NCBI RefSeq assembly: GCF_003415675.1
Contig: NZ_QFZK01000004.1
Coordinates: forward strand, 1-64,000
DNA from: Rhodoferax lacus
Lineage (GTDB): Bacteria; Pseudomonadota; Gammaproteobacteria; Burkholderiales; Burkholderiaceae_C
Direction of reading: 5' to 3'
Length of the DNA stretch: 64,000 bases
Below are positions 1-64,000 of the stretch, piece after piece. The position numbers were made by a program, and so were the translations under genes. The notes under the pieces are model-generated. The model was not told the origin of the DNA, made no database searches, and was given only the letters and a program-made list of their open reading frames with translations. Within the stretch, counting starts at the first letter, position 1; every line of letters begins with the position of its first letter.

Positions 1-81
1 GGCAAAAATACAGAAAGGGGAAGCTCCAGATGTAGACTTATCCACAATCGAGTAGCCAAAAATACCTTTAAACCGTGTGGC

Positions 82-854
82 TCAAAATTCGACTGCAAAC
101 TGGCTCAGATTGACGCTGGAATCAACAGTCTGCTCACCAAACGGTTCCTTGTCCCTGAGCGTGGCGTAACAAATGCGCGCCAACTTATTGGCCAGTGCAC
201 ACGCCGCCTTGTTGTGGTTGCTGCGGGATTGCACATCCAGTGCCCAGCGCCGCACCCCACAGACCTCGCGCCCAGCGTTGTCTGCCACTTTGGAGGCACG
301 CAATACGCTCCTGGCGCCGTGGGTGAGCAACATGCGCAGGTAGCGATCCCCCTTCTTGGAGATGTGACTCAGGTAGCGGTTGTTGCCCGAGCTGTATTCC
401 TTGGGCGTCAAGCCAAACCAACTGGAGAAATGCCCCGCGGGGCGTTGATGCGTGAGGTGCGCGTACCCATCCACAAGCTACGGATGCGGTGCATACCCTG
501 CAGGGCTTGTTGTTCGACTGACTTGACGCGCACCGGGCGCATGTCAGAGGCGCGGGTAGCTTCCAGCAGTGCGGCGGCATCGGCAGCATCGGTCTTGTTG
601 CGTTTGACATAGGCACGAACGTATTGGGCAGGCAGCAACCGGACTTCGATACCCAGGCCATTGAGCCAGCGGCCCCAATGATGAGCCGAGCCGCAGGCTT
701 CCATGATGACCAGGGATACATCCCGGCTGGCAAACCAGCGCTCGAACTGGGTGCGCGTGAGACGCTGGGTTTCAACCACGCGCCAATGTTCATCGGCTAC
801 GGCGAGTTGAAAGACGGACTTTGCAAGATCGACGGCAACGGTAGTAGCATTCAT
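82..854 (-). pseudogene. IS110-family transposase, internally deleted and frameshifted
   Basis: Remnant of an IS110-family (DEDD) transposase, the enzyme that moves this class of insertion sequence. The N-terminal part (from 854 downward, about 135 residues, starting MNATTVAVDLAKS) carries the RuvC-like DEDD half, including KTDAADAAALLEA. The C-terminal part (from about 440 down to 82) carries the transposase_20 half with WFGLTPKEYSSG and KGDRYLRMLLTHGARS. The halves lie in different frames, and the roughly 100 residues that normally join them are missing, so the deletion removed the middle and shifted the frame. The junction is near 430-445 (RINAPRG then FSSWFGL). Intact family members are about 340 aa. 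No terminal repeats are obvious, as is usual in this family. Almost certainly inactive. Confidence 0.85.
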
Positions 855-1064
855 GTCGGACTCCTTACGTTGAAAGATCTGATCCCCATCCCCATGACGA
901 CCAGTACGTAACTTTTGCGCAAAAAGACGGGGGAGTCCATCCCATCACTCGAGTGGACTTCCACCATCTGGCCGCGTTATGCCGAGCAGCCGATCATCGC
1001 TTCGCGCGACCAGGCGGTTCCGGCCACTCAGCTCCAACGTTGAACAACTGCAGTGCCTTGTGGC

Positions 1065-1098
1065 TTGACTTGCGGCGATCGATAAATACAATGTATGT
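1065..1098 (+). promoter_or_regulatory. brnTA promoter with overlapping palindromic operator candidate
   Basis: A sigma70-like promoter sits directly before brnT: -35 TTGACT (1065-1070), a 16-bp spacer, and -10 TACAAT (1087-1092). The expected start of transcription is at or next to the ATG at 1099, so the mRNA would be leaderless or nearly so. The perfect 11-bp palindrome ATACAATGTAT (1086-1096) covers the -10 box. BrnA antitoxins are known DNA-binding autorepressors, so this is a natural operator, but that is inferred. Confidence 0.6.
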
Positions 1099-1386
1099 AT
1101 GATTAAGTTCGAATGGGATGAGCCCAAAGCCATTGCGAATCTCAAAAAGCATCAGGTGTCTTTTGAGGAAGCGAAATCGATTTTCTTCGATGAATTTGGC
1201 GTTCAGTTCTTCGATGAGGAACATTCATCCGACGAGGAGCGCTTCCTGATGCTTGGTATGAGCTCTGGTGCAAAGCTCCTCATCGTCTGTCATTGCGAGC
1301 GAGAGCATGGTGCAGTTATTCGCATCATCTCCGCACGCAAGGCGACCAAGCGCGAAAGCGCGTTTTATCGAGGTGAAAAACCATGA
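1099..1386 (+). CDS. brnT: BrnT-family ribonuclease toxin
   Basis: A 95-aa toxin of the BrnT family, RelE-fold ribonucleases that block translation when their antitoxin is lost. The family pattern is clear: FEWDEPKAIANLKKH at the start, then SFEEAKSIFFD, and a C-terminal IRIISARKATKRE segment where catalytic and RNA-contacting Arg/Lys residues cluster. The length is typical. The gene overlaps brnA by 4 nt (ATGA at 1383-1386), showing translational coupling. Base composition is more AT-rich than the downstream genes, and the pair lies beside an IS remnant, which fits horizontal acquisition. No Shine-Dalgarno is visible, in line with a leaderless transcript. Confidence 0.93.
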   Translation: MIKFEWDEPKAIANLKKHQVSFEEAKSIFFDEFGVQFFDEEHSSDEERFLMLGMSSGAKLLIVCHCEREHGAVIRIISARKATKRESAFYRGEKP

Positions 1387-1607
1387 AAGCAGAGTACGAC
1401 CTCTCCAAACTGAAGTCTCGCAAGAACCCATATGCGTCCAAGCTAAAGAAGCCTGTAACCATGCGCCTTTCTGAAGATGTTGTGGACTATTTCAAGGGAA
1501 TGGCCGATGAATCCGGCGTGCCCTATCAGAGTTTGATTAACTTGTACCTGCGCGACTGTCTTGCCAATGGTCGGAAAGTGCAAATCAACTGGCCACATGC
1601 TGCTTGA
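1383..1607 (+). CDS. brnA: BrnA-family antitoxin
   Basis: A 74-aa partner of BrnT. The N-terminal third (KSRKNPYASKLKKP) is the basic, flexible part expected to bind the toxin. The C-terminal part (TMRLSEDVVDYFKGMADESG, then YQSLINLYLRDCL) is a ribbon-helix-helix DNA-binding unit ending in the typical long helix. BrnA neutralises BrnT and represses its own operon, probably through the palindrome over the brnT -10 box. It starts inside the last codon of brnT. A 16-bp palindrome (1674-1689) lies downstream, before the convergent HD-domain gene. Confidence 0.92.
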   Translation: MKAEYDLSKLKSRKNPYASKLKKPVTMRLSEDVVDYFKGMADESGVPYQSLINLYLRDCLANGRKVQINWPHAA

Positions 1608-1696
1608 CAAGTTGCTCGTCACGGAAACGCAGCTGATGAATACCGCTTCGCGACCCATGCTGCCTGCCGGACAGCGCCAACGTTGGCGCGTATGCG

Positions 1697-2266
1697 CTAA
1701 CCGGCCTGTGCCCGGCTGCTGACCAGCGCCATCAGCGCCTGCAGCTCAGCCAGCGCGGCATCCGCATCAGCCGCAAACCAGCCCACCCGTTTGCCACTGT
1801 CATCCCAGGCCCGCAGCTGTTGTGCCTCCAGTGCAAAGGGCAGGGCAGCAAAGGCGCGGCATTCCTCAGACGACATGGGGCCGCCCTGCAGCGCCAGGCT
1901 GCGCACCGAGTCCACTGACAGCTTGTCGGCATAGCCGGGCCGCGCGGCCACCATATAGCGCTTGGCCTGCACATGCAGGCGCACTGGCTCAGCTACGGCT
2001 GCTCCCCACAGGGGCAGCAGGGCTTGGGCACCCAGGTTCTCGTGCCGGTCATCAATGCCATGGAGCGTGGGGGAGCCGGGCAGGTCGGTCATCAGGTGGC
2101 CGATGTCGTGCAGCCAGCTGGCCAGCTGCAGTGCGGGCGTGGCACCGGCCTGCAGGGCCAGTTGCCCGCATTGCCAGGCGTGCTCCAGCTGGGAGATGCC
2201 TTCTCCGTCATAGGTCAGCGCGCCCTTGCGCGCCCACAGGCTGAGGATGTCCGATGCGTGATTCAT
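1697..2266 (-). CDS. Phosphonate-operon HD-domain protein (PhnZ-like oxygenase)
   Basis: A 189-aa HD-domain protein of the type found in phosphonate-degradation operons. Visible metal ligands are LEH, the HD pair in WLHDIGH, DRHE and RLHVQAKRY. The Tyr and Glu ahead of the first His (LTYDGEGISQLEH) and the Lys after the fourth match the substrate pocket of PhnZ, a mixed-valence di-iron oxygenase that cleaves (R)-2-amino-1-hydroxyethylphosphonate to glycine and phosphate. That supports an oxygenase rather than a phosphohydrolase. The start at 2266 (MNHASDIL) fits family length; an in-frame extension to 2335 would run into the divergent promoter. No PhnY dioxygenase gene lies in the window. Transcribed away from the phn transporter genes. 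Confidence 0.8.
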   Translation of the reverse strand: MNHASDILSLWARKGALTYDGEGISQLEHAWQCGQLALQAGATPALQLASWLHDIGHLMTDLPGSPTLHGIDDRHENLGAQALLPLWGAAVAEPVRLHVQAKRYMVAARPGYADKLSVDSVRSLALQGGPMSSEECRAFAALPFALEAQQLRAWDDSGKRVGWFAADADAALAELQALMALVSSRAQAG

Positions 2267-2329
2267 GGCGTCATGGTCCAGCAATGTGGTGACGCTTTGA
2301 TGAAAGCCGCGTGTCGATCTTCGTGAAAG

Positions 2330-2357
2330 TTTCACACCGTTGTCATCAATGTTTCAC
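2330..2357 (+). promoter_or_regulatory. Candidate Pho box upstream of the phn operon
   Basis: Three direct repeats start exactly 11 bp apart: TTTCAC (2330), TGTCAT (2341) and TTTCAC (2352). This spacing is the hallmark of PhoB boxes (tandem TGTCA-type half-sites one helical turn apart). It lies between the divergent HD-domain gene and phnC and points toward phnC. Activation under phosphate limitation is inferred. Confidence 0.7.
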
Positions 2358-2371
2358 GCGGGCTCGCCAAC

Positions 2372-3238
2372 ATGCCGGGCATGAGCACGCTTCCCGTCCC
2401 GGCTATTCGCATTACCCATGCCAGCAAGTCCTTCAACCGCCGCGCCAAAGCGCTGGACGGAGTGAACGCGACCATTGCGGTGGGTGAGTGCGTGGGGCTG
2501 CTGGGCGCCTCGGGCTCGGGCAAGTCCACCCTGCTGCGCAGCATCTGCGGCCTGGAGCGGCTGGACGGAAAGAGCAGCGCGGTGGAGCTGTTTGGCCAGC
2601 CCCTGCAGACCGGTGGGGTGCTGAGCCCGGACATACGCGCGCTGCGCCGCCAGACCGGCATTATTTTTCAGCAGTTCAATTTGGTGGGCCGCATGAACGT
2701 GCTCTCCAATGTGCTCACCGGCCTCTTGCCTGGCATGCCTTTGTGGCGTTCCCTGGCCGGGCGCTTTACGGATGCCGAGCATCTGCAGGCCCTGCAGGCG
2801 CTGGACTCGGTGGGCCTGGCCGACTACGCGTTTCAGCGCGCCTCCACCCTGTCGGGTGGGCAGCAGCAGCGCGCCGCCGTGGCGCGTGCCCTGCTGCAGG
2901 GCGCACGCATTCTGCTGGCCGATGAGCCAGTGTCTTCGCTGGACCCGGAGTCGGCCCGCCGCGTGATGGACCTCTTGCACCACCTCAACCGCAGCCAGGG
3001 CATGACCCTGGTGGTCAGCCTGCACAACGTCACCATGGCGCGCCGCTACTGCGACCGCATCATCGCCCTGCGCGCAGGGGAACTGGTGTTCGACGGCCCG
3101 CCCCTGGAACTCGACGACACCAAGCTGCGCTTCCTCTACGGCAGCAGTTCCGAAGAGTTGCTGACCGAGCACGACCCGCTCGATGCCCCTCCATTGCCTC
3201 TGCCTGTGTCACACCAGACTGAAGTGCTGGCTGCCTGA
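2372..3238 (+). CDS. phnC: Phosphonate ABC importer, ATP-binding subunit
   Basis: A 288-aa ATPase energising the phosphonate importer. Walker A is GASGSGKST (about residues 45-53), the Q-loop lies in IIFQQFNLVGR, the ABC signature is LSGGQQQR, Walker B is ILLADEP followed by VSSLDPES, and the H-loop is SLHN. The sequence is of the PhnC subgroup. ATG 2372 or 2381 could be the start; both lie close behind the Pho box, so 2381 is equally possible. It begins an apparent seven-gene run (phnC-D-E, Fe-ADH, FAD enzyme, phnX) with short gaps or overlaps. Confidence 0.93.
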   Translation: MPGMSTLPVPAIRITHASKSFNRRAKALDGVNATIAVGECVGLLGASGSGKSTLLRSICGLERLDGKSSAVELFGQPLQTGGVLSPDIRALRRQTGIIFQQFNLVGRMNVLSNVLTGLLPGMPLWRSLAGRFTDAEHLQALQALDSVGLADYAFQRASTLSGGQQQRAAVARALLQGARILLADEPVSSLDPESARRVMDLLHHLNRSQGMTLVVSLHNVTMARRYCDRIIALRAGELVFDGPPLELDDTKLRFLYGSSSEELLTEHDPLDAPPLPLPVSHQTEVLAA

Positions 3239-3266
3239 TCTTTTTCCCTTTTACTGGAGTACCCCT

Positions 3267-4214
3267 ATGAAACCTGTTTACGTTCTCGCCGCCTCCGTGC
3301 TGGCCCTGGGCAGCCTGTCTGCCATGGCCCAGGAAATCAGCTTCGGCATCATCGCCACCGACACGGCCAGCGTGGAGCGCGACCGTTGGGAGCCGCTGTT
3401 CCGCGACATGGAAAAGAAGACCGGCCTGACCATCAAGGCTTTCTATGCACCCGACTACGCCGGTGTGGTCGAAGCCATGCGCTTCAACAAAGTGCAAGTG
3501 GCCTGGTACGGCAACAAGGCCGCCATTGACGCGGTGGACCGCTCCAGCGGCGAAGTGTTTGCACAGGTGAAGAAGGCTGACGGCTCGCTGGGCTACTACT
3601 CCCTGCTCATCACGCAAAAAGACAGCCCCTACAACAACCTGAGCGATGTGCTCAAGAACAGCAAGACCATCAACTTCGGCATGGGCGACCCCGGCTCCAC
3701 CTCCGGCTTCCTGGTGCCCAGCTACTACGTGTTTGCCCTGAACAAGGTGGACCCACGCACCGCCTTCAAGACCGTGCGCAACGCCAGCCACGGCGCCAAC
3801 ATCCAGGCCATTCTGGCCAAGCAGCTCGATGTGGCCACCAACAACACCGAAGAGACCGACAAGCTCGAAGCCACCAAGCCCGAAGTGGCCAAGGAACTCA
3901 AGACCATCTGGAAGAGCCCGCTCATCCCCAATGACCCGCTGGTGTGGCGCAAGGACCTGGACCCGGCCATCAAGGCCAAGCTCAAAGGCTTCCTGCTGGC
4001 CTACGGCCAGACTGACGCTGACAAGGCCGTGCTGAAGAATATATACAACTACAGCGGCTTCAAGGAATCCACCAACGACCAGTTGGTGCCGATTCGCCAG
4101 CTGGAACTCTTCAAGAACCGCAGCAAGATCGAGAACGATGCCCAGTACAGCGCCGAAGAAAAAGCCAAGCTGATCGCCGAGATCGACCAGAAGCTGGCCG
4201 CTCTGGGCAAGTAA
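3267..4214 (+). CDS. phnD: Phosphonate ABC importer, periplasmic binding protein
   Basis: A 315-aa periplasmic receptor for phosphonates. It starts at ATG 3267 behind TGGAG, with a signal peptide ([21 protein letters not shown]) cleaved before QEISFGI. Family signs include [27 protein letters not shown] and the ligand-loop segment [12 protein letters not shown], where Ser/Thr residues hold the phosphonate in PhnD-type proteins. Length is usual. It lies 28 nt after phnC and 29 nt before phnE. The ligand cannot be told from sequence, but the neighbours point to 2-aminoethylphosphonate or a derivative. Confidence 0.93.
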
Positions 4215-4243
4215 TACCAAGCTGTCACACAGGCCTGCCCTCC

Positions 4244-5068
4244 ATGTCCGCCACTGCCACACCACCCGCCGCCTCTGCGCATCTGCAGACCCTGCTGCAC
4301 CAGGCCCGCGCCAGCCGCGGCGGCTGGCGCACGCAGCTGGGCTGGGTGGTGGTGCTGGCCGTGCTGGCCTGGGCCTGGCAGGGGGCCGAGATGCGCCCGC
4401 TGGACCTGATCAAGGACGCGGGCAATATGGGCATCTTTGCCAGCGAATTTTTTCCGCCCGATTTCCATGACTGGCGCATCTACCTCAAAGAGATGCTGGT
4501 CACCCTGCATATTGCAGTCTGGGGCACGGTGCTGGCCGTGGTGGCTGCGGTGCCGCTGGGCCTTTTGAGCGCGCACAACGTGGCACCCCCGTGGGTGTAC
4601 CAGCCGGTGCGCCGCCTGATGGACGCCTGCCGCGCCATCAACGAGATGGTGTTCGCCATGCTCTTTATTGTGGCCGTGGGCCTGGGTCCGTTTGCCGGTG
4701 TGCTGGCGCTGTTTGTGCACACCACCGGTACGCTGGCCAAGCTGTTTGCCGAGGCTGTGGAGGCCATAGACCCGCGCCCGGTGGAAGGCATACGCGCCAC
4801 CGGCGCGCACAAGCTGGCCGAGTTGGCCTATGGCGTGATACCGCAGGTCATGCCGCTGTGGCTGTCGTATTCGCTCTACCGGTTCGAGTCCAATGTGCGC
4901 TCGGCCTCGGTGGTGGGCATGGTGGGTGCGGGCGGTATTGGCGTGGTGCTGTACGAGGTGATCCGCAGCTTCCAATACGCCCAAACCTGCGCCGTGCTGC
5001 TGATGCTGGTGGCCACGGTGACTTTGATTGATGTGTTCTCGGCATGGCTGCGCCAGCGCTTCATCTAG
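4244..5068 (+). CDS. phnE: Phosphonate ABC importer, permease subunit
   Basis: A 274-aa inner-membrane permease of the PhnE type with about six membrane segments. The binding-protein-dependent transport loop (EAA-like) is seen in [21 protein letters not shown], followed by [14 protein letters not shown], both typical of PhnE. A single permease gene implies a homodimer. Its end overlaps the next gene by 25 nt, so the transporter and catabolic genes are probably translated as one unit. Confidence 0.92.
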
Positions 5069-6180
5069 CCTGGGCCAACCCGGTACGCATTCATTGGGGT
5101 GCGGGCTGTTTCCAGAGCATTGCCGCCGATCAGCCCGTGGTGGTGCTGGCCGACCGCGCCGCCCTGGGCTATGAAGATGAGACCCTGCTGGGCGAGCGTC
5201 TGGGCGCGCAGTGCAAGGCCTGGAGCTGGTACCAGGGCGGGCTGGGCTCTGTGCCACTGGCGCAAATGCTGTGCGACGAACTCTGGCCCGTGCTGCAAGC
5301 GCACCCGCAGGCTGCGGTACTGGCCCTGGGCGGAGGCACCACGCTGGACCTGGCCAAGGTGCTGCGCTACCGCATGGCGGATAGCCGCATGGCAGCCGCC
5401 CACTGGCGCAACAACACCCTGCCTGAGCATGTGGAGCGCCACCCGCTGTGGCTGGTGCCCACCACTGCCGGCACCGGCAGCGAAGTCACGCGCTGGGCCA
5501 CGCTGTGGGACACCGACATTGCCGCACCGGCCAAGCTGTCCTGGGCGCCGGCAGACGGCTTTGCCGAGCAGGCCTTTGTGGACCCGTGCCTGAGCCTGAG
5601 TTGCCCGCAGCGTCTGACCCGCGACTGCGCACTCGACACCCTGGCCCATGCCCTGGAGTCGCTCTGGAACCGCAACGCCAACCCCATCACCGAAGCCCTG
5701 GCGCTGGATGCCGCGCGCCTGGTGCTGCACAACCTGCCCAGCGTGCTGGAGCAGCCCGGCAACATCGCCCTGCGCGCGGAGCTCTCGCGTGCCAGCCTGC
5801 TCGCAGGGCTGGCCATGTCGCAAACCCAGACCGCGCTGGCCCACGCCCTGTCGTATGCGCTGACGCTCAAGGAAGGACTGCCGCATGGCGAGGCCTGTGC
5901 CGTCTGGCTGCCCATGGTGTGGGAGCTTGCAGTGCAACAGTCGCCCAGCTGTGATGCCGCCTTGGCGCGCGTGTTTGGGGGCACGGTGCAGGAGGGCACA
6001 AAACAAGCTCCCCAGGAAGCTGCCCACGTGGGCGCACAACACGGCGCGCAGGCCCTGCGCCTGTGGCTGCAAACGCTGGGCGTTGCGCCGCGCGACTTGC
6101 GCCAGAGTGCATCAGGCCGCGCCCAACTGGATACAGAAATGCGGTCCGCCCGCGGAAGGAATTTCATTGTCAACCGATAG
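5044..6180 (+). CDS. Phosphonate-operon iron-containing alcohol dehydrogenase
   Basis: A 378-aa group III (iron-type) alcohol dehydrogenase of the subfamily tied to phosphonate operons. The NAD(P) site contains [13 protein letters not shown], followed by [12 protein letters not shown]. Metal ligands are expected in the Asp/His pattern of [16 protein letters not shown] and in GLPHGEACA. In phosphonate pathways such enzymes reduce or oxidise phosphonate aldehydes and alcohols (for example phosphonoacetaldehyde and 2-hydroxyethylphosphonate); the true substrate here is not shown. The C-terminal segment is somewhat diverged. It starts inside phnE and its 3' end overlaps the next gene by 14 nt. 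Confidence 0.88.
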
Positions 6181-7306
6181 CAGCAACAACAAGAGCGACC
6201 TGATCGTGGTGGGCTCCGGCATCGTCGGCATGGCCTGCGCGCTGGTGGCCATCGAGCAGGGCCTGAGCGTGCAGGTGGTGGAGCGCGACCCGGTGTGCAC
6301 CGGCGCCTCGATCCGCAACTTCGGCTTTGTCACCGTCACCGGGCAGGGCAGCGGTGCCACCTGGAATCGCGCCCGCCGCTCGCGCGACATCTGGGCCCAT
6401 GTGGCGCCCCAGGCCGGTATTGCCGTAGAGCATGCCGGGCTGTATGTGCTGGCCCAGCGCCTTGAAGCCGAGCCGGTGCTGCGCGAGCTGCTCAACACCG
6501 CCCAAGGCCTGCACCTGGAGTGGCTGGACCCTGAAGCCCTGCACCAGCGTGCCCCGCACCTGGCCCATGCCCATATACGCGGCGCGCTGTACAGCCCGCA
6601 CGAGCTGCGCGTGGAAGCGCGCTATGCCGTCGAGAAGCTGCGCCTGTGGCTGCAGTCGCGTGGTGTGCGCTTTCATATGGGGCAGTCGGTGCGCCAAGTG
6701 GAGAGTGGCAGCGTGCGCCTGGGCCAGCAAGAGCTGCAGGCCGAGCGCATTGTGGTCTGCCCGGGCCCGGACATCCGCAGCCTGTTCCCCGAGGCCTTTG
6801 CTGCCTACCAGACACGGCTGTGCCAGCTGCAGATGCTGCGCGTGCGCCCGCCTGCCGGTTACCAACTGGGTGCCGCGGTGATGAGCGACCTGAGCCTGGT
6901 GCGCTACCGCGGCTACAGCGAGCTGCCCGGCGCCCAGCGCCTGGAAGACCGGCTGCGCCTGGAGACGCCGCGCGAGCTGCAGCATGGCATTCATCTGATC
7001 GTGGTGCAGAACGCCGATGGCAGCTTGGTGGTGGGTGACTCGCACCAGTACGGCGATTCCATGCCGCCCTTTGTGCCGGCCGAAATGGAAGAGCTGATCC
7101 TGCAGGAAATGCAGCGCCTGCTGTGCCTGGGCCACTGCCACGTGGAAGAGCGCTGGACCGGCATCTACCCCAGCGGCTCGCAGGACGCGTTTATCGAGAC
7201 CGTGCTGCCCGGCGTGCAGCTGCTCAGTGTGATCAGCGGCACCGGCATGAGCACTGCCTTTGCCCTGGCCGAAGAATGCCTGATGGGCGAAAGGATTGCG
7301 ACATGA
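6167..7306 (+). CDS. FAD-dependent oxidoreductase of phosphonate operons, TTG start
   Basis: A 379-aa flavoprotein of the DAO superfamily. The FAD-binding Rossmann motif VVGSGIVGMACAL is near the N-terminus, and the C-terminal FAD contact is in LLSVISGTGMSTAFALAEE. Members of this phosphonate-linked family have been reported to oxidise aminoethylphosphonate or its N-methyl form to phosphonoacetaldehyde, the PhnX substrate; which applies here is unknown. The first in-frame ATG (5885) would bury the gene in the previous one. I choose TTG 6167, 6 nt after GGAAGGA (6154-6160), which puts the Rossmann motif about 15 residues in. The stop overlaps the phnX start (ATGA). Confidence 0.85.
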   Translation: MSTDSSNNKSDLIVVGSGIVGMACALVAIEQGLSVQVVERDPVCTGASIRNFGFVTVTGQGSGATWNRARRSRDIWAHVAPQAGIAVEHAGLYVLAQRLEAEPVLRELLNTAQGLHLEWLDPEALHQRAPHLAHAHIRGALYSPHELRVEARYAVEKLRLWLQSRGVRFHMGQSVRQVESGSVRLGQQELQAERIVVCPGPDIRSLFPEAFAAYQTRLCQLQMLRVRPPAGYQLGAAVMSDLSLVRYRGYSELPGAQRLEDRLRLETPRELQHGIHLIVVQNADGSLVVGDSHQYGDSMPPFVPAEMEELILQEMQRLLCLGHCHVEERWTGIYPSGSQDAFIETVLPGVQLLSVISGTGMSTAFALAEECLMGERIAT

Positions 7307-8106
7307 CGATTCAAGGCGTGGTGTTTGACTGGGCCGGCACCATTGTGGACTTTGGCAGCCTGGCCCCCATGGGTGCTTTTGTGCGCCTGTTTGCCAACCA
7401 TGGCATCAGCATCAGCATCGCCCAGGCCCGCGTGCCCATGGGTCTGCCCAAGCTGGCGCACATCGAGGCGCTGGGCGCCATGCCGGAAATTGCCGCGCAG
7501 TGGCAGCAGGTCAAAGGCCAGGCCTTCAGCGCTGCCGATGCTGCTGCCCTCCTGCAGGAGTTTGAACCCATGAGTGCGGCCAGCGCCATGGAGCACAGCG
7601 ACTTCATTCCCGGCTTCATTGACACCTATGCGTGGCTGCAATACCGAGGTATCGGCGTGGCCACCACCACCGGCTATACCCGCAGAATCATGACGCCATT
7701 GATCGCCAAGGCCGCCGCGGCCGGCTTTGAGCCGGTGCGCGTGATCTGCTGCGACGATGTGGCCCACAGCCGCCCCAGCCCCCTGGGCATGCAGGAGTGC
7801 ATGCGCGCCCTGGGCCTGGACGGACAGGGCGACACCGTGGTCAAGGTGGACGACACCGTGCCCGGTTTGCAGGAAGCCCACAACGCCGGCTGCTGGAGCG
7901 TGGGCGTGGCCGCCAGCGGCAACGCCCTGGGCTGGTCCTGGCAGCAGTGGGTGCAGGCCAGCGAGGACGAACGTGCGCCCGCCGTGAAAGCTGCCAGCCG
8001 CATGCTGCGCGATGCCGGTGCCCATGAGGTGATTGGCAGCGTGGCCGATCTGCACACTGCACTGGCCGCCATTGAGGCGCGCGTCGCCCGCGGCGAAAAG
8101 CCCTGA
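7303..8106 (+). CDS. phnX: Phosphonoacetaldehyde hydrolase
   Basis: A 267-aa HAD-superfamily enzyme (phosphonatase) that splits phosphonoacetaldehyde into acetaldehyde and phosphate. The nucleophile Asp9 is in VVFDWAGTIVDFG. The Schiff-base Lys50 is in VPMGLPKLAHI, the residue that separates PhnX from other HADs. Motif 2 is ATTTGYT, and the Mg-binding region is VKVDDTVPG. All key residues are present. It starts at ATG 7303 overlapping the FAD gene stop and ends the cluster. No PhnW transaminase is in the window, so the aldehyde is probably made by the upstream FAD enzyme. Confidence 0.95.
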   Translation: MTIQGVVFDWAGTIVDFGSLAPMGAFVRLFANHGISISIAQARVPMGLPKLAHIEALGAMPEIAAQWQQVKGQAFSAADAAALLQEFEPMSAASAMEHSDFIPGFIDTYAWLQYRGIGVATTTGYTRRIMTPLIAKAAAAGFEPVRVICCDDVAHSRPSPLGMQECMRALGLDGQGDTVVKVDDTVPGLQEAHNAGCWSVGVAASGNALGWSWQQWVQASEDERAPAVKAASRMLRDAGAHEVIGSVADLHTALAAIEARVARGEKP

Positions 8107-8208
8107 GGCCAGCGGCAGCCTCTGCCCTCACGCCGTACCTTGGGCCCATTGGGTACGAACAAGCTTGGGCTCATAACCTGGCTTGCAACGCAACGCGATG
8201 CGCCAGGC

Positions 8209-10011
8209 CTAAGACCCGGTGCGCTGCGCTTCCCCCTGCAACTGCGGGTTGTCAATTTCGCTGGCCAACACGCGGGCTGCGCCAACGGCCGGGGCATGGC
8301 CGCCGTCAGCTTGGTGCAGGTAGGCGCGAACCACCATTTCACGCATGCCAGCGCCTGCGGCCAGCGACATCAATTCGTTGCGCCAGACCGGGGCTTGCGG
8401 CATGTCAGCTGCCGTGGCAACCCGGCACAGTGCGTCCAGCGCATAGGCCTTGCCCCACAGGTAGCCGTCGGGCAGGCGCGTAATGCGTTGGAGTGCGTCC
8501 TCCAGAATCCCGGCGGCCTGCACCGGTTTGCCGCGCATCATCGCCACCCGGCCCAGGCCGGTTGCGGCCATGCCCTCCCAGCACGGATCTCCCAATTGGC
8601 AGCCCAGCGCAAAGGCCTGCTCAAACATTTCGGTGGCCGGCTCGATGCGGCCACGCAGCAGTTCAGCCTCGGCGCGCAGTGACTGTGGCCACGGCAGGAA
8701 GGCCGTCCAGAGCCGCCGCGACAGATCAGACGAGGTATCGAGTGCTGCAACGGCGCCATCCACATCACCGCATAACAGCAGCGCACGCCCAAGCATGGAA
8801 TGGGCAAAGATGGACTGCTTGGCATCGCCCACCGACTCGCATAGCCCTACTGCCTGGCGCAGCATGTCGGTGGCGGGACCGTAGAAGGCACAGTCGCTGA
8901 GGATGGTGCCCCGAATCCCTGCGATTCTTGCCTGCTCGGCCATGTCGTCGCCCGCCAGGATGGTGGCCCGGTCCATCCAGCCCAGCGCGCGCTCGTAGCT
9001 GCCCCGCAGCAGCTCCACATAGCCCAGTTCACGGCAGGCAGCCGCAGCCAGGGGGCGGGCGTCTTGCTGACCCAGGGCCAGCGCTTCGTGCAATGCGGCG
9101 GCACCTTCTTCGTCCCGCCCCCGCGCGGCGTGCACCAGCGCACCGCCCAGGGCCAGCCGCGACCGCGCGCGCAATTCGGTATCGCCCATATGGTCGGCAT
9201 CAATGATGGCGCGGCGCAGGCATTGCAGGCCGGCGTCCAGCACGCCAGCGCCAATGGCCGCCTCGCCGGCCTGCAATTGGGCCAGCACACCGGCGCGGCC
9301 TGGCGCCGGGCGGGCCGTGGGTGACGCCGTCACCGTTTGCAGGGCTTCGGTCAGGGCCGGGCCCGGCGGCACGCCGAGTTCGCGCTGGAAGAGTTCGCGG
9401 CAGGCAGCGGCCTGGCGCGCCGCACCAATGCCATCGCCCGCAGCGCCCAGGCAACGCACCAGCAGCACCTGGAAAGACTCGTCGAGCGGATTGAAGCCGA
9501 CCAGGCGCGCTGCAAGTTGCGTGGCCTCTGCCGCACCGCCCGTGGCCAGGCGCGCCAGCGCGGCTTCGCGCAGTACCGACTGCGCCGTGGCGCGCATGCG
9601 CCGGCGCTCTGCCTCCAGCCAGACCGCAAAGGACGGGCTGCTGGCAAAGCCCACACCTTCGAGCAGATCGAGCCCCAGGCCCGGTACCGCCAGTGCGCTG
9701 GGCCAGTCACCGCGGGCCACCACATCAATGTCCAGATAGGCAATGCGCTCCATCGGCAGCACCACGGTGTCGCCGCCCAGACCCACATCACCCAAGGCGC
9801 GCCGCAGCTCGCTCAGGTTCCATCGCAGGGCCGCCAGCGGATCCTCGGCCTCCTCAAAAAGCAGGGCCGCCAGCCGCTGCCGGCTCACACCCGCCGGATG
9901 CTGCAACAGATAGGCCAGCAGGCCCCATGCCTTGTTGCCGCGCAGCACGGCCTTGACCGTGCCTTCGCGCACAACGCTTGGCTTTCCAAGCAGATGAATG
10001 ATGGGTCCCAT
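8209..10011 (-). CDS. BTAD/TPR transcriptional regulator
   Basis: A 600-aa regulator. The N-terminus (about 1-95) is a winged-helix unit of the SARP/BTAD type (HLLGKPSVV... WGLLAYLLQHPAG... LRRALGD). Next comes a bacterial transcriptional activation domain (about 110-235, with AVWLEAERRRMR and CRELFQRELG), then a long helical-repeat region with repeated TPR-like pairs (for example LGYVELLRGSYERALGWMDRA). No NB-ARC ATPase is seen, so this is a short, ATPase-free member. Start 10011 (MGPIIHLL) places the winged helix at the N-terminus; longer in-frame versions overlap the neighbour. It is third in a redoxin-DUF4242-regulator operon. Target and ligand are unknown. Confidence 0.82.
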   Translation of the reverse strand: MGPIIHLLGKPSVVREGTVKAVLRGNKAWGLLAYLLQHPAGVSRQRLAALLFEEAEDPLAALRWNLSELRRALGDVGLGGDTVVLPMERIAYLDIDVVARGDWPSALAVPGLGLDLLEGVGFASSPSFAVWLEAERRRMRATAQSVLREAALARLATGGAAEATQLAARLVGFNPLDESFQVLLVRCLGAAGDGIGAARQAAACRELFQRELGVPPGPALTEALQTVTASPTARPAPGRAGVLAQLQAGEAAIGAGVLDAGLQCLRRAIIDADHMGDTELRARSRLALGGALVHAARGRDEEGAAALHEALALGQQDARPLAAAACRELGYVELLRGSYERALGWMDRATILAGDDMAEQARIAGIRGTILSDCAFYGPATDMLRQAVGLCESVGDAKQSIFAHSMLGRALLLCGDVDGAVAALDTSSDLSRRLWTAFLPWPQSLRAEAELLRGRIEPATEMFEQAFALGCQLGDPCWEGMAATGLGRVAMMRGKPVQAAGILEDALQRITRLPDGYLWGKAYALDALCRVATAADMPQAPVWRNELMSLAAGAGMREMVVRAYLHQADGGHAPAVGAARVLASEIDNPQLQGEAQRTGS

Positions 10012-10058
10012 GCGCCGATTCTCCAGCCAGAATCCCAAGGGCGCAATCGGCACGCGGC

Positions 10059-10334
10059 TCAGGCCTCGGCGGTGGTCGGATCGATGCTGGCGACCACACG
10101 CGCCACGCTGTCGGCCGGGAAGCCGCCGCGCCGGGCGTGTTCGCGCACCAGCTCCTCGTTGGCGGCGATGTAGACACAGTAAATCTTGTCGCCGGTGACG
10201 TAGCTCTGGACCCACTGGACCTCGGGTCCCATGTCACGCAAAACGCTGCAGGATTTTTGTGAGATGGCCTGCATGTCGGCCGTGCTGGCCGCGCCGATGT
10301 GGGGAATGGAGCGCTCGATAACGAATTTGGGCAT
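10059..10334 (-). CDS. DUF4242 protein
   Basis: A 91-aa protein of the DUF4242 family. It begins MPKFVIERSIP and has the conserved SYVTGDKIYCVYIA core and the REHARRGGFPAD segment. A Streptomyces member of this fold binds nickel, but function in proteobacteria is not established. It is small, soluble and ferredoxin-like in expected fold, with one conserved Cys in the core strand. It lies 47 nt before the regulator and 49 nt after the redoxin gene, so all three are likely one operon. Confidence 0.88.
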   Translation of the reverse strand: MPKFVIERSIPHIGAASTADMQAISQKSCSVLRDMGPEVQWVQSYVTGDKIYCVYIAANEELVREHARRGGFPADSVARVVASIDPTTAEA

Positions 10335-10383
10335 GGTGTGTACCTTGGTGGTTGGTGGGACAAGTCGACAGGCTGGTGCGGCA

Positions 10384-11052
10384 TCAAGCCGACCAGAGGG
10401 ATTCTTTGAGGGCGGCGGTCAGCACCAGCGGATTGGGCCAGTCCTCACAGTGCTGGTAGCGGTAGGCCAGGCGCACCCGGCCGGCGGCGTCAATGACGAA
10501 TTCACCGGGCAATTGCCAGGGGCTGTTAACTGCGGCGCGCGGCGTGCCGTGGCGCGATTGCTGCAAGTCCGCACCGGCTTGCGCATCGATCTTCAAGAAC
10601 GCGTCGGGCGCGTCAAAGACGATTTGCGACGCTTGGCCCTCCAGCAGGTCATAGGCCTCAAAAACGCGGCGGGTGGGGTCGCACAGCACCGGACAGGGCA
10701 CGCCCAGGCGCGCGGCATAGTCGCTGGCCTGCTCCGGCAAGCCCTGCCCGATGATCACCACCCGGGCACCCAGGGCCAGGTAGTCGGCATACTCGGCCTG
10801 CAACCGCTGCGCCCGCTCAATGCCGCAGCTGCAGCCGTAGTGGCGCCAGAACAGCAGCAGGGCAGGGCCGGTGCGCCAATAGTCAGAGAGGCTGACCGCC
10901 TGGTTGCCTGCGTCCTGCAAGCGGAAGTCGGGCGCGGCATCTCCCGGCTGCAGGGGCACCTGGGTCCAGCGCAGGCGCGCGGGTCCGCGCTTCCACAGCG
11001 CCAGCCATTCGTCCTCAGCAGATTGAACCTGCTGGCTCAGGGAACTTGTCAT
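10384..11052 (-). CDS. Peroxiredoxin-like (AhpC/TSA) protein
   Basis: A 222-aa thioredoxin-fold protein. The redoxin domain starts near PGDAAPDFRLQDAGNQAVSLSDYW and continues ALLLFWRHYGCSCGIERAQ. The active-site region shows two Cys separated by one residue (CSC) instead of CxxC or the usual peroxidatic TxxC, so activity is uncertain. LCDPTRRVFEAYDL and PGEFVIDAAGRV are typical of the AhpC/TSA-like family. The start at 11052 gives a compact N-terminus. First gene of the operon with DUF4242 and the BTAD regulator. Confidence 0.85.
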   Translation of the reverse strand: MTSSLSQQVQSAEDEWLALWKRGPARLRWTQVPLQPGDAAPDFRLQDAGNQAVSLSDYWRTGPALLLFWRHYGCSCGIERAQRLQAEYADYLALGARVVIIGQGLPEQASDYAARLGVPCPVLCDPTRRVFEAYDLLEGQASQIVFDAPDAFLKIDAQAGADLQQSRHGTPRAAVNSPWQLPGEFVIDAAGRVRLAYRYQHCEDWPNPLVLTAALKESLWSA

Positions 11053-11235
11053 CGTCGAGTCCTTTGAAGTGGAGGAGAAACCCAACGATACGGGGGGAGC
11101 GTGTGACACAGCGTGTGAGCCATTTCACATCGGATGCATCTGGCACAGCGACTGCACCACGCCCGAGCCGCAGCAGCCGGCGCTGCTCCATGCCGAGCGG
11201 TCGGGCTTTCGTTTGCCGGGGCGCGCCAGTGGCGC

Positions 11236-13173
11236 TTAGCTGCCGGGCTGGTCCCAGGCACTGAGTGCCTTGAGCAGGGGGCGGCGCTTGAGCTGGTGGG
11301 CCTGCATGCGGCCCAGAATATCGTCGAGCATGCGCATGGCGTCGGTGATGTGCGGCCCCTTGTTGAGCATCACGCATTCGGCGCGCTCGCCCATGGCGGC
11401 ATCGGTGATTTCGGCGCGTGAGGGCAGGCCGGTCTTGGCCAGTGTCTCCAGCACCTGCGTGGCCCAGATCACCGGCATGTGTGCGGCTTCTGCGGCCCAC
11501 AAAATCTCTTCCTGAATTTCGGCCAGGTTTTCGTAGCCGCACTCCACGGCCAGGTCGCCGCGGGCAATCATCACACCGGCGGCCTTGCCCGCCATGGCCG
11601 AGAACAGCAGGGCCGGCAGGTTGTCAAAGGCCCTGCGGGTTTCGATCTTCAGCATGATGCCGATGTCGGGCGCGGCCAGTTCGTTCAACTGCGTGCGCAG
11701 CTCTTCCACGTCGCTGGCCTGCTGCACAAACGACAGGCCCACCAGGTCGGCCAGCTTCACCACGGTGTGCAGGTCCACCAGGTCTTTCTCGGTGAGGGCG
11801 GGCAGCGTCATGCGGCTGTCGGGCAGGTTGATGCCCTTGTCGCTCAGCAGCTTCTCGCCGCTGTCGCGGGCCTGGGTAATCTCGGCTTCGAGCCAGTCGG
11901 CGCTCACGCGCTGGATGACAGCACCTATGCGCCCGTCGTCAAACCAGATGCGCTCGCCGACGCTGACCTGGGCAAAGATCTCGGGCAGGGTGCAGCCTAC
12001 GGTGGGCACAGTTGCCGCATTTTTGCTGCGGCCCTTGCTGCGTCCCTTGGGCTTGTCCTGCGGCAGGGCTTCCTTGGTCACACGCAGCGTGTCGCCCCGG
12101 TGCAGGTGCAGCACGCCTTCCTTCACCGGCAGGTCGGCAATGGCCGTGACACGGGCGCCTTTGCCCTTGCGCACGCGCTTCAGGCAGGTGTCGGGCACCA
12201 GGTAGGCGGTCTGCCAGCATTCGGCCAGGGCGCCGCTCTCGTCCACCTGCACCACGTGCAGTGTGCGGCCAGATTCGCGCGCGTCGTCAAAGGCCAGTTC
12301 GTCGCCCGGCTTCAGGGCGGCCAGCCACTTGGCATCCACACTCAGGTGCTGGGTGGCACCCTCCACCGCGTCACTGCTGCCTGCTGCACGCAGGCCCACG
12401 CACGCCGGGGTGACCACCAGGCCGTGCTCATCCCGCTCGGGGCTGAGCTTGAGTACAGCCGCGCCGGCTGGCAAGTGGCCGGTGCGCAGCTTGGGGCCGC
12501 CCAGGTCCATCAGGATGCGTACCGGCTTGGTGACGCTGCGCGAGGCCCGGCGTACATGCGAGGCCATCGCCTTCCATTCGGCGGGGCCGTCGTGGGCGCA
12601 GTTGATGCGGGCAATGTCCATGCCCGAGGCCACCAGCTTGCGGATCAGGGCGTAGTCGGTTGCGGCCTCCGAGGGCAGGGTCACCATGATACGCACCGAA
12701 CGTCCCTTGGGGCTGTCACCCAGCAGGTCCACTGTGTGGCGGTCCAGCAGCTTCTTGCTGCTCTTGATGCCCACCGGCTCGTCGGCCGAATGGGCCTCCC
12801 AGGCCTGGCCGGTGAGGCGATGCAGAATGCCCAGCACCTTGTCCACATTGGCCAATACATTCGACTCGGAGCGGCCCAGCGACGACAGGCCCATGCCGGC
12901 CAGCCAGTCCTGCAGATGCGCATGGTCAGCGTGGCGCAGGGTCAGGTAGTGGGACAGGTTGCGGGCGCTGGCGAGGTAGGAGGGGTCTACCTTCTCGAAG
13001 GTCTGCAGCAGCGATTTTTCATTCGCGAGCATGGCAGCGCGCAGGGCCCAGAGTTGGGCGATGACGTCCTTGCAGGCTTGTGCGTCCCAGGTGTCGGTGG
13101 GTGGGGTGGTGGCAGTAGCCCGTTTCAGTTTTGCAGTGGTCATCTTGGCAGCCTTGGTGGGTGGGGCAATCAT
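11236..13173 (-). CDS. Atypical pyruvate kinase with N-terminal extension, no allosteric domain
   Basis: A 645-aa protein whose last two thirds are a pyruvate kinase catalytic barrel: IMVTLPSEAATDYALIRKLVASGMDIARINCAHD, ILMDLGGPKLRTG, IMLKIETRRAFDNL (catalytic Lys), VMIARGDLAVE, IWATQVLETLAKTG and VMLNKG (quoted as separate short segments). It differs from housekeeping enzymes in having about 150 extra N-terminal residues (largely helical), an enlarged B-domain with a basic PKGRSKGRSKN insert, and no C-terminal allosteric domain. Such forms occur in proteobacteria alongside normal Pyk. The start may instead be 13143, which has AAGG upstream. A TTGATCTGGCGC-type site lies at 13200-13213. Direction of the reaction in vivo is unknown. 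Confidence 0.85.
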   Translation of the reverse strand: MIAPPTKAAKMTTAKLKRATATTPPTDTWDAQACKDVIAQLWALRAAMLANEKSLLQTFEKVDPSYLASARNLSHYLTLRHADHAHLQDWLAGMGLSSLGRSESNVLANVDKVLGILHRLTGQAWEAHSADEPVGIKSSKKLLDRHTVDLLGDSPKGRSVRIMVTLPSEAATDYALIRKLVASGMDIARINCAHDGPAEWKAMASHVRRASRSVTKPVRILMDLGGPKLRTGHLPAGAAVLKLSPERDEHGLVVTPACVGLRAAGSSDAVEGATQHLSVDAKWLAALKPGDELAFDDARESGRTLHVVQVDESGALAECWQTAYLVPDTCLKRVRKGKGARVTAIADLPVKEGVLHLHRGDTLRVTKEALPQDKPKGRSKGRSKNAATVPTVGCTLPEIFAQVSVGERIWFDDGRIGAVIQRVSADWLEAEITQARDSGEKLLSDKGINLPDSRMTLPALTEKDLVDLHTVVKLADLVGLSFVQQASDVEELRTQLNELAAPDIGIMLKIETRRAFDNLPALLFSAMAGKAAGVMIARGDLAVECGYENLAEIQEEILWAAEAAHMPVIWATQVLETLAKTGLPSRAEITDAAMGERAECVMLNKGPHITDAMRMLDDILGRMQAHQLKRRPLLKALSAWDQPGS

Positions 13174-13199
13174 GGTGCGCCCATTTACTGCGCGTGGTT

Positions 13200-13213
13200 T
13201 AGCGCCAGATCAA
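13200..13213 (-). promoter_or_regulatory. TTGATCTGGCGC-type element, FNR-box-like
   Basis: On the minus strand this reads TTGATCTGGCGCTA, 27 nt before the pyruvate kinase start. The first half matches the FNR/ANR half-site TTGAT; the second half is degenerate. Nearly identical elements occur at 17919-17932 and 25364-25377. The regulator is inferred and could be something other than FNR. Confidence 0.35.
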
Positions 13214-13256
13214 ACACATCGAAGTTACGCCCGTGTCACCCGGCCTGGTGGCTGTA

Positions 13257-14579
13257 CTAACGCCCTATGGCCAGGTATTCAAAGCCCATGCCGCGCACCC
13301 ACTTGGGGTCGTACAGGTTGCGGCCGTCAAAGATCACCGGGCTCTTCAGGCTGGCCTTGATGCTGTCGAAATCGGGGCTGCGGAATTCCTTCCACTCGGT
13401 CACGATCAGCAGGGCATCGGCATGCTCCAGGGCCTCCAGGGGCGAGTTGGCGTAACTGATGCCGCCCTTGCCCTGCAGCATCTGTTGCGCATGCGCGGTG
13501 GCCACCGGGTCGTAGGCGGTGACGGTGGCACCGGCAGCCAGCAGGTCCTGGATGACCGTCAGGCTGCTGGCTTCGCGCATGTCGTCGGTGTTGGCCTTGA
13601 AGGCCAGGCCCCAGATGGCAAAGTGCCGGCCCGTCAGGTCGGCACCAAAGCGCGCCTTGACCTTGTTGGCCAGCACATGCTTTTGCTGCTGGTTGGCAGA
13701 CTCCACCGCGGCCAGCACCTGCATGTCCATGCCGCCATCGAGTGCGGCTGTCTTGATCAGCGCCTTCACATCCTTGGGGAAGCAGGAGCCGCCATAGCCG
13801 GCACCGGCATACAGAAAGTCGTAGCCAATGCGCGGGTCGGAGCCTATGCCCTTGCGTACGTGTTCGATGTCGGCACCCAGCTTTTCGGCCAGGTTGGCCA
13901 GCTCGTTCATGAAGCTGATGCGGGTGGCCAGCATGGCGTTGGCGGCGTATTTGGTGAGCTCGGCGCTGCGGATGTCCATCAGCACCAGGCGGTCGTGGTG
14001 GCGCTGGAAGGGCGCGTAGAGCGCGCGCATATTGAGGGCGGCCTGTTCGTCGTCGGCGCCCAGCACAATGCGGCCCGGGCGCATGAAGTCTTCAATGGCG
14101 GCGCCTTCTTTCAGGAACTCGGGGTTGGACACCACGCTGAACGGTGTGTCGATGCCGCGTGCAGCCAGCTCGGCGGCAATGGTGGCGCGCACCTTGTCGG
14201 CCGTGCCCACGGGCACTGTGCTCTTGTCCACCACCACCTTGTAGTCGGTCATGTGGCGGCCGATGTTGCTGGCGGCCTTGAGCACGTATTGCAGGTCGGC
14301 ACCACCGTCTTCGCCCGGGGGCGTGCCCACGGCGATGAACTGGATGGTGCCAAAGCGCGTGGCCACTTCGATGTCATCGGTGAAGTGCAGGCGCCCTGCC
14401 TTTGCGTTGCGGTGGACCATGTCCTCCAGGCCGGGTTCCCAGATCGGAATCACGCCCTCTTTGAGCGCGGCGATCTTGGCCGAGTCGGTGTCAAAGCAGA
14501 TGACGTCGTTGCCCACTTCTGACAGGCAGGTGCCTGTGACTAGGCCTACATAGCCTGTGCCAATCACGGTAATTTTCAT
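13257..14579 (-). CDS. ugd: UDP-glucose 6-dehydrogenase
   Basis: A 440-aa NAD-dependent enzyme oxidising UDP-glucose to UDP-glucuronate. The N-terminal NAD site is [12 protein letters not shown]. The catalytic Cys is in [14 protein letters not shown] (about residue 260), and the C-terminal UDP-binding domain has [15 protein letters not shown]. Full family length, with the ATG at its normal place. UDP-glucuronate feeds capsule or LPS sugars and, in some phosphate-starved proteobacteria, glucuronosyl-diacylglycerol. The upstream 11-bp repeats suggest phosphate control, favouring the lipid or envelope role, though no glycosyltransferase gene is nearby. Confidence 0.96.
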
Positions 14580-14612
14580 AGGGTTTCAGGTGCTTGCTGG
14601 AGCTTTGATGCT

Positions 14613-14651
14613 CTGACAGCGCCATGAAACCCTGATGGCAGTTGTGTGTCA
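14613..14651 (-). promoter_or_regulatory. Candidate Pho box upstream of ugd
   Basis: On the minus strand, four hexamers start exactly 11 bp apart: TGACAC (14651-14646), TGCCAT (14640-14635), TTTCAT (14629-14624) and TGTCAG (14618-14613), ending 33 nt before the ugd ATG. The spacing and TNTCA core fit two adjacent PhoB boxes. No strong -10 box stands out. Confidence 0.6.
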
Positions 14652-14668
14652 GTTTGAAGGCTGGGCCC

Positions 14669-15589
14669 TCAGGCCGCAGCACCCGTCAGGCGCCTGAAAA
14701 CATCGGCCACTGCGGTGTGCAGCGTCACCGTCAGCACACCCAGCAGCACGATCAGCGAGCCCAGCACAAACGGCAGCTCCAGCGGCTCGCCCAGTATCAG
14801 CACGCCCAGCACCACCCCCAGCACCGGCGTGAGAAAGGCGAACACCCCCAGGCGCGAAGCCAGGTAGTGGCGCAGGAGCCAGAACCACACCAGCAAACTG
14901 AAAAACGACATGACAAAGGTCTGGTAGGCCAGGCTGGCCCACACCAGCGGGGTGGACACAAACAGGGTTTGGCCCGTCAGCACGGCCGCTGGCAGAAGCC
15001 AGGCAAAGGCGCCGCCCAGCTGGTAGAGGATGGTCTGGTTGGGCGCGGTAACCGACAGCCGCGTGGTGCGTATGGCCACCGTGGTCGCACCCCAGGAGGC
15101 ACCGCCCAGCAAGGCCAGCAAGTCACCCCACAGGGACACCTGGCCGCTGCCGCCTGTGCCACCCAGGAACGCATAGGCAATGCCGCCAAAGGCCACGCCA
15201 ATGCCCAGCCACTGCACCCGGGACAGGCGCTCGGCTGGCAGCTTCAGATGCAGGCCGATGGCCGCAAAAATCGGCGAGGTGTACAGAAACACCACCGTGT
15301 GCCCGGCGCTGGTGTGGCGCAGCGCCAGGGCCACAAACAGATACTCCAGCGCAAACAGCACACCAATCAGCAGGCCCGCACGCCAGGCGCTCCAGTCAAA
15401 GCGCTCCCGGCGCCACCGCATGAGGGCGGCCACCAGACAAAACGCAACGCCTGAGCGCAGCGCAATCTGCAGCATGGGCGACATGCTGCCCGCGATGGCC
15501 TTCATGGCAATTTGCTGCAGGCTCCAGATGACGCACAGCATCAGCATGAGTGCCGAGGCCTGTGTGTCGAGGGCTTTTCTTTCATCCAT
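14669..15589 (-). CDS. EamA/DMT-family transporter
   Basis: A 306-aa inner-membrane protein with about ten hydrophobic segments arranged as two EamA repeats. These are recognisable by IWSLQQIAMKAIAGSMSP at the start and FLTPVLGVVLGVLILGEPL near the end, the typical paired motifs of drug/metabolite exporters. The substrate cannot be told. It ends 89 nt upstream of the ugd start on the same strand; that gap holds the ugd Pho-like repeats, so ugd probably has its own promoter. Divergent from the YkgJ-type gene. Confidence 0.88.
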   Translation of the reverse strand: MDERKALDTQASALMLMLCVIWSLQQIAMKAIAGSMSPMLQIALRSGVAFCLVAALMRWRRERFDWSAWRAGLLIGVLFALEYLFVALALRHTSAGHTVVFLYTSPIFAAIGLHLKLPAERLSRVQWLGIGVAFGGIAYAFLGGTGGSGQVSLWGDLLALLGGASWGATTVAIRTTRLSVTAPNQTILYQLGGAFAWLLPAAVLTGQTLFVSTPLVWASLAYQTFVMSFFSLLVWFWLLRHYLASRLGVFAFLTPVLGVVLGVLILGEPLELPFVLGSLIVLLGVLTVTLHTAVADVFRRLTGAAA

Positions 15590-15703
15590 GGGGCGTGCCT
15601 TGTTGTGTGACAGGGATTGTGGCCTGCTTGCGGATTGTCACGCCGCCTACTTGTGCGGACCTTAAATTACGACAGATCTGTGAAAACACCGGGGGAGCCC
15701 AGC

Positions 15704-16195
15704 GTGAGAAAAATTGTTGCACCCGCCCTTGCGCGGCTCTACATGGGCAGCTTTTATCTGGCCATGCCCGTGATGCCGCTGCTGGCCTCGCTGCTGTTTT
15801 TGCGCAGCAAGTACGTGTTGGAGTACCGCAGCACCTTCAAGAAGCTGCGCATCCACGCCGCAGCCATGCAGGAAGGCCCGGCAGAGCACTACTTCCATGA
15901 CGTGATGGGCCGCAGCCCCACCGTGCCGCAGGAAATCCACGGCACATGCGTGCAGTGCGGCAACTGCTGCATGGACCGGCGCTGTGTGTTTCTGGAAGAC
16001 GTGGGGGGCGACAAATACCAGTGCGGCATCTACCAATCGCCGTTTCGCAAGCTATCCAACTGCGGCTCATTCCCGTTGAACCAGCGCGACATCGACCGCT
16101 ATGCCTGCCCCAGCTATACGGCGGGTGCTGTCATCCCCATCCATCCGGAAAGAGCGGCTGGCGTGGGCTACGCCAGCCGCGTGCCTGCGCCCTAG
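15704..16195 (+). CDS. YkgJ-type cysteine-cluster protein, GTG start
   Basis: A 163-aa protein with the Fe-S or zinc cluster pattern of the YkgJ family: CVQCGNCCMDRRC (about residue 85), then a later Cys in YQCGIY, then LSNCGSFPL and YACPSY. A hydrophobic stretch near residues 15-33 suggests a membrane anchor. I place the start at GTG 15704, 6 nt behind GGGGGAG (15691-15697); an upstream ATG lacks a ribosome site. The role of this family is not known. Its last 4 nt overlap the convergent ppk2 gene. Confidence 0.8.
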   Translation: MRKIVAPALARLYMGSFYLAMPVMPLLASLLFLRSKYVLEYRSTFKKLRIHAAAMQEGPAEHYFHDVMGRSPTVPQEIHGTCVQCGNCCMDRRCVFLEDVGGDKYQCGIYQSPFRKLSNCGSFPLNQRDIDRYACPSYTAGAVIPIHPERAAGVGYASRVPAP

Positions 16196-17115
16196 TAGCG
16201 TTCGGGCACAAACATGTCGGAGGGCACGGGCTGGCGGATGTAGTCGGCATTGCGCACACGCTCGGGCAGCACCACGGCATCGTGCTCCACTTCGGTGTAG
16301 GGAATCTGGTCCAGCAGGTGCTGAATGCAGTTCAGGCGCGCGGTCTTCTTGTCCACCGCCTGCACGATCCACCAGGGCGCCTCAGCAATGTGGGTGCGCT
16401 CCAGCATGGTCTCTTTGGCCTTGGTGTATTCCTCCCAGCGCACGCGGCTCTCCAGGTCCATGGGGCTGAGCTTCCACTGCTTGAGCGGGTCGTGGATACG
16501 GCCCAGAAAGCGCGAGTGCTGCTCTTCATCGGTGATGGAGAACCAGTACTTGATGAGCTGGATTCCGGAGCGCGCCAGCATCTTTTCGAACTCGGGCACG
16601 GTGCGGAAGAACTCCTCGTATTCGTCATCCGAGCAAAAGCCCATCACGCGCTCCACACCGGCGCGGTTGTACCAGCTGCGGTCAAACAGCACCATCTCGC
16701 CGGCAGCAGGCAGGTGCGACACGTAGCGCTGGAAATACCACTGCGTGCGCTCGCGGTCATTGGGGGCGGGCAGTGCGGCCACGCGGGCCACGCGCGGGTT
16801 CAGGCGCTGGGTGATGCGCTTGATCACGCCCCCCTTGCCGGCCGCGTCGCGCCCCTCGAACAGGATCACCACCTTGTGCTTGTTGGCCACCACCCAGTCC
16901 TGCAGCTTGACCAGTTCGCCCTGCAGGCGAAACAGTTCCTGGAAGTAGGTGCGGCGGGCCAGGCGTTCTTCTGCGCTGCGCGGTTGTCCGTGGGCCGCCA
17001 GCTCTTCCATGTTGCGCTCTTCAAGCTCCATCTCCAGCTCTTCGTCGTAGCTGTCGAGCAGGTCTTCGCGCAAGCGGCGCATCATCTCTTCTTGTTGGGT
17101 GGGGTCAATGCTCAT
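16192..17115 (-). CDS. ppk2: Polyphosphate kinase 2
   Basis: A 307-aa PPK2-family enzyme transferring phosphate between polyphosphate and nucleotides. Walker A is FEGRDAAGKGG, the lid region has NPRVARVAALPAPNDRE, and Walker B is LFDRSWYNRAGVERVMGFC. Single-domain length is typical of class I PPK2. The N-terminal 60 residues are acidic and helical (EELEMELEERNMEEL). Start at 17115 (MSIDPTQQ). One good TGTCAC half-site and a poor second (TGAAAC) lie about 50 nt upstream, so phosphate control is possible but weakly supported. It links with the CYTH-CHAD gene in a polyphosphate theme. Confidence 0.94.
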   Translation of the reverse strand: MSIDPTQQEEMMRRLREDLLDSYDEELEMELEERNMEELAAHGQPRSAEERLARRTYFQELFRLQGELVKLQDWVVANKHKVVILFEGRDAAGKGGVIKRITQRLNPRVARVAALPAPNDRERTQWYFQRYVSHLPAAGEMVLFDRSWYNRAGVERVMGFCSDDEYEEFFRTVPEFEKMLARSGIQLIKYWFSITDEEQHSRFLGRIHDPLKQWKLSPMDLESRVRWEEYTKAKETMLERTHIAEAPWWIVQAVDKKTARLNCIQHLLDQIPYTEVEHDAVVLPERVRNADYIRQPVPSDMFVPERY

Positions 17116-17224
17116 GGGTGTTCCGCCGAAATCTTGTTGAGAAAAATAGCCTGAGCATGCTGCAAGCATGTTTCATTATTGTGACAAGTTGGCGGCGTTC
17201 GGGTCAATGGCATGACCCTGCGGC

Positions 17225-17830
17225 TTAGTGCTGCCCGTCCTTGAGCGGGTCCAGGCGCTGGCCGCGCAGCAGGGCAATGGGCGAGGCCCAGTAGATCTGC
17301 ACGTTGTGGAAGGGGTCCAGCAGGATCTTGCAGGCCCAGGCCAGGCCCCAGGACGGGCTGCGGATGAAGAACAGGTGCAGGGTGCGAAACAGCAGGCCAC
17401 CCACCCCGAGTGCCAGCCACATCAGGCCCACGTCATGCAGATAGCCTGCCACGCCTACAGCCGGGGCAATCAGGCCCAACAGACTGGGGCTCAGGGCCAG
17501 CAACACCGGCAGGGACAGCCAGACGGCAATCAGGATCGCCTTGCGCCGCATGTTGAAGCCCACCTTGATGTCTTCCTTGTGCGCGTAGCTGGTGTCATTG
17601 ATGTGGTCATAGCCACGCGGCTCAAAGAAGATGTGGCCGCTTTGGCGTGTCACCATACCCACCGCCCAGCCGACGATGCCAGCGGACGCGGGGTCCACAA
17701 ACAGCAGCGCATAGGCCACCAGAAAGCTGCAGGCGCTCACCAGATGCAGGGTCTGGTTGATGCGGCATTGGTGGTAGTAGCGGTGGTCATCCCACTGCAG
17801 TTGTTGAATTTGCTTCCAGAATGAAACCAT
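17225..17830 (-). CDS. Multi-pass membrane protein, possibly Mpo1-like
   Basis: A 201-aa integral membrane protein that I do not recognise with confidence. It starts MVSFWKQIQQLQWDDHRYYHQCRINQ, has about four hydrophobic segments (near 28-55, 95-125, 135-150), and carries a conserved-looking His-rich loop QSGHIFFEPRGYDHINDTSYAHKED. The spaced His residues recall Mpo1/DUF962 dioxygenase-like proteins, but this is only a resemblance. Its promoter has two Pho-box pairs and a TTGATCTGGCGCAA element. A decayed copy of its first 25 codons together with the same promoter lies at 25179-25377. A phosphate-starvation role, maybe with lipids, is inferred. Confidence 0.7.
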   Translation of the reverse strand: MVSFWKQIQQLQWDDHRYYHQCRINQTLHLVSACSFLVAYALLFVDPASAGIVGWAVGMVTRQSGHIFFEPRGYDHINDTSYAHKEDIKVGFNMRRKAILIAVWLSLPVLLALSPSLLGLIAPAVGVAGYLHDVGLMWLALGVGGLLFRTLHLFFIRSPSWGLAWACKILLDPFHNVQIYWASPIALLRGQRLDPLKDGQH

Positions 17831-17861
17831 GCGAATTCCCCTTGGTGAATGACAAAAGGCC

Positions 17862-17932
17862 AATGTAGGAACGCTGTGTGACGCATCGGTGAATCGCCTT
17901 GTGAAAGAGCGATGACTATTGCGCCAGATCAA
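17862..17932 (-). promoter_or_regulatory. Tandem Pho-box promoter of the 17.2-kb membrane protein gene
   Basis: Reading on the minus strand: TTGATCTGGCGCAA (17932-17919), then AGTCAT (17917-17912), TTTCAC (17906-17901), ATTCAC (17894-17889) and CGTCAC (17883-17878), spaced 11, 12 and 11 bp. A 10-bp spacer leads to a -10-like TACATT (17867-17862). This is the expected layout of a PhoB-activated promoter. The same arrangement recurs at 25307-25377. Confidence 0.6.
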
Positions 17933-18048
17933 TCGCAACAGAGTCAGTGGCGAAACCTGCACCGGGCTGTGCACAGAACATGTATGGATAAAGCGGCCCG
18001 CGCCGCATGCTTACTGCCTACAATTTAAAAAACAGAGAGGGCGTCAGC

Positions 18049-19065
18049 ATGAATCATCCAAGAAGGCGGCTTCTGGCCTTGTTGTGGCTGGCGGCTTCTG
18101 CGGGTCCTGCGCGGGCGGCGAACCTGCACAGGGTGGCGGTCTCCGTGCCCGGGCCCGGCAATCTGCTCTTTCTTCCCGTTACATTGGCCCAGAAACTGGG
18201 CTTTGACAAGGCCGAGGGTATCGAGCTCGATATCCGTTATGTGGGCGGCGGGCCGCAGGCCTTCCAGGAAATGCTGGAACGCAATACGGATTTTTCGGCC
18301 GGCGGTTTTGCTGCGCTGGGGCTGCAGCGCGCCAGCGGCAAGCCGGTGGTGTGCATCGCCCCGATTTCGCGTGTGCCGGCCTATACGCTGCTGGTTCGCA
18401 AGCAACTGGAGCGCCAGGTGCGCAGCGTCAAGGACCTGTCCGGAATGGTGCTGGGGGTCAAGGGCCATGTGCCGGGGGGACGCTCCACCACGCAGTTGTT
18501 TGTGGAATATGTGCTGCGTCAGGCGGGCGTGGCGGTCGACCGCGTCAACTTTGTGGCCGTGGGCCAGGCCTATGACAGCCAGCATGCGGCCCTGGCCAGT
18601 GGCACGGTGGACGCCATCATGGGCGATGAGCCCTTTGCCACGCGATTGGTGGGCGAGAAGGTGGCCTTTGTGCTGGCCGACTTCCACGACCTGGCTGCCA
18701 CCCGCAAGTTGTTGGGAGGACTGTTCCTGAACGGCCATTTGGCCACCCGCGAAGATTTCATTGCCAGCCGGCCGGATACCGTGGCACGGATGGTCGCCAC
18801 GCTCACGCGCACGCTGGTCTGGATTGCGGCGCATACCGCCCGCGAGGTGGTGGAGGCGCTGCAGGTAGAGGATGCCGAGGCGCGCGCAGCCCTGCTTTCC
18901 GTACTCGGCCAGCACAAGGACATCTATTGCCCTGACGGAAAGTTCTCGCAGGAGCAGGTGGCCACAGCCAACCGCTTTCTGCATGCGGCGGACAGGAGTG
19001 AGGCGGTGCAGGCGCTGCAATTGGGCAGCATCGTCAACAGCCAATGGGCCGGCAGCGCGCCCTGA
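18049..19065 (+). CDS. Solo periplasmic binding protein (NitT/TauT type)
   Basis: A 338-aa secreted binding protein of the NMT1/SsuA-like group. It has a signal peptide (MNHPRRRLLALLWLAASAG...ARA), then VAVSVPGPGNLLFLPVTLAQKLGFDKAEGIELD, the usual opening of this fold (quoted in parts), and GGPQAFQEMLERNTDF. The start at 18049 has AGAGAGGG upstream. No ABC permease or ATPase is adjacent. Instead, 21 nt downstream lies a GGDEF/EAL protein with a periplasmic sensor region, so the pair probably forms a ligand-sensing unit. The ligand is unknown; alkyl sulfonate- or nitrate-like compounds and thiamine precursors are typical of the fold. Confidence 0.82.
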   Translation: MNHPRRRLLALLWLAASAGPARAANLHRVAVSVPGPGNLLFLPVTLAQKLGFDKAEGIELDIRYVGGGPQAFQEMLERNTDFSAGGFAALGLQRASGKPVVCIAPISRVPAYTLLVRKQLERQVRSVKDLSGMVLGVKGHVPGGRSTTQLFVEYVLRQAGVAVDRVNFVAVGQAYDSQHAALASGTVDAIMGDEPFATRLVGEKVAFVLADFHDLAATRKLLGGLFLNGHLATREDFIASRPDTVARMVATLTRTLVWIAAHTAREVVEALQVEDAEARAALLSVLGQHKDIYCPDGKFSQEQVATANRFLHAADRSEAVQALQLGSIVNSQWAGSAP

Positions 19066-19086
19066 GTACGCGCTGAACATAGCACC

Positions 19087-21789
19087 ATGAAGACCTTCCA
19101 CCGCAGCAGCCTGCGTTACCAGCTTTACGCACGCCTGATGGCGGCCTTTGTGTTTGTCGCGGTGTTTGGCGGCATGGCCCTGTTGTCGGGCTACCAGGCC
19201 CTGATTCAACGGTCGGCAGATGCGTCGGCAGAGGGTTCCCTGCGCCATGTCGAACACAGCCTGGAGCAGCTCAGGTCCAGCTGGCAAAAGAATGCACAGG
19301 CGGTGAAGGTGCATATCGATTTCATGCGCATTTTTGGCGAACCCTCCAACGACGCGGCCTGGCTGCGGCTGCGTGCCTATTTCGCCAGCCTGGAGGGCAC
19401 GGTGGGCAAGTTTCCCTCTGGCGCGGTGACCAGCGCAGACGGCAGCGTGCTGTTTGCGTTCGGGCCGGATGGCCAGGCCTTCGGCAAAGTCGTGGATGGC
19501 ACCGCCAGGCTGCCGGAGTGGTACTACAGCGCAGCGCACCGCGCCGCCTTTGCACTGGTCACCTCGCCCCTGTGGCTGGGGCAGCAGGGCAATGGCCGGT
19601 TGGTGCTGCTGCAGCCCCTGGACAGCGGTGTGCTGGGTGCCCTGGCGCCCAAGGATGTGCGCCTGCTGCTGGCACTGAACAATCGGGTGCTGGGCAGCTC
19701 GCGTGGCTCCATGGACGAGACTGCCACCGTCACCATGGACTACAGCGGACGCGTGGCCTTTGATGCCATAGAGGCCGAGCAGCGCACGCTGCAGCTTTTC
19801 GGCTCAGACCCGGCGGCACCGCAGTTGCTGATCCAGCACACGGTGAGCGAGCCCATTTCCAAGCCCCTGCTGCTGCTGTCCGTGACCGCCTTGTTGGCGC
19901 TGTTTGCGGCCATTTTGTGGATATCCATTGGTCAGTGGTCGGCCAAGATCGCACAGCGCATTGAGCACCTGTTCAGGGCCTCCGAGATGTTTGTCGCCTC
20001 GCACCAGCTCAGTGAGCCTCTGCTGCAGCGTCTGGCGCTGGCCAGCGCACTGCCGGACGAACTCGCCCAGGTGGCGCAATCCTCATTGGCGCTGATGCAC
20101 AGCATCGAAGTGTTTGACCAGGAGCACTTTGCTTACCTGCAGACCCTGGATCTCCTGGAAGAGGGCGTGGTGGAGATCGATGCCCAGGGCGTGTTCCTGC
20201 TTGCCAGCCCGGGCTGGACGCGCCTGACCGGCATGCAGGTGGACTGTGGGCGCGACCTGATTTTTGAGGCCGTGCACCCCGAGGATGAACCCGACTTCCG
20301 CAAACAGCTGGAGCAGCTGACCACGGGTGCCAAGTCCAGCCTGGTGGGGCGCTTGCGGCTGCGCCAGCTGGACCGCAAGGACCTGTGGGTGGAGTACCGG
20401 TTCATCGCCGGTGAAGGGCGGCAAAAAAAGCAGACCAGCGTGCGCGGCGTGCTGCGCGACATCACGCAGAGCTATCTGCTGGAAAAACACATCTCCCATA
20501 TGGCGTTGCACGACGCGCTGACCGAACTACCCAACCGCATCCTGTTTGAGGACCGCGCCACAGTGGCCCTGCACATGGCGCAGCGCAAGGGCAACAAAGT
20601 GGCTGTGGGCTTTGTGGATCTGGACCATTTCAAGAACGTGAACGACCAGCACGGCCACAAGGCGGGCGACCAGATGCTGGTGGCACTGGCACAGTCGCTG
20701 CGGGCCTCCCTGCGGTCTGGCGATACGCTGGCGCGCTGGGGTGGGGACGAATTCGTGGTGCTGCTGACCGATCTGGCCCAGTCGAGCGATGGACGCGACG
20801 TCATGGCCAAGTTTGCCGCCAGCTGTGAGCAGCCCATGCTGATTGACGGCAACCAGTTCAACATCACCTGCAGCATGGGCGTGGCAATCTTTCCGGATGA
20901 CGCGCAAACCGTGGAGGCCCTGCTGTCCCAGGCCGACCGCGCCATGTTCTTCGCCAAGGAGCAGGGCCGCAATACCATCCGCTTTGTCTCCGACATGGCC
21001 GACCGCGATCAGGAGCGCCGCGCACTCTACATCCAGAACAAGCTGGCCAAGGCCATCAAGGGGCAGGAGCTGCGGGTCTGGTTCCAGCCCATCGTGGACG
21101 CACAGACCCGCAAGGTTGTTGGCTGCGAGGCGCTGGCGCGCTGGCATGACGACACCTATGGCTGGGTGTCACCGGCCACCTTCATCCCCATGGCGGAAAA
21201 CCTGGGGCTCATCCGTGAGCTGGGCCACCAGATCTGGATACAGACGGTGGAGAGCATGCAGCGCTGGAAGCGCCTGGGCATCGCACTGCGGGTGGCGGTG
21301 AATGTGTCGCGGCGCCAGCTGTTCATACCCAGCTTCACCGCGGATCTGCTCGATGACCTGGCGGCGCTGGACCTGTCGCCCGCCGACATTGACCTGGAGA
21401 TCACCGAGAGCGTGGCCATGGAGGACGCCGAACACACCACCAAGCGCCTGCTGGAGCTCACCGCCTCGGGCTTTGGCATTGCCATTGACGACTTTGGCAC
21501 CGGCTACTCCTCGTTGTCGCAGCTGCATGACATGCCCGCCACCAAGGTGAAGATCGACATCTCCTTTGTGCGCCGTGTGCACTTGCCCCAGGGCGAGCAG
21601 CTCATACAGGCCATTGTCAAGATCGCCTCCGCCTTCGAGCTCAGCACTGTGGCCGAGGGGGTGGAAGACGAGGCAACCGCGGCCCTGCTGTGCGCGCTGG
21701 GCGTGCAGAGCCTGCAGGGCTACCACTTCGCCCGGCCCATGGATGCCGACCTGTTTGAGGCCTATTTACTCGAACGCAAGGACGCGTAA
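19087..21789 (+). CDS. Membrane GGDEF/EAL cyclic-di-GMP protein with periplasmic sensor
   Basis: A 900-aa signalling protein. TM1 lies near residues 17-40, a periplasmic region of about 210 residues follows, and TM2 is near 258-280. Next come a PAS domain (about 345-465) and a GGDEF domain with intact WGGDEF (about 552), so cyclase activity is plausible. The EAL domain has CEALARW (about 679), ITESVAMED and DDFGTGYSSL (about 800), so phosphodiesterase activity is also plausible. It makes and/or breaks cyclic di-GMP. Cotranscription with the binding protein upstream suggests the ligand-loaded protein docks on the periplasmic region. It is followed by the convergent phoX terminator. Confidence 0.92.
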   Translation: MKTFHRSSLRYQLYARLMAAFVFVAVFGGMALLSGYQALIQRSADASAEGSLRHVEHSLEQLRSSWQKNAQAVKVHIDFMRIFGEPSNDAAWLRLRAYFASLEGTVGKFPSGAVTSADGSVLFAFGPDGQAFGKVVDGTARLPEWYYSAAHRAAFALVTSPLWLGQQGNGRLVLLQPLDSGVLGALAPKDVRLLLALNNRVLGSSRGSMDETATVTMDYSGRVAFDAIEAEQRTLQLFGSDPAAPQLLIQHTVSEPISKPLLLLSVTALLALFAAILWISIGQWSAKIAQRIEHLFRASEMFVASHQLSEPLLQRLALASALPDELAQVAQSSLALMHSIEVFDQEHFAYLQTLDLLEEGVVEIDAQGVFLLASPGWTRLTGMQVDCGRDLIFEAVHPEDEPDFRKQLEQLTTGAKSSLVGRLRLRQLDRKDLWVEYRFIAGEGRQKKQTSVRGVLRDITQSYLLEKHISHMALHDALTELPNRILFEDRATVALHMAQRKGNKVAVGFVDLDHFKNVNDQHGHKAGDQMLVALAQSLRASLRSGDTLARWGGDEFVVLLTDLAQSSDGRDVMAKFAASCEQPMLIDGNQFNITCSMGVAIFPDDAQTVEALLSQADRAMFFAKEQGRNTIRFVSDMADRDQERRALYIQNKLAKAIKGQELRVWFQPIVDAQTRKVVGCEALARWHDDTYGWVSPATFIPMAENLGLIRELGHQIWIQTVESMQRWKRLGIALRVAVNVSRRQLFIPSFTADLLDDLAALDLSPADIDLEITESVAMEDAEHTTKRLLELTASGFGIAIDDFGTGYSSLSQLHDMPATKVKIDISFVRRVHLPQGEQLIQAIVKIASAFELSTVAEGVEDEATAALLCALGVQSLQGYHFARPMDADLFEAYLLERKDA

Positions 21790-21818
21790 GCCGCCCCCAG
21801 CGCCATGGCCGCAAGGCC

Positions 21819-21856
21819 AAAAAAAAGGCGGGCGGCTGCATATGCAACCGCCCGCC
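21819..21856 (-). terminator. Rho-independent terminator of phoX
   Basis: On the minus strand a long GC-rich hairpin (21856-21827, arms of about 13 bp with one mismatch around a small ATAT loop) is followed by eight T. It lies 18 nt after the phoX stop. Confidence 0.9.
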
Positions 21857-21873
21857 CGGTGAGGTCCCGCGGT

Positions 21874-23838
21874 TTAACCCAGCTTGACGCCGCCCACGTC
21901 TGCCGTCAGGTAGCCCACGGCCGCGCCGAAGCGGTCCTTGTAGTTGGCGCGCACCAGCGGGTCCAGCGTGGCCTGGACCTTGCTGTGCAGCTTGGCATTC
22001 CAGTCACCGGGGTGCTGGAAGTTGGAGGTGATGTACATAAAGCCGTTCAGATCGTCCACTACACCCAGGCCGGTGGCCTCGGCGCCCGAGGGCATGGACA
22101 TCAGGCGGCTGAGTTGCTTGGTGTCCACGTTGTAGGCCCAGACAAAGTTGTTCACGTGGGTGCCGCTGTCTTCACCGATGAAGAGGGTACGCAGCTTCTC
22201 CGAGAACTTCAGGTTGTCGGGGTTGGAGATCTTGTCCGGGTTGGCCAGATTGCCCAGGGCATCGGGGGCGATGTCTTCACCCACCAGCATGGCACGGGTG
22301 TTCATGGGAACCCACTCGCTCGGGATGGCAGCACCGGCCTGGTCCACCTGGCCACCGCCCAGGTTCAGGGCAAACACGCCACCGGCAATCAGGGCCTTGT
22401 CCAGGGCAATGCCGCTGGCTTCACTCCAGCCCTTGCCAGTCTTGACCATGGAGTCCTGGATGTTCTGCAGCGCGGAGTAGGCCACCTTGTCCTTGATGTT
22501 GAGCGTGGTGCCTTCCATCTTGGAGAAGCCCATGCTGCCACCCATCAGGTAGGCGTAGCGGTGGGTTTCCAGGAAGGCTGCAGCCTTTTCCATGCCGGGC
22601 TTGACCTTGATCCAGTTGGCCGTGCCGTTGTAGAACACCTTGGTGAAGCTGGCGTCCTTGGGGTCGACCTTGAGTGCGGTCATGATGTCCGAGGGCTTGA
22701 GGGTGTCGGCCATCTTCTCGATCTCGGCGCTGGTGGCATGTCCCAGCTTGATCCAGCTGACCTTGGCACCGGCATCTGCCGGGTTGATGGAGAAGCCGCT
22801 GCCCAGCTTACCCACATACAGGGTGCCGGCAGACAGGTTCTTTTCCTTGTCGGCCACAAACATGAACAGGCCGCTGTTGGTGTAGTCGTCGCCCATGAAG
22901 ACGGTGCGGTTGTCGGGCATGACTTGCACCAGCTCGTGCGAGATGCGGCCCATGCAGAAATGCTTGACCAGGGTGCCGGTGCCGTCGGGGTTGACAGTCA
23001 CTTCGGGCAGGTGGCCGTAGTGGTAGGGGTTGGCCACGGTCTCGTCGCCGAACAGGTTTTTGCTGAAGGACTTGAAGAGCTTGTTCTCGGAGATGAAAGG
23101 CGCATCGGGCTCGTACTCTTCGCTCGACAGGTGGGTGTTCCAGGGTGACAGGCTGGAGCCGCAGGTGATCCACAGGCCCTGTGCCTGCGAGGTGTCCACG
23201 TTGTGGTATTTCACCAGGCTGAGCTTGCCGGTGGCGGGGTCCTGGTCGAGCGTGAGCACGGCAATCGGGGAGGGCAGTGTGCCGTAGGTGTCGGCACCGC
23301 CTTGGTCGGTGTTGGTGTACTCAAACTGCACCACGGCAAACACCGTGTTGCCCTTGACGCCCTTGACGCTGGCAGTGGGCAGCTTCAGCAGCGAGGTGCC
23401 GTCCGGGCAATCCGAGAAGAATTGGCGCTCCTTGCCGGCCACCGACTTGTCCATGATGGGGCGGTTGAAGATGTCCACATAGGCGCCGGCCAGCGTGGTG
23501 CCACCCTTGCCGTCCGGCACCTGGTCACCGGTGATGAAGAAGGGCTGGTAGGCCAGCTTGTAGGCGCGCGTGCTGCCGTCTGCCAAGGTGACCTGCAGGC
23601 TGGAGGCCACGGTGGTGGTGGCCATGGCTGCGGCGTTGGCCAGCGAGGGTGCGGCCATGCCGGTGAAGGCAGCCGAGGCAAAGGCGGCGCTGGACATGCC
23701 GCCTGCGGCCATGGTGGTGCCACCGCTGGCACAGCCGGCCAGCAGTGCGCTGGTGGACAGGGCGCCCAGGGGCAGCATGGGGGCGGCGGCAAAAAATTTG
23801 AGGGCGGTACGGCGCGAGGGCATGTTGGAAGCGGACAT
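21874..23838 (-). CDS. phoX: PhoX-family alkaline phosphatase (DUF839)
   Basis: A 654-aa secreted protein of the PhoX family, Ca/Fe-dependent alkaline phosphatases that release phosphate from esters outside the cytoplasm. The N-terminus has a twin-arginine signal, SRRTALKFFAAAP, followed by LLAGCAS, which could also be a lipobox. Family traits include SSLSPWNTHLSSEE, GRISHELVQVMPDNRTVFMGDD and DNLKFSEKLRTLFIGEDSG. I choose 23838 as start, putting the RR motif about 9 residues in. A two-repeat Pho box and a -10-like TAGGAT stand upstream, and a strong terminator follows. Confidence 0.93.
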   Translation of the reverse strand: MSASNMPSRRTALKFFAAAPMLPLGALSTSALLAGCASGGTTMAAGGMSSAAFASAAFTGMAAPSLANAAAMATTTVASSLQVTLADGSTRAYKLAYQPFFITGDQVPDGKGGTTLAGAYVDIFNRPIMDKSVAGKERQFFSDCPDGTSLLKLPTASVKGVKGNTVFAVVQFEYTNTDQGGADTYGTLPSPIAVLTLDQDPATGKLSLVKYHNVDTSQAQGLWITCGSSLSPWNTHLSSEEYEPDAPFISENKLFKSFSKNLFGDETVANPYHYGHLPEVTVNPDGTGTLVKHFCMGRISHELVQVMPDNRTVFMGDDYTNSGLFMFVADKEKNLSAGTLYVGKLGSGFSINPADAGAKVSWIKLGHATSAEIEKMADTLKPSDIMTALKVDPKDASFTKVFYNGTANWIKVKPGMEKAAAFLETHRYAYLMGGSMGFSKMEGTTLNIKDKVAYSALQNIQDSMVKTGKGWSEASGIALDKALIAGGVFALNLGGGQVDQAGAAIPSEWVPMNTRAMLVGEDIAPDALGNLANPDKISNPDNLKFSEKLRTLFIGEDSGTHVNNFVWAYNVDTKQLSRLMSMPSGAEATGLGVVDDLNGFMYITSNFQHPGDWNAKLHSKVQATLDPLVRANYKDRFGAAVGYLTADVGGVKLG

Positions 23839-23884
23839 GGTGGTGAATTCCTTGGGGCAGAGGTTCAGGTGAAAAGCAAGCGCC

Positions 23885-23917
23885 ATCCTAGAAAGTCAAT
23901 GTGATGGTTTGATGACA
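23885..23917 (-). promoter_or_regulatory. Candidate Pho box and -10 of phoX
   Basis: On the minus strand TGTCAT (23917-23912) and CATCAC (23906-23901) start 11 bp apart. After a 10-bp spacer comes TAGGAT (23890-23885). This is the classical PhoB-activated arrangement, 47 nt before the phoX ATG. PhoX genes are known members of Pho regulons. Confidence 0.7.
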
Positions 23918-23935
23918 ATTCCGTGGCGAAGGCAT

Positions 23936-23960
23936 AAAAAAACCCGGGCAAGCCCGGGTT
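23936..23960 (-). terminator. Rho-independent terminator of the porin gene
   Basis: Perfect 9-bp arms AACCCGGGC/GCCCGGGTT with a 2-nt loop, followed on the minus strand by seven T. It lies 34 nt after the porin stop and upstream of the phoX promoter, keeping the two units separate. Confidence 0.9.
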
Positions 23961-23994
23961 ATTAAACCTTGGATACTAACTAACGGAGATCGAT

Positions 23995-24963
23995 TTAGAA
24001 GGTGTACTTCGCGCCGATTTCCATGACGTCGCCCTTGTTGTTGGTGTCGTTCAGGCCGCACAGGTCCAGGAAGAAAGTCATGTTCTTGAAGGGTGTGTAG
24101 CCCAGGCCGACTGACCACTCGCCGTAGGTCTTGGTGCTGGTTTCGCGGTTCTGGAAGGCCGCGCCAATGTCGAACTCACCCATCACATGGGTCACGGCCA
24201 CGCCGGTGTAGTTGGTCTTCACGTTCTTGAGTACATCGGTGGCGGTTTCAGAAACAGCCAGGCCAATCACCTTGGTGTTGCCGAACTTGTAGGCAGCCGT
24301 CAGACCGGTGACGTTCTTGGCCGTGTTGGCGGTGTAGGGAGAGTCGCTGATGTACTTGGCCACTTCGCTGTAGCCCAGGCCGATGCTGAGGTCGCCCAGC
24401 TTGTACATGCCCGAAATGGCTGCGCCGTGGTTGCCGTCGTTTGCGGCGGCGTTGTTGTTGGCGGTCAGGTCCACAGCAAAGGTCAGGTCACCGATCGTGT
24501 TCAGGTATTGCAGGTGGCGGCCGTCGTTGGAAGAGGCAGGCTCAGTGACAAATGCCTTGTCGCCATGGGCCACGCCCAGGGCTTCAATGACGTTGTCTTC
24601 AAAGTAGGTGTCAAACTGGCCCACGGTGAAGCGGCCAAATTTCTTGCTGGCAATGCCGAAGCGGGTGTCGTCGGTCTGCACGGGGTTGTTGTCGACGATG
24701 GGGTCGTAGTCGACTTCGATTTCACCGAAGATGGAGATATCGTCGTTGATGATGCGGGTGGCCTTGATTTCGATCTGGTTCAGGCCCTTGCCGATCAGGC
24801 TGGGCTGGCTGGTCTCGCCCTTGGCATCCTTGATGGTCTGGTAGTAGGCAGCAACGTCCACGTTGACTTCGAACTTGGTGTCGGTGCCCACAGCGAATTC
24901 AGCGGCAAAAGAGGGTGCAGCCAGCGCAACCAGTGCGAGGGCGATAGAAGATTTCTTGAACAT
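23995..24963 (-). CDS. Outer-membrane porin, probably phosphate-starvation induced
   Basis: A 322-aa general porin of the betaproteobacterial type. It has a signal peptide (MFKKSSIALALVALAAPSFA), many alternating beta strands, FGRFTVGQFDTYFED (matching the usual GxxxxGRQ-like strand) and a C-terminal Phe (KYTF) for outer-membrane assembly. Short for a 16-strand porin, but within range. Its promoter has four 11-bp-spaced Pho-like hexamers, and it sits just upstream of phoX, so it likely admits phosphate or organophosphates. Anion preference cannot be read from the sequence. Confidence 0.88.
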   Translation of the reverse strand: MFKKSSIALALVALAAPSFAAEFAVGTDTKFEVNVDVAAYYQTIKDAKGETSQPSLIGKGLNQIEIKATRIINDDISIFGEIEVDYDPIVDNNPVQTDDTRFGIASKKFGRFTVGQFDTYFEDNVIEALGVAHGDKAFVTEPASSNDGRHLQYLNTIGDLTFAVDLTANNNAAANDGNHGAAISGMYKLGDLSIGLGYSEVAKYISDSPYTANTAKNVTGLTAAYKFGNTKVIGLAVSETATDVLKNVKTNYTGVAVTHVMGEFDIGAAFQNRETSTKTYGEWSVGLGYTPFKNMTFFLDLCGLNDTNNKGDVMEIGAKYTF

Positions 24964-25039
24964 TTATTTACTCCAAACGGGTTCAGTTGATAAGTCACAT
25001 CCGATAACGACATAACGGGATGGAGTCTCTCGTTGGTCT

Positions 25040-25078
25040 GTGACAAGTCCGTGTAACCGATATGAAGAAACTGTGACG
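25040..25078 (-). promoter_or_regulatory. Candidate double Pho box upstream of the porin
   Basis: Minus-strand hexamers CGTCAC (25078-25073), CTTCAT (25067-25062), TTACAC (25056-25051) and TGTCAC (25045-25040) start exactly 11 bp apart. They end 76 nt before the porin ATG. The spacing is regular and the first and last units are near consensus. Confidence 0.65.
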
Positions 25079-25128
25079 TTGCGTACGCGCGACGTGCTGC
25101 GAAGGTGGCTTCAGGATGGGGCGGTGGT

Positions 25129-25188
25129 GGCTGCAAACGCAGCCCCCCGCAGGAATCCGACAATGCCTTCGGGTGCCCGCAGGCGCTC
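25129..25188 (-). pseudogene. Relic of a CYTH-CHAD gene 3' end
   Basis: On the minus strand this 60-bp piece encodes ERLRAPEGIVGFLRGAAFAA in one frame. It nearly matches the C-terminus of the intact CYTH-CHAD gene (27508-27563), with only a few base changes. It is joined to the start of another gene relic through the shared 10-mer GAGCGCCTGC (25188-25179). The rest of the gene is absent. Confidence 0.75.
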
Positions 25189-25253
25189 ACCAGATGCAGG
25201 GACTGGTGGTCATCCCACCGCAGTTGTTGGATTTGCTCCCACAATGTACGCAT
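25179..25253 (-). pseudogene. Relic of the 17.2-kb membrane-protein gene, 5' end
   Basis: From ATG 25253 on the minus strand it reads MRTLWEQIQQLRWDDHQ-SLHLVSAC, clearly related to the start of the 17.2-kb protein (MVSFWKQIQQLQWDDHRYYHQCRINQTLHLVSAC, spoken of here in parts), with nine residues lost. It then runs into the CHAD relic at a shared 10-bp sequence. The reading frame stays open through the porin promoter but encodes nothing recognisable. Confidence 0.75.
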
Positions 25254-25306
25254 GGTTTCCCCTTGGAGCCAAAGGGGTGGACGGGCGTGCGCTTGCATAC
25301 CATGCC

Positions 25307-25377
25307 AATGTAGAAATCGTGTGTGACGTACCGTTGAAAGCCGGTGTGAAACGGCGATGACGATTGCGCCAGATCAA
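25307..25377 (-). promoter_or_regulatory. Duplicated Pho-box promoter before the relic
   Basis: Minus-strand order: TTGATCTGGCGCAA (25377-25364), CGTCAT (25362-25357), TTTCAC (25351-25346), TTTCAA (25339-25334), CGTCAC (25328-25323), spaced 11, 12 and 11 bp, then after 10 bp TACATT (25312-25307). The geometry is identical to 17862-17932, so it is a copy of that promoter and now drives only a relic. Confidence 0.6.
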
Positions 25378-25416
25378 ACGTACGGGACAGGTCGGCCAGA
25401 GGGCCATGCCATAAAC

Positions 25417-25454
25417 AACTGCGGGGCCGTGCTGTGCAGCGCGGCCCCGCAGTT
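25417..25454. terminator. Strong hairpin between relic promoter and lipoprotein gene
   Basis: Perfect 13-bp arms AACTGCGGGGCCG/CGGCCCCGCAGTT around a 12-nt centre. It lies 25 nt after the lipoprotein stop (minus strand). No clear T-run follows on either strand, so it may act as a weak terminator or RNA-end stabiliser. Confidence 0.5.
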
Positions 25455-25479
25455 ACTACACCCAAGGGAGCGTGCCGGT

Positions 25480-27345
25480 TTACTGGCTCACTGAACGTGA
25501 GGTGGCATATCTGCGTCCATACGCGTCATTGCCAGCAAGCCAAATACCCACATTGGTGGCTGGACCGCTATTGGCTGGAACGCTGCCCAGCGCAAGCAGT
25601 GTCTGACGGGTGGCGCCGGTCAAGCTGTTCTGTTGCACCTTGAAATATGATGCCCCGCTTGCGTTGTTCGACCAGAGGTTCATATTGTTGGACACAAGCC
25701 CGGTGGGCATGGACCAGCTGATAGCCACGGCTTTACCCGGGAGCAGCAGCGCAGGCGTGATGGGTACGCCATCGATGGTGGCCGTATCAATGGTCGGGAA
25801 CATGGAGGCGTTCAGGTTCGCAAGGTTCAGGGGTTGCTTGGCCAAGGTCAGCTCGTCACCAGCTCCGTTGAGCGCGTTGCCATTGCTATCCTGGAAGACC
25901 ACGGTGTACACACTGTTGTCCAGCGCCTTGGACACATCCACACACTGGCCGCTGGCTATGACCGTGCCCGCGCTCGAGTACGTGGGCGTTCCGCATTCTG
26001 GTATCAGATCGAAGCCGTTGGTCGTGCCATACGCGGCCACGTCAAACCAGGTGTTCTTCTGGTCCTGCGCCATGAGTATGCCGCCTGCAGGCAGCCCCGG
26101 CCCGGTCAACACGGCAGTCACCGCCATGGCCGAGGTGTGGTTGCTGTTGTAGACAAAGGGGTCCAGGTAGATGTGGATGCCGTTGAGCATATTGGAGCCT
26201 GAGGCTGCGGTCCGGTTGGCTGAGGCCAGGACTTCCCAGTGGTCTAGTTGCGCCCTGGCCTGCATGCCTGTGCCGGCCATGCGGCCATTGCCTGCGGCCA
26301 GCCAGCCCAGGGTCGGGTCCTTGCGCATTTTCAGCGTAATGGTCCCACCAAAGTTGGCCGAATTGGATGTGAGCACGGCAACAATGGTTCCAGATGTGCC
26401 AGTGGCATCCAGCGAGATGTTTACGTTGCTGAACTTCATGCCCTTGGCATTCTGGTTGTTTGAAAGCTCCGTGGCGAACTGGTTGAAACTTTGACCATCC
26501 TGTATGAATGCGCTGGAAGTGTCGAAGATGCCGCTGTTTTCCAAGGTGGTGAGGCTGGGCAAGCCAGTGGCAAACAATGCAGAAAGCGCATTGAGGCGGG
26601 TCACCACGTTCTGCAAGTTGAGTGCCGCATTGGGGTTTATGCCTGAAATCGCTGCCGTATCAACTGGCGCGGCATCCAGCGTGCTTGCTGCGGCGTTGTT
26701 GGTGCCTATGACCACTTGAGTCAGGGCATTGGTCAAGGTGGCGATGTTGCCGGAGGTGTTGGACACCTTCACCATGTCCAGTACAGCGTCCAGTCCGGAG
26801 TGATCGGCGGCAAAGGTCTGGTGCAGCAAATCGACGCTGGCGCCCAGTCCCATCGCGGTCAGCACCGGCTGGAGTTTGGCCTGCATCGCCGATTCTGCAG
26901 CCGCCAGATTGGCAGGTGTAATCAGGCTGCCAATATTGGCCACGTTGGCCGGATTGCTGAAATAGTTCACCGCCATTTGGGCTGCGATGTTGGATACGAT
27001 CAGATCGGTAAACGGAGTGACGTTCACCGTGCCGCCCACATCGGCACTGGTGGCGGCAGAGTAATAGGTAACCGAGGTGTTGCCCACCGTGCCCGCTGCC
27101 TTGAGCACAAAGGGGCCAGTCAGGCCGCTCACATCGATGCTGTATTTCCCGTCAGCGGCAATGGGTGCCGATCGGCTCACACCCTTGCTGTCGGTGACGA
27201 TGACATTGCCCACCAGTGCTGCACCACCGGCTGCCGTTCCCGATAGATAGGTGGACGAGGCTGTGTTGGATGTGCCACCGCCACCGCCGCCGCAGGCCGA
27301 TAGAAATGCTGCCACGCCGATGGCGATCGATGTTTTTAGTGTCAT
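25480..27345 (-). CDS. Large surface lipoprotein of unknown function
   Basis: A 621-aa protein with a lipoprotein signal (MTLKTSIAIGVAAFLSACGGGGGG), a glycine-rich linker after the lipid Cys, and then mostly beta-rich, Thr/Ser/Asn-rich sequence. Residues about 35-110 (LSGTAAGGAALVGNVIVTDSKG... GKYSIDVSGL... PFVLKAAG) look like a carboxypeptidase-regulatory or Ig-like module common in proteobacterial surface lipoproteins. No catalytic motif was seen in the rest. It is probably anchored in the outer membrane. No Pho-like repeats stand upstream. Confidence 0.8.
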   Translation of the reverse strand: MTLKTSIAIGVAAFLSACGGGGGGTSNTASSTYLSGTAAGGAALVGNVIVTDSKGVSRSAPIAADGKYSIDVSGLTGPFVLKAAGTVGNTSVTYYSAATSADVGGTVNVTPFTDLIVSNIAAQMAVNYFSNPANVANIGSLITPANLAAAESAMQAKLQPVLTAMGLGASVDLLHQTFAADHSGLDAVLDMVKVSNTSGNIATLTNALTQVVIGTNNAAASTLDAAPVDTAAISGINPNAALNLQNVVTRLNALSALFATGLPSLTTLENSGIFDTSSAFIQDGQSFNQFATELSNNQNAKGMKFSNVNISLDATGTSGTIVAVLTSNSANFGGTITLKMRKDPTLGWLAAGNGRMAGTGMQARAQLDHWEVLASANRTAASGSNMLNGIHIYLDPFVYNSNHTSAMAVTAVLTGPGLPAGGILMAQDQKNTWFDVAAYGTTNGFDLIPECGTPTYSSAGTVIASGQCVDVSKALDNSVYTVVFQDSNGNALNGAGDELTLAKQPLNLANLNASMFPTIDTATIDGVPITPALLLPGKAVAISWSMPTGLVSNNMNLWSNNASGASYFKVQQNSLTGATRQTLLALGSVPANSGPATNVGIWLAGNDAYGRRYATSRSVSQ

Positions 27346-27491
27346 GCCCACTGGATTTCCCCTTGGTATTTGCTGTTGGAAGGTCTTTGCTTTTGCAGAG
27401 CAGAGACTATCGACCAAAGGGTTTTGGCGCTTCCCATATTCATGGGGTATTGCGTGTGAACAAGACTACGCCGTGTTCGCTGCAGGCGTTC

Positions 27492-28967
27492 TTAGCCCAG
27501 GCTGGCCGCATATGCAGCCCCTCGCAGGAATCCGACAATGCCCTCGGGTGCCCGCAGGCGCTCCGCGGTGGCAATCGCCAGATGGCGGTCGCGCTCCAAG
27601 CCGATGCGGGTTTGCAGCTGGGTGGCATGGCGGTGCCAGCGTTCTGCGCGCTTGCGTGGCAGCAGGGCGCACAGGTTCTCTACGCCGTAGCGCAGGCGCT
27701 TGGAGAGAATGCGCAGCCGGTGCTGGGTCTCGGGCGTTGGGGGCTTCTTTTGCCCTGACTTGAGTTCATCGGCCAGGCTCTTCAGGCGCCGGGCAATCCA
27801 TTGGTGGAACGGTTTGACTTTGCCCTTGCGCGGGCCCGTGGCGGGGTCCACGGCACCCAGCTCCAGCCAGTGGGCAATGCCCAAGAGCGTAGCCCCCACG
27901 CCGGGTTCAGCCAGCAGTTCGCGCAGCCGGGTGCGCTGGGCCTGCTGGTCGGCGGCCAGTGCGGCCTCGAGTTGCTGCCACTCGGCGCTGCGCACGGGGT
28001 GGCCGTCCTGGTAGGCGCTGGCATAGGTGGGGAACACTTCGCTGGCGGCCACATCCAGATCGCGCAGGGCGGTCATTTGCGTCAGCAGCGCCTGCAGGGG
28101 CGCCAGCGCAGGAAGGCCGCTGTCTGCGCTGATCTGCCGGAACAGCTTGAGGGCACTCTTGAAGCGCCGCCAGCCCACGCGCGCCTGGTGCAGCACCTCG
28201 GGTGCGTCGCTGCGGCACAGGGTGTAGAGGTTGGCGGTGAACTGCAGATAGGTCTCGCGCAGCACGGCCTGCACCACGGCAGAAAAGCCCATGTCCTCTG
28301 TCAGCACCGGTGGCTTGGCGCGCAGGGGCGCGTCCAGCGTGCCCTGGGCCAGCCGGTAAGCGCGCTCGGCCTTGCTCAGGTGCAGGGGCAGCAGGCACAG
28401 CTTCTGGCTGATGAGGGCGGCGGCCGCAAACAGGGCTTCGGGCTCACCTTGCAGCAGCTCGATTTCCAGCTCAAACAGGGGCGTGCTCTGGCCGTTGATC
28501 AGCACGCTGCCCCGGTCCAGCGCAATTTCCAGGGAGCTGCCCTCCAGGGTGACGGTCCAGCTCAGGCGCTCAAAGGTGGTGGTGAAAACCGGCTCCAGCG
28601 CGCGGTACAGGCTGGCGTCCGGGTCGAACTCCATCCACGGGGTGTCGGTCAGCATGGCGCTGGAGAGTTCGCCTGTTTCCAGTGGCACTTCCCATTCGCC
28701 GCGCTGGCTGAAGGCGGAGTCGGCACTGCCTCCCACCTTGAGGGTCTGCACCCAACGGGGCTCTGTGGGGTCGCCGATCTGGCGCACGCGCAGGGCCACG
28801 CGCTTGCGGTGCAGGGTGTGGTCGGGGGTGTCGTAGTAGGTGTTGTGCAGCATCTGGCGCTGCGGTTTGCGCCGACCTATCAGGGGCACGCGCGCCAACT
28901 GCTTTTCCAGCAACAACGGGTCCTGCAGGGGCAGGGCAAATTTGATTTCCAGTTCCATAGGGGACAC
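27492..28967 (-). CDS. CYTH and CHAD domain protein
   Basis: A 491-aa two-domain protein. The CYTH (triphosphate tunnel) domain occupies about 1-205, opening with MELEIKFALP (the ExExK motif) and continuing YYDTPDHTLHRKRVALRVR. The CHAD domain fills about 220-490, with paired basic/His helices such as EVLHQARVGWRRFKSALKLF and HRLRILSKRLRYGVENL, known to bind polyphosphate. CYTH-CHAD proteins are inorganic triphosphatases or polyphosphate-associated proteins. The start may be 28958 (MELEIKF). A weak two-repeat Pho-like site lies upstream. A 60-bp relic of its 3' end is at 25129-25188. Confidence 0.92.
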   Translation of the reverse strand: MSPMELEIKFALPLQDPLLLEKQLARVPLIGRRKPQRQMLHNTYYDTPDHTLHRKRVALRVRQIGDPTEPRWVQTLKVGGSADSAFSQRGEWEVPLETGELSSAMLTDTPWMEFDPDASLYRALEPVFTTTFERLSWTVTLEGSSLEIALDRGSVLINGQSTPLFELEIELLQGEPEALFAAAALISQKLCLLPLHLSKAERAYRLAQGTLDAPLRAKPPVLTEDMGFSAVVQAVLRETYLQFTANLYTLCRSDAPEVLHQARVGWRRFKSALKLFRQISADSGLPALAPLQALLTQMTALRDLDVAASEVFPTYASAYQDGHPVRSAEWQQLEAALAADQQAQRTRLRELLAEPGVGATLLGIAHWLELGAVDPATGPRKGKVKPFHQWIARRLKSLADELKSGQKKPPTPETQHRLRILSKRLRYGVENLCALLPRKRAERWHRHATQLQTRIGLERDRHLAIATAERLRAPEGIVGFLRGAAYAASLG

Positions 28968-28983
28968 AGGGTGCGCTCCGAAA

Positions 28984-29000
28984 ATTACATTTTTGTGACG
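28984..29000 (-). promoter_or_regulatory. Weak Pho-like repeats upstream of CYTH-CHAD
   Basis: Minus-strand CGTCAC (29000-28995) and TGTAAT (28989-28984) start 11 bp apart, 17 nt before the first ATG. Only two units, one imperfect, and no -10 box fits downstream, so this could be chance. Confidence 0.3.
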
Positions 29001-29038
29001 CTGGTGCCACCTGCCACAGGGGTGGTTGCTCTTTTTTA

Positions 29039-29065
29039 AAACTATGTAAACTGTATATATCGTTT
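29039..29065 (+). promoter_or_regulatory. 27-bp AAAC...GTTT element, copy A
   Basis: An AT-rich block beginning AAACTATGTA and ending TATATCGTTT, 25 nt before the ATG of a 54-aa ORF and 72 nt from the divergent CYTH-CHAD start. It matches copy C (38646-38672) at 21 of 27 positions without gaps. See also copy B (30087-30113). Likely an operator or an unusual core promoter; the factor is unknown. Confidence 0.5.
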
Positions 29066-29090
29066 ATTCAAAAAAGAATGGGAGACCATT

Positions 29091-29255
29091 ATGACCCTCA
29101 TCCACGCAAGCCAAGACGCCCGCCATTGGCCCATCACCAGCCTGCTGATCCGCTGGTATGCAGCCCTGACCCAGCACCACGCACTGCACGCGCCCGAGCA
29201 TGTGGGGCCTTACGCTGGCTCGCTGCTCGAGCGCCGCGACTGGGATCACCTGTAA
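29091..29255 (+). CDS. Small hypothetical protein, 54 aa
   Basis: ATG 29091 follows GGGAG (29080-29084), and the frame runs to TAA at 29253-29255. The product begins MTLIHASQDARHWPITSLL and ends LLERRDWDHL. It has no signal peptide or membrane segment and is rich in His and Trp. I do not recognise it. Support comes from a good ribosome site and the 27-bp element just upstream, shared with two other genes. Its 3' two thirds overlap, in antisense, the tail of the convergent membrane-protein gene, so one of the two ends may be non-functional. Confidence 0.5.
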   Translation: MTLIHASQDARHWPITSLLIRWYAALTQHHALHAPEHVGPYAGSLLERRDWDHL

Positions 29256-30051
29256 ACGCCGGCACGTGCACAAAGCCCAGGCTGAGCCATACCGCCACGC
29301 TGAAGTACAGCGACATCCAGAGCACCTCGCTCTTCCAGGTCTGCCACTGCTGCGACACCACCCAGCGGCCTGAGGTGTCCAGCACGCCCTGGCTCAGGCT
29401 CAGGTAGCGGCGTCCGCTGGCCTCATCGGCCACCCAGCGCGCCCAGTACATGGGCACATCCACCATGAACATGAAGACCACATAGGCCGTGCCGGTGGCA
29501 CACATGGCCAGCAGCAGGGGGCGCAGGCGCGGGCGGCTGTGCGGCCACACCGACAGCAGGCTGGCCACCAGCAGCGCCGCCGCGATGCCCCACAGCGACT
29601 CTTCCACCACATGGCCGATGTTGGAGGTGGTCAGCACCGAATACCAGGAGAAAGTCTCGGCAATGGCGATCAGGGGCAGCACGCCGTGGGCGGCCCAGCG
29701 GCCCGCACGGCTTTGGGTGCTTTTGGAAATCTGGTGCATCAGCAGGGCCCACTGCGCCACAAAACACAGCTCGGCCACGGTGGCCACCGAGCGGCCCACG
29801 ATGACGCTGGACATCCACGAATCAAACAGGCAGATGCGCTGCACATCAAACACCGGCAGCGCCGAGCGGTAGGCGCAGCCCAGCACGTAACCTGCCGACA
29901 GCAGCAGCTGCCAGCGGCGCCAGACGAAGACCTCGGGCGCCACGGTGGACTGGCTCTGGTGCAGCACGCGTGCGCTCCACAGCAGTGCCAGCACATTGAA
30001 GCCGCTGACCACGCAGAGCATGAACCACCACATAAAAACTTCGTTGGACAT
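29134..30051 (-). CDS. Unknown multi-pass membrane protein
   Basis: A 305-aa protein with about seven to eight hydrophobic segments. I know no family for it. Visible features are SVIVGRSVATVAELCFVAQWALLMH, a helix with conserved-looking Arg, Glu and Gln, and ETFSWYSVLTTSNIGHVVEESLW, polar residues inside the membrane that suggest a ligand or cofactor pocket (segments cited in part). The last 35 residues are low-complexity Arg/Ala/Gly and lie antisense to the 54-aa ORF. Start 30051 has AGGAG 8 nt upstream; longer starts would run into the 27-bp element (30087-30113). Confidence 0.72.
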   Translation of the reverse strand: MSNEVFMWWFMLCVVSGFNVLALLWSARVLHQSQSTVAPEVFVWRRWQLLLSAGYVLGCAYRSALPVFDVQRICLFDSWMSSVIVGRSVATVAELCFVAQWALLMHQISKSTQSRAGRWAAHGVLPLIAIAETFSWYSVLTTSNIGHVVEESLWGIAAALLVASLLSVWPHSRPRLRPLLLAMCATGTAYVVFMFMVDVPMYWARWVADEASGRRYLSLSQGVLDTSGRWVVSQQWQTWKSEVLWMSLYFSVAVWLSLGFVHVPAFTGDPSRGARAASQRKAPHARARAVRGAGSGLHTSGSAGW

Positions 30052-30086
30052 CGGGTGCGCTCCTGCCTGGTTGCGGAAAAAAGTCG

Positions 30087-30113
30087 TATCAATATATACG
30101 ATATAGATCGTTT
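30087..30113 (-). promoter_or_regulatory. 27-bp AAAC...GTTT element, copy B
   Basis: On the minus strand it begins AAACGATCTATATCGT and lies 35 nt before the ATG of the unknown membrane protein. It contains ACGAT-CTAT-ATCGT and, overlapping, TCGTAT-N6-ATACGA, two perfect inverted repeats. It matches copy C at about 18 of 27 positions. Candidate operator. Confidence 0.5.
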
Positions 30114-30166
30114 TGCAACACGGAAATCGCAAGCCTGCGTGGTGTCTTTGTATGGATGGGGCACTG

Positions 30167-30205
30167 TGTCACAGCCGCGTTATGCGCCTGTCACAAAAGT
30201 TGCAT
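30167..30205 (+). promoter_or_regulatory. Candidate double Pho box upstream of the chemoreceptor
   Basis: TGTCAC (30167), CGTTAT (30178), TGTCAC (30189) and TTGCAT (30200) start exactly 11 bp apart. Two units are perfect half-sites. A -10-like TGCAAT (30218-30223) follows after 12 bp, before the ATG at 30238. Confidence 0.6.
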
Positions 30206-30237
30206 CCAATGGATGCCTGCAATCATTGAAGGTCTTC

Positions 30238-31830
30238 ATGCAATTCATGAACAACGTGAAAATACGCACGCGGCTGTTGGCTCTGCTGGCTTTCTCAGTG
30301 GCCTCGCTGTGGATGCTGGGGGCCTTTTCCTCCCTGACCATCCTGCGCGTATCGGACCAGGCCACCGGCTTTATTGACCATGAGTTCAGGGCCGTGCGCG
30401 AGGTGGGTGGTGTGCACACCGCCATCAGCGACGCCAGGCGGTTTGAAAAAGATGTGCTGCTGACCATGGGCGATGACCAGGCCACCGAGCACCACACCGC
30501 GCTGTGGAACAAGGAGATCGCGCGTATACGCCAAGGGCTGAAAGACCTGGCGCCCCTGATCGCTGCGGATGAAGCGCCTGTGCTGGCAGCCACTTCGATA
30601 GCCATAGATGGCTATGAGCAGGGCTTCAAAGGCGTGCTGCAGCAGATTGCGCAGGGCGGACTGCACGACCCCTGGGCTGCCAATGCCGCCATGGCGCCTG
30701 TCATGGACAGCCTGCAACGCACGGACCATTCGCTGGCCACTCTGTCGGAGTCCATTGCCAAGCGGGCCCATGCCAAGCGGGAGCAACTGGTGCTGGCCGG
30801 TGCCGCGGCTCCCTGGGCTGTGGTGGGTGCCACGGTGCTGGTGTCGGTGCTGGCCTTGCTGCTGGTGCTGGCGCTGGTGCGTTCCATTCTGGCGCCGGTG
30901 GGCGAGCTGCAACGGGTGGCTATTGCCTGGGGCAGCGGTGACCTGAGCCAGGAGATGGTGCAAGCCGGCACGGACGAACTCGCGCAGGTGATGCAGGGCA
31001 TGGGACTGATGCGCGCGCAGCTCAGCCGCCTGGTCAACGAAGTGCAAGCGGGTGTGGAAATTGTGAACAACAACACCTCGGAAATTGCCAGCGCCAACAG
31101 CGACCTGTCGGTGCGCACCGAGCAGGCTGCCATCTCGCTGCAAAAGACATCAGCCTCGGTGGACCAGTTGTCCATGGCGGTGAAGTTGACCACCGAATCG
31201 GCAACGCAGGCGGTGGCCTCGGCGCGCGCAGCAGTGCAGGTGGCCGGTGAAGGCGGCAGCATTGTGGCCGGTGTGGTGCAGACCATGCAGGCCATCAACG
31301 TGTCTTCGCAAAAGATCACCGAGATCATTGGCGTGATTGAAGGCATTGCGTTTCAGACCAACATCCTGGCCCTCAATGCGGCGGTGGAAGCGGCACGCGC
31401 CGGGGAACAGGGCCGTGGCTTTGCCGTGGTGGCCTCCGAGGTGCGTTCCCTGGCAAGTCGTTCGTCGGGTGCGGCGCGCGAAATCAAATCCATCATCGGC
31501 GCCTCGGTGGAGCAGATTGAGGCCGGTACCCTCCAGGTGGAAAACGCCGGGCGCAAGATGCACGACATCGTAGCCAGCGTGGAGGGCGTCTCGGCCATCA
31601 TCGAGGACATCCGTCTGGCCTCCAACGAGCAGTTCGAGGGCATCCACCTGATCAGCGTGGCCATGGAGGGTATTGACCAGGCGACCCAGCAGAATGCCGC
31701 CATGGTGGAGGAGTCTGCCGCCGGCACGCGCAGCCTGGCCGATGAAGTCAGCCACCTGCGCAATGCCCTGACGGTCTTCAGGCTGACAGCCAGCCAGCCC
31801 GAAGAACTGCAGGCCCTGCCCGCTGCCTGA
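30238..31830 (+). CDS. Methyl-accepting chemotaxis protein
   Basis: A 530-aa chemoreceptor. TM1 lies near residues 10-35, then a periplasmic four-helix-type sensor of about 155 residues, TM2 near 195-218, a HAMP region (RSILAPVGELQRVA), and a long signalling coiled coil. The hairpin tip GIAFQTNILALNAAVEAARAG (about 368-388) binds CheA and CheW. The C-terminus lacks the CheR-tether pentapeptide. Start 30238 has GAAGG upstream; a much longer open frame to the left overlaps the divergent gene. The Pho-like promoter suggests it is made in phosphate-starved cells, like Pseudomonas CtpL, but its ligand is unknown. Confidence 0.92.
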   Translation: MQFMNNVKIRTRLLALLAFSVASLWMLGAFSSLTILRVSDQATGFIDHEFRAVREVGGVHTAISDARRFEKDVLLTMGDDQATEHHTALWNKEIARIRQGLKDLAPLIAADEAPVLAATSIAIDGYEQGFKGVLQQIAQGGLHDPWAANAAMAPVMDSLQRTDHSLATLSESIAKRAHAKREQLVLAGAAAPWAVVGATVLVSVLALLLVLALVRSILAPVGELQRVAIAWGSGDLSQEMVQAGTDELAQVMQGMGLMRAQLSRLVNEVQAGVEIVNNNTSEIASANSDLSVRTEQAAISLQKTSASVDQLSMAVKLTTESATQAVASARAAVQVAGEGGSIVAGVVQTMQAINVSSQKITEIIGVIEGIAFQTNILALNAAVEAARAGEQGRGFAVVASEVRSLASRSSGAAREIKSIIGASVEQIEAGTLQVENAGRKMHDIVASVEGVSAIIEDIRLASNEQFEGIHLISVAMEGIDQATQQNAAMVEESAAGTRSLADEVSHLRNALTVFRLTASQPEELQALPAA

Positions 31831-33729
31831 TCAGCGCGCTGCGCCCAGCAGCAGATTGGGCAGCCAGGTGGCCGTGGCCGGCACCAGCGCAATGGCCAGC
31901 GTGCCCAGAAAGATGGCCAAGAGTGCGGGCAGCACGGCCACGGCCACATAGCGCACCGGCTTGTTGAACATGGCCGAGGCAAAGTAGATGTTCATGCCGG
32001 CCGGCGGGCACAGAAAGCCCAGCTCCATATTGGCCAGGAAGATGATGCCGAAGTGCACCGGGTCAATGCCGTAGCTCATGGCCACCGGCAGCAGCAGCGG
32101 CACCAGCACCACCAGGGCGGCGAAGATTTCCATCAGGGCGCCGGCCAGGAACAGGAACACATTGAGCACCAGCAGAAACACCCACTTGTTGGGCACCATG
32201 CCTTGCACCCATTCAATGGCCATGTCGGGTATGCCGGCTTCAATCAGGAAGTTGGTCAGGCCCAGGGCCATGCCCAGGATCAGCATCACGCCACCAATGA
32301 TTTGCGTGCATTCGGCCAGTGTTGTGCCCAGCTTCTTCCAGCCCAGTTCGTGGTGCGCCAGCACCTGGGTCAGGATGGCATAGGCCGCTGCAATGGCGGC
32401 ACTCTCGGTCGGTGTGGCCAGGCCGCTGACCAGTGCGCCAATGGCCACTGCGGGGGCCAGGATTTCCCACTTGGCCTGCCACAGCGCAGCCCCGACCGCG
32501 GGGCGCTGTGCGGCCAGCCGGGGGGCAACTTCGGCAGGACTGGTTGCCGGGTCCAGCGTTGCTGAGTAAGCCGCAGGCAGGCGCCGCAGATACCCGCCCA
32601 GCACCAGCAAGAACACCACCATGATGCAGGCCGGCAGCAGCCCGGCCAGAAACATGGTGTTGATGGGCACGCGCGCAATGATGGCGTACATGATGAGCGG
32701 CACCGAGGGTGCCAGCAGCACGCCCAAGGCGCTGGCACTGGTCACCAGGCTGATGCCGCGCTGCTCCGGAAAACCGGCGTTGCGCAGCAGCGGCAGCAGC
32801 AGGCCGCCCAGGGCCAGGATGGTCACACCACTGCCGCCGGTGAAGGCGGTAAAGGCCGAGCACAGCACCGCAGCTGCCACCACCGTGCCGGTGGGGCCGC
32901 CGCCAAACAGCGCCACAAATACGGCACCCAGCCTCTTGGCCGCACCGGTACGGGCAAACACCAGGCCGGCCAGGGTGAACAGGGGCAGCGCAGGCAGCGA
33001 GGGGTTGACGGTGATCTGGTAGTGCGAGAGCGCGATGGACGCCAGCGGCAAGCCGTCCTGCCAGAACAGCGCCAGCGCCAGCGCGCCCAGTACCGAAAAA
33101 ATGGGGGCGCCACACAGCAGGCCCGCCACCAGGGCGATGACTGCGGGCCACACCGTCAGGGCAGTGCCGTCCAGCTGCCAAGCCAGCCACACACCCAGCA
33201 GCAGGGGCAGCGCAGACAACACGGTGCCCAGCTGCCGGGGCCAAGCGCCCAGACCTGCGGGCGTAGCAAAGGGCCGCATGCCCTGCACGCCCAGCTGCAG
33301 GCCCAACCACGCAAAACCCAGCGGCATGCTGGCCTGCAGCCACCACACCGGAATGCCGTAGGCCAGCAGGTGGGCCACCGGCCGCTCGCTGTCCACCAGA
33401 CGCCAGCTGGCCATGCACAAAAGGCCGCACACCAGGGCTGCAAACAGCAGGCCGTAGCGTTGGCTAAAAGTGGTCAGACGCGGCCAGGTGGCAGATGCAA
33501 AACCCTTGCCAAAGCTGCTCAGGTGGCCGTGGCGCAGCGCCGCCACCGAACCAAACATGGCCATTACCAGACCCAGGTGCTGCACGATGACCGAGGCATT
33601 CTCGATGCCGCTGCCCGCCAGCGGGCGCACCAGAATTTCCACCAGCGGAATCAGCGCCATCAGCACCAGTGCGCTGGCCGCCAGCACGCTGTCGAGCTGG
33701 CCCATCAGCCCTCGCAAACCCAGCTTCAT
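31831..33729 (-). CDS. dctM: TRAP transporter DctQ-DctM fusion permease
   Basis: A 632-aa fused TRAP permease. The first 170 residues form the small DctQ part (four membrane segments with VEILVRPLAG). The rest is the large DctM part with about twelve segments and typical motifs: FTGGSGVTILALGGLLLPLL, LLAPSVPLIMYAI, ATPTESAAIAAAYA and ELGFLCPPAGMN. It moves a substrate delivered by DctP, driven by the sodium or proton gradient. Its start overlaps the dctP stop by 4 nt (ATGA). The substrate is probably a C4-dicarboxylate or other organic acid, not certain. Confidence 0.94.
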   Translation of the reverse strand: MKLGLRGLMGQLDSVLAASALVLMALIPLVEILVRPLAGSGIENASVIVQHLGLVMAMFGSVAALRHGHLSSFGKGFASATWPRLTTFSQRYGLLFAALVCGLLCMASWRLVDSERPVAHLLAYGIPVWWLQASMPLGFAWLGLQLGVQGMRPFATPAGLGAWPRQLGTVLSALPLLLGVWLAWQLDGTALTVWPAVIALVAGLLCGAPIFSVLGALALALFWQDGLPLASIALSHYQITVNPSLPALPLFTLAGLVFARTGAAKRLGAVFVALFGGGPTGTVVAAAVLCSAFTAFTGGSGVTILALGGLLLPLLRNAGFPEQRGISLVTSASALGVLLAPSVPLIMYAIIARVPINTMFLAGLLPACIMVVFLLVLGGYLRRLPAAYSATLDPATSPAEVAPRLAAQRPAVGAALWQAKWEILAPAVAIGALVSGLATPTESAAIAAAYAILTQVLAHHELGWKKLGTTLAECTQIIGGVMLILGMALGLTNFLIEAGIPDMAIEWVQGMVPNKWVFLLVLNVFLFLAGALMEIFAALVVLVPLLLPVAMSYGIDPVHFGIIFLANMELGFLCPPAGMNIYFASAMFNKPVRYVAVAVLPALLAIFLGTLAIALVPATATWLPNLLLGAAR

Positions 33730-34745
33730 TTCGCCGGCAGGGCGCGGTAGGCCTTGACCTGTTTGAACACCTCGTCAAAGGTCTCGGCGGGCACCATGGT
33801 GCCGCGGATGCGCGGGTAGAGTTGTTCGGCCAGCGCGTTCCATTCCTGCATCTCGGCGGCGTTGGGCTTGTGCACGATCAGGCCGCGCTTCTTCATGGCT
33901 TCCACCGCATCGGTGACTTCCTGGCGCGCCTGCGCGCGCATCTGGCTTCCTGCCTTGTCACCGGCGGCGCGCAGGGCTTTTTGGGCCTCGGGTGTCATGG
34001 CCTCCCAGGACTTGGTGGTCACCACCATGGCGCCCACGATGGGGGCCCAGTTGATCTCCAGCATGTGGGGTGCCGTGTTGTAGACCTGGCTGGCCAGCGC
34101 GAAGTAGGGCGTGGAGGGCACCACGTTGATCATGCCGGTCTGGATAGAAGGCAGGATGTCGGCCGTCTCCAGCGGCACCGGCGTGTAGCCCAGGCTCTTC
34201 ATGATGGCTTGCTGCTCGGGCTCCGACCCCCAGGCAAAGAACTTCATGCGCTTGTAGTCCTCGGGGCGCACGGCCGCGTCCTTGCTGAAAAAGCGCACCC
34301 AGCCCGCATCGCCCCAGGCCAGCACCACAAAGCCCTTGTCCAGAAATTTCTTCTCCATGGCCGGGCGCATTTTTTCGCGCACAAAGTCCAGCTCTTCCCA
34401 GCTTTTGAACAGCAGGGGCAGGTTTTGCAGGGCGGTAATAGACGGCTCGATCTCGCGCAGGCCCACCACCGAGAGCAGCGCGCCCTGCAGCTGGCCTATG
34501 CGCATGCGGCGCGCCATTTCGGCTTCACCCCCTTGGCTGCCATCGGCATAGACCACGTACTTGGACGCGCCGCCCTGCACCGCGCGCCAGGTCTCGCCCA
34601 TCTCCAGCAGCTGGCGGTGGTAGAGCGAATTCTTGGGCGCCAGGGTGCCCACGCGCATCTGCATGTCGGCGGCCTTGGCCTGGGACGAGACAACACAGAT
34701 CAGAGCGAGCAGCAGGGCGGTGATGAATTTGGGCATGGGGAGCAT
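33726..34745 (-). CDS. dctP: TRAP transporter solute-binding protein (DctP type)
   Basis: A 339-aa periplasmic protein with a signal peptide (MPKFITALLLALICVVSSQAKA) and the DctP-fold opening MQMRVGTLAPKNSLYHRQL. The conserved Arg region is in FFAWGSEPEQQ, followed by QTGMINVVPSTPYFALASQVYN, typical of the ligand cleft and hinge. The start may be 34736. It is translationally coupled to the fused permease and preceded by the TatT-type gene, so these three form the TRAP operon. Confidence 0.93.
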   Translation of the reverse strand: MLPMPKFITALLLALICVVSSQAKAADMQMRVGTLAPKNSLYHRQLLEMGETWRAVQGGASKYVVYADGSQGGEAEMARRMRIGQLQGALLSVVGLREIEPSITALQNLPLLFKSWEELDFVREKMRPAMEKKFLDKGFVVLAWGDAGWVRFFSKDAAVRPEDYKRMKFFAWGSEPEQQAIMKSLGYTPVPLETADILPSIQTGMINVVPSTPYFALASQVYNTAPHMLEINWAPIVGAMVVTTKSWEAMTPEAQKALRAAGDKAGSQMRAQARQEVTDAVEAMKKRGLIVHKPNAAEMQEWNALAEQLYPRIRGTMVPAETFDEVFKQVKAYRALPAK

Positions 34746-34830
34746 GGGTGAAGTAACGTTGAAATCAGGGCAAAGAGGGGCGTAGAGATTTCTGGATGCG
34801 CAAGGCCTTTTGCAGCTGCAGTGGGCGGCC

Positions 34831-35742
34831 TTAAAACAGATCGTCCGCGCTGGAGAGCAGCCACTGGGCGCGCTCGCGCATCACGGCGTTCTGCAGATCG
34901 GGGTGCGCTGCTGCCACCTGCAAGGCCTGTTGCAGCAGGGCTTCAAAAGCCGCGCGGTCACCCGCCGGCAGGGCCACGCCCTCGGCCTTGGCCACCAGCG
35001 GGCTGGCCGCCGCAGCGCCCCCCAGAGCAATAGCCTGGTCAAAGTAGCCCAGCGCCTGGGCGCTGGAGCCACCGGGCCGGGCTGACTCGAAGCTGGCCAT
35101 CAACCCGGCCAGCGCGCCCTGGCCATAGCCGGGTTGGCGGGCATAGGCCAGTTGGGCCAGGCGCATGGCCAGCGGCAGGTCGGCCACGGTGTCGGGTTTG
35201 TCCTTGGACAGCGAGATCAGGCCACCCCAGCTGGCTGCACCCCAGTAGGCCAGGCCGACTTGCTCGGCGCGCAGCTGCGGCCAGTCTTTCGGGTTGGCAC
35301 TCTCCAGCGCGTGGCGAAAGCCGGGCTGGCTTTGTTCGAGTGCAGCCAGGGCGTGGCGGTTGGCACGGGCGTACAGGCGGGCGGCGCGCTCGCGCAAGGC
35401 CTGGGCGGCGCGGCTGTCGCGCGACTCGATGCGCTCGGCCTCAAAGGCCACAAAGGCATAGGCGTATTGGGTAAAGCCGCTGGCCAGGGCCTGCGACAAG
35501 GGCAAGTGGTCCGGCACTTCCTGCAACAGCGACTCAGACAGCTTCAGATAGAACGCGCTGGCCTCGCGTGCCAGCACCAGGTCGTCTTCGGGTGACTGGC
35601 CCTGTGCGGCCAGGCCATCGGCCATGCCGCGTACCAGCAAGAGGCGCGGCGAGCAGGCGCACAGGCCTGCAAGCACGGCGGCCAGCACGAGGGCGCGCCA
35701 GCAGATAGAGAGAGGAACGTGAAGTCGGGATGCTGCGGCCAT
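34831..35742 (-). CDS. TRAP-associated TatT-type lipoprotein
   Basis: A 303-aa protein of the TatT (TRAP-associated T component) family. It has a lipoprotein signal ending LAGLCACS, then helical repeats with SEDDL-like and LYARANRHALAALEQ segments, ESANPKDWPQLRAEQVGLAYWGAASWGGLISLSKDKPD (read in parts) and QPGYGQGALAGL. TatT of Treponema is a trimeric TPR protein that docks with its DctP partner, so this one is expected to feed the TRAP system downstream. The start is uncertain: 35742 or 35763, neither with a good ribosome site. Confidence 0.85.
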   Translation of the reverse strand: MAAASRLHVPLSICWRALVLAAVLAGLCACSPRLLLVRGMADGLAAQGQSPEDDLVLAREASAFYLKLSESLLQEVPDHLPLSQALASGFTQYAYAFVAFEAERIESRDSRAAQALRERAARLYARANRHALAALEQSQPGFRHALESANPKDWPQLRAEQVGLAYWGAASWGGLISLSKDKPDTVADLPLAMRLAQLAYARQPGYGQGALAGLMASFESARPGGSSAQALGYFDQAIALGGAAAASPLVAKAEGVALPAGDRAAFEALLQQALQVAAAHPDLQNAVMRERAQWLLSSADDLF

Positions 35743-35784
35743 GCGCAAATCTAGCCGCGCCATGTGTAAGAACGGTGACAAGGG

Positions 35785-35823
35785 CGTCATAAAAGCTTCA
35801 TGGGTTCGCCATGAATGGGTCAT
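35785..35823 (+). promoter_or_regulatory. Candidate double Pho box upstream of olsB-plcP
   Basis: CGTCAT (35785), CTTCAT (35796), CGCCAT (35807) and GGTCAT (35818) start exactly 11 bp apart, ending 23 nt before the olsB ATG. CATGAAT at 35810-35816 could serve as a -10 for the first pair. Phosphate control of ornithine-lipid genes is known in Sinorhizobium and others. Confidence 0.7.
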
Positions 35824-35846
35824 GGCGCAGGGGAACAATTTCCTGC

Positions 35847-36680
35847 ATGAACACCATGCAAGAACCTCTCATCCAAGTGCGCGACAGTGTTGCCGTGCAG
35901 GCTCCCGCGGTCGCCCTGATTTCCACCCTGATCCAGGCCCCCAAGACGCAGCCGCAGGGCATCAAAGTGTCCTGGGCCCAGCACCACGACGAAGTGCGCG
36001 CTGCACAGAAGCTGCGCTATGACGTGTTTGCCGGCGAGATGGGCGCACGCCTGAGCACCCCCATTGCCGGCCACGATGTGGACCTGTTTGACAACTACTG
36101 CGAGCACCTGCTGGTGCGCGATACCGCCAGCGACCAGGTGATTGGCACCTACCGGGTGCTGACCCCCGTGCAGGCCAAGCGCGTGGGCAGCACCTACAGT
36201 GATACCGAGTTTGACCTGACCCGCCTGCGCAGCTTGCGCGAGCGCATGGTGGAGCTGGGCCGCAGCTGCGTGCACCCGGACCACCGCCATGGCGGCGTCA
36301 TCATGGCGCTGTGGGGGGCCCTGGCCGAGTTCATGACGCGCAACCAGCTCGACACCATGATTGGCTGCGCCAGCATCCCCATGCTGCACAACGGCGTGGT
36401 CAGCGGCGATGTGGCTGCCAGCATCTGGACCCAGCTGCAGGCCACGAACCTGGCACCGATTGAATACCATGTGCGCCCACGCCTGCCGCTGCCGGTGGAG
36501 CGCCTGGACTGCACGCTCAAGGTGGAAGCACCGGCGCTGATCAAGGGCTATCTGCGCCTGGGCGCCAAGGTGCTCGGGGCCCCGGCGTGGGACCCGGACT
36601 TCAACACCGCCGACCTGCCCATGCTGATGCGCATTGCCGATCTGCCCTCGCGCTACCGCAAGCACTTTCTGGGGGCCTGA
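35847..36680 (+). CDS. olsB: Ornithine N-acyltransferase (OlsB type)
   Basis: A 277-aa GNAT-fold enzyme of the OlsB family, which joins 3-hydroxyacyl groups from ACP to ornithine, making lyso-ornithine lipid. Landmarks are EVRAAQKLRYDVFAGEMGA, the DLFDNYCEHLLVRD segment, GTYRVLTP, ELGRSCVHPDHRHGGVI and IGCASIPM (each a short segment), all in order. Start 35847 follows AGGGGAA. The stop and the plcP start share bases (TGATG), so the two are coupled. Together with OlsA (38.7 kb) it gives a phosphorus-free membrane lipid. Confidence 0.9.
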   Translation: MNTMQEPLIQVRDSVAVQAPAVALISTLIQAPKTQPQGIKVSWAQHHDEVRAAQKLRYDVFAGEMGARLSTPIAGHDVDLFDNYCEHLLVRDTASDQVIGTYRVLTPVQAKRVGSTYSDTEFDLTRLRSLRERMVELGRSCVHPDHRHGGVIMALWGALAEFMTRNQLDTMIGCASIPMLHNGVVSGDVAASIWTQLQATNLAPIEYHVRPRLPLPVERLDCTLKVEAPALIKGYLRLGAKVLGAPAWDPDFNTADLPMLMRIADLPSRYRKHFLGA

Positions 36681-37561
36681 TGCGCGCCGTGCCCGGAATG
36701 TCAGCCAGCGACTGGATGGGTGCTGCCATGCAGACCGGCGGCGACTCTGACGAGGACGCACCCAAGCTGCGCTACCGCGCGGTCTTCATCTCCGACATCC
36801 ACCTGGGCACCGTGGGCTGCCAGGCCGAGGCCCTGCTGGACTTCCTGAAGCACCACCGCAGCGACTACCTCTACCTGGTCGGGGACATCGTGGACGGTTG
36901 GCAGCTGCGCCGCCGCTGGTTCTGGCCGCAGGCCCACAACGACGTGGTGCAAAAGCTGCTGCGCCGCGCGCGCAAGGGCTGCCATGTGGTGTTTGTGCCG
37001 GGCAACCACGACGAATTCGCCCGCGGCTTTGTGGGCCACAAGTTTGGCGACATCACCGTGCAAAAAGACACGGTGCACACCACGGCCCTGGGCCTGTCAC
37101 TGTGGATCACCCACGGCGACTACTTTGACGGCGTCATCCAGTGCGCCAAGTGGCTGGCCTACGTGGGCGACAACGCCTATGAATTCACCCTCAAGCTCAA
37201 CCGCAGCCTCAACTCCCTGCGCGCGCGCATGGGTCTGCCTTACTGGTCGCTCTCGCAGTACCTCAAGGGCAAAGTCAAGTCTGCACTCAACTATGTAACC
37301 GACTTCGAAGTAGCCGTGGCCAAGGAAGCACAACACCGCGGCCATGGGGGTGTGGTCTGCGGCCACATCCACCGCGCCGAGATGCGCGACATCAACGGCA
37401 CCCTGTACTGCAACGACGGCGACTGGGTGGAAAGCCGCAGCGCCCTGGTGGAGCATTTGGACGGCCGGCTGGAGATTGTGTTCTGGGACGAACTGGTGGC
37501 CCAGGAAGCCGCCGAGGCGGCGCGCGCCAAAGAGGTGCCGCTGCTGGAGATGAGTCACTGA
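36680..37561 (+). CDS. plcP: PlcP-type calcineurin-like phosphoesterase, lipid-remodelling phospholipase C
   Basis: A 293-aa metallophosphoesterase with all core motifs: FISDIHLG, VGDIVDGW, GNHDEF, ITHGDYFD and GHIHRAE. Relatives are LpxH and PlcP; the pattern DGWQLRRRWFWPQAHNDVVQKLLRRARKG, the YWSLSQYLKGKVKSALNY region and GDWVESRSALVEHLDGR (read in parts) are those of PlcP-like proteins. PlcP in Sinorhizobium and marine bacteria cleaves phospholipids to diacylglycerol under phosphate shortage. It is coupled to olsB behind a Pho box, which favours PlcP over LpxH. A terminator follows at 37721. Confidence 0.82.
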   Translation: MRAVPGMSASDWMGAAMQTGGDSDEDAPKLRYRAVFISDIHLGTVGCQAEALLDFLKHHRSDYLYLVGDIVDGWQLRRRWFWPQAHNDVVQKLLRRARKGCHVVFVPGNHDEFARGFVGHKFGDITVQKDTVHTTALGLSLWITHGDYFDGVIQCAKWLAYVGDNAYEFTLKLNRSLNSLRARMGLPYWSLSQYLKGKVKSALNYVTDFEVAVAKEAQHRGHGGVVCGHIHRAEMRDINGTLYCNDGDWVESRSALVEHLDGRLEIVFWDELVAQEAAEAARAKEVPLLEMSH

Positions 37562-37720
37562 GGGGTGGGGCGGGTGGGCGGCTCAGGCTGTTGCACCTGG
37601 CCCCGTTCTTGCATACAACCTTGGCATGAGCCTGCTTCGCATCCGGGTTGCCCCGGCACAGTGCGCACTGGCTCAGCCGCTTGTCTCCTCGGTGCGTTTC
37701 GTTTCATACCGCATCGATTG

Positions 37721-37756
37721 ACCCCCAGCCCTGCAAAGGGCTGGGGGTCTCTTTTA
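37721..37756 (+). terminator. Terminator downstream of olsB-plcP
   Basis: Perfect 12-bp arms ACCCCCAGCCCT/AGGGCTGGGGGT with a GCAA loop, then TCTCTTTT. It leaves a 160-nt untranslated tail after plcP, which could contain a processed small RNA. Confidence 0.85.
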
Positions 37757-37876
37757 TGGAAGCTCTGCGAGCTGCAGGTCAAACGCGTCGTCCCCTTCTG
37801 GCAGGCACAGCAGGCACCAGCTGTCGTCAAACAGTGCGTCGAGTATCTTTTTCACGCTGAAGAATTTGAAGAACAT
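37754..37876 (-). CDS. Small hypothetical protein, 40 aa
   Basis: On the minus strand ATG 37876 lies 8 nt behind AGGTG, and the frame ends in TAA at 37756-37754. It begins MFFKFFSVKKILDALFDD and contains a CLLC motif and acidic C-terminal half. No match known. It stands in a 488-bp stretch that otherwise has only two hairpins. Confidence is low because short frames arise by chance; the ribosome site and AT-richer, non-repetitive composition are its support. Confidence 0.35.
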   Translation of the reverse strand: MFFKFFSVKKILDALFDDSWCLLCLPEGDDAFDLQLAELP

Positions 37877-37960
37877 GCGCATCACCTATGGGAGTTGGTC
37901 AACGGCTCTAAGGTAACGGTGATGCGTGACGCTTGCGTGTCAGTTGGGTGAATATGCGAA

Positions 37961-37991
37961 GAAGCCCGGACTGCGATGCAGGCCGGGCTTC
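37961..37991 (-). terminator. Hairpin downstream of the H1-like gene
   Basis: 9-bp arms GAAGCCCGG/CCGGGCTTC with a 13-nt loop, 58 nt after the stop of the H1-like gene. Only a short TTC follows on the minus strand, so efficiency is uncertain. Confidence 0.55.
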
Positions 37992-38049
37992 CGTGGCTTG
38001 ACGTGACGTGGCACTGCAGAGCATGCGCCCTGCAGGGGCCTGCCGGTGC

Positions 38050-38625
38050 TTAGGCCGACTTGGCGGGGCGGCCGGTCTTCAGGCTAGGCACGGCGCGCAC
38101 GGCGCTGAGGAAGGCGGCGTCCGGCAGAGCGGCCAGGGCCTTGATGCCGGCGCGGATCAGCTCGGTCTTCTTAATCGGCAGGGACAGCTTGGCGGCGCGC
38201 AGCTTCATCTCTTCGAGCACCGTGTATTCGGCCTTGGGGATGGAGATGCTGTCACGCACCATCTTGATTTTTTTCTCTTTGGCGGGTTTGGCAGCTGCTG
38301 GCTTGGAAGGCTTGGCAGCAGGCTTTGCCGCGGCTTTGGGGGCTGCCTTGACAGCGGGCTTGGCCACGGGCTTGGCGGCCGCTTTTGCCGCTGGTTTTGC
38401 GGGGGCTTTGGCGGCGGGCTTGGCCACGGGCTTGCTGACAGCCTTGGCTGCTGGCTTCTTGGCTGCGGGCTTCTTGGCGGGGGATTGGGTGGCGGCCTTG
38501 GCTGCAACCTTGACGGCAGGCTTTGCGGGTGCTTTCACCGCAGGCTTGGCGACCACCACCGCTGCAGATTCTGCTGCAGGGGCTGCGGGGGAAGAGGCTT
38601 CGATGACGGCAGGGCTGGTTTGCAT
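38050..38625 (-). CDS. Histone H1-like protein with ribbon-helix-helix-like tail
   Basis: A 191-aa protein. Residues about 15-118 are an Ala/Lys/Pro repeat tract (units like AAKPAAKAPAKP), as in H1-like bacterial DNA-condensing proteins and AlgP. Residues about 120-190 form a folded tail: KIKMVRDSISIPKAEYTVLEEM, then KLSLPIKKTELIRAGIKAL, which looks like a beta strand followed by two helices as in ribbon-helix-helix DNA binders. It probably coats or bends DNA, or links DNA to other bodies as PhaF-type phasins do. ATG 38625 has GGAG upstream. The 27-bp element copy C lies 20 nt upstream. Confidence 0.82.
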   Translation of the reverse strand: MQTSPAVIEASSPAAPAAESAAVVVAKPAVKAPAKPAVKVAAKAATQSPAKKPAAKKPAAKAVSKPVAKPAAKAPAKPAAKAAAKPVAKPAVKAAPKAAAKPAAKPSKPAAAKPAKEKKIKMVRDSISIPKAEYTVLEEMKLRAAKLSLPIKKTELIRAGIKALAALPDAAFLSAVRAVPSLKTGRPAKSA

Positions 38626-38645
38626 GGCGGAACTCCAATTTTTAT

Positions 38646-38672
38646 AAACGATGTATATAGTTTATATCGTTT
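38646..38672 (-). promoter_or_regulatory. 27-bp AAAC...GTTT element, copy C
   Basis: Perfect 7-bp arms AAACGAT and ATCGTTT flank a 13-bp AT-rich centre, 20 nt before the ATG of the H1-like gene. It is the most symmetric of three related copies (A: 29039-29065, B: 30087-30113). The symmetry suggests a dimeric regulator. Confidence 0.55.
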
Positions 38673-38683
38673 GGCGTCCGCGT

Positions 38684-39496
38684 TCAAGCCGTCCCTTGCG
38701 CCAGGGCCAGGGCGAGCAGCAGGGTGCGTATCTGGCTGTGGGCTCTTTGGGCCAGCGTCTTGCGCGTCTGGCCCTGCACTTCAATGTGTTCGCCCAGATG
38801 CACCTGCGCGCACAGCGTGGACTGGCCCATCACCCGCAGCAGCGAGGCCAGCAGCGTCATCTCGCCGGTGAAATGGGCGGCATCGGAGGGCTGCCCCGTG
38901 GCGCGGTCTACATAGCGCAGGGTCAGGGTCTGCACCGGCGTGCCCGCGCGCAGGGCGCACTCAAAGATGTTGGCGTGGAAGGGGCCCAGGTCGCGTCCGT
39001 CGGTGCTGGTGCCCTCGGGAAAGGCCACCACGCACCAGCCGTTATGGATGGCCGTTACGCTGCTGTCCACCATGCTGTGGGCTGAACGTGCCGAGCTGCG
39101 GTCCACAAAAATCGTGGCGCAGGCCTGGGCCAGCGGGCCAATCAGGGGCCAGCGCTTCACTTCGGTCTTGGCCACAAACACGCCCGGCAAAACGGACTGG
39201 ATCACCAGAACATCCAGCCACGACAAATGGTTGGCCACTACCAGGCCGGCATAGTGGGCCGGTGTGGTGCCTTGGCTGTCCACCGTAACCTGCAGTGTCT
39301 GCAACACGCCCTGCGCCCATTGCTGGATGGCTTGGCGTTTTTGTTGGGTGTCATAGCCAGGGAAGTGGCGCGCCACCGTCTGGCCGCCGCGCAGGAAATG
39401 CAGCAGCACCTGCACGGCCTTGACCAGCCGCAGGCTGCGCCAGCCTTGCGGCGCCGGGATGGCGCTGCTCTGGGTCGCTGGGTGTACATGGGACAT
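38684..39496 (-). CDS. olsA: Lyso-ornithine lipid O-acyltransferase (OlsA/PlsC family)
   Basis: A 270-aa acyltransferase of the PlsC family, with NHLSWLDVL (the HX4D catalytic motif), VAKTEVKRWPLIG, FVDRSS and FPEGTSTDG in order and a hydrophobic stretch near residues 20-40. Small stand-alone enzymes like this include OlsA, which adds the second fatty acid to lyso-ornithine lipid. The nearby olsB and matching Pho-like promoter favour that over PlsC proper. I use ATG 39496, since the -10-like TATGCT covers the bases just before 39505. The mRNA would have almost no leader. Confidence 0.8.
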   Translation of the reverse strand: MSHVHPATQSSAIPAPQGWRSLRLVKAVQVLLHFLRGGQTVARHFPGYDTQQKRQAIQQWAQGVLQTLQVTVDSQGTTPAHYAGLVVANHLSWLDVLVIQSVLPGVFVAKTEVKRWPLIGPLAQACATIFVDRSSARSAHSMVDSSVTAIHNGWCVVAFPEGTSTDGRDLGPFHANIFECALRAGTPVQTLTLRYVDRATGQPSDAAHFTGEMTLLASLLRVMGQSTLCAQVHLGEHIEVQGQTRKTLAQRAHSQIRTLLLALALAQGTA

Positions 39497-39505
39497 AAGC
39501 GGCAC

Positions 39506-39549
39506 AGCATAGGCAGACTGTGTGACAGAACGGTGTCAGTCGTGTGGCG
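39506..39549 (-). promoter_or_regulatory. Candidate Pho box and -10 of olsA
   Basis: Minus-strand CGCCAC (39549-39544), TGACAC (39538-39533) and TGTCAC (39527-39522) start exactly 11 bp apart. After a 10-bp spacer comes TATGCT (39511-39506). This is the same design as before phoX and the 17.2-kb gene. Confidence 0.65.
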
Positions 39550-39665
39550 GTAGAGACCCCGCACCCGACCGTGCGCCAGCGCACCTACAGGCCGCCCGCG
39601 CGGGTGCCCAATGGGGTCATGACCCTATCCCAGGCCTCCCTTCCCGAGCTGCGTAAGCTGCTGCC

Positions 39666-40064
39666 ATGACCAAATACCTGGCTGCCTACGCTGCAGCAAC
39701 CCTGTTGATGCTGACCCTGGATGGCCTCTGGCTGGGCCTGCTGGCCAAGGACTTTTACCAGCAAGGCCTGGGCCACCTGATGGCCGAGAGTCCACGCTGG
39801 GGCCCGGCACTGCTGTTCTACGCCCTGTACCCGCTGGGCCTGCTGGTGTTTGCGGTGCTGCCCGCCGGTCAGGACACAGGCCTGGCGCCCGCCCTGTTGC
39901 GCGGCGCCCTGTTCGGCCTGATGGCCTATGCCACCTACGACCTGTCCAACCTGGCCACCCTGAAGGACTGGCCGGTGCTGGTGTCGGTGGTGGACGTGGC
40001 CTGGGGCGCTTTTGCAAGTTGCCTGGCCACGCTGGCCGCGCGGCTGGCGTATGACCGTTTTTAA
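39666..40064 (+). CDS. DUF2177 membrane protein
   Basis: A 132-aa inner-membrane protein of the DUF2177 family with four hydrophobic segments. Family marks are LTLDGLWLGLLAKDFYQQ, RGALFGLMAYATYDLSNLATLKDW and VDVAWGAF (short parts of the usual signature). No function is known. It lies 14 nt before the DUF6600 gene on the same strand and may be cotranscribed. Confidence 0.9.
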   Translation: MTKYLAAYAAATLLMLTLDGLWLGLLAKDFYQQGLGHLMAESPRWGPALLFYALYPLGLLVFAVLPAGQDTGLAPALLRGALFGLMAYATYDLSNLATLKDWPVLVSVVDVAWGAFASCLATLAARLAYDRF

Positions 40065-40078
40065 GCCAAGGATTCACC

Positions 40079-41938
40079 ATGATTGCACTACCCACTTGGC
40101 GCACCGTCGCCCTGTCCCTGGCCCTGCTGCTGCTGGGCAGTTGGGCCCAGGCCCAAGCACTCACACGGGTGGCCCGCCTGGGCTATCTGGAGGGCGAGGT
40201 CAGCTTCCTGGCCGCAGGCGATGCGGACTGGGTGCAGGCTTCCCTGAACCGGCCGCTCACCACCGGTGACCACCTGTGGACCGACCGCAGCGCCGTGGCC
40301 GAGCTGCAGCTGGAAACCGCCGCGGTGCGCATGGGTGAACGCAGCAACCTCACCGTGTTGAACCTGGATGAGCGCATTACGCAGCTGCAACTCTCGCAGG
40401 GCGCACTGCGCCTGCGCGTGCGTGCGCTGGCGCCGCAGCAAAGCATCGAAGTGAACACGCCCAACCTGGCCCTGGTGTTGCGCCGCGCGGGGGATTACCG
40501 CATTGAAGTCGACCCGCAAGCAGACGCCACACTGGTACTGGTGCAAGGCGGAGAGGCCGAGGTGTTTGGTGAAGGCGCCTCCTACCGCGTGGACAGGGGG
40601 CAGGCCTATCGCTTTTATGGCACCGACCTCTACGACTACACGGAAGTCAGCGACTACCGCGCCGATGAACTCGACCGCTGGGCCGCGGAGCGCGAACGCC
40701 GCTTGGGCAGCTCGGCCTCGGCGCGCTATGTGCCGGCCGGTGTGGTGGGCTATGAAGACCTGGATGCCAACGGACGCTGGGTGGTGGATGTGAACTACGG
40801 CAATGTGTGGCTGCCCAGCCGCGTGGCCGTGGGCTGGACACCGTACCGCGATGGCCGCTGGACCTGGGTGAACCCCTGGGGCTGGACCTGGATAGACGAT
40901 GCGCCCTGGGGCTATGCGGTGTCGCATTACGGCCGCTGGGCCTATATGGGCAACGCCTGGGGCTGGGTGCCCGGCGCGAAGCGCGAGCGTGTGGTGTATG
41001 CCCCGGCGCTGGTGGTGTTTGTGGGCGGCAACCAGGCGCGCAATGCACCTGAGAGGCACAGCGGCATGGGCAACACCGGCTGGTTCCCGCTGGGCCCGCG
41101 CGAGGTCTACCGACCTGGCCAGGCACCAGGGCGCGAAGGCTATGCCAACCAGCGTGTACGCGGTGCCGTGGTGGCGCCCGACCGCCAGCCGCAGCGTGGG
41201 CGTGCGCCGGAAGCCGAAGCCCGCAGCCGCCCGCCCCGGGACAACCAGCCCGTGGTGGCCCGCACGGCGCCACCGGCCCCGGTGATGCCCCAGCGCGCAG
41301 ATGTCCCGGCGCAAGCACCCACCCGCGTTCGCGTGGTGACCGCCCCTGGCGCCGCAGCACCGATCGCCTTGCCGCCGCAGGCGCAGCGCGAAGACCGGCC
41401 CAGGGAAGACCGACCCAGGGAAGACCGGCCACGCGACGACCAGTCACGCCAAGACCAGCAGCGCCAAGACCAGCAACGCCAAGACCAGCAACGCAACGAG
41501 CGCAGACCCGAGGCCGCCCGGCCCGCAGCACCCGCTGCTGCGCCCAACGCTGCACCGATCGCCGCCCCCGTGCGGGTGGGGCCAAAGCGCAACGATACGG
41601 GCAATGGCGATGCGCCAAGAAACGATGCCGCGCGAAACGACGCGGCCCGCGGCGAAGGCAACCGCAACGACGCAGCCCGCGCAGAGGCGCAAAGGGCCGA
41701 AGCCGGTCGGGCAGAGGCCTCCAGAAACGCGGCTGCCCAAGCCGACGCGGCTCGCAACAATGCGGCCCGCGCCGAAGCAGCCAAAGCAGAGGCCGCCAAA
41801 GCCGAAGCGGGCAATGCCGCCCGGGCCGAGCAGTCCCGGCCGCCCGGCCGCAATGCCGATGCGCCGCGCGGTAAAGGACAAAGGCCCGAGCGTGAATTGA
41901 CGCCGGAGGAAGAGTTGCTGCGCAAGCGCCGGCAATAA
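40079..41938 (+). CDS. FecR/DUF6600 secreted protein with repeat-rich tail
   Basis: A 619-aa protein with a signal peptide (...LLLLGSWAQAQA). A FecR-like beta domain follows (about 30-190: VARLGYLEGEVSF, ELQLETAAVRMG), then DUF6600 (about 215-330) with the Trp-rich VGWTPYRDGRWTWVNPWGWTW and DDAPWGYAVSHYGRW parts. The last 270 residues are disordered: Pro/Arg-rich, then tandem RED-RP and QDQQR five-residue repeats, then Ala/Arg/Glu-rich sequence ending LLRKRRQ. It is probably periplasmic or surface-exposed. Function unknown; the tail may be spring-like or bind polyanions. Confidence 0.85.
   Translation: MIALPTWRTVALSLALLLLGSWAQAQALTRVARLGYLEGEVSFLAAGDADWVQASLNRPLTTGDHLWTDRSAVAELQLETAAVRMGERSNLTVLNLDERITQLQLSQGALRLRVRALAPQQSIEVNTPNLALVLRRAGDYRIEVDPQADATLVLVQGGEAEVFGEGASYRVDRGQAYRFYGTDLYDYTEVSDYRADELDRWAAERERRLGSSASARYVPAGVVGYEDLDANGRWVVDVNYGNVWLPSRVAVGWTPYRDGRWTWVNPWGWTWIDDAPWGYAVSHYGRWAYMGNAWGWVPGAKRERVVYAPALVVFVGGNQARNAPERHSGMGNTGWFPLGPREVYRPGQAPGREGYANQRVRGAVVAPDRQPQRGRAPEAEARSRPPRDNQPVVARTAPPAPVMPQRADVPAQAPTRVRVVTAPGAAAPIALPPQAQREDRPREDRPREDRPRDDQSRQDQQRQDQQRQDQQRNERRPEAARPAAPAAAPNAAPIAAPVRVGPKRNDTGNGDAPRNDAARNDAARGEGNRNDAARAEAQRAEAGRAEASRNAAAQADAARNNAARAEAAKAEAAKAEAGNAARAEQSRPPGRNADAPRGKGQRPERELTPEEELLRKRRQ
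41389..41495 (+). repeat. Two runs of 15-bp tandem repeats inside the DUF6600 gene
   Basis: The first run repeats GAAGACCGNCCCAGG-like units (41390-41440) and the second CGCCAAGACCAGCAA-like units (41447-41493). Each unit encodes five residues, so copy-number change keeps the frame. Confidence 0.8.
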
Positions 41939-41952
41939 AGGCAGGCAAGACC

Positions 41953-42381
41953 ATGACCACAACCAGCAGGCAACCCATGCAACCCACATTAAGAGCGTCC
42001 CTGGCCTTGTGCCTGCTGCTTTTGGCCAGTGTGGCCGCCGCCGCCAGCGTGTCAGAAGGGGCCGCTGGGACATCAGGGGCAGAGCGGCAACGCGCCTACC
42101 AGCAAGAGCGCCAGGTGTGCCTGAACGGAGCCTCCAACCAAAGCCGTGAAGACTGCCTGCGCGAGGCCGCTGCGGCCCTGCAGCCCGGTGGCAACACGGG
42201 CGTGGCCAGCACCCCTGCGGACTTGCAGGCCAACGCCGAACAACGCTGTGCGGCCTTGCCTGCAGAAGACAGGCAGAGCTGCCTCCTGCGCATGCAAGGC
42301 GCTGGCAGCACGCAGGGCAGTGCGGATGCCGGTGGCATCTTGCGCGAACTGACGGAGCCCACGCAGAAGCCTGCGCCTTAA
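41953..42381 (+). CDS. Small secreted protein with four cysteines
   Basis: A 142-aa exported protein with a signal peptide (LALCLLLLASVAAAA). The mature part has two similar units, RQVCLNGASNQSREDCLREA and EQRCAALPAEDRQSCLLRM, each with a Cys pair about ten residues apart, so it is likely disulfide-bonded and helical. The family is unknown to me, though such proteins are common in Comamonadaceae. It lies 14 nt after the DUF6600 gene, suggesting a joint transcript. Confidence 0.8.
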   Translation: MTTTSRQPMQPTLRASLALCLLLLASVAAAASVSEGAAGTSGAERQRAYQQERQVCLNGASNQSREDCLREAAAALQPGGNTGVASTPADLQANAEQRCAALPAEDRQSCLLRMQGAGSTQGSADAGGILRELTEPTQKPAP

Positions 42382-42388
42382 GCGGGCC

Positions 42389-42676
42389 TCAGAGGGGTGG
42401 CGTGGCAGGCTGGCCGGCCTGCTGCAGCCCGGCGGCTTGTGCCGCCTCGTGCAGGCCGGCGTTGAGCGCGTCCACCACCGGTGCCCAATTGGCGTCCAGC
42501 GCAATCGCGTCGCGCAAAAACGCCGCCTGTGAGGGCGACCAGAAAGCAGCCTCGTGCAGCTTGGTGTGGCCGCGCATGTGGCCGTTCAGTTCCATAAAGC
42601 GCGCAATCGAAGCCGCGTCATTGGGCTCGCCCAGCTGGGCAAAAAGGCTTGTCATGTCAGGTGCGATCAGTTCCAT
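42389..42676 (-). CDS. DUF2789 protein
   Basis: A 95-aa soluble protein of the DUF2789 family, with SLFAQLGEPNDAASIARFM and LHEAAFWSPSQAAFLRDAIALDANWAPVVDALNAGL (read in parts) matching the family throughout. Function unknown. Convergent with the small secreted protein, with only 7 nt between stops. Confidence 0.9.
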   Translation of the reverse strand: MELIAPDMTSLFAQLGEPNDAASIARFMELNGHMRGHTKLHEAAFWSPSQAAFLRDAIALDANWAPVVDALNAGLHEAAQAAGLQQAGQPATPPL

Positions 42677-42818
42677 GGGGTACTCCGTGTGTGTGCTGAC
42701 TATCCGGCCTGTGACTTCGTCCGTCTGTGTCCTGGACCACCGACAGAACAGTCTGCAACACCTACAAAGGAGTCTGGTCCGAATCCATCAACCCTGATGA
42801 CAACCCGAGTAAATTTCC

Positions 42819-43160
42819 ATGCACAACGAACCCATGCGCGTCATCCTTGGCGCCTCCAGCCTCAAGGCCTATGTCACCGCTCCCAAGACCATGCATGTGC
42901 TGGGCATCGTGCGCTTCGGCCAGGAATATGGTCTGCTGGCCACCAACAGCGAAGGCACGTTCTTTCGTGTGAACGGCTCCAGCATGGTCGCGCTCGATGC
43001 CTACCGCGTGCACCGCGCAATTGAAATTGCCCACCGCAATGGCGAGCGTGCTGGTCTGGGCCCTGTCCACCATGCCCGCGAAGACTTTGCGCCCTCAGGC
43101 GCTGCGCCGCTGGTCAGCGTGCGCAAGCACCGCCACGCCGAGATGCACGCCAACGCCTGA
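42819..43160 (+). CDS. Hypothetical protein, 113 aa
   Basis: I do not recognise this protein. It has a hydrophobic/beta-rich N-terminal half (MRVILGASSLKAYVTAP, MHVLGIVRFGQEYGLLATNSEGTFFRVNGS) and a C-terminal half rich in His and Arg. No signal peptide or membrane span. The start may be the second Met (42834); no clear ribosome site precedes either. Codon usage looks like a real gene, and nothing credible lies on the other strand. Confidence 0.6.
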   Translation: MHNEPMRVILGASSLKAYVTAPKTMHVLGIVRFGQEYGLLATNSEGTFFRVNGSSMVALDAYRVHRAIEIAHRNGERAGLGPVHHAREDFAPSGAAPLVSVRKHRHAEMHANA

Positions 43161-43193
43161 TTGCCGATGCTGGCGCCTCGGGGCCAGGCACGC

Positions 43194-43847
43194 TCAGTGC
43201 GCTTGCTCCCGCACAAAGCCAGCCAGTTGTTGCAGGGCTGCATGCACCGCCGCGCTGGCCGCCGCACTGCCGCCCGCCGCATCCTCACTGGTCGCCGCTT
43301 GCACCACATCCAGCACGCGCCAGGCCAGTACCTCATGTGTCCGGTTGTCGCTCAGGGTCACCTGCAGTGTGAAACGCACACTGCTGGGCACCTGTAAAAA
43401 ACTCTGCTGCAAACGCACGATCTCGGTGTCCAGGCGCAGGTCCGCACGGGCCGCGCTGGGGGCCAGCACCACCGCCTTGAACACACCGCTGCCCTGCAGC
43501 GTTTGCACCATCAGAGGTGCCAGCATGCGCGCCGGGGTGTCCACCCAGCTGCTTTGGGTAAACCACTCCGGGCTCAGGGGCTGGCGCAGGTAGACCATGT
43601 GTTTGCTGTCATAGCCCGCCGCTGCGCTGGGCTGCTCCACCAGCAGCACGCGGGTGCCCACTGGCGCAGGTGCCGGTGCAGGTGGCATCACCCCATCCAC
43701 ACCGCTGTCGAGCGCATAGCTGTTCATGCTGGCCTGTGGCTTGCTGCCCAGGAGCGAGCAGGCCGGCAGCATGGCGCACAGGCCGAGCAGGAGCAGGGCA
43801 CCACCGGTGCGCTGATACAGGGAGGGAAATAGGCGCAAGGGCTTCAT
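43194..43847 (-). CDS. PqiC-like ABC auxiliary lipoprotein
   Basis: A 217-aa lipoprotein (LLLLGLCAMLPACS) of the ABC-type transport auxiliary/PqiC family. The core SYALDSG at the mature N-terminus, a beta strand RVLLVEQP, and HMVYLRQPLSPEWFTQSSWVDTPARMLAPLMVQ (in parts) are usual marks. It would sit on the inner face of the outer membrane as partner of the MCE protein. It overlaps the MCE gene by 4 nt and ends the operon. Confidence 0.88.
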   Translation of the reverse strand: MKPLRLFPSLYQRTGGALLLLGLCAMLPACSLLGSKPQASMNSYALDSGVDGVMPPAPAPAPVGTRVLLVEQPSAAAGYDSKHMVYLRQPLSPEWFTQSSWVDTPARMLAPLMVQTLQGSGVFKAVVLAPSAARADLRLDTEIVRLQQSFLQVPSSVRFTLQVTLSDNRTHEVLAWRVLDVVQAATSEDAAGGSAAASAAVHAALQQLAGFVREQAH

Positions 43848-44752
43848 GGGGTGGTGCTCTCTGGCAGGGTTTCACCCGGGCCGGGGCGGACCGGGGGGTG
43901 GCGGAACAGCAGGCCCGAGGGCGCGCTTTCGGTTTGCTCACTCAGGCGCCGCAGGGAGGCGCTGAGTACATTCAATTCCGAGAGCAGTCGCTCCAGCTCG
44001 GGCAGGGTGTCGGTGCCAAAGCGCTTGGCGTCCGCACCGATGGCACCCACGGCCTCGGTGGCGCCGTGGCTGGTCTGGGTAACTGCATCGCCCATGCGCG
44101 CCAGCGATTCGGCGCTGTGCCCCACACGGTCCAGGGCCGGTGCCACGCGGTCCAGCGCGGGGCCCATGCGTTGCAACACCGGGCCCAATTGGGCTGTGCT
44201 GCGCGCCAGGTTGTCCAGCACCGCGCTAAAGGCCTGCTGGTTTTTTTCACTCAGCATGGCGTTGACGTTGTTGGAGGTGCTGTCGAGTTTGGCGGCGACA
44301 TTCGTCAACACGTTTTCCAGCCGCGTGGACAGCGAGGACTTGGTGGCAATCACCGGGTAGGGCGCACCGGGCAGGGTGCGCAGGGGCGGCGTGTTGCGCG
44401 CACCGCCGCTAAGCTCCACATAGGCAATGCCGGTCAGGCCCTGGGCCTTGAGCACGGCTACAGTGTCCTGTCGAATCGGCGCGCCCTGCTCAATGGCCAG
44501 GAACAGGTTGACGCGCTGCGGGTCTTCGGGGTCCAGCGCAATGCGGCGCACGCGGCCCACCTCCACGCCGTTGTAGCGCACGGGTGCATTCACGTTCAGG
44601 CCGGTGACCGATTCATTTTCGATGGCCTGGTAAATGTCGAACTGCTTTTTCCACAGGCCGCCAGAGGCCAGCCACAGGGTGGTGGCGATCAGGGCCAGGC
44701 CCAGGGCCAGGGTGAAGGCCCCGACAAGGGTGAGGTTCACCTTGGTTTCCAT
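43844..44752 (-). CDS. MCE-domain (MlaD-like) substrate-binding protein
   Basis: A 302-aa protein with one N-terminal membrane segment (VGAFTLALGLALIATTLWLA) and an MCE domain (about 38-120), with the family pattern VTGLNVNAPVRYNGVEVGRV and LTGIAYVELSGG. A long helical tail follows (about 150-290), as in periplasm-spanning or ring-tunnel MCE proteins. It handles lipids between the membranes, together with the ATPase, MlaE-like permease and PqiC-like lipoprotein encoded around it. It overlaps the ATPase gene by 16 nt. Confidence 0.92.
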   Translation of the reverse strand: METKVNLTLVGAFTLALGLALIATTLWLASGGLWKKQFDIYQAIENESVTGLNVNAPVRYNGVEVGRVRRIALDPEDPQRVNLFLAIEQGAPIRQDTVAVLKAQGLTGIAYVELSGGARNTPPLRTLPGAPYPVIATKSSLSTRLENVLTNVAAKLDSTSNNVNAMLSEKNQQAFSAVLDNLARSTAQLGPVLQRMGPALDRVAPALDRVGHSAESLARMGDAVTQTSHGATEAVGAIGADAKRFGTDTLPELERLLSELNVLSASLRRLSEQTESAPSGLLFRHPPVRPGPGETLPESTTP

Positions 44753-45588
44753 GTGCTGTCTCCGGTTGGGTAGGGCGGTTGTTGGTATTGCTGCTGCGCA
44801 GCCTGGGCCCGCGGCCCGGTAAAAAAGGTTTGCACGGCAGGCTGCAGCAGTGTGGAGAGCTCCTGCATGCTGCCCAGGCCCTGTACGCGGCCATCGGCCA
44901 GCACGGCCACCCGGTCGGCGGCGTGCCAGAGCAGGTCCAGGTCATGGGTGACCATGACAACGGTGAGGCCCTGCTCGCCCTGCAGTTGCTGGATGAGCAG
45001 GTCCAAGCCATCGGCACTGGCCGGGTCCAGCCCGGCGGTGGGCTCGTCCAGGAACAGCAGCTCGGGGTCGAGTGCCAGGGCGCGTGCCAGGGCGGCGCGT
45101 TTCAGCATGCCGCCACTCAGGCTGGCGGGGTACTGGGCACCGGCCTCGGGTGGCAGGCCGCTCAGGGCAATCTTGCGCGCGGCAATCGCGTCGATTTCTT
45201 CACTGGGCAGCTTGCGGTGTTCGCGCAGCGGCAGGCCCACGTTTTCCAGCACGGTGAGCGATCCAAACAGGCCGCCTTGCTGGAACAGCACGCCAAAGCG
45301 CAGCCGCAGGGCCAGGGCCTGCGCGGCGTTGGCCGTGTGCAGGTCCAGGCCCAGCACGTTGACGGTGCCGGCATCGGGGCGCTGCAGCAGAATCATTTCG
45401 CGTAAGAGCGTGGACTTGCCCGAGCCGCTGCCGCCCACCAGCGCAAAGATCTCGCCTTTGCGCACCTCCAGGTCCAGTTGGTCGTGCACCACCTTGTCGC
45501 CAAAGCGCGTGCAGATGCCCTGCATGCGGATGACTGGCGCGGTGGCCGCATCGGGTGGTGATGGGGGCAGTGCCATGTCGTGTGCCAT
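44737..45588 (-). CDS. MlaF-like ABC ATPase
   Basis: A 283-aa ATPase of the Mla/Mkl type. Walker A is GGSGSGKST, the Q-loop is in LFQQGGLFGSLTV, the signature is SLSGGMLKRAALARA (the form SGGM typical of MlaF), Walker B is LLFLDEP with TAGLDP, and the H-loop is VTHD. It drives lipid movement through the MlaE-like permease. Start 45588 is separated from the mlaE-like stop by a single base. A C-terminal tail with Gln-rich sequence extends past the usual end. Confidence 0.93.
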   Translation of the reverse strand: MAHDMALPPSPPDAATAPVIRMQGICTRFGDKVVHDQLDLEVRKGEIFALVGGSGSGKSTLLREMILLQRPDAGTVNVLGLDLHTANAAQALALRLRFGVLFQQGGLFGSLTVLENVGLPLREHRKLPSEEIDAIAARKIALSGLPPEAGAQYPASLSGGMLKRAALARALALDPELLFLDEPTAGLDPASADGLDLLIQQLQGEQGLTVVMVTHDLDLLWHAADRVAVLADGRVQGLGSMQELSTLLQPAVQTFFTGPRAQAAQQQYQQPPYPTGDSTWKPR

Positions 45589-45589
45589 G

Positions 45590-46405
45590 TCAGAGGTGCA
45601 GCATGCTGAGGGCCACCGAGAACAGCGCATCGGCCACGATCACCAGAAAGATGGACTGCACCACACTGCGCGTGGTCTGCTGGCCCACGCTGTCGGCGCC
45701 GCCCCGGGTGCGAAAACCCTGGAAGCAGCCCACCACCACAATCACCAAGGCAAACACCGGCGCCTTGAGCACGCCGATCAGGTAATCGGTGGTGCTCACC
45801 GCTTTGACCAGCCGCTCCAGGAATTCGCCATAGCCCACGCCCAGGCGGGCCTGTGCCATCAGCATGCCGCCGGCCACACCAGCGGCATCGGCAAACACCG
45901 TGAGCAGGGGCAGGGCCAGCATCAGGGCCAGGATTTTGGGCAGCACCAGCAACTCCAGCGGCGCTATGCCAATGGTGCGCATGGCATCGATTTCTTCGGT
46001 CACCACCATGGTGCCGATCTGCGCCGCATAGGCAGAGCCCGAACGCCCGGCCACGATGATGGCGGTGATCAGCGGCGCAAACTCGCGCAGCATGGACAGG
46101 CCCACCAGGTCGGCCACAAAGATGTTGGCGCCATAAATTTGCAACTGCGCTGCACCCTGGTAGGCCACCACCACGCCCAGCAGAAAAGCCAGCAGGCCGA
46201 CGATGGGCAGCGCGTCCACACCCGCGCTCTTGATATTGAACAGCACCACGCGCCAGCGGATGCGCCGCGGCTGGCGCAGGCAGTCGCCCGCGGCCAGGGT
46301 GATCTGGCCCAGAAACTGCAGCGCCGCTGCAGGCTGCTGCAGCAGGGCCACGGTGCGCTCGCCCAGGCGTTGCAGAAAGCCGGTGTGTGTGGCCGGGTGG
46401 CTCAT
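45590..46405 (-). CDS. MlaE-like ABC permease
   Basis: A 271-aa permease with about five membrane segments and the MlaE family signature: LSMLREFAPLITAIIVAGRSGSAYAAQIGTM, EIDAMRTIG and APLELLVLPKILAL (short segments in order). It acts with the ATPase and MCE protein in intermembrane lipid transport. The start overlaps the AsmA-like stop by 4 nt. No MlaB or MlaC gene is nearby, so this is a paralogous system, not the canonical Mla operon. Confidence 0.93.
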   Translation of the reverse strand: MSHPATHTGFLQRLGERTVALLQQPAAALQFLGQITLAAGDCLRQPRRIRWRVVLFNIKSAGVDALPIVGLLAFLLGVVVAYQGAAQLQIYGANIFVADLVGLSMLREFAPLITAIIVAGRSGSAYAAQIGTMVVTEEIDAMRTIGIAPLELLVLPKILALMLALPLLTVFADAAGVAGGMLMAQARLGVGYGEFLERLVKAVSTTDYLIGVLKAPVFALVIVVVGCFQGFRTRGGADSVGQQTTRSVVQSIFLVIVADALFSVALSMLHL

Positions 46406-48303
46406 GGGGCAGGCCGCTGAAGCGCTGGCTGTGGCAGCTTGCCTTGCAGCTTCTGCTGCAGGTGGGCCTGGCAGGCAAGGGCCTCTTGCTGCGAGGCATC
46501 GCGGCTACCCGTGTCCACCAGCGGAATCAGGGCCGCCAGCGGGTTGATCAGGCCCAGCAACAAGGCCGAGCCCAGCTTCAGACTCAGCGGCCCTTTTTCC
46601 ACCGATACCTGGGGTGCGGCAAAGCTGCCACCCACATGCAAAGGCGTGCGCAGGGTGAGCGGGCTGAAGTCCTTGGGGGCGACCACGGCGCGCAGGTCCA
46701 GCGTCTCGCTGGCCAGCGACACGCTGCCATCCATCCAGACGGTGGAGTCGCTGGTGTCGAGCACCAGCACCTGGGGGCGCGCCACACCAGCGGCCACCGT
46801 CAGATCGGCCACAGCGCAGTCCAGGCGCAAGGGCTGGTCGCCCTGCACCATCACGCCCAGCGACTCGGCCATGTCCAGGCCACCGGCTTCCACCAGCAGA
46901 TGCGACACCGTGCCGCCCTGCACCGTGGCTGTGATGCGGCCGCGCAGGCTGGCCTGGCCTTGCGCACGTCCGGTCACATAAGGCGGCAAGCCCTTGCTGC
47001 GGGTCTGGTGAATCCACTGCTCCAGCGCCACGCCGTCCCAATGCAGATCGGCCACCCAGTGCGCGCGGTCCTGCTGGCCGTTCAGGGACAGCTTGCCGCC
47101 GATGTGGCCCGGGCCCAGGCGCGCGTCCAGGTCGCTCAGGCTGAGCAAGCCCTGGCTGAGTTGCAGCCTGGCGTTCAGGGGCTGCAAGGGTGCCAGGCGG
47201 CTGGTGTTGAGGTCTACCGTGCCGATGGCAATGGCCACATCGGCCTCCATGGTGCGCAGGGACGCCAGGTCAAACGGCCGGCTGGGGAGCACCCGGCCGC
47301 GCCTGTGCGCAGCTGCTGGCTCGGCACCCAGGGCGGGGCCCAGGTCCAGCAGGTTCAGGCGCTCACCGGACAGCGTGCCGCTGAGCTGCGGCAAAGGTTT
47401 GCGGGTATCAAAAATGAAATGGCCGGTCAGGCGGCTGCTGCCCACCTGCACAGCACTCAGCACCACGTCCCACAGCTTGTCGCTGTGCCGCAGTTGCCCC
47501 TGCGCCTTGAAGGCGCCGGTGGTGGGCAGGGTGATACCCAGCGGCACGCCTACGGCTGCCATGGACGGGCCTTGCAAGGTAAAGGTGCCCTGTGCGCGGT
47601 CCCAATGGGCCAGGTCGTCAGCATGGCCATCAAACTCCATATGGGCGCGTCCGGCATCGGCCTGGAGTTGCAGCTTCAGCTGGCTGTCTTTCAGCACCGC
47701 CTGTGCCCGCGCCTCCAGCCCGAGCTTGGCGTCGTTGTAGCGCAGCTGCCCCTGCGACAGGTTCACGGTTTGCAGGAGGGGCGCGGCCGGGGCCGGGCTG
47801 CTGTCCGGCCGGTCCTGAATTTGCCAGGAGGCCAGGCCGTCGGCACGGCGCTCCAGCACCACGTCCAGTTGGCTGGCGCGCAGCGAGTGCACCAGCAGTT
47901 GCTGACCCTGCCAGGCACGCCAGGCATCGATGTAGCGCAGCTGCACTTCCACATCCCGGGCCTGCAGCAGGTGCGGCGCCTGGCTCCAGGCCGGCGCGCC
48001 CACTTGCAGCCACGGTGTCTGCAGCGACAGGCCGCCCCAGAAGTGCAGGCGCGCGCTGCCGGGTGCGGCGGTCTTGTCATCGGGTGTGCCGGGTGTGGCC
48101 ACGGGGACCAGTTGTACGCTGCGCCCCAGGCGTTGGGTTAGTTCGGTTTGCAGCGGCTGAATCAGAAGGGGCCAGCCGCGTGCCTCACCCAGCGCAAAGC
48201 CGATGGCGAGCAACAGGGCAAGACCCAGCAGCGCGCCAAGGCCCAGAAGCCGCTTGGAGAAGGGGCGTTGCAGTGTGGCGCCTTGTGGGGAGCTGCCTTG
48301 CAT
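46402..48303 (-). CDS. AsmA-like envelope protein
   Basis: A 633-aa protein with one N-terminal membrane segment (LLGLGALLGLALLLAIGFALGEARGWP, part) and a long beta-rich periplasmic region of the AsmA type. This includes LHFWGGLSLQTPWLQVG, FDLASLRTMEADVAIAIG and the C-terminal GKLSLNGQQ, LRLDCAVADL and WMDGSVSLASETLDLRAVV (in parts). AsmA-like proteins are thought to form lipid bridges to the outer membrane. Encoding it upstream of and overlapping mlaE-like genes suggests a combined pathway. Its ATG shares a base with the stop of a 36-aa ORF. Confidence 0.88.
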   Translation of the reverse strand: MQGSSPQGATLQRPFSKRLLGLGALLGLALLLAIGFALGEARGWPLLIQPLQTELTQRLGRSVQLVPVATPGTPDDKTAAPGSARLHFWGGLSLQTPWLQVGAPAWSQAPHLLQARDVEVQLRYIDAWRAWQGQQLLVHSLRASQLDVVLERRADGLASWQIQDRPDSSPAPAAPLLQTVNLSQGQLRYNDAKLGLEARAQAVLKDSQLKLQLQADAGRAHMEFDGHADDLAHWDRAQGTFTLQGPSMAAVGVPLGITLPTTGAFKAQGQLRHSDKLWDVVLSAVQVGSSRLTGHFIFDTRKPLPQLSGTLSGERLNLLDLGPALGAEPAAAHRRGRVLPSRPFDLASLRTMEADVAIAIGTVDLNTSRLAPLQPLNARLQLSQGLLSLSDLDARLGPGHIGGKLSLNGQQDRAHWVADLHWDGVALEQWIHQTRSKGLPPYVTGRAQGQASLRGRITATVQGGTVSHLLVEAGGLDMAESLGVMVQGDQPLRLDCAVADLTVAAGVARPQVLVLDTSDSTVWMDGSVSLASETLDLRAVVAPKDFSPLTLRTPLHVGGSFAAPQVSVEKGPLSLKLGSALLLGLINPLAALIPLVDTGSRDASQQEALACQAHLQQKLQGKLPQPALQRPAP

Positions 48304-48413
48304 CAGCCCGCAAGGCGCCGTTGCTGTCGTGCCAGCGTGGTGGCCGCTTGGCGGCGCAAGTCCTCCTGGCGCAGGCTACCCACAAGGGCTGCAACGGGGT
48401 GGGGGCTGTGCAT
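48303..48413 (-). CDS. Small hypothetical protein, 36 aa
   Basis: A short frame MHSPHPVAALVGSLRQEDL...RRLAG filling the gap between the ferritin-like gene and asmA-like gene. Its ATG is 4 nt after the ferritin-like stop, with GAGG 9 nt upstream, and its TGA overlaps the AsmA-like ATG (TGATG), which would couple translation. Basic, Gln/Arg-rich. It may be a true small protein or only a coupling leader. Confidence 0.4.
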   Translation of the reverse strand: MHSPHPVAALVGSLRQEDLRRQAATTLARQQRRLAG

Positions 48414-48417
48414 GGTT

Positions 48418-48969
48418 TTATGCCTCGTCCATGTCGCTGAGCAGGCTGGCCAGGTCATCGGCATGCTCTTCTTCCACCGCCAGAATGCCCTTGAGCAAAT
48501 CGCTGGTGGTGGGGTCTTTGTCACCCAGGAAGTGAATCATTTCGCGGTAGCTGCTGATGGCAACGCGCTCGGCGATCAGGTCTTCACGCACCATGTCAGT
48601 CAGGCTGTTGCCCGCCACGTACTCGGCGTGGCTGCGCGTGGTCAGGGTTTGCGGTGCAAAGTCCGGCTCGCCGCCCAGCTGCGCAATGCGCGCGGCCAGG
48701 GCGTCGGCGTGGCCCAGCTCTTCGTTGGAATGGGCCAGGAATTCGGCTGCCACGGCACGCGAGTGGATGCCACGCGCCATGAAGTAGTGGCGGCGGTAGC
48801 GCAGCACGCAGACCAGCTCGGTGGCCAGGGCCGCATTGAGCTGCCTGAGCACCTCGGGGCGGTCGGCGGAGTAGTCGGCCGTCACGGCGCCTTGCTCCAG
48901 ATGCTTGAGCGCGTCGCTGCGCAGGGTTTTGATAACCTTGGTATCGCCAGTGTTGGATTTGTTCGACAT
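48418..48969 (-). CDS. Bacterioferritin/DPS-like ferritin-family protein
   Basis: A 183-aa ferritin-like four-helix protein. The di-iron ligands fit LATELVCVLRYRRHYFMARG, EFLAHSNEELGHADALAARI and ILAVEEEHADDLASLL (EExH-type patterns in the helices, quoted in parts). It resembles the bacterioferritin-type DUF455/DPS-like proteins of betaproteobacteria more than canonical Bfr. Likely iron storage or oxidative-stress defence. Start 48969 (MSNKSN) has GAGG upstream; longer open frames cover the fumC promoter side. Confidence 0.85.
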   Translation of the reverse strand: MSNKSNTGDTKVIKTLRSDALKHLEQGAVTADYSADRPEVLRQLNAALATELVCVLRYRRHYFMARGIHSRAVAAEFLAHSNEELGHADALAARIAQLGGEPDFAPQTLTTRSHAEYVAGNSLTDMVREDLIAERVAISSYREMIHFLGDKDPTTSDLLKGILAVEEEHADDLASLLSDMDEA

Positions 48970-49142
48970 GATGTCCTCGCGAGGTAAAGAGGCTGAGCTT
49001 GCAACAGGGCCTGGTTTTGTTCGGTGCGTTACACCACAGACCCGCGCCCCTATCCGGGTTGCAATGCCATGATGAAACAAGCATCCGAACTGGGTTTGGC
49101 GAATTCGCAAACCAGCAAACCGCCTGATGGAGAGCCACCACC

Positions 49143-50528
49143 ATGACCCAGATGCGCACCGAGACCGACAGCTTCGGTTCCATTGAGTTACCGCAAGACG
49201 CGCTGTGGGGTGCGCAGACCGCACGCAGCCTGCATTTTTTTGCCATCGGCAACCAGCGCATGCCGCTGGAAATCATCCACGCCCTGGCGCTGATCAAATG
49301 GGCGGCCGCCACCGTGAACGGCCAGCTCGGCCTGCTGGATGCGCGCAAGGAAGTAGCCATTGCCGATGCCGCGCGCTGCATCGCCCTGGGCGAGTTTGAC
49401 GAGGCCTTCCCGCTCTCGGTCTGGCAAACCGGCTCGGGCACGCAGAGCAATATGAACGTCAACGAAGTCATTGCCACCCTGGCCAATGCCGATACCGACA
49501 TCACACAAGACACCCGCGTGCACCCCAATGACGATGTGAACCGCGGCCAGTCTTCCAACGACGTTTTCCCCAGCGCCATGCACATCGCCGCACTCCGGCA
49601 AACCCACACGCTGCTGCTGCCCGCCTTGCATGCCCTGCATGAAGCGCTGCTGCACAAGGCCGTGAGCTTCAAGGACCTGGCCAAGGTGGGCCGCACGCAT
49701 TTGCAGGACGCCACCCCCGTCACCCTGGGCCAGGAGTTTGCGGGCTACGCCGCGCAGCTGGCCCTGTGCCGCAGCAGCATCGAACACGCCCTGCAGGCAG
49801 TGGGCGCTCTGGCCCTGGGTGGCACGGCCGTGGGCACGGGCCTGAACACCCACCCGGAGTTTGGTGCACGTGTGGCCGCCCTCCTGGCCGAGCACCTGGG
49901 CCTGCCGCTGCGCCAGGCCGACAACCTGTTTGCAGCCATGGCCGGGCACGAGGCGCTGGTGGGCCTGCACGCCAGCCTGCGCATGCTGGCCATAGCGCTC
50001 AACAAGATTGGCAACGACATCCGCCTGATGGGCAGCGGCCCGCGCGCCGGCTTGGGCGAGCTTCTGCTGCCGCAGAACGAGGCCGGCAGCTCCATCATGC
50101 CGGGCAAGGTCAACCCCACGCAGATCGAGGCGCTCACCATGGTCTGCGCCCAGGTCATGGGCCACGACGTGGCCATCGGCATTGCGGCTGCGCAGGGCCA
50201 GTTTGAGCTCAATGTCTACAAGCCGCTGATCGCCCTGAATGTGCAGGACAGCATCCGCCTGCTGGGCGACGCCATGCACAGCTTTACGCAGCACTGCTTG
50301 CAGGGCCTGCAGGCAGACGCCCAGCGCCTGGAAGAGTATTTACAACGCTCGCTGATGCTGGTCACGGCACTCACACCGCACATCGGCTACGACCGCGCCG
50401 CGCAGATTGCCAAACTGGCACAGGTGGAAGGTTGCAGCCTGCGCGAGGCGGCGTTGCAGCTGGGCTTTGTCAGTGCGGCTGATTTTGATCTGTGGGTGCA
50501 GCCGCGGGGGATGTTGGGGGTGGTGTAA
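49143..50528 (+). CDS. fumC: Class II fumarate hydratase
   Basis: A 461-aa oxygen-stable, iron-free fumarase (fumarate to malate, citric acid cycle). Signature GSSIMPGKVNPTQ is present, with TGSGTQSNMNVNEV, NRGQSSNDVFPSAMH and KVGRTHLQDATP, all active-site parts. Start ATG 49143 follows GGAG at 49128. Length is normal. It stands alone, divergent from the ferritin-like gene. FumC often replaces Fe-S fumarases in iron stress, which may explain the neighbour, but that is inference. Confidence 0.97.
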   Translation: MTQMRTETDSFGSIELPQDALWGAQTARSLHFFAIGNQRMPLEIIHALALIKWAAATVNGQLGLLDARKEVAIADAARCIALGEFDEAFPLSVWQTGSGTQSNMNVNEVIATLANADTDITQDTRVHPNDDVNRGQSSNDVFPSAMHIAALRQTHTLLLPALHALHEALLHKAVSFKDLAKVGRTHLQDATPVTLGQEFAGYAAQLALCRSSIEHALQAVGALALGGTAVGTGLNTHPEFGARVAALLAEHLGLPLRQADNLFAAMAGHEALVGLHASLRMLAIALNKIGNDIRLMGSGPRAGLGELLLPQNEAGSSIMPGKVNPTQIEALTMVCAQVMGHDVAIGIAAAQGQFELNVYKPLIALNVQDSIRLLGDAMHSFTQHCLQGLQADAQRLEEYLQRSLMLVTALTPHIGYDRAAQIAKLAQVEGCSLREAALQLGFVSAADFDLWVQPRGMLGVV

Positions 50529-50629
50529 GGGGCGGGGGCAACTATTTATGCGTTGGTCGAAATGGTGGTAAAAACACACAAGAGCTTTGGAGCACATCGA
50601 CCCACGGATCAACAGGAAATGGAAAGCCC

Positions 50630-50899
50630 ATGAACGCTGCTACCCACTACGAGAATGCCAACTTCTTGCGCGAACTGGCAGAGAGCTTGCCGCGCATTCG
50701 TCCGCAGGGCCACAGCAAGAGTCAAACCGATTTGCTGCAACGGCTCGCCGATGAAGAGCTGGCCCAGGCTCAGCACGATGATTGGGTTCGAGAGAAAGTT
50801 GCGGCAGCACGTGCCGACACACGGCCCACTTTCAGCACCGAGGAAGTCATGGCTCGCCTGGGAGCTCGCTACGACAGGTCAGGCCGTGCATCGGGTTGA
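50630..50899 (+). CDS. Antitoxin of a ParE/RelE-type module
   Basis: An 89-aa acidic helical protein directly before a RelE/ParE toxin gene, its stop overlapping the toxin start by 14 nt. The C-terminal FSTEEVMARLGARYD segment is the kind of tail that wraps the toxin. The N-terminal half (NFLRELAESLPRIRPQGHSKSQTDLLQRL, in parts) is helical and probably dimerises or binds DNA. I do not see a clear ribbon-helix-helix. The start at 50630 has GGAAATGGAAAG upstream. Confidence 0.78.
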   Translation: MNAATHYENANFLRELAESLPRIRPQGHSKSQTDLLQRLADEELAQAQHDDWVREKVAAARADTRPTFSTEEVMARLGARYDRSGRASG

Positions 50900-51182
50900 T
50901 TGGAGCGCTTCGGCACTCGAGGATATCGAAGCTTTGTTTGACTACCTGGCCGAGAACGCTTCGCTTTCGGACGCTGTCAATCTGTGCAAACGCCTGGTTC
51001 AGAGCACCGAGCGTTTGTCCGAGTTTCCGAGGCTTTACGAAGCCGCGCCGCATTATGGTGAAGGTGTGCGCCGCATCAGCATGGTAGGCCAGCATGTTCT
51101 GTACGAGGTGGATGACCAGGCGCAAACCGTCACAGTGTTGGCCGTCGTGGGTCAACGTCAAAACCCATGGTTGGTTCGGTAA
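50886..51182 (+). CDS. ParE/RelE-superfamily toxin, GTG start
   Basis: A 98-aa toxin with the family layout: VDWSASALEDIEALFDYLAE at the start, then LSEFPRLYEAAPHYGEGVRRI, VGQHVLYEVDDQAQTVTVLAVVGQRQNPW. I place the start at GTG 50886, in frame and inside the antitoxin end; there is no ATG at a sensible place. The end (GQRQNP) resembles ParE of the RP4 type more than RelE, so gyrase may be the target, but that is not certain. Confidence 0.85.
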   Translation: MHRVDWSASALEDIEALFDYLAENASLSDAVNLCKRLVQSTERLSEFPRLYEAAPHYGEGVRRISMVGQHVLYEVDDQAQTVTVLAVVGQRQNPWLVR

Positions 51183-51294
51183 GAATTTCACCTGTTGCGC
51201 AGTCAGCACACCAGCCCCCATCCGTACGCTACTGCACCGTACCCCACACCCACAGCGTGCATGATGCAGGCCTAAACCGCATCCGAAAGATTCC

Positions 51295-51861
51295 ATGACA
51301 TCTCCGCGCCCCCTTCTTCCCCGTCTGCTGCTTCCCGCATTGCTGCTCGGCACACCGCTCGCAGCGCTGGCACAAACCCCTGCCGCAGCACCCGCACCCG
51401 TCACCAGTGTGGCCGCGGTGGACCTGGCGCGTTACAGCGGCAAGTGGTTTGAGATTGCTGCCTTCCCCATGTTCTTCCAGCGCAGCTGCATTGGGGACAC
51501 TACGGCCGAATACAGTGCGCGCGATGACGGGGCCATCAACGTGCATAACCGCTGCCGCACCGACAGTGGTTTTGATGACGCCACGGGCAAGGCTACGGTG
51601 GTGGAGGGGTTTGCCAACAGCCGCTTGAAGGTGTCGTTCTTCTGGCCCTTCAAGGCCGACTACTGGGTGCTGGGGCTGGATCCGGAATACCGCTGGGCAG
51701 TGGTGGGCAACCCCAATCGCAAATACCTGTGGGTTCTGTCACGCACGCCGCAGTTGCCAGCGCCCCTGCTGGAGGCCGCGCTGGCCAGTGCCAGTGCGCA
51801 AGGCTTTGATCTGAGCCAGTTGCACTACACGTCGCAAACCGCGCCGCAAACCAAGCCCTGA
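51295..51861 (+). CDS. blc: Lipocalin (Blc type)
   Basis: A 188-aa secreted lipocalin. A signal peptide ends about LAALAQ, without a lipobox Cys, unlike E. coli Blc, so it may be periplasmic and soluble. The GxW motif is in YSGKWFEIAAFPMFFQR, followed by NRCRTDSG, FWPFKADYWVLGLDPEYRWAVVG and YLWVLSR, the usual barrel strands. Blc proteins bind fatty acids and lysophospholipids in envelope stress. Start 51295. Convergent with csbD-like gene across a hairpin. Confidence 0.93.
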   Translation: MTSPRPLLPRLLLPALLLGTPLAALAQTPAAAPAPVTSVAAVDLARYSGKWFEIAAFPMFFQRSCIGDTTAEYSARDDGAINVHNRCRTDSGFDDATGKATVVEGFANSRLKVSFFWPFKADYWVLGLDPEYRWAVVGNPNRKYLWVLSRTPQLPAPLLEAALASASAQGFDLSQLHYTSQTAPQTKP

Positions 51862-51911
51862 GGCACGGGGCCAAGGCGATGGCGCCTGGCCCTTGGCATT
51901 GCTGCCAATTG

Positions 51912-51934
51912 ACCGGGGCCTGTTGCGCCCCGGT
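51912..51934. terminator. Hairpin between lipocalin and CsbD genes
   Basis: 8-bp arms ACCGGGGC/GCCCCGGT with a 7-nt loop, between convergent stops. There is no T-run, so it is a possible two-way terminator only. Confidence 0.45.
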
Positions 51935-51940
51935 TCCCAT

Positions 51941-52144
51941 TCAGGGCTTGGCCGCTTTCTTGATGGCGTCGCTCACCTCTTTGAGGCCTTGCTTGGCTTC
52001 ACCAATGGCTTTTTCGGCGTTGCCCACGGCTTGCTTGTGCAGGCCCTTGATCTGCATCTCGGTGTTGCCGATGGCCTTGCCTGCGGCTTCCTCTGCTTTG
52101 CCGGCGATGTCTGTCACGGTGCCTTTGATCTGGTCTTTGTTCAT
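51941..52144 (-). CDS. CsbD-family stress protein
   Basis: A 67-aa CsbD-like protein: MNKDQIKGTVTDIAGKAEEAAGK with repeated GxxK/A-rich helical units down to KKAAKP. These are small hydrophilic proteins commonly raised in general stress; their function is unknown. Start ATG 52144. Divergent from the PRC-barrel gene with 160 bp between, where I see no clear regulatory repeat. Confidence 0.9.
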   Translation of the reverse strand: MNKDQIKGTVTDIAGKAEEAAGKAIGNTEMQIKGLHKQAVGNAEKAIGEAKQGLKEVSDAIKKAAKP

Positions 52145-52304
52145 GGGGATGCTCCAATAAATTGCGGTGGATAAAACGGTGTCTCCGAAGGAAGCACTGG
52201 TGTCATCGTAGGCAGCAACGGCCCACGCTTCTGTGCGCGAGCCCACAGACTGCAGGTAAAGCTGCCGCAACAATCGGGCCTTCACAACGAACCGAAAGAC
52301 ACCC

Positions 52305-52715
52305 ATGAATACCATCGCCCGATTCTCGAACGTGCCGACCAAGGCCACGCGCATTATCGGCATGGGGGTGGTAACGGGCCGGGGTGAAAGCCTGGGAAGC
52401 ATCAAGGACCTGGTGCTGGACCAGAGGACCGGCCAAGTCAGCTATTGCGTGCTGGCCCTGCGCGGCTTCATGGGCATGCGCAGCAAGCTGTTCGCCATTC
52501 CCTTCAGTGCCTTTGCCTACGATATTTCCGAAGACGAATACGTGCTCGATGTGTCCAAGGAACGCCTGGAGGCCACCCCCGGTTTTGATGCTGACCACTG
52601 GCCCCTCTTTGCCGATGAGCAGTGGGGCGGGCCGATCAACAGCTTCTTCAACACTCCACCCTACTGGAACAACACGGCCGACAAGCGCCCTGCTGCCAAG
52701 GCGCTGGAGCGTTAG
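52305..52715 (+). CDS. PRC-barrel domain protein
   Basis: A 136-aa protein made mainly of one PRC-barrel: RIIGMGVVTGRGESLGSIKDLVLDQRTGQVSYCVLALRGF and KLFAIPFSAFAYDISEDEYVLDV (in parts). Stand-alone barrels of this kind appear in stress gene sets beside CsbD proteins. The C-terminal 35 residues are Trp/Pro/Asn-rich. Its stop is 10 nt from that of the convergent AI-2E family gene. Confidence 0.9.
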   Translation: MNTIARFSNVPTKATRIIGMGVVTGRGESLGSIKDLVLDQRTGQVSYCVLALRGFMGMRSKLFAIPFSAFAYDISEDEYVLDVSKERLEATPGFDADHWPLFADEQWGGPINSFFNTPPYWNNTADKRPAAKALER

Positions 52716-52724
52716 GCCAGAGGC

Positions 52725-53834
52725 CTACTCACCCAGCAGCTCGCCCACAAAGGCCAGGCCCTCGGTGCGGTCGCACACGGCCTTGATCACCACCAGTATC
52801 GGCACACCCAGCAGCAGGCCCCAGATGCCCCACAACCAGCCCCAGGCCAGCACGCCCACAAAGATGGCCACCGGGTTCATCTGGCTGGTGCGGCTGGTCA
52901 GCCAGGGTGTGAGCAGCATGGACTCCAGGGCATGGATGACCAGCGATGTGCCACTGACCAGCAGCGCCATCTCCAGCGTGCCAAATTGCAGAAACGCCAC
53001 CAGCGCCGAGCCACCGGCCACCAGCACGCTGCCCACATAGGGCACCAGGTCCAGCAGGCCCGCGGCCACACCCCAGACGGCGGCATTCTCCATACCCAGC
53101 GCCATAAAGCACAGCCAGGTGCCCAGCCCCACCACCACGCTGGTAAACAGCTGCACCAGCAGGTAGCGCTGGATCTGGTCATGGATCTGGTTGAGGGCTT
53201 GCAGGGTCACGCGTTTGGCATGAAGCGTGGGCCCGGCCAGACGCACCACCTTGCGCCGGAAACTGTCGCCCGAGGCAATCAGAAAAAACGTGATCAGCGC
53301 CACCATGCCGGCCTGGCCCAGGGATTCCATCAGGCCCAGCGTGCCGCTCCAGACATAGTCCTTGATATCGAAGCGGGGCTTCTCCACCACCACCCGTTGC
53401 ACGCCGCGGCTGAGCACGGTGGACTGGGTGGAGTCGGCTGCGGCCTGCTCCAGTTTGGCGGCGGCTTTTTGCACGGTCTCCAGCGTGTTGTCGCCACCGC
53501 TGCGTGAGTGGTGGGCAATCTGGTTGAGCTTTTGTGCGGCCTGCGGCAGCAGCTCGATGAGCTTGCTGGCTTCGTCACTGAGGGTGTAGGCGCCGCCCGC
53601 CAGGCCCAGCACAATGCCGCCCACCAGCACCGCTGCACTCAGGGCGCGCGGAATGCGGCGCAGCTGCAGCCAGTCCACAATGGGCGAGAGCGCGTAGCTG
53701 AACAGCACGCCCACCAGCAGCGGAATGAACACCGCGCTGGCCCAGTGCAGGGTGTAGATGGCGGCCAGACTGGCCAGCACCATCAAGGGCAGGTTGTGGC
53801 GGCGCACCTCAGGAAGTTTGGGGTTCTGCATCAA
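52725..53834 (-). CDS. AI-2E family (PerM-like) transporter
   Basis: A 369-aa membrane protein of the AI-2 exporter/PerM superfamily with about eight segments. Marks are VGVLFSYALSPIVDWLQ near the N-terminus, GVAAGLLDLVPYVGSVL and SQMNPVAIFVGVLAWGWLWGIWGLLLGVPIL (in parts). Exact substrate unknown; family members move AI-2 or sodium/proton. It overlaps the next upstream gene (YihY-like) by 26 nt, so the two are likely one transcript. Confidence 0.9.
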   Translation of the reverse strand: MMQNPKLPEVRRHNLPLMVLASLAAIYTLHWASAVFIPLLVGVLFSYALSPIVDWLQLRRIPRALSAAVLVGGIVLGLAGGAYTLSDEASKLIELLPQAAQKLNQIAHHSRSGGDNTLETVQKAAAKLEQAAADSTQSTVLSRGVQRVVVEKPRFDIKDYVWSGTLGLMESLGQAGMVALITFFLIASGDSFRRKVVRLAGPTLHAKRVTLQALNQIHDQIQRYLLVQLFTSVVVGLGTWLCFMALGMENAAVWGVAAGLLDLVPYVGSVLVAGGSALVAFLQFGTLEMALLVSGTSLVIHALESMLLTPWLTSRTSQMNPVAIFVGVLAWGWLWGIWGLLLGVPILVVIKAVCDRTEGLAFVGELLGE

Positions 53835-54747
53835 TCGTTACCGGTTTTCTGGAGCCAAAGCGGTTGGCGTATACCCAGGTAAATTGCGCCCCCAGCAAAA
53901 AGATTTGCGCCGAGTAATACACCCACAAGAGGATGACCACCAGCGAGCCCGCCGCACCAAAACCGCTGACGATGCCGCTGCGCCCGATGTACAGGCCAAT
54001 CAGGTAGCGGCCCAGGCTGAACAGCAGGGCCGTGAACAGGGCGCCAGTCCACACATCGCGCCACTGCACGCGAGCGCGCGGCATCACCTTGTAGATCAGG
54101 GCGAACATGGCACTCAGCAGCGCAAAGGCGGCCACCGCATTGCTGAAGGTGGCCAGTGCCAGCCAGCCGCCAAACACCGGCTCCACCCAGTGGCCCATCA
54201 GGGCCAGAGCGGCGCTGAAGGCCAGCGACACCATCAGCAAAAAGCCGATGGCCAGCACCATGCCAAAGGACAGCAGCCGCGTGCGCACCAGGGTCAGCCA
54301 GGTGCTGCCGCGCCAGCTGGCCGGGGCGTGCCAGATGCGGTCAAAGGCGTTCTGCAATTCGGCAAACACCGAGGTCGAGCCCAGGAACAGCAGCACCAGG
54401 CCCACACCCGTGGCCACCGAGCCCTCGGCCGGTTGGCGCACACTGGCCAGCAGGTCCTGCACGGCGTGCGCGCCGCCTGCACCCATGAGGGATACCAGCT
54501 GCGCTTCGATCTCGCCACGTGCCGCCTCGGCACCAAACAGCATGCCGCCCACCGACACCACAATCAGCATCAGCGGTGCCAGAGAAAACAGCGTGTAGTA
54601 GGCCAGTGCCGCACCCATGCTGGGGCAGTAGTTGTCCAGCCAGGCCTCGGTGGTCTGGTAGAGCAGGCTCCAGGCGGATCGGAAGGTTGGCGGCATGGCG
54701 GTGGCGGAGTGCTGGAAGGGCGTAAAGGGGCGAGTTTGCTTACACAT
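53809..54747 (-). CDS. YihY/BrkB-family membrane protein
   Basis: A 312-aa membrane protein of the YihY (formerly RNase BN) family with about six segments: SMGAALAYYTLFSLAPLMLIVVSV at the first, FLGSTSVFAELQNAFDRIWH, and VVILLWVYYSAQIFLLGAQFTWVYANRFG at the end (short portions). Role unknown. The start is either 54747, which has AGGG 6 nt upstream, or 54696, closer to the family norm. Upstream gene of the AI-2E-type transporter. Confidence 0.87.
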   Translation of the reverse strand: MCKQTRPFTPFQHSATAMPPTFRSAWSLLYQTTEAWLDNYCPSMGAALAYYTLFSLAPLMLIVVSVGGMLFGAEAARGEIEAQLVSLMGAGGAHAVQDLLASVRQPAEGSVATGVGLVLLFLGSTSVFAELQNAFDRIWHAPASWRGSTWLTLVRTRLLSFGMVLAIGFLLMVSLAFSAALALMGHWVEPVFGGWLALATFSNAVAAFALLSAMFALIYKVMPRARVQWRDVWTGALFTALLFSLGRYLIGLYIGRSGIVSGFGAAGSLVVILLWVYYSAQIFLLGAQFTWVYANRFGSRKPVTIDAEPQTS

Positions 54748-54808
54748 TGAACCCTGGTCCGTACGCTGGCAGACATAAGGGGCATAGGTTCTCGCGTACC
54801 ATCGAAGC

Positions 54809-55024
54809 ATGGAGAACAGTAGCGCTATCAAAGACCCCGTCTGCGGCATGACCGTGACCGAAAAATCATTTCACTATCTGGAGCAGGACGGCCACAGGTT
54901 TTACTTCTGTGGCGCCAAGTGCAAGGCACGCTTCAGCGCACCCACACAGCCCCTGTTTGGCCGCTTACTGCGCCACCTCTTCAGCCCAGACCGTAAAGCG
55001 CTGCAGGGTGTTCGGCCCGAATGA
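54809..55024 (+). CDS. YHS-domain protein
   Basis: A 71-aa protein with a YHS domain (about 8-45): KDPVCGMTVTEKSFHYLEQDGHRFYFCGAKCKARF, in parts, with three Cys likely to bind a metal such as copper. After residue 48 the sequence is basic (RLLRHLFSPDRKAL). The last 20 codons lie antisense to the end of the transglutaminase-like gene. Such small proteins occur with metal-resistance genes; none is adjacent here. Confidence 0.85.
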   Translation: MENSSAIKDPVCGMTVTEKSFHYLEQDGHRFYFCGAKCKARFSAPTQPLFGRLLRHLFSPDRKALQGVRPE

Positions 55025-55804
55025 GCTGACCAGCGCCACATCACAGGCATCACGTCCACGCGCCATCAGCACACGGCCTATGCGCGGCGTGTTGTTGCGG
55101 GCATCAAAGGTGTACCAGCGGTCACCTAAATACGCTTCAAACCAGCCAGCAAAGTCCATGGGGCCCGGCACCAGCGGAATGCGGATGTCACCCAGGTAAC
55201 CGGTGCAATAGCGCGCCGGTATGTTCATGCAGCGGCACAGCGCAATGGCCAGGTGGGCATAGTCGCGGCAGACACCGATTTTTTCGCGGTAGGCTTCCCA
55301 GGCGGTGCGGGTCCGGCGTGCGTGGTGGTAGCCAAATTCAATGTGGTTGTGCACAAAGTCGCAGATGGCCTGCACCCGTGCCCAGCCAGTGGGGCCGTGG
55401 CCAAAGTGGGCCCAGGCCAACTCGGACAGCTGGTCGGTCTCGCAGTAGCGGCTGCCCAGCAGATACACCAGGCATTCCTCGGGCAGCAGTTCCACCGGCA
55501 CCTGTATGGCGCCCCAGTTCTGCGTGTCCACCAAACCGTTGTCACGCACCACCGCATCGGTGCGCAGGGTGAACACGCCCTGGGGTGCCACCAGGCGACT
55601 GCACCAGTTGCCAAACAGGTCGCGGTAGGCACTCACGGGCACCGGGGGGATGGTCACCAGATGGTCGGGGTACTGCATGTCGGCCGCGCGCGAGTAGTGC
55701 ACATTGAGCGCCAGAATCATGGGCGTGGGCTGCGGGCAGTCGTACTGCATCTCGAAACCCACGCGGATATGCAGGGGCGGTGGGGTGGGGTGCAGGTGGT
55801 TCAT
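54965..55804 (-). CDS. Transglutaminase-like protein
   Basis: A 279-aa cytoplasmic protein of the transglutaminase-like (cysteine protease fold) family. The catalytic Cys is in KIGVCRDYAHLAIALCR, the His in FAGWFEAYLGDRWYTFDARNN region context (WF-EA-Y, W-T-F-D-A), and the Asp in FDARNN; the N-terminal beta domain starts LHIRVGFEMQYDCPQPTP. Families like this occur in protein or peptide modification; the target is unknown. Start 55804 has CAGGA upstream. Its 3' end overlaps the YHS gene by 60 bp, convergent. Confidence 0.88.
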   Translation of the reverse strand: MNHLHPTPPPLHIRVGFEMQYDCPQPTPMILALNVHYSRAADMQYPDHLVTIPPVPVSAYRDLFGNWCSRLVAPQGVFTLRTDAVVRDNGLVDTQNWGAIQVPVELLPEECLVYLLGSRYCETDQLSELAWAHFGHGPTGWARVQAICDFVHNHIEFGYHHARRTRTAWEAYREKIGVCRDYAHLAIALCRCMNIPARYCTGYLGDIRIPLVPGPMDFAGWFEAYLGDRWYTFDARNNTPRIGRVLMARGRDACDVALVSSFGPNTLQRFTVWAEEVAQ

Positions 55805-55870
55805 GGCGGGTCCTGTTGAAATGAAAAATGAAGAAGCAATAGAAAGAGAGATCAAGCGGAGTGTGGCGGT

Positions 55871-57103
55871 TCACAGCCAGTAGTCGAATTGCCGTGCAGC
55901 CCATTCCTTGAGGCGCTCGCTCAAGGGGCGTTGCAACCACAAGGGCAGCAGCACTTCCTGCGAGTCGCGCAGGTCTTCGGCAAAGGCGGCTTCCATGGCG
56001 GTGCCAAAGCTGTCGTCCACCACGATCACATTGATTTCGCTGTTGTGCAGAAAGCTGCGCGTGTCCATATTGGTGGAGCCCACGGTGGACCAGCGCCCGT
56101 CAATCACCGCCGTCTTGGCATGCAGCACGGCCTCGCGCATCTGGTAGATGCGCAGCCCGCCCGCCAGCATCTGCTCAAAGAAGGAGTGGCCGGCATAGAA
56201 CACCATGCCACCTTCCTCCACGCCGGGCAGCACCACTTTGACATCCACACCACGCCGCGCTGCATCCAGCAAGGCGCCCAGCATGGCCTCGTCGGGCACG
56301 AAGTAGGCGCAGGTCAGGTAGATGCGGCTCTTTGCAGAACGTATGGCCTGCAGATAGGCCGTGTAGATTTCCTGCTGGCCATCGGGCTCGCTGGCCAGCA
56401 CGCGCACGCTGCGGGTTCCGGCCTCGGGCAGCGGCGGAAAGAGCGCAGCACCCCCCACGGGCGTGGCCGCATGGGCGTTCCAGGTATGCAGAAAAACCGT
56501 TTGCAGCGCAGCCACGGCCGGGCCCTGGATTTGCAGATGCGTGTCGCGCCAGCCAAGCTCGCGGCCTTCCTTCTTGCGCCGGTGAAACAGGGAGCTGTTG
56601 GAGTAGCTCGCACTGATGTTCACGCCACCGGTAAAGCCGGTGCTGCCATCCACCACCAGCAGCTTGCGGTGGTCGCGGTTATTGGGTTGCCAGGGGCCGC
56701 GCAGCTTCAGGGGGTTGACCGGGTTGAAGGCCAGCAGCTCGATGCCCGAGGCACGCAGGCGCTCAAAGAAAGCATCGGGCGTACCCAGCGTGCCCACCGA
56801 GTCATAAATGATGCGCGTCTTCACCCCGGCGCGCTGGCGTTGCATCAGCAGCTCGGCAAAACGCAGGCCAATCGGGTCCTGGTCAAAGATATAGGTTTCC
56901 AGATGGATGCTGTTCTTCGCACCCAGAATGGCGGCCTCCATGGCAGCCATGGTTTGCGGTCCGTCAAACAGCAGCGTGACCTTGTTGCCGTCCAGCAGTG
57001 GGCTCTCCATACCCGGCGGGTGGGGCCTGTCATCCTGCAGTGCTGCGCAACCGCACAGCAGCAGGGCGAGCAGCAAGGCGCTGAAGGTCTTGAAGCGTTG
57101 CAT
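55871..57103 (-). CDS. Phospholipase D/cardiolipin synthase-type lipoprotein
   Basis: A 410-aa PLD-superfamily protein with two HKD motifs: NRDHRKLLVVDGSTGFTGG and LHAKTAVIDGRWSTVGSTN. The N-terminus (MQRFKTFSALLLALLLCGCA) is a lipoprotein signal, unusual for the synthase ClsA/B, so it may act at the periplasmic side of a membrane. It joins or exchanges phosphatidyl groups, or acts as a phospholipase D. Start at 57103; a longer frame would read through the region near the divergent SYLF gene. Confidence 0.88.
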   Translation of the reverse strand: MQRFKTFSALLLALLLCGCAALQDDRPHPPGMESPLLDGNKVTLLFDGPQTMAAMEAAILGAKNSIHLETYIFDQDPIGLRFAELLMQRQRAGVKTRIIYDSVGTLGTPDAFFERLRASGIELLAFNPVNPLKLRGPWQPNNRDHRKLLVVDGSTGFTGGVNISASYSNSSLFHRRKKEGRELGWRDTHLQIQGPAVAALQTVFLHTWNAHAATPVGGAALFPPLPEAGTRSVRVLASEPDGQQEIYTAYLQAIRSAKSRIYLTCAYFVPDEAMLGALLDAARRGVDVKVVLPGVEEGGMVFYAGHSFFEQMLAGGLRIYQMREAVLHAKTAVIDGRWSTVGSTNMDTRSFLHNSEINVIVVDDSFGTAMEAAFAEDLRDSQEVLLPLWLQRPLSERLKEWAARQFDYWL

Positions 57104-57297
57104 GGTTGGGTGGAGCCTCGGGTTGGCCGGGGCAATGCGTGCCCCAAAAGTACCCAGTGTCAGGCCTGGCTGCGCGCCCTGTCCGTGCGCCAGCACACAC
57201 AGCTTATGCGCGCTGCCGCACGGTGAATATCCGGAGCAAGCCCTATGGTTCAGGCAGGGCTTGATTTCGGGCCCATCCATTAACCAAAGGCTCCCTC

Positions 57298-57888
57298 ATG
57301 ACCCACTCCACCACCCCCATTGCCCCCACTGCCACCCGCCGCACACTGCACAAGGTGCTGCTTGCCAGCGCGGTGGCACTGGCTCTGGGCCTGCCCTCGG
57401 TGCAGGCCCAGGCCGCCAGCGCCGATGACATCAACATCGATGCCGCACAGACGCTCAACAACCTGTACAAGGCCCACCCGGAAGCCGAAACCCTGGCCAA
57501 GAATGCCACTGCCGTGCTGGTCTTCCCCAAGATCATCAAGGCCGGTCTGGTGATTGGCGGCAGCTACGGTGAAGGCGTGATGAACCAGGGCGGCAAGCCC
57601 ATTGGCTACTACAGCTCGGTGTCGGCATCGTGGGGTTGGCAGGCCGGTGCCGAGTCCTACAGCTACGTGGTGTTCCTGATGAACCCCAAGGCCGTGGAAT
57701 TTCTGGACAAGACCAAGGGCTGGGAAATCGGCGTGGGCCCCTCGGTGGTGGTGGTGAATGAAGGCGTGGCCAAGAATCTGTCGAGCTCCACCCTCAAGGA
57801 CGACGCCTATGCCTACATCACCGACCAGCAAGGCCTGATGGCCAGCCTGAGCATTGAAGGCACCAAGATCAGCCGCATCAACAAGTAA
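57298..57888 (+). CDS. SYLF-domain (YSC84) lipid-binding protein
   Basis: A 196-aa exported protein with a signal peptide ending QAQA and a SYLF/YSC84 domain: LAKNATAVLVFPKIIKAGLVIGGSYGEGVM, then ASWGWQAGAESYSYVVFLMN and the closing SIEGTKISRINK (in parts). The domain binds lipids such as phosphoinositides in eukaryotes; in bacteria it is periplasmic with unknown role. Start 57298 after AAGG. First gene of an apparent three-gene envelope operon. Confidence 0.9.
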   Translation: MTHSTTPIAPTATRRTLHKVLLASAVALALGLPSVQAQAASADDINIDAAQTLNNLYKAHPEAETLAKNATAVLVFPKIIKAGLVIGGSYGEGVMNQGGKPIGYYSSVSASWGWQAGAESYSYVVFLMNPKAVEFLDKTKGWEIGVGPSVVVVNEGVAKNLSSSTLKDDAYAYITDQQGLMASLSIEGTKISRINK

Positions 57889-57912
57889 GCCCCAACCAAA
57901 ACGGAGATCACC

Positions 57913-58281
57913 ATGCATCTGAAAAAACTCACTCTGGCCCTGGGCGTGCTGCTGGCACTGGGCCTGGCTGGCTGCAACACCACACCCCTGAAAAGCGACA
58001 AGCTGCTGCTGGCCCGCGACGCGCTGACCCACGCCACCCAGATGGGCGGCAATGAATTCGCACCGGTCGAAATGCAGGCCGCCCGCGAACGCATTGACTT
58101 CGCACAGACCGCCCTCACAGCGGGTGACCTGGGTCGTGCCGGTGCGCTGAGCGACGAGGCGATGGTCAACACCCGCCTGGCCGAAACCCGCGTGCAGTCC
58201 GCCAAGGCACAGGCCGCCGCCGCCGAGCTGCGCCAGGACCGCCGGGCCCTGCAGATCGAACTGCAAAACAACCTCAAATAA
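57913..58281 (+). CDS. DUF4398 lipoprotein
   Basis: A 122-aa lipoprotein (LLALGLAGCN) with a DUF4398 helical domain: LLLARDALTHATQMGGNEFAP, ARERIDFAQTALTAGDLGRA, and coiled-coil towards the end (QAAAAELRQDRRALQIEL). GGAG stands upstream. It probably sits in the outer membrane, facing the periplasm, and pairs with the OmpA-like protein encoded 12 nt downstream, which carries the same kind of helical region. Confidence 0.9.
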   Translation: MHLKKLTLALGVLLALGLAGCNTTPLKSDKLLLARDALTHATQMGGNEFAPVEMQAARERIDFAQTALTAGDLGRAGALSDEAMVNTRLAETRVQSAKAQAAAAELRQDRRALQIELQNNLK

Positions 58282-58293
58282 ACCGGAGCCTCC

Positions 58294-59226
58294 ATGACCC
58301 ATACATCCAAAATTCTTTTCTCGGTGATCGCCCTGGCGGCACTGCAGGCCTGTACCACCGTGCCGGTGGAAAACCCCACGCTGGCCTCGGCACAGCAGGA
58401 GTACCAGACCGCCCAGAACACCCCGGCTGTGACCACCCTGGCCAGCGCCGAGTTGCGTGATGCGCAACTGGCCCTGGACCAGGCCAAGACAGCCTGGGGC
58501 AAGCAGGAAAAACGCTCCGAGGTCGACCACCTTGCGTACATCGCCAGCAAGAAAGTGGCCATCGCGCAGGAACTGGGCAACCAGCGCCTGGCGGAAAAAT
58601 CCATCGCCGAAGCCCAGGGCCGCCGCACCCAGACCCTGCTGGTGGCACGCACCCTGGAAGCCGAGAGCGCCCAGCGCACCGCCGAGACGGCCCAGCGCAG
58701 CGCCGAAGCCGCACAACGCAGTGCCGATGCTTCCAAGCTGCAGGCCGCCGTGGCGATCGATGCCAGCGTGCAAGCGCGCCAGGACACCTTGGCCGCCGAA
58801 GCCCGTGCCACCCAGCTCAAGGCCCAACTGGCCGAGCTGGACGCCAAGCAGACCGACCGCGGTATGGTGGTCACCATTGGCGACTTGCTGTTTGACAACA
58901 ACAGCGCTGTGCTCAAGCCCGGTGCGGGCAGCAGCGTGCAGCGCCTGGGTGCCTTCCTCAAGGCCTACCCCATGCGCAACGCCCTGATTGAAGGCTATAC
59001 CGACAGCGTGGGAACGAGCGACAGCAACCTGTCCCTGTCCCAGCGCCGTGCCGAGTCGGTCAAGGCGGCTCTGCTGGCCACCGGTGTGGTGGGCGAGCGC
59101 CTGGCCATCCGTGGCTATGGTGAAGGTTTTCCGGTGGGCAGCAACCAGACGGCCGATGGCCGCGTGACCAACCGCCGTGTTGAGGTGATCCTGTCAGACG
59201 ACAGCGGCAAGATCCAGTCCCGCTAA
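58294..59226 (+). CDS. OmpA-family lipoprotein with DUF4398-like coiled coil
   Basis: A 310-aa lipoprotein (ALAALQACT). The N-terminal half has a DUF4398-like helical hairpin and a long Ala/Gln/Arg coiled coil (AETAQRSAEAAQRSADAS repeats). The C-terminal OmpA domain (about 190-305) binds peptidoglycan: GDLLFDNNSAVLKPG, EGYTDSVGTSDSNLSLSQRRAESV and GYGEGFPVGSNQTADGRVTNRRVEV (in parts). It ties the outer membrane to the wall. Third gene of the SYLF-DUF4398-OmpA set; a strong terminator follows. Confidence 0.93.
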   Translation: MTHTSKILFSVIALAALQACTTVPVENPTLASAQQEYQTAQNTPAVTTLASAELRDAQLALDQAKTAWGKQEKRSEVDHLAYIASKKVAIAQELGNQRLAEKSIAEAQGRRTQTLLVARTLEAESAQRTAETAQRSAEAAQRSADASKLQAAVAIDASVQARQDTLAAEARATQLKAQLAELDAKQTDRGMVVTIGDLLFDNNSAVLKPGAGSSVQRLGAFLKAYPMRNALIEGYTDSVGTSDSNLSLSQRRAESVKAALLATGVVGERLAIRGYGEGFPVGSNQTADGRVTNRRVEVILSDDSGKIQSR

Positions 59227-59268
59227 GCGCTTGCGGCGCTGGCAGCCAGGCTGACCAGCACGCCAACC

Positions 59269-59305
59269 AAAGCCCGGATGCCTGCATCCGGGCTTTTCGC
59301 GTTTT
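59269..59305 (+). terminator. Rho-independent terminator of the SYLF-OmpA operon
   Basis: Perfect 13-bp arms AAAGCCCGGATGC/GCATCCGGGCTTT with a 2-nt loop, then TCGCGTTTT. It ends next to the stop of the convergent acyltransferase gene. Confidence 0.88.
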
Positions 59306-59912
59306 AGTGCAGCTCGCCGTAAAACGTGTCTTGCCGCATGCGCACCAGTTCGGGCTCCATGGCCGCATCAAAGGAGGTCTTGCGGCGCTGGATCATTTCA
59401 TGCCAGGGGTAGCCGTTGGAGCGTGCTTCCATGCGTTCCACCATGGCTGCTGTGGTGCAGATAAAGCGTGCCGGGTTGCCACCCACCACCGTGCCCGGGG
59501 GTACATCGCCCGTGACCACGGCACCGGCGGCCACAATCGAATTGGGGCCTATGGTGACCCGGGGCATGACGATGGCGCCGTGCCCGATAAAGCAGTTGTC
59601 GCGGATGTCGACCTTGCCCACCGAATCAAGCTTCTTGCCGTAGGCGTTGTTGAGGATGCGCACCGAGCCGTCATGCCCGAGCAGGGTGCAGGCTGAGAGG
59701 GCGCAGTTGTTGCCGATGCGCACATAGGCCGGGTCAGTAAAGGTGGCGCCCACGTTGATGGAGTTGAGCTCGCCCATGGCGTAAAAGCCGCCGTGGACCT
59801 TCAGGTAGGCCGCGTATTCCAGCGAACTGGGCTTGCAGATGCGCACGTACCAGCGTTGCAGGCGGGGGTATTTGTAGGCAAGTGCTGCCGTTACCATTTT
59901 CAGAATGCTCAT
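59304..59912 (-). CDS. Hexapeptide-repeat acyltransferase
   Basis: A 202-aa left-handed beta-helix acyltransferase (CysE/WbbJ-like). The hexapeptide tract lies about 65-150: AYVRIGNNCALS, DIRDNCFIGHGAIVMPRVTIGPNSIVAAGAVVTGDVPPGTVVGGNPAR (in parts), with the loop GHGAIV holding the likely catalytic His. It probably acetylates a sugar of LPS or capsule. No other polysaccharide genes lie beside it. Confidence 0.88.
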   Translation of the reverse strand: MSILKMVTAALAYKYPRLQRWYVRICKPSSLEYAAYLKVHGGFYAMGELNSINVGATFTDPAYVRIGNNCALSACTLLGHDGSVRILNNAYGKKLDSVGKVDIRDNCFIGHGAIVMPRVTIGPNSIVAAGAVVTGDVPPGTVVGGNPARFICTTAAMVERMEARSNGYPWHEMIQRRKTSFDAAMEPELVRMRQDTFYGELH

Positions 59913-60228
59913 TTATTGTTTCCTGCCACTTCACGATCCAACCTATAGGACATGGTAACGCGCCCGTCAGCCCTTTTTTCCGCTTTCGCAAATACATCAG
60001 CATGGGCGCCCATCCAATTGCAAGCAGTTGTTGCAAATTTAGCGCTTGGCACCCGGAATTGCTAATACCGGCAATCAGACCAAGGTCTGAAAACAATCTG
60101 ACCTTGGGGTGGCTGGCTTCGCGCATACCTTCCCTTCGGATTAATGTCGTCCGGCCTTAAGCTAGGCTTACGTCGCAGGGCCCGGACGGCCGGCAGACAT
60201 AAAAAAGACAACGCGTGAGGAGACTTCA
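59913..60228. other. Gene-free stretch with one hairpin
   Basis: This 316-bp region, more AT-rich than its surroundings, holds no credible gene. It contains an 8-bp inverted repeat CCAAGGTC/GACCTTGG (60080-60107), whose left arm overlaps a palindrome AGACCAAGGTCT-like sequence. It could be an operator or attenuator; I see no T-run. Confidence 0.5.
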
Positions 60229-60567
60229 ATGCATGCAACACGACTGCAAGGTGAGCGGCTGGATGCCTGGGTGGCCAAAGCCGCCGGCCTGCAGCGCCAG
60301 ACGCTGGTGCCGCAACCTGGCGAGCGGTACGATGCCGATGGCCCAAGCTGGCATCCGGACACCTTTCATCCGTCGGTGGATTGGACGCATGCCGCGCGGT
60401 TTCTGATGGACGATTGGTACAACCTGGAAGACTGCATCGCCAACTGGTTCGGCCCGGACTGGAGCCTGGTGCCGGCCTTCAAGGCCGAACCTCTTGCCTG
60501 GTTCATGCGGGCTTTTGTGGCCACGCATTTTGGCGAAGTCCTGGAGGACTCCGCCCCTGCGCTTTAG
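60229..60567 (+). CDS. Hypothetical protein, DUF2591-like
   Basis: A 112-aa soluble protein starting at ATG 60229 behind GAGGAG. It has LDAWVAKAAGLQ at the N-terminus and DGPSWHPDTFHPSVDWTHAARFLMDDWYNLEDCIANWFG (in parts), then FKAEPLAWFMRAFVATHFGEVLE. The layout recalls DUF2591 proteins known from phages (NinX) and chromosomes, but the match is by eye only. It ends 4 nt into the convergent RcnB-like gene. Confidence 0.65.
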   Translation: MHATRLQGERLDAWVAKAAGLQRQTLVPQPGERYDADGPSWHPDTFHPSVDWTHAARFLMDDWYNLEDCIANWFGPDWSLVPAFKAEPLAWFMRAFVATHFGEVLEDSAPAL

Positions 60568-60974
60568 CGGTTGAGCAGCAGTTCCAGGATCACACCGGTG
60601 GCAATGGCCACCAGCACATAGTCACTACCGCTTTGCACCCAGTGGTAGCCGCGTGGCGGCGAGCGCAGGCCGTGCCCACGCCAGTCTTCCACCACATACT
60701 GGCGGCCCCGGTCGTTGTAGGGCAGGCGGTCGCCCCGGTAATAGGAGTGCGAAGGTCCGGCGCCGCGCTCGTTGTCGGAGCGGTAGGAGCCCTGCTCGCC
60801 ACGGCCGTGGTCGTCGCGGCCCTGGTTGCGTCCGCAGTCCTGGCGGCCGTAGCCACAATGGCTGTCATTGCCATGGCGCCCATTGTTGCCCTTGCCCGGT
60901 TCAGCCATGGCCGGGGCTTGCAGCAGCCCCAGCACAGCCACCATCAGGGCACCGATCAGCTTGGTGTGTTTCAT
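60564..60974 (-). CDS. RcnB-family periplasmic protein
   Basis: A 136-aa exported protein with a signal peptide (LLQAPAMA), a polar Gly/Arg/His/Asp-rich middle, and the RcnB-type ending VEDWRGHGLRSPPRGYHWVQSGSDYVLVAIATGVI (in parts). E. coli RcnB is a periplasmic factor in nickel/cobalt balance, but many homologues have no known metal. Start 60974 after AAGGATC. Confidence 0.87.
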   Translation of the reverse strand: MKHTKLIGALMVAVLGLLQAPAMAEPGKGNNGRHGNDSHCGYGRQDCGRNQGRDDHGRGEQGSYRSDNERGAGPSHSYYRGDRLPYNDRGRQYVVEDWRGHGLRSPPRGYHWVQSGSDYVLVAIATGVILELLLNR

Positions 60975-61001
60975 GGTGTGATCCTTGTCGGTGGCTGGCG
61001 C

Positions 61002-61604
61002 TTAGAAGCGCATGCGCACGCCGATCTGGGTGGTGGTGATGCGCTCGGACGAGTTGCCGGCAAACTTCATGAATTGCTCGTCATAGCTCAGCACGGCAGA
61101 CCACTGGGGGCTGATCACCATTTCTGCGCCAATTCCGTAAGACCAGTCAAAGCCGTTCTCGGTGCCCGTAGCCACTTGTGACAGGGGCTTGGCAGACACT
61201 TCGGTATGGCCATAGGTGGTGCCGACCTTGCCCAGCAGGTTGAACATGGGGTTGATGGGCAGACGGCCGATCAGGCTGAAGTTCACGCCTTCGGCCTTGC
61301 TGGTGCCGCCGCCACGAGAGACTTCACCGAAGTTGGTGTAGCCGATTTCCACACCCAGGTTCTGGTTGTAGGCGTAGTTGCCATAGGCCACGCTGTAGGC
61401 GGTGTCCGTGTCGTCCCTGGAGTACAGGCCGTTACCACCGCTGATGCGGGAGAAGTCGGCCGGGCCACCGCTCAGGGCAACATAGCTGCTGCCAGGTGTC
61501 ACGGTGGAGGGCTTGTCCATGGACTGGGCCGATGCCATTTGGGCTGCGCCCAGCATCAGGGTGGCTGCAATCAATGTGGAGATGAGGGATTTGGTATGTG
61601 TCAT
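61002..61604 (-). CDS. OmpA-like/OmpW-like beta-barrel outer-membrane protein
   Basis: A 200-aa outer-membrane barrel protein with a signal peptide (MLGAAQMASAQ) and about eight beta strands: SSYVALSGGPADFSRI, VAYGNYAYNQNLGVEIGYTNFG, NFSLIGRLPINPMFNLLGKVG, YGIGAEMVISPQWSAVLSYDEQFM and a terminal Phe (GVRMRF) (in parts). It belongs to the small OmpA-like barrels of Burkholderiales; function unknown. Start 61604 with AAGG upstream. It follows the L,D-transpeptidase gene on the same strand. Confidence 0.85.
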   Translation of the reverse strand: MTHTKSLISTLIAATLMLGAAQMASAQSMDKPSTVTPGSSYVALSGGPADFSRISGGNGLYSRDDTDTAYSVAYGNYAYNQNLGVEIGYTNFGEVSRGGGTSKAEGVNFSLIGRLPINPMFNLLGKVGTTYGHTEVSAKPLSQVATGTENGFDWSYGIGAEMVISPQWSAVLSYDEQFMKFAGNSSERITTTQIGVRMRF

Positions 61605-61712
61605 GGTGCTTTTCCTTTAGAAGTAAGTGGTATCTGTTGCTGACAGTTGAATGTGCGCTTTTCGGCCCGTTCGTTCTGTGCGGTGGGCCGCACTGTGCGC
61701 ATTCAGTTGCAC

Positions 61713-62591
61713 TTAACGCAGTTTCTTTGCAGACGCTTTGCGTGCGGGCTTCACGGGCCGCGCGATCACCGGCAAAGGCGACCACGCAGGCCGCTCGGTG
61801 GCACCGGAGTCCACCACCACCAGGTAGTTGCCCGGCCAGGGAATCAGGGCGCGTCCGGGCTTGATGATCCACAGCTTCTGGCCCTCGGCCAGGGCCGCTT
61901 CGTATTGCGCGTCCAGCACACCGTGCTGGTCCAGAAAGCGGTTGAGTGTGGTGGGTATGCGCACACAGCCTTCGGACTGCACCGTGCCCAGGCGGCCCTC
62001 GAGGGTGGTCGGGTCGGTGGCGTGCATTTGCAGGCGCATCAGGCTCTTGCCGCCTTCGCCCCAGCCGCGCTCGGCCGTCTGCCAGCCGAAGTCAAACACG
62101 CGCAGGCCCTTGAGCCCATAGCCGCGTATCTTGTTCTTGTTGTAGGTGCCCTCGGCGCGGAAGTCGGGGTTGGCCAGCGTGTGGGCAAACACGCCCAGTG
62201 GTGTGACGAAGTGCTCATACTGGCCCACCTTGCCCGTGGACACGGCCGTGGCACCCAGCCAGTGCCAGGCGTTGGAAGGCGTGCGCAGAACCACAAAGGC
62301 GGCCTGCACCTGCGGACTGCGGTCCACCAGCACAAAGGCCTGGGCGCTGGTGTCGTCAATCTGCGCTTCGGTCAGGGCCTGCTGCAGCCGCGTGATGTAG
62401 GCCTGTTGCGCATCGGGCGGCACCTCCAGCCGGTGGTCCACCTCCTCTGCAAAATGCTGGCTCCAGGACTTCAGGGCCGCGTCATCGGAGACTGCAACCG
62501 CTGCGGCGTGGCCCACTGTGCTGGTACACAGCAGCAGGGCGGCCAGACAGAGCAGGCGCCGCAGGCGCTTGGCGGCTGGGTCGTGTGTCAT
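61713..62591 (-). CDS. L,D-transpeptidase (YkuD family)
   Basis: A 292-aa exported enzyme: signal peptide (LLCLAALLLCTSTVGHA), then a YkuD domain ending in the active site MQMHATDP...TVQSEGCVRIP, with catalytic Cys and the His ahead. These enzymes cross-link peptidoglycan or attach lipoproteins to it. It has an unusual about 100-residue spacer of helices before the catalytic part and a basic tail (RPVKPARKASAKKLR). Downstream on the same strand is the beta-barrel gene; upstream is the MacB-type permease. Confidence 0.87.
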   Translation of the reverse strand: MTHDPAAKRLRRLLCLAALLLCTSTVGHAAAVAVSDDAALKSWSQHFAEEVDHRLEVPPDAQQAYITRLQQALTEAQIDDTSAQAFVLVDRSPQVQAAFVVLRTPSNAWHWLGATAVSTGKVGQYEHFVTPLGVFAHTLANPDFRAEGTYNKNKIRGYGLKGLRVFDFGWQTAERGWGEGGKSLMRLQMHATDPTTLEGRLGTVQSEGCVRIPTTLNRFLDQHGVLDAQYEAALAEGQKLWIIKPGRALIPWPGNYLVVVDSGATERPAWSPLPVIARPVKPARKASAKKLR

Positions 62592-62633
62592 GTGTGATCC
62601 ATGGTTGCGGCGGAATGGGGGCTGGCCCTTGAT

Positions 62634-63851
62634 TTATTCGTGGCGCAGGGCTTCGATGGGGTCCATCTGCGCGGCGCGGCGCGCCGGAAAATAGCCAAAC
62701 ACCACGCCAATGCCCGCGGAAAAAACCAGGGCCAGCAGGTTGATGGCCACATCAAATACATAGGGAACGGACATCCACAGCGACAGGGCGTACGAGGCCG
62801 CCGTGGCGATCAACACGCCGATCAAGCCGCCCAGTGCCGACAGCACCACTGCCTCGATCAGAAACTGCAGCAGCACCTCGCCCTCCAGCGCGCCCACGGC
62901 CAGGCGCAGGCCGATCTCGCGGGTGCGCTCGGTCACGCTCACCAGCATGATGTTCATGATGCCAATGCCGCCCACCAGCAGGCTCACCGCAGCTACGGCG
63001 CCCAGCAGGTTGGTGAGCACACCCATGGTGCTCGACAGCGTATCGGCCAGCTGCTGGGTGTCAAAGATATTGAAGTTGTCGCTGTCGGCCTCGGTCAGCT
63101 TGCGGCGCTCGCGCAGCAGCTGGCGCATGCCGGCCTTGACGGTGGTGCTGTCGCTGCCGTCTTCCATGGACACGGCCAGCGTGCCCACCTTGCGATTGCC
63201 GCTGACGCGCCGCTGCAGGGTGTGCAGGGGCAGCAGCACCATGTCATCCTGGTCGCCCATGCCGCCCTGGCCCTTGGAGGCCAGCACACCCACCACGTCG
63301 CAGGAAAACTGTTTGACGCGCAGCTGCTGGCCCAGGCCGGTCTGGCCCACGGTGCCACCAAAGATTTCACGCCGTACCGTCTCGCCGATGATGCACACGG
63401 CGCTGCCGCCCTGTTGCTCGTCATCGGCAAAGAGGCGGCCGCTGGCGAGTTTCCAGTTGCCGGCCTCGAACCAGGCGTTGGTGCTGCCGGTGACATTGGT
63501 GGCCCAGTTGCGGCCATTGGCCACCACCGTCACGGCTGCGCGGCCTTGCGGCGCCACAGCGGCCACGCCGCCAATTTGCGCAGCAATGGCATCGGCATCG
63601 GCCTCGGTGAACTGCGGCACACCGCCGCCCCCGCCGCCGCCGCCCATCACCCGCTGCCCCGGTGACACCAACAGCAAATTGGTGCCCAGACTGGTGATCT
63701 GCAATTCAATCGCGGCCGTGGCGCCGTTGCCCAATGTGACCATGGTGATCACGGCGCTCACGCCAATCACAATGCCCAGGATGGTGAGAAACGAGCGCAA
63801 CAGATTGCGCCGCACCGAGCGCAACGCCAGCAGGAACACACTGGTCCACAT
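62634..63851 (-). CDS. MacB-type ABC permease (FtsX fold)
   Basis: A 405-aa permease with one N-terminal segment (FLTILGIVIGVSAVITMVTLG), a large periplasmic MacB core domain (about 45-250, with QITSLGTNLLLVSPGQ and a Gly-rich loop) and three C-terminal segments with GGIGIMNIMLVSVTERTREIGLRLAVGA (in parts), the FtsX motif. It forms the membrane half of an export or mechanotransmission pump. Start 63851 overlaps the upstream gene stop (TGATG) and follows GGAGACATC. Confidence 0.93.
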   Translation of the reverse strand: MWTSVFLLALRSVRRNLLRSFLTILGIVIGVSAVITMVTLGNGATAAIELQITSLGTNLLLVSPGQRVMGGGGGGGGVPQFTEADADAIAAQIGGVAAVAPQGRAAVTVVANGRNWATNVTGSTNAWFEAGNWKLASGRLFADDEQQGGSAVCIIGETVRREIFGGTVGQTGLGQQLRVKQFSCDVVGVLASKGQGGMGDQDDMVLLPLHTLQRRVSGNRKVGTLAVSMEDGSDSTTVKAGMRQLLRERRKLTEADSDNFNIFDTQQLADTLSSTMGVLTNLLGAVAAVSLLVGGIGIMNIMLVSVTERTREIGLRLAVGALEGEVLLQFLIEAVVLSALGGLIGVLIATAASYALSLWMSVPYVFDVAINLLALVFSAGIGVVFGYFPARRAAQMDPIEALRHE

Positions 63852-64000
63852 CAGATGTCTCCTGCCAGGGTGGCGGCGTCGTGCAGGGCTTCGGGCGCTG
63901 CAGTAATGGGGTGGGGGTTGGTCTGGTCGCGCGCAATGCGGCCGTCCACAAAGGTCACCATGCGCCGCGCGTACGCCGCCATGTCGGGTTCGTGGGTGAC
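63851..64000 (-). CDS. MacB-type ABC ATPase, partial at window end
   Basis: Only the last 49 codons are in the window: they begin with the H-loop VTHEPDMAAYARRM, then VDGRIARD, typical of the end of MacB/LolD-type ATPases. It would energise the adjacent permease; the TGATG overlap shows coupling. An adaptor (MacA-like) is expected further out but is not visible. Confidence 0.88.
   Translation of the reverse strand, partial: VTHEPDMAAYARRMVTFVDGRIARDQTNPHPITAAPEALHDAATLAGDI

Follow-up and report, generated by a model that had tools for sequence, protein, structure and literature searches.

Gene content of the locus and arrangement of the repeat arrays

We analyzed a 64,000-nucleotide stretch of Rhodoferax lacus DNA (the window), within which a 37-kb segment appears to contain roughly twelve phosphate-starvation genes, which would be switched individually yet share one control sequence. 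The genes, identified at the level of protein families, and the predicted Pho boxes preceding them are the following (box scores are from the matrix introduced below):

1697..2266, minus strand: HD-domain protein adjoining the phosphonate operon (Pfam HD, E 0.0066, below the cut-off)
2289..2316, minus strand: candidate Pho box, tentative, before the HD-domain gene; three-unit score 14.7
2330..2357, plus strand: Pho box of three units (TTTCAC/TGTCAT/TTTCAC) before phnC; three-unit score 24.0, the best in the window
2372..8106, plus strand: phosphonate operon phnC-phnD-phnE-Fe-ADH-FAD oxidoreductase (TIGR03364)-phnX (Pfam, NCBIfam)
13257..14579, minus strand: ugd, UDP-glucose 6-dehydrogenase family (Pfam)
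14613..14651, minus strand: Pho box of four units before ugd; score 26.0, the best four-unit site
16192..17115, minus strand: PPK2 polyphosphate kinase, ATG at 17115 (Pfam, E 7.6e-110)
17170..17186, minus strand: Pho box of two units before ppk2, newly added; score 16.3
17225..17830, minus strand: Mpo1-like membrane protein, 201 aa (PF06127, weak)
17878..17917, minus strand: Pho box with one 12-bp step and -10 TACATT before the Mpo1-like gene; two-unit score 14.6
21874..23838, minus strand: phoX alkaline phosphatase (Pfam, E 7.8e-16)
23901..23917, minus strand: Pho box before phoX, -10 TAGGAT; four-unit score 10.6 (23901-23939)
23995..24963, minus strand: porin (Pfam Porin_4)
25040..25078, minus strand: Pho box of four units before the porin gene; score 21.1
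27492..28958, minus strand: CYTH-CHAD protein (Pfam)
28984..29000, minus strand: candidate Pho box, tentative, before the CYTH-CHAD gene; score 14.8
30167..30205, plus strand: Pho box of four units before the chemoreceptor gene; score 21.7
30247..31830, plus strand: methyl-accepting chemotaxis protein (Pfam MCPsignal, HAMP; inferred start, ATG checked)
31831..35742, minus strand: TRAP operon with TAtT T-component, DctP and fused DctQM (Pfam; inferred start, ATG checked)
35764..35780, minus strand: Pho box of two units, -10 TAGATT, before the TRAP operon, newly added; score 13.9
35785..35823, plus strand: Pho box of four units before olsB-plcP; score 11.9
35847..37561, plus strand: olsB followed by plcP, a metallophosphatase gene named from its context (Pfam, NCBIfam)
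37757..37876, minus strand: new, unannotated family of 40-aa proteins (profile search)
37926..37964, minus strand: Pho box before the 40-aa gene, -10 TACCTT, RBS-like AGGTGA, newly added; three-unit score 16.2
38684..39496, minus strand: olsA-like acyltransferase (Pfam; NCBIfam OlsA models E 3.2e-36, below the cut-off)
39522..39549, minus strand: Pho box before olsA, -10 TATGCT; two-unit score 17.8, the best in the window

The eight arrays of the preliminary description were all located at the base level, each aimed at its own gene; those eight stood but their number did not, the total now being 13 candidates with five additional sites. The arrays consist of two or more direct repeats with a TGTCA-like core, spaced by 11 bp as originally noted, with a single 12-bp step in the array of the Mpo1-like gene at 17.2 kb (TTTCACAAGGCG-ATTCAC). 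All 13 sites face a nearby start codon, at 14-76 nt from the assigned start (some starts being inferred). The phnC box lies only 14 nt before the first ATG, so that translation may begin later, at 2381. In the phosphonate operon, TIGR02315, TIGR03364 and TIGR01422 score over the NCBIfam cut-offs and the Fe-ADH model TIGR03405 below; the OlsB models also remain below theirs (E 4.5e-48). The 64-kb window contains no Rfam family at the gathering score, no tRNA and no tmRNA.

Identity and statistical significance of the motif

The strict motif TGTCAYN5TGTCAY has three matches in 4.9 Mb, all located at pstS loci, where they precede either one of two pstS genes or a gene that diverges from one of them, and the motif can thus be equated with the Pho box of this organism. 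Across the same 4.9 Mb, three TKWCAY units in a row occur only at the phnC box. A matrix whose training set was restricted to the pstS promoters of other genomes (10 of the 29 were omitted as having no clear two-unit site) recovered the previously described sites, and the top four-unit scores in the window (26.0, 21.7, 21.1 and 19.3) all belong to them. Across 40 random strands (first-order Markov), the four-unit maximum was 12.9, so these four scores lie above the random level. For shorter arrays, the random maxima were 19.3 (two units) and 18.4 (three units); the two-unit scores of olsA (17.8), ppk2 (16.3), the Mpo1-like gene (14.6) and the TRAP operon (13.9) are below the former value, and the case for these four depends mainly on site density and conservation. 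The three-unit scores of the weaker sites likewise fall within the random range.

That two-unit scores of up to 19.3 arise in random strands, that single units are short, and that the weaker sites (phoX, 10.6; TRAP, 13.9; CYTH-CHAD, 14.8) are inconspicuous on their own would fit a reading of the repeats as chance matches, or ordinary AT-rich promoter sequence chosen by eye; the density of the sites, however, renders such a reading extremely improbable. With a single set of thresholds, chosen after the window ranking had been seen and low enough to retain the phoX and olsB sites, window positions 1-40 kb contain 13 sites and the remaining 24 kb contain none; the rest of the own-genome sample (the scan covered 1.26 of 4.9 Mb) yields 13 sites in 1,158 kb, which is the chance level there. 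The reversed matrix finds 2 and 16 sites in the same 40 kb and 1,158 kb, respectively. The expectation for 40 kb is 0.45 sites (Poisson P about 3e-15). Under stricter thresholds, there are 7 sites in 40 kb versus 3 in 1,158 kb, and five of the eight original sites survive (phnC, ugd, porin, chemoreceptor and olsA). Judged against random strands, matrices that were reversed or had their columns permuted, and the 1,158 kb of own-genome sequence, a chance origin was rejected for the whole set; the boxes kept at the olsB, TRAP and phoX promoters, with none for the reversed matrix, point in the same direction.

A -10-like box 10 nt downstream had been reported for three arrays, which were not named. 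The hexamers of the Mpo1-like gene (TACATT), phoX (TAGGAT) and olsA (TATGCT) each match TATAAT at four of six positions, as do those of the TRAP operon (TAGATT) and olsB (AACAAT) at the same distance; the ugd and chemoreceptor hexamers match at one position each. Over the 13 sites, matches to TATAAT number 39 at an offset of precisely 10 nt downstream of the last repeat, compared with a mean of 18.2 (sd 4.5, max 28) at other offsets; when the Mpo1-like, phoX and olsA sites are left out, the values are 27 and at most 23. Thus, the sites, as a set, possess a -10 element at a fixed distance behind the last repeat.

The assignment to PhoB, originally put forward as an inference, is supported by the strict motif at pstS, the ability of the pstS matrix to find the sites, the phosphate-starvation functions of most of the genes, the full or partial retention of the box at several orthologous promoters and the clusters in relatives. 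The PhoB model TIGR02154 is passed by a protein whose gene follows pstS at a distance of about 3.5 kb (C61:196059). A different OmpR-family regulator with a PhoB-like site could govern part of the set, given that a second protein, at C11:69116, is over the same cut-off and that OmpR-family sites typically are tandem repeats too. We consider this very unlikely, since the matrix derives from pstS promoters, most of the genes are phosphate genes, and the protein adjoining pstS scores best (329 vs 306.5 bits).

Conservation of the boxes in related genomes

Four relatives (G018, G389, G014 and G008) have many of these genes next to pstS; the regions concerned, picked because the hits co-located, add up to 147 kb and contain 45 boxes, against 2 for the reversed matrix. 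This adjacency suggests that what the window covers is a portion of a PhoB regulon island in a Rhodoferax-like betaproteobacterium, in which PhoB would bind the boxes and the genes would respond to phosphate; we assign this reading a probability of roughly 0.93. The term phosphate-starvation island, introduced in the preliminary description, appears apt: most of the genes have classical phosphate-starvation functions, with 13 sites in 40 kb.

The box is kept in orthologous promoters of olsB (74/82) and phoX (7/10), with none for the reversed matrix in either case, and in part in those of olsA (5/12) and the Mpo1-like gene; it is present in three of the six ppk2, one of the two chemoreceptor and none of the three ugd promoters, and no porin homologue was found in the loci examined. 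For this locus set, identical sequences, matches starting after residue 70 and loci too near a contig end were left uncounted. Boxes on the opposite strand of olsB promoters (22/82) may pool divergent-gene and chance cases. The lower counts (olsA, ppk2 and ugd), these opposite-strand boxes and the lack of a porin homologue weigh against the island reading. No box precedes any of the 46 homologues of plcP, the second gene of the olsB-plcP operon. For the Mpo1-like, TRAP, CYTH-CHAD and HD-domain genes, the promoter sets were limited to the 30 top loci fetched in each search, with the own genome counted, whereas matches existed in 93, 41, 31 and 101 genomes, respectively; 5/29 CYTH and 1/29 HD loci were left out. 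A GGDEF control gene provided no usable promoters (n=0).

The HD-domain gene is found in 101 of 299 family genomes, with a box in 5/28 promoters (best loci of the 101 genomes); for CYTH-CHAD, the figures are 5/24 (best loci fetched) and 3/9 in another locus set. Together with the 0/3 for ugd, this low conservation is what a partial response would predict, with, for example, phn, phoX, ols, plcP, ppk2 and TRAP responding and the CYTH-CHAD, HD and ugd boxes being non-functional. Such a split is conceivable, if somewhat unlikely: the ugd site in the window has the top four-unit score (26.0), and, of the 28 genomes where both were located, 16 have CYTH-CHAD no more than 25 kb away from the 40-aa gene (in these neighbourhood counts, pstS is known only in same-genus genomes, and second hits are excluded). 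In G008, there is no box directly upstream of ugd on the ugd strand. A plasmid origin of ugd is unsupported (5 records, none covering 80%).

With regard to the phosphonate operon, a box is also present upstream of the 84% identical phnC in G018. The phnC matches at olsB loci (24 promoters, all without a box) were judged to be other ABC ATPases rather than homologues (31-34% identity among the 14 matches listed). In a Variovorax, a relative, the available part of one study contrasts the phn response to methylphosphonate with the usual Pho control and reports pstABCS and phoB to be up without phosphate; that part mentions neither ornithine nor Rhodoferax (PMC12226003). The Variovorax phn behaviour counts against a PhoB reading of the island.

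New candidate members of the regulon

Among homologous TRAP promoters, 20/29 (best loci fetched) contain a box, against none with the reversed matrix and a mean of 0.5 (max 5) with permuted matrices; in one of the 20 (L296), the box belongs to the 40-aa gene just upstream. A box followed by TANATT at exactly 10 nt occurs in 23/29, and none of the other offsets between 4 and 19 shows this pairing. The conserved box marks the TRAP operon as a new candidate Pho regulon member.

For the Mpo1-like gene, 13 of 30 promoters (best 30 loci, the window's own counted) have a box over the threshold (reversed, 0/30). PF06127 matches all 21 aligned members weakly (best E 1.3e-4); what they share with this family is a helical protein with invariant histidines, whereas the window copy, at 17.1 bits, is under the curated cut-off of 24. 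Its predicted fold (mean pLDDT 85.9) has 61 PDB matches at E <= 10, none of them at E <= 0.001. The protein is a new candidate Pho member, and a link to phosphate would be new within the literature searched.

The 40-aa family comprises 241 proteins by profile, with the consensus MFWKFFSVxKILDALFDDSWCxLGLPE; of 103 genomes in the same genus, 57 have the gene, the own genome among them, and dN<dS in all 15 computable pairs (2 of 17 gave no dS). Pfam matches are at chance level only, and none of 26 members matched DUF1127 with the E limit set to 10, a search in which the program dropped most matches above about 0.1. The box exceeds the threshold in 13/17 close and 0/23 distant homologues (1 of 41 was not located), with none for the reversed matrix and a mean of 0.3 (max 5 of 40) for permuted ones; in about 19 distant homologues a two-unit site of lower strength is seen, generally between -63 and -68, and in about 4 nothing clear. 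Conservation of the box thus applies to the closer group only. The gene was not found in the search of the olsB loci. These promoter data make the 40-aa protein a new candidate Pho regulon member. A more far-reaching scenario, in which the PhoB regulon of Rhodoferax and relatives is nearly complete within a single island, each gene having its own promoter, and includes a starvation-made 40-aa family that tunes the response, e.g. by binding PhoR, PhoU, a membrane enzyme or a polyphosphate enzyme, is speculative and rather unlikely.

Predicted mechanism and relationship to known Pho regulons

Returning to the window as part of a PhoB regulon island, phosphate scarcity would cause PhoR to phosphorylate PhoB, whose gene adjoins pst in another part of the genome; PhoB would then bind the 11-bp repeats head-to-tail and recruit sigma-70 polymerase to the -10 hexamer 10 nt downstream. 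The genes for PhoX, the porin, PPK2, the chemoreceptor, the TRAP transporter and the uptake and breakdown of phosphonate would be turned on separately, as would those for the Mpo1-like membrane protein and the 40-residue protein, and induction of olsB-plcP and olsA would lead to ornithine lipid taking the place of phospholipid. What the TRAP, Mpo1-like and small proteins do in this response is a prediction. A single switch would thereby join lipid exchange, polyphosphate, phosphonate use, chemotaxis and a TRAP transporter.

The mechanism itself is already known; the gathering of the genes and the new members (the 40-aa protein, the TRAP operon and the Mpo1-like protein) look new. In the open-licence papers listed by the literature searches, judged by titles and the beginnings of abstracts, no Rhodoferax or Comamonadaceae Pho island is described. 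A list of candidate Pho regulon members is now at hand for a betaproteobacterial genus, with three testable subjects, namely the 40-aa protein, the TRAP substrate and the Mpo1-like protein; a regulon that is clustered yet not an operon is also a case for asking why regulons cluster.

According to PMC4415409, the PHO box of E. coli and other Pho regulons consists of tandem 11-nt direct repeats, with CTGTCAT as the best conserved E. coli motif. The repeats are shared with the system described here; here, by contrast, 13 candidate sites occupy one 37-kb block, each gene or operon has its own box, and, in some relatives, the boxes cluster together with pstS. Small DUF1127 proteins bind PhoR, as reported in PMC12501420; like these, the 40-aa proteins are very small and have a (predicted) tie to phosphate control, but they do not match the DUF1127 model. 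In Phaeobacter MED193, PMC10132767 describes a Pho regulon with PlcP, PPK2, PhoX and C-P lyase parts, mostly phoB-dependent, with residual PhoX in the phoB mutant. A phosphate response of this composition, predicted in the present case, is common to both systems, although MED193 is an alphaproteobacterium in which, according to the same study, the lipid substitute is made via BtaA, compared with OlsB/OlsA here, and the TRAP system (EtoX) is for ethanolamine uptake and is induced by its substrate, including in the phoB mutant.

Candidate Pho boxes in the window

The window forms the beginning of contig C51 in the genome of Rhodoferax lacus (4.9 Mb, 71 contigs). The preliminary description of a series of PhoB-box-like arrays was right as an observation: all eight are present at the reported coordinates, before phnC, ugd, the Mpo1-like gene (17225..17830, minus strand), phoX, the porin gene, the chemoreceptor gene mcp, olsB-plcP and olsA. 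In each array, taken in its gene's orientation, TGTCAY-like hexamers recur every 11 bp, with the single reported 12-bp step seen before the Mpo1-like gene, and 8 of 8 arrays are oriented toward their own gene. The spacing, which had been attributed to PhoB, agrees with the Pho box rule of 11-nt direct repeats, as described in PMC4415409. The strict pattern TGTCAYN5TGTCAY has three matches in 4.9 Mb, all located before two pstS genes or before a fasciclin gene divergent from one of these, and its backward control has none in 4.9 Mb; a three-unit TKWCAY pattern matches once in 4.9 Mb, before phnC in the window. A PhoB gene lies ~3.5 kb behind the first pstS, and a second response regulator (L005, C11:69116-69793) also scores above the PhoB model cut-off (306.5 bits). 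The fasciclin-domain protein (L001, 949-1458, minus strand) has a four-unit Pho box scoring 24.4, and its gene adjoins pstS in four relatives; the second pstS (L003, 414-1457, minus strand, contig C70) has its own strict Pho box.

A scoring matrix was built from the 19 of 29 pstS promoters of relatives, the window's genome excluded, that contained a clear two-unit site, the training sites being chosen by a consensus. The best four-unit scores in the window (ugd, 26.0; mcp, 21.7; porin, 21.1; phnC, 19.3) exceed the top four-unit score of 40 random strands (12.9), whereas two-unit and three-unit scores are within the reach of random strands (up to 19.3 and 18.4, respectively), so that short arrays need further support. 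With thresholds of 13.5 (two units), 14 (three units) and 10 (four units), set after the window ranking had been seen, 13 sites are found in the first 40 kb of the window and none at 40-64 kb. The eight promoters stand but their number was too low, the matrix adding five candidate sites:

2289, candidate Pho box before the HD-domain gene beside phnC
17170, candidate Pho box before the PPK2 gene
28984, candidate Pho box before the CYTH-CHAD gene
35764, candidate Pho box before the TRAP operon, divergent from the adjacent olsB box
37926, candidate Pho box before an unannotated 40-codon gene

The NMT1-like binding protein and GGDEF-EAL genes (18007-21789, plus strand), divergent from the Mpo1-like gene, have no over-threshold box on the plus strand. 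Behind ugd, a 645-aa protein (11236-13173, minus strand) contains a pyruvate kinase barrel as its sole recognised domain.

The proposed phosphate-starvation island of 37 kb is supported by site density, with 13 sites in 40 kb against 13 across 1,158 kb sampled elsewhere in the same genome, where the reversed matrix yields 16 (Poisson P ~3e-15 for 13 sites against 0.45 expected); stricter thresholds give 7 against 3. Two stretches of this genome picked deliberately for holding pst contain five sites, at the two pstS genes, the fasciclin gene, ppk1 (by sequence) and one location without an assigned gene. Summed over the 13 sites, the hexamer 10 nt past the last repeat has 39 matches to TATAAT, compared with a mean of 18.2 (sd 4.5, maximum 28) at the remaining 39 offsets. 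This count is 27 when the Mpo1-like, phoX and olsA sites are removed and 15, again the top offset, for the five added sites only; individual sites range from 4/6 down to 1/6 (ugd, mcp). There is good support for interpreting these genes as a predicted PhoB-controlled set. Such a mechanism is already known; what looks new is the gathered arrangement and three candidate members, of which the 40-aa protein matters most, ahead of the TRAP operon and the Mpo1-like protein.

Conservation of the boxes at homologous promoters

Boxes over threshold were found at 74 of 82 olsB promoters, 7/10 phoX, 5/12 olsA and 3/6 ppk2 promoters. Most of the 80 OlsB relatives retained belong to Rhodoferax, Curvibacter, Acidovorax, Variovorax and unnamed beta-proteobacteria. 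The same first set of promoters gave 1/2 for mcp, 1/2 for the pyruvate-kinase-like gene, 0/1 for DctT (the T-component of the TRAP operon), 3/9 for CYTH-CHAD and 1/4 for the Mpo1-like gene, the remaining three being slightly below; the ugd promoters gave 0/3. In larger sets, the counts were 20/29 for DctT, 13/30 for the Mpo1-like gene (the window's own counted), 5/24 for CYTH-CHAD and 5/28 for the HD gene. No box over threshold was detected at plcP, the second gene of its operon (0/46), or at the gene beside olsA (0/8), and the reversed matrix gave zero for every gene in all of these sets. In the first set, the opposite strand carries 22 boxes at the 82 olsB promoters and 12 more in total at the remaining genes; some of these boxes may act on divergently transcribed neighbours.

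In 23 of 29 DctT promoters, a two-unit box is followed by TANATT exactly 10 nt on, whereas none of the other offsets between 4 and 19 shows this combination; the window's TRAP promoter has the same arrangement. Candidate membership of the TRAP operon in the predicted Pho regulon is therefore well supported at the sequence level; CYTH-CHAD, the HD gene and ugd are possible members.

The Mpo1-like and 40-aa proteins

The Mpo1-like gene, present in 93 of 299 family-sample genomes (own included), encodes a helical membrane protein of 201 aa with invariant histidines. All 21 aligned members match PF06127 weakly, the window copy being below the cut-off.

37757-37876, minus strand, unannotated 40-aa gene behind a three-unit box, TACCTT and AGGTGA

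Homologues of the 40-aa protein number 13 by single-sequence search and 241 by profile, and no Pfam family was found for it. Within the genus, 57 of 103 genomes carry the gene, counting the window's own, and among good assemblies 34 of 51 do; in the family sample it is present in 14 of 399. Of 17 pairs compared over 26 codons, 15 were computable, and every one of these has dN below dS. Boxes over threshold precede 13 of 17 genes (the single-sequence homologues plus the window), or 14 of 18 when more upstream sequence is taken in. Among 23 more distant homologues none has a box over threshold; most have a weaker unit pair, constant in position and followed 10 nt later by a -10 hexamer, and about four have nothing clear upstream. 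By eye, the neighbours in relatives include ppk1, ppx, plcP-olsB, DctT and chemoreceptors; the gene is conserved in the genus, and pst, ppk1 or TRAP genes frequently lie close to it. The nearest published parallel that we found is the DUF1127 small proteins, which bind PhoR (PMC12501420); the 40-aa sequences do not match that family.

The island in relatives

Among same-genus genomes with both genes located, many of them fragmented assemblies, the 40-aa gene lies less than 25 kb from pstS in 9/14, from CYTH-CHAD in 16/28 and from DctT in 7/17. Four regions from relatives, selected for co-located matches, contain 45 boxes in 147 kb, against 2 with the reversed matrix. In one of these genomes, G018, 33 kb include the HD gene (cut), phnCDE to phnX, the Mpo1-like gene, CYTH-CHAD, TRAP, olsB-plcP, the 40-aa gene, olsA, fasciclin and pstS. 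The stretches covered in G389 and G014 lack phn, and the G008 region has ppk2, ugd, the Mpo1-like gene and TRAP but lacks olsB-plcP. Since pst of the window's genome is on a separate contig, C61, the window may represent a section of an island that was once contiguous, the true distance being hidden by contig breaks. In G018, a PhoD-like phosphatase, recognized by eye (L382, 13779-15512, minus strand), lies between CYTH-CHAD and the TRAP operon; a Pho box upstream of it (C30:51791, score 18.3) may belong to the phosphatase or to the next gene.
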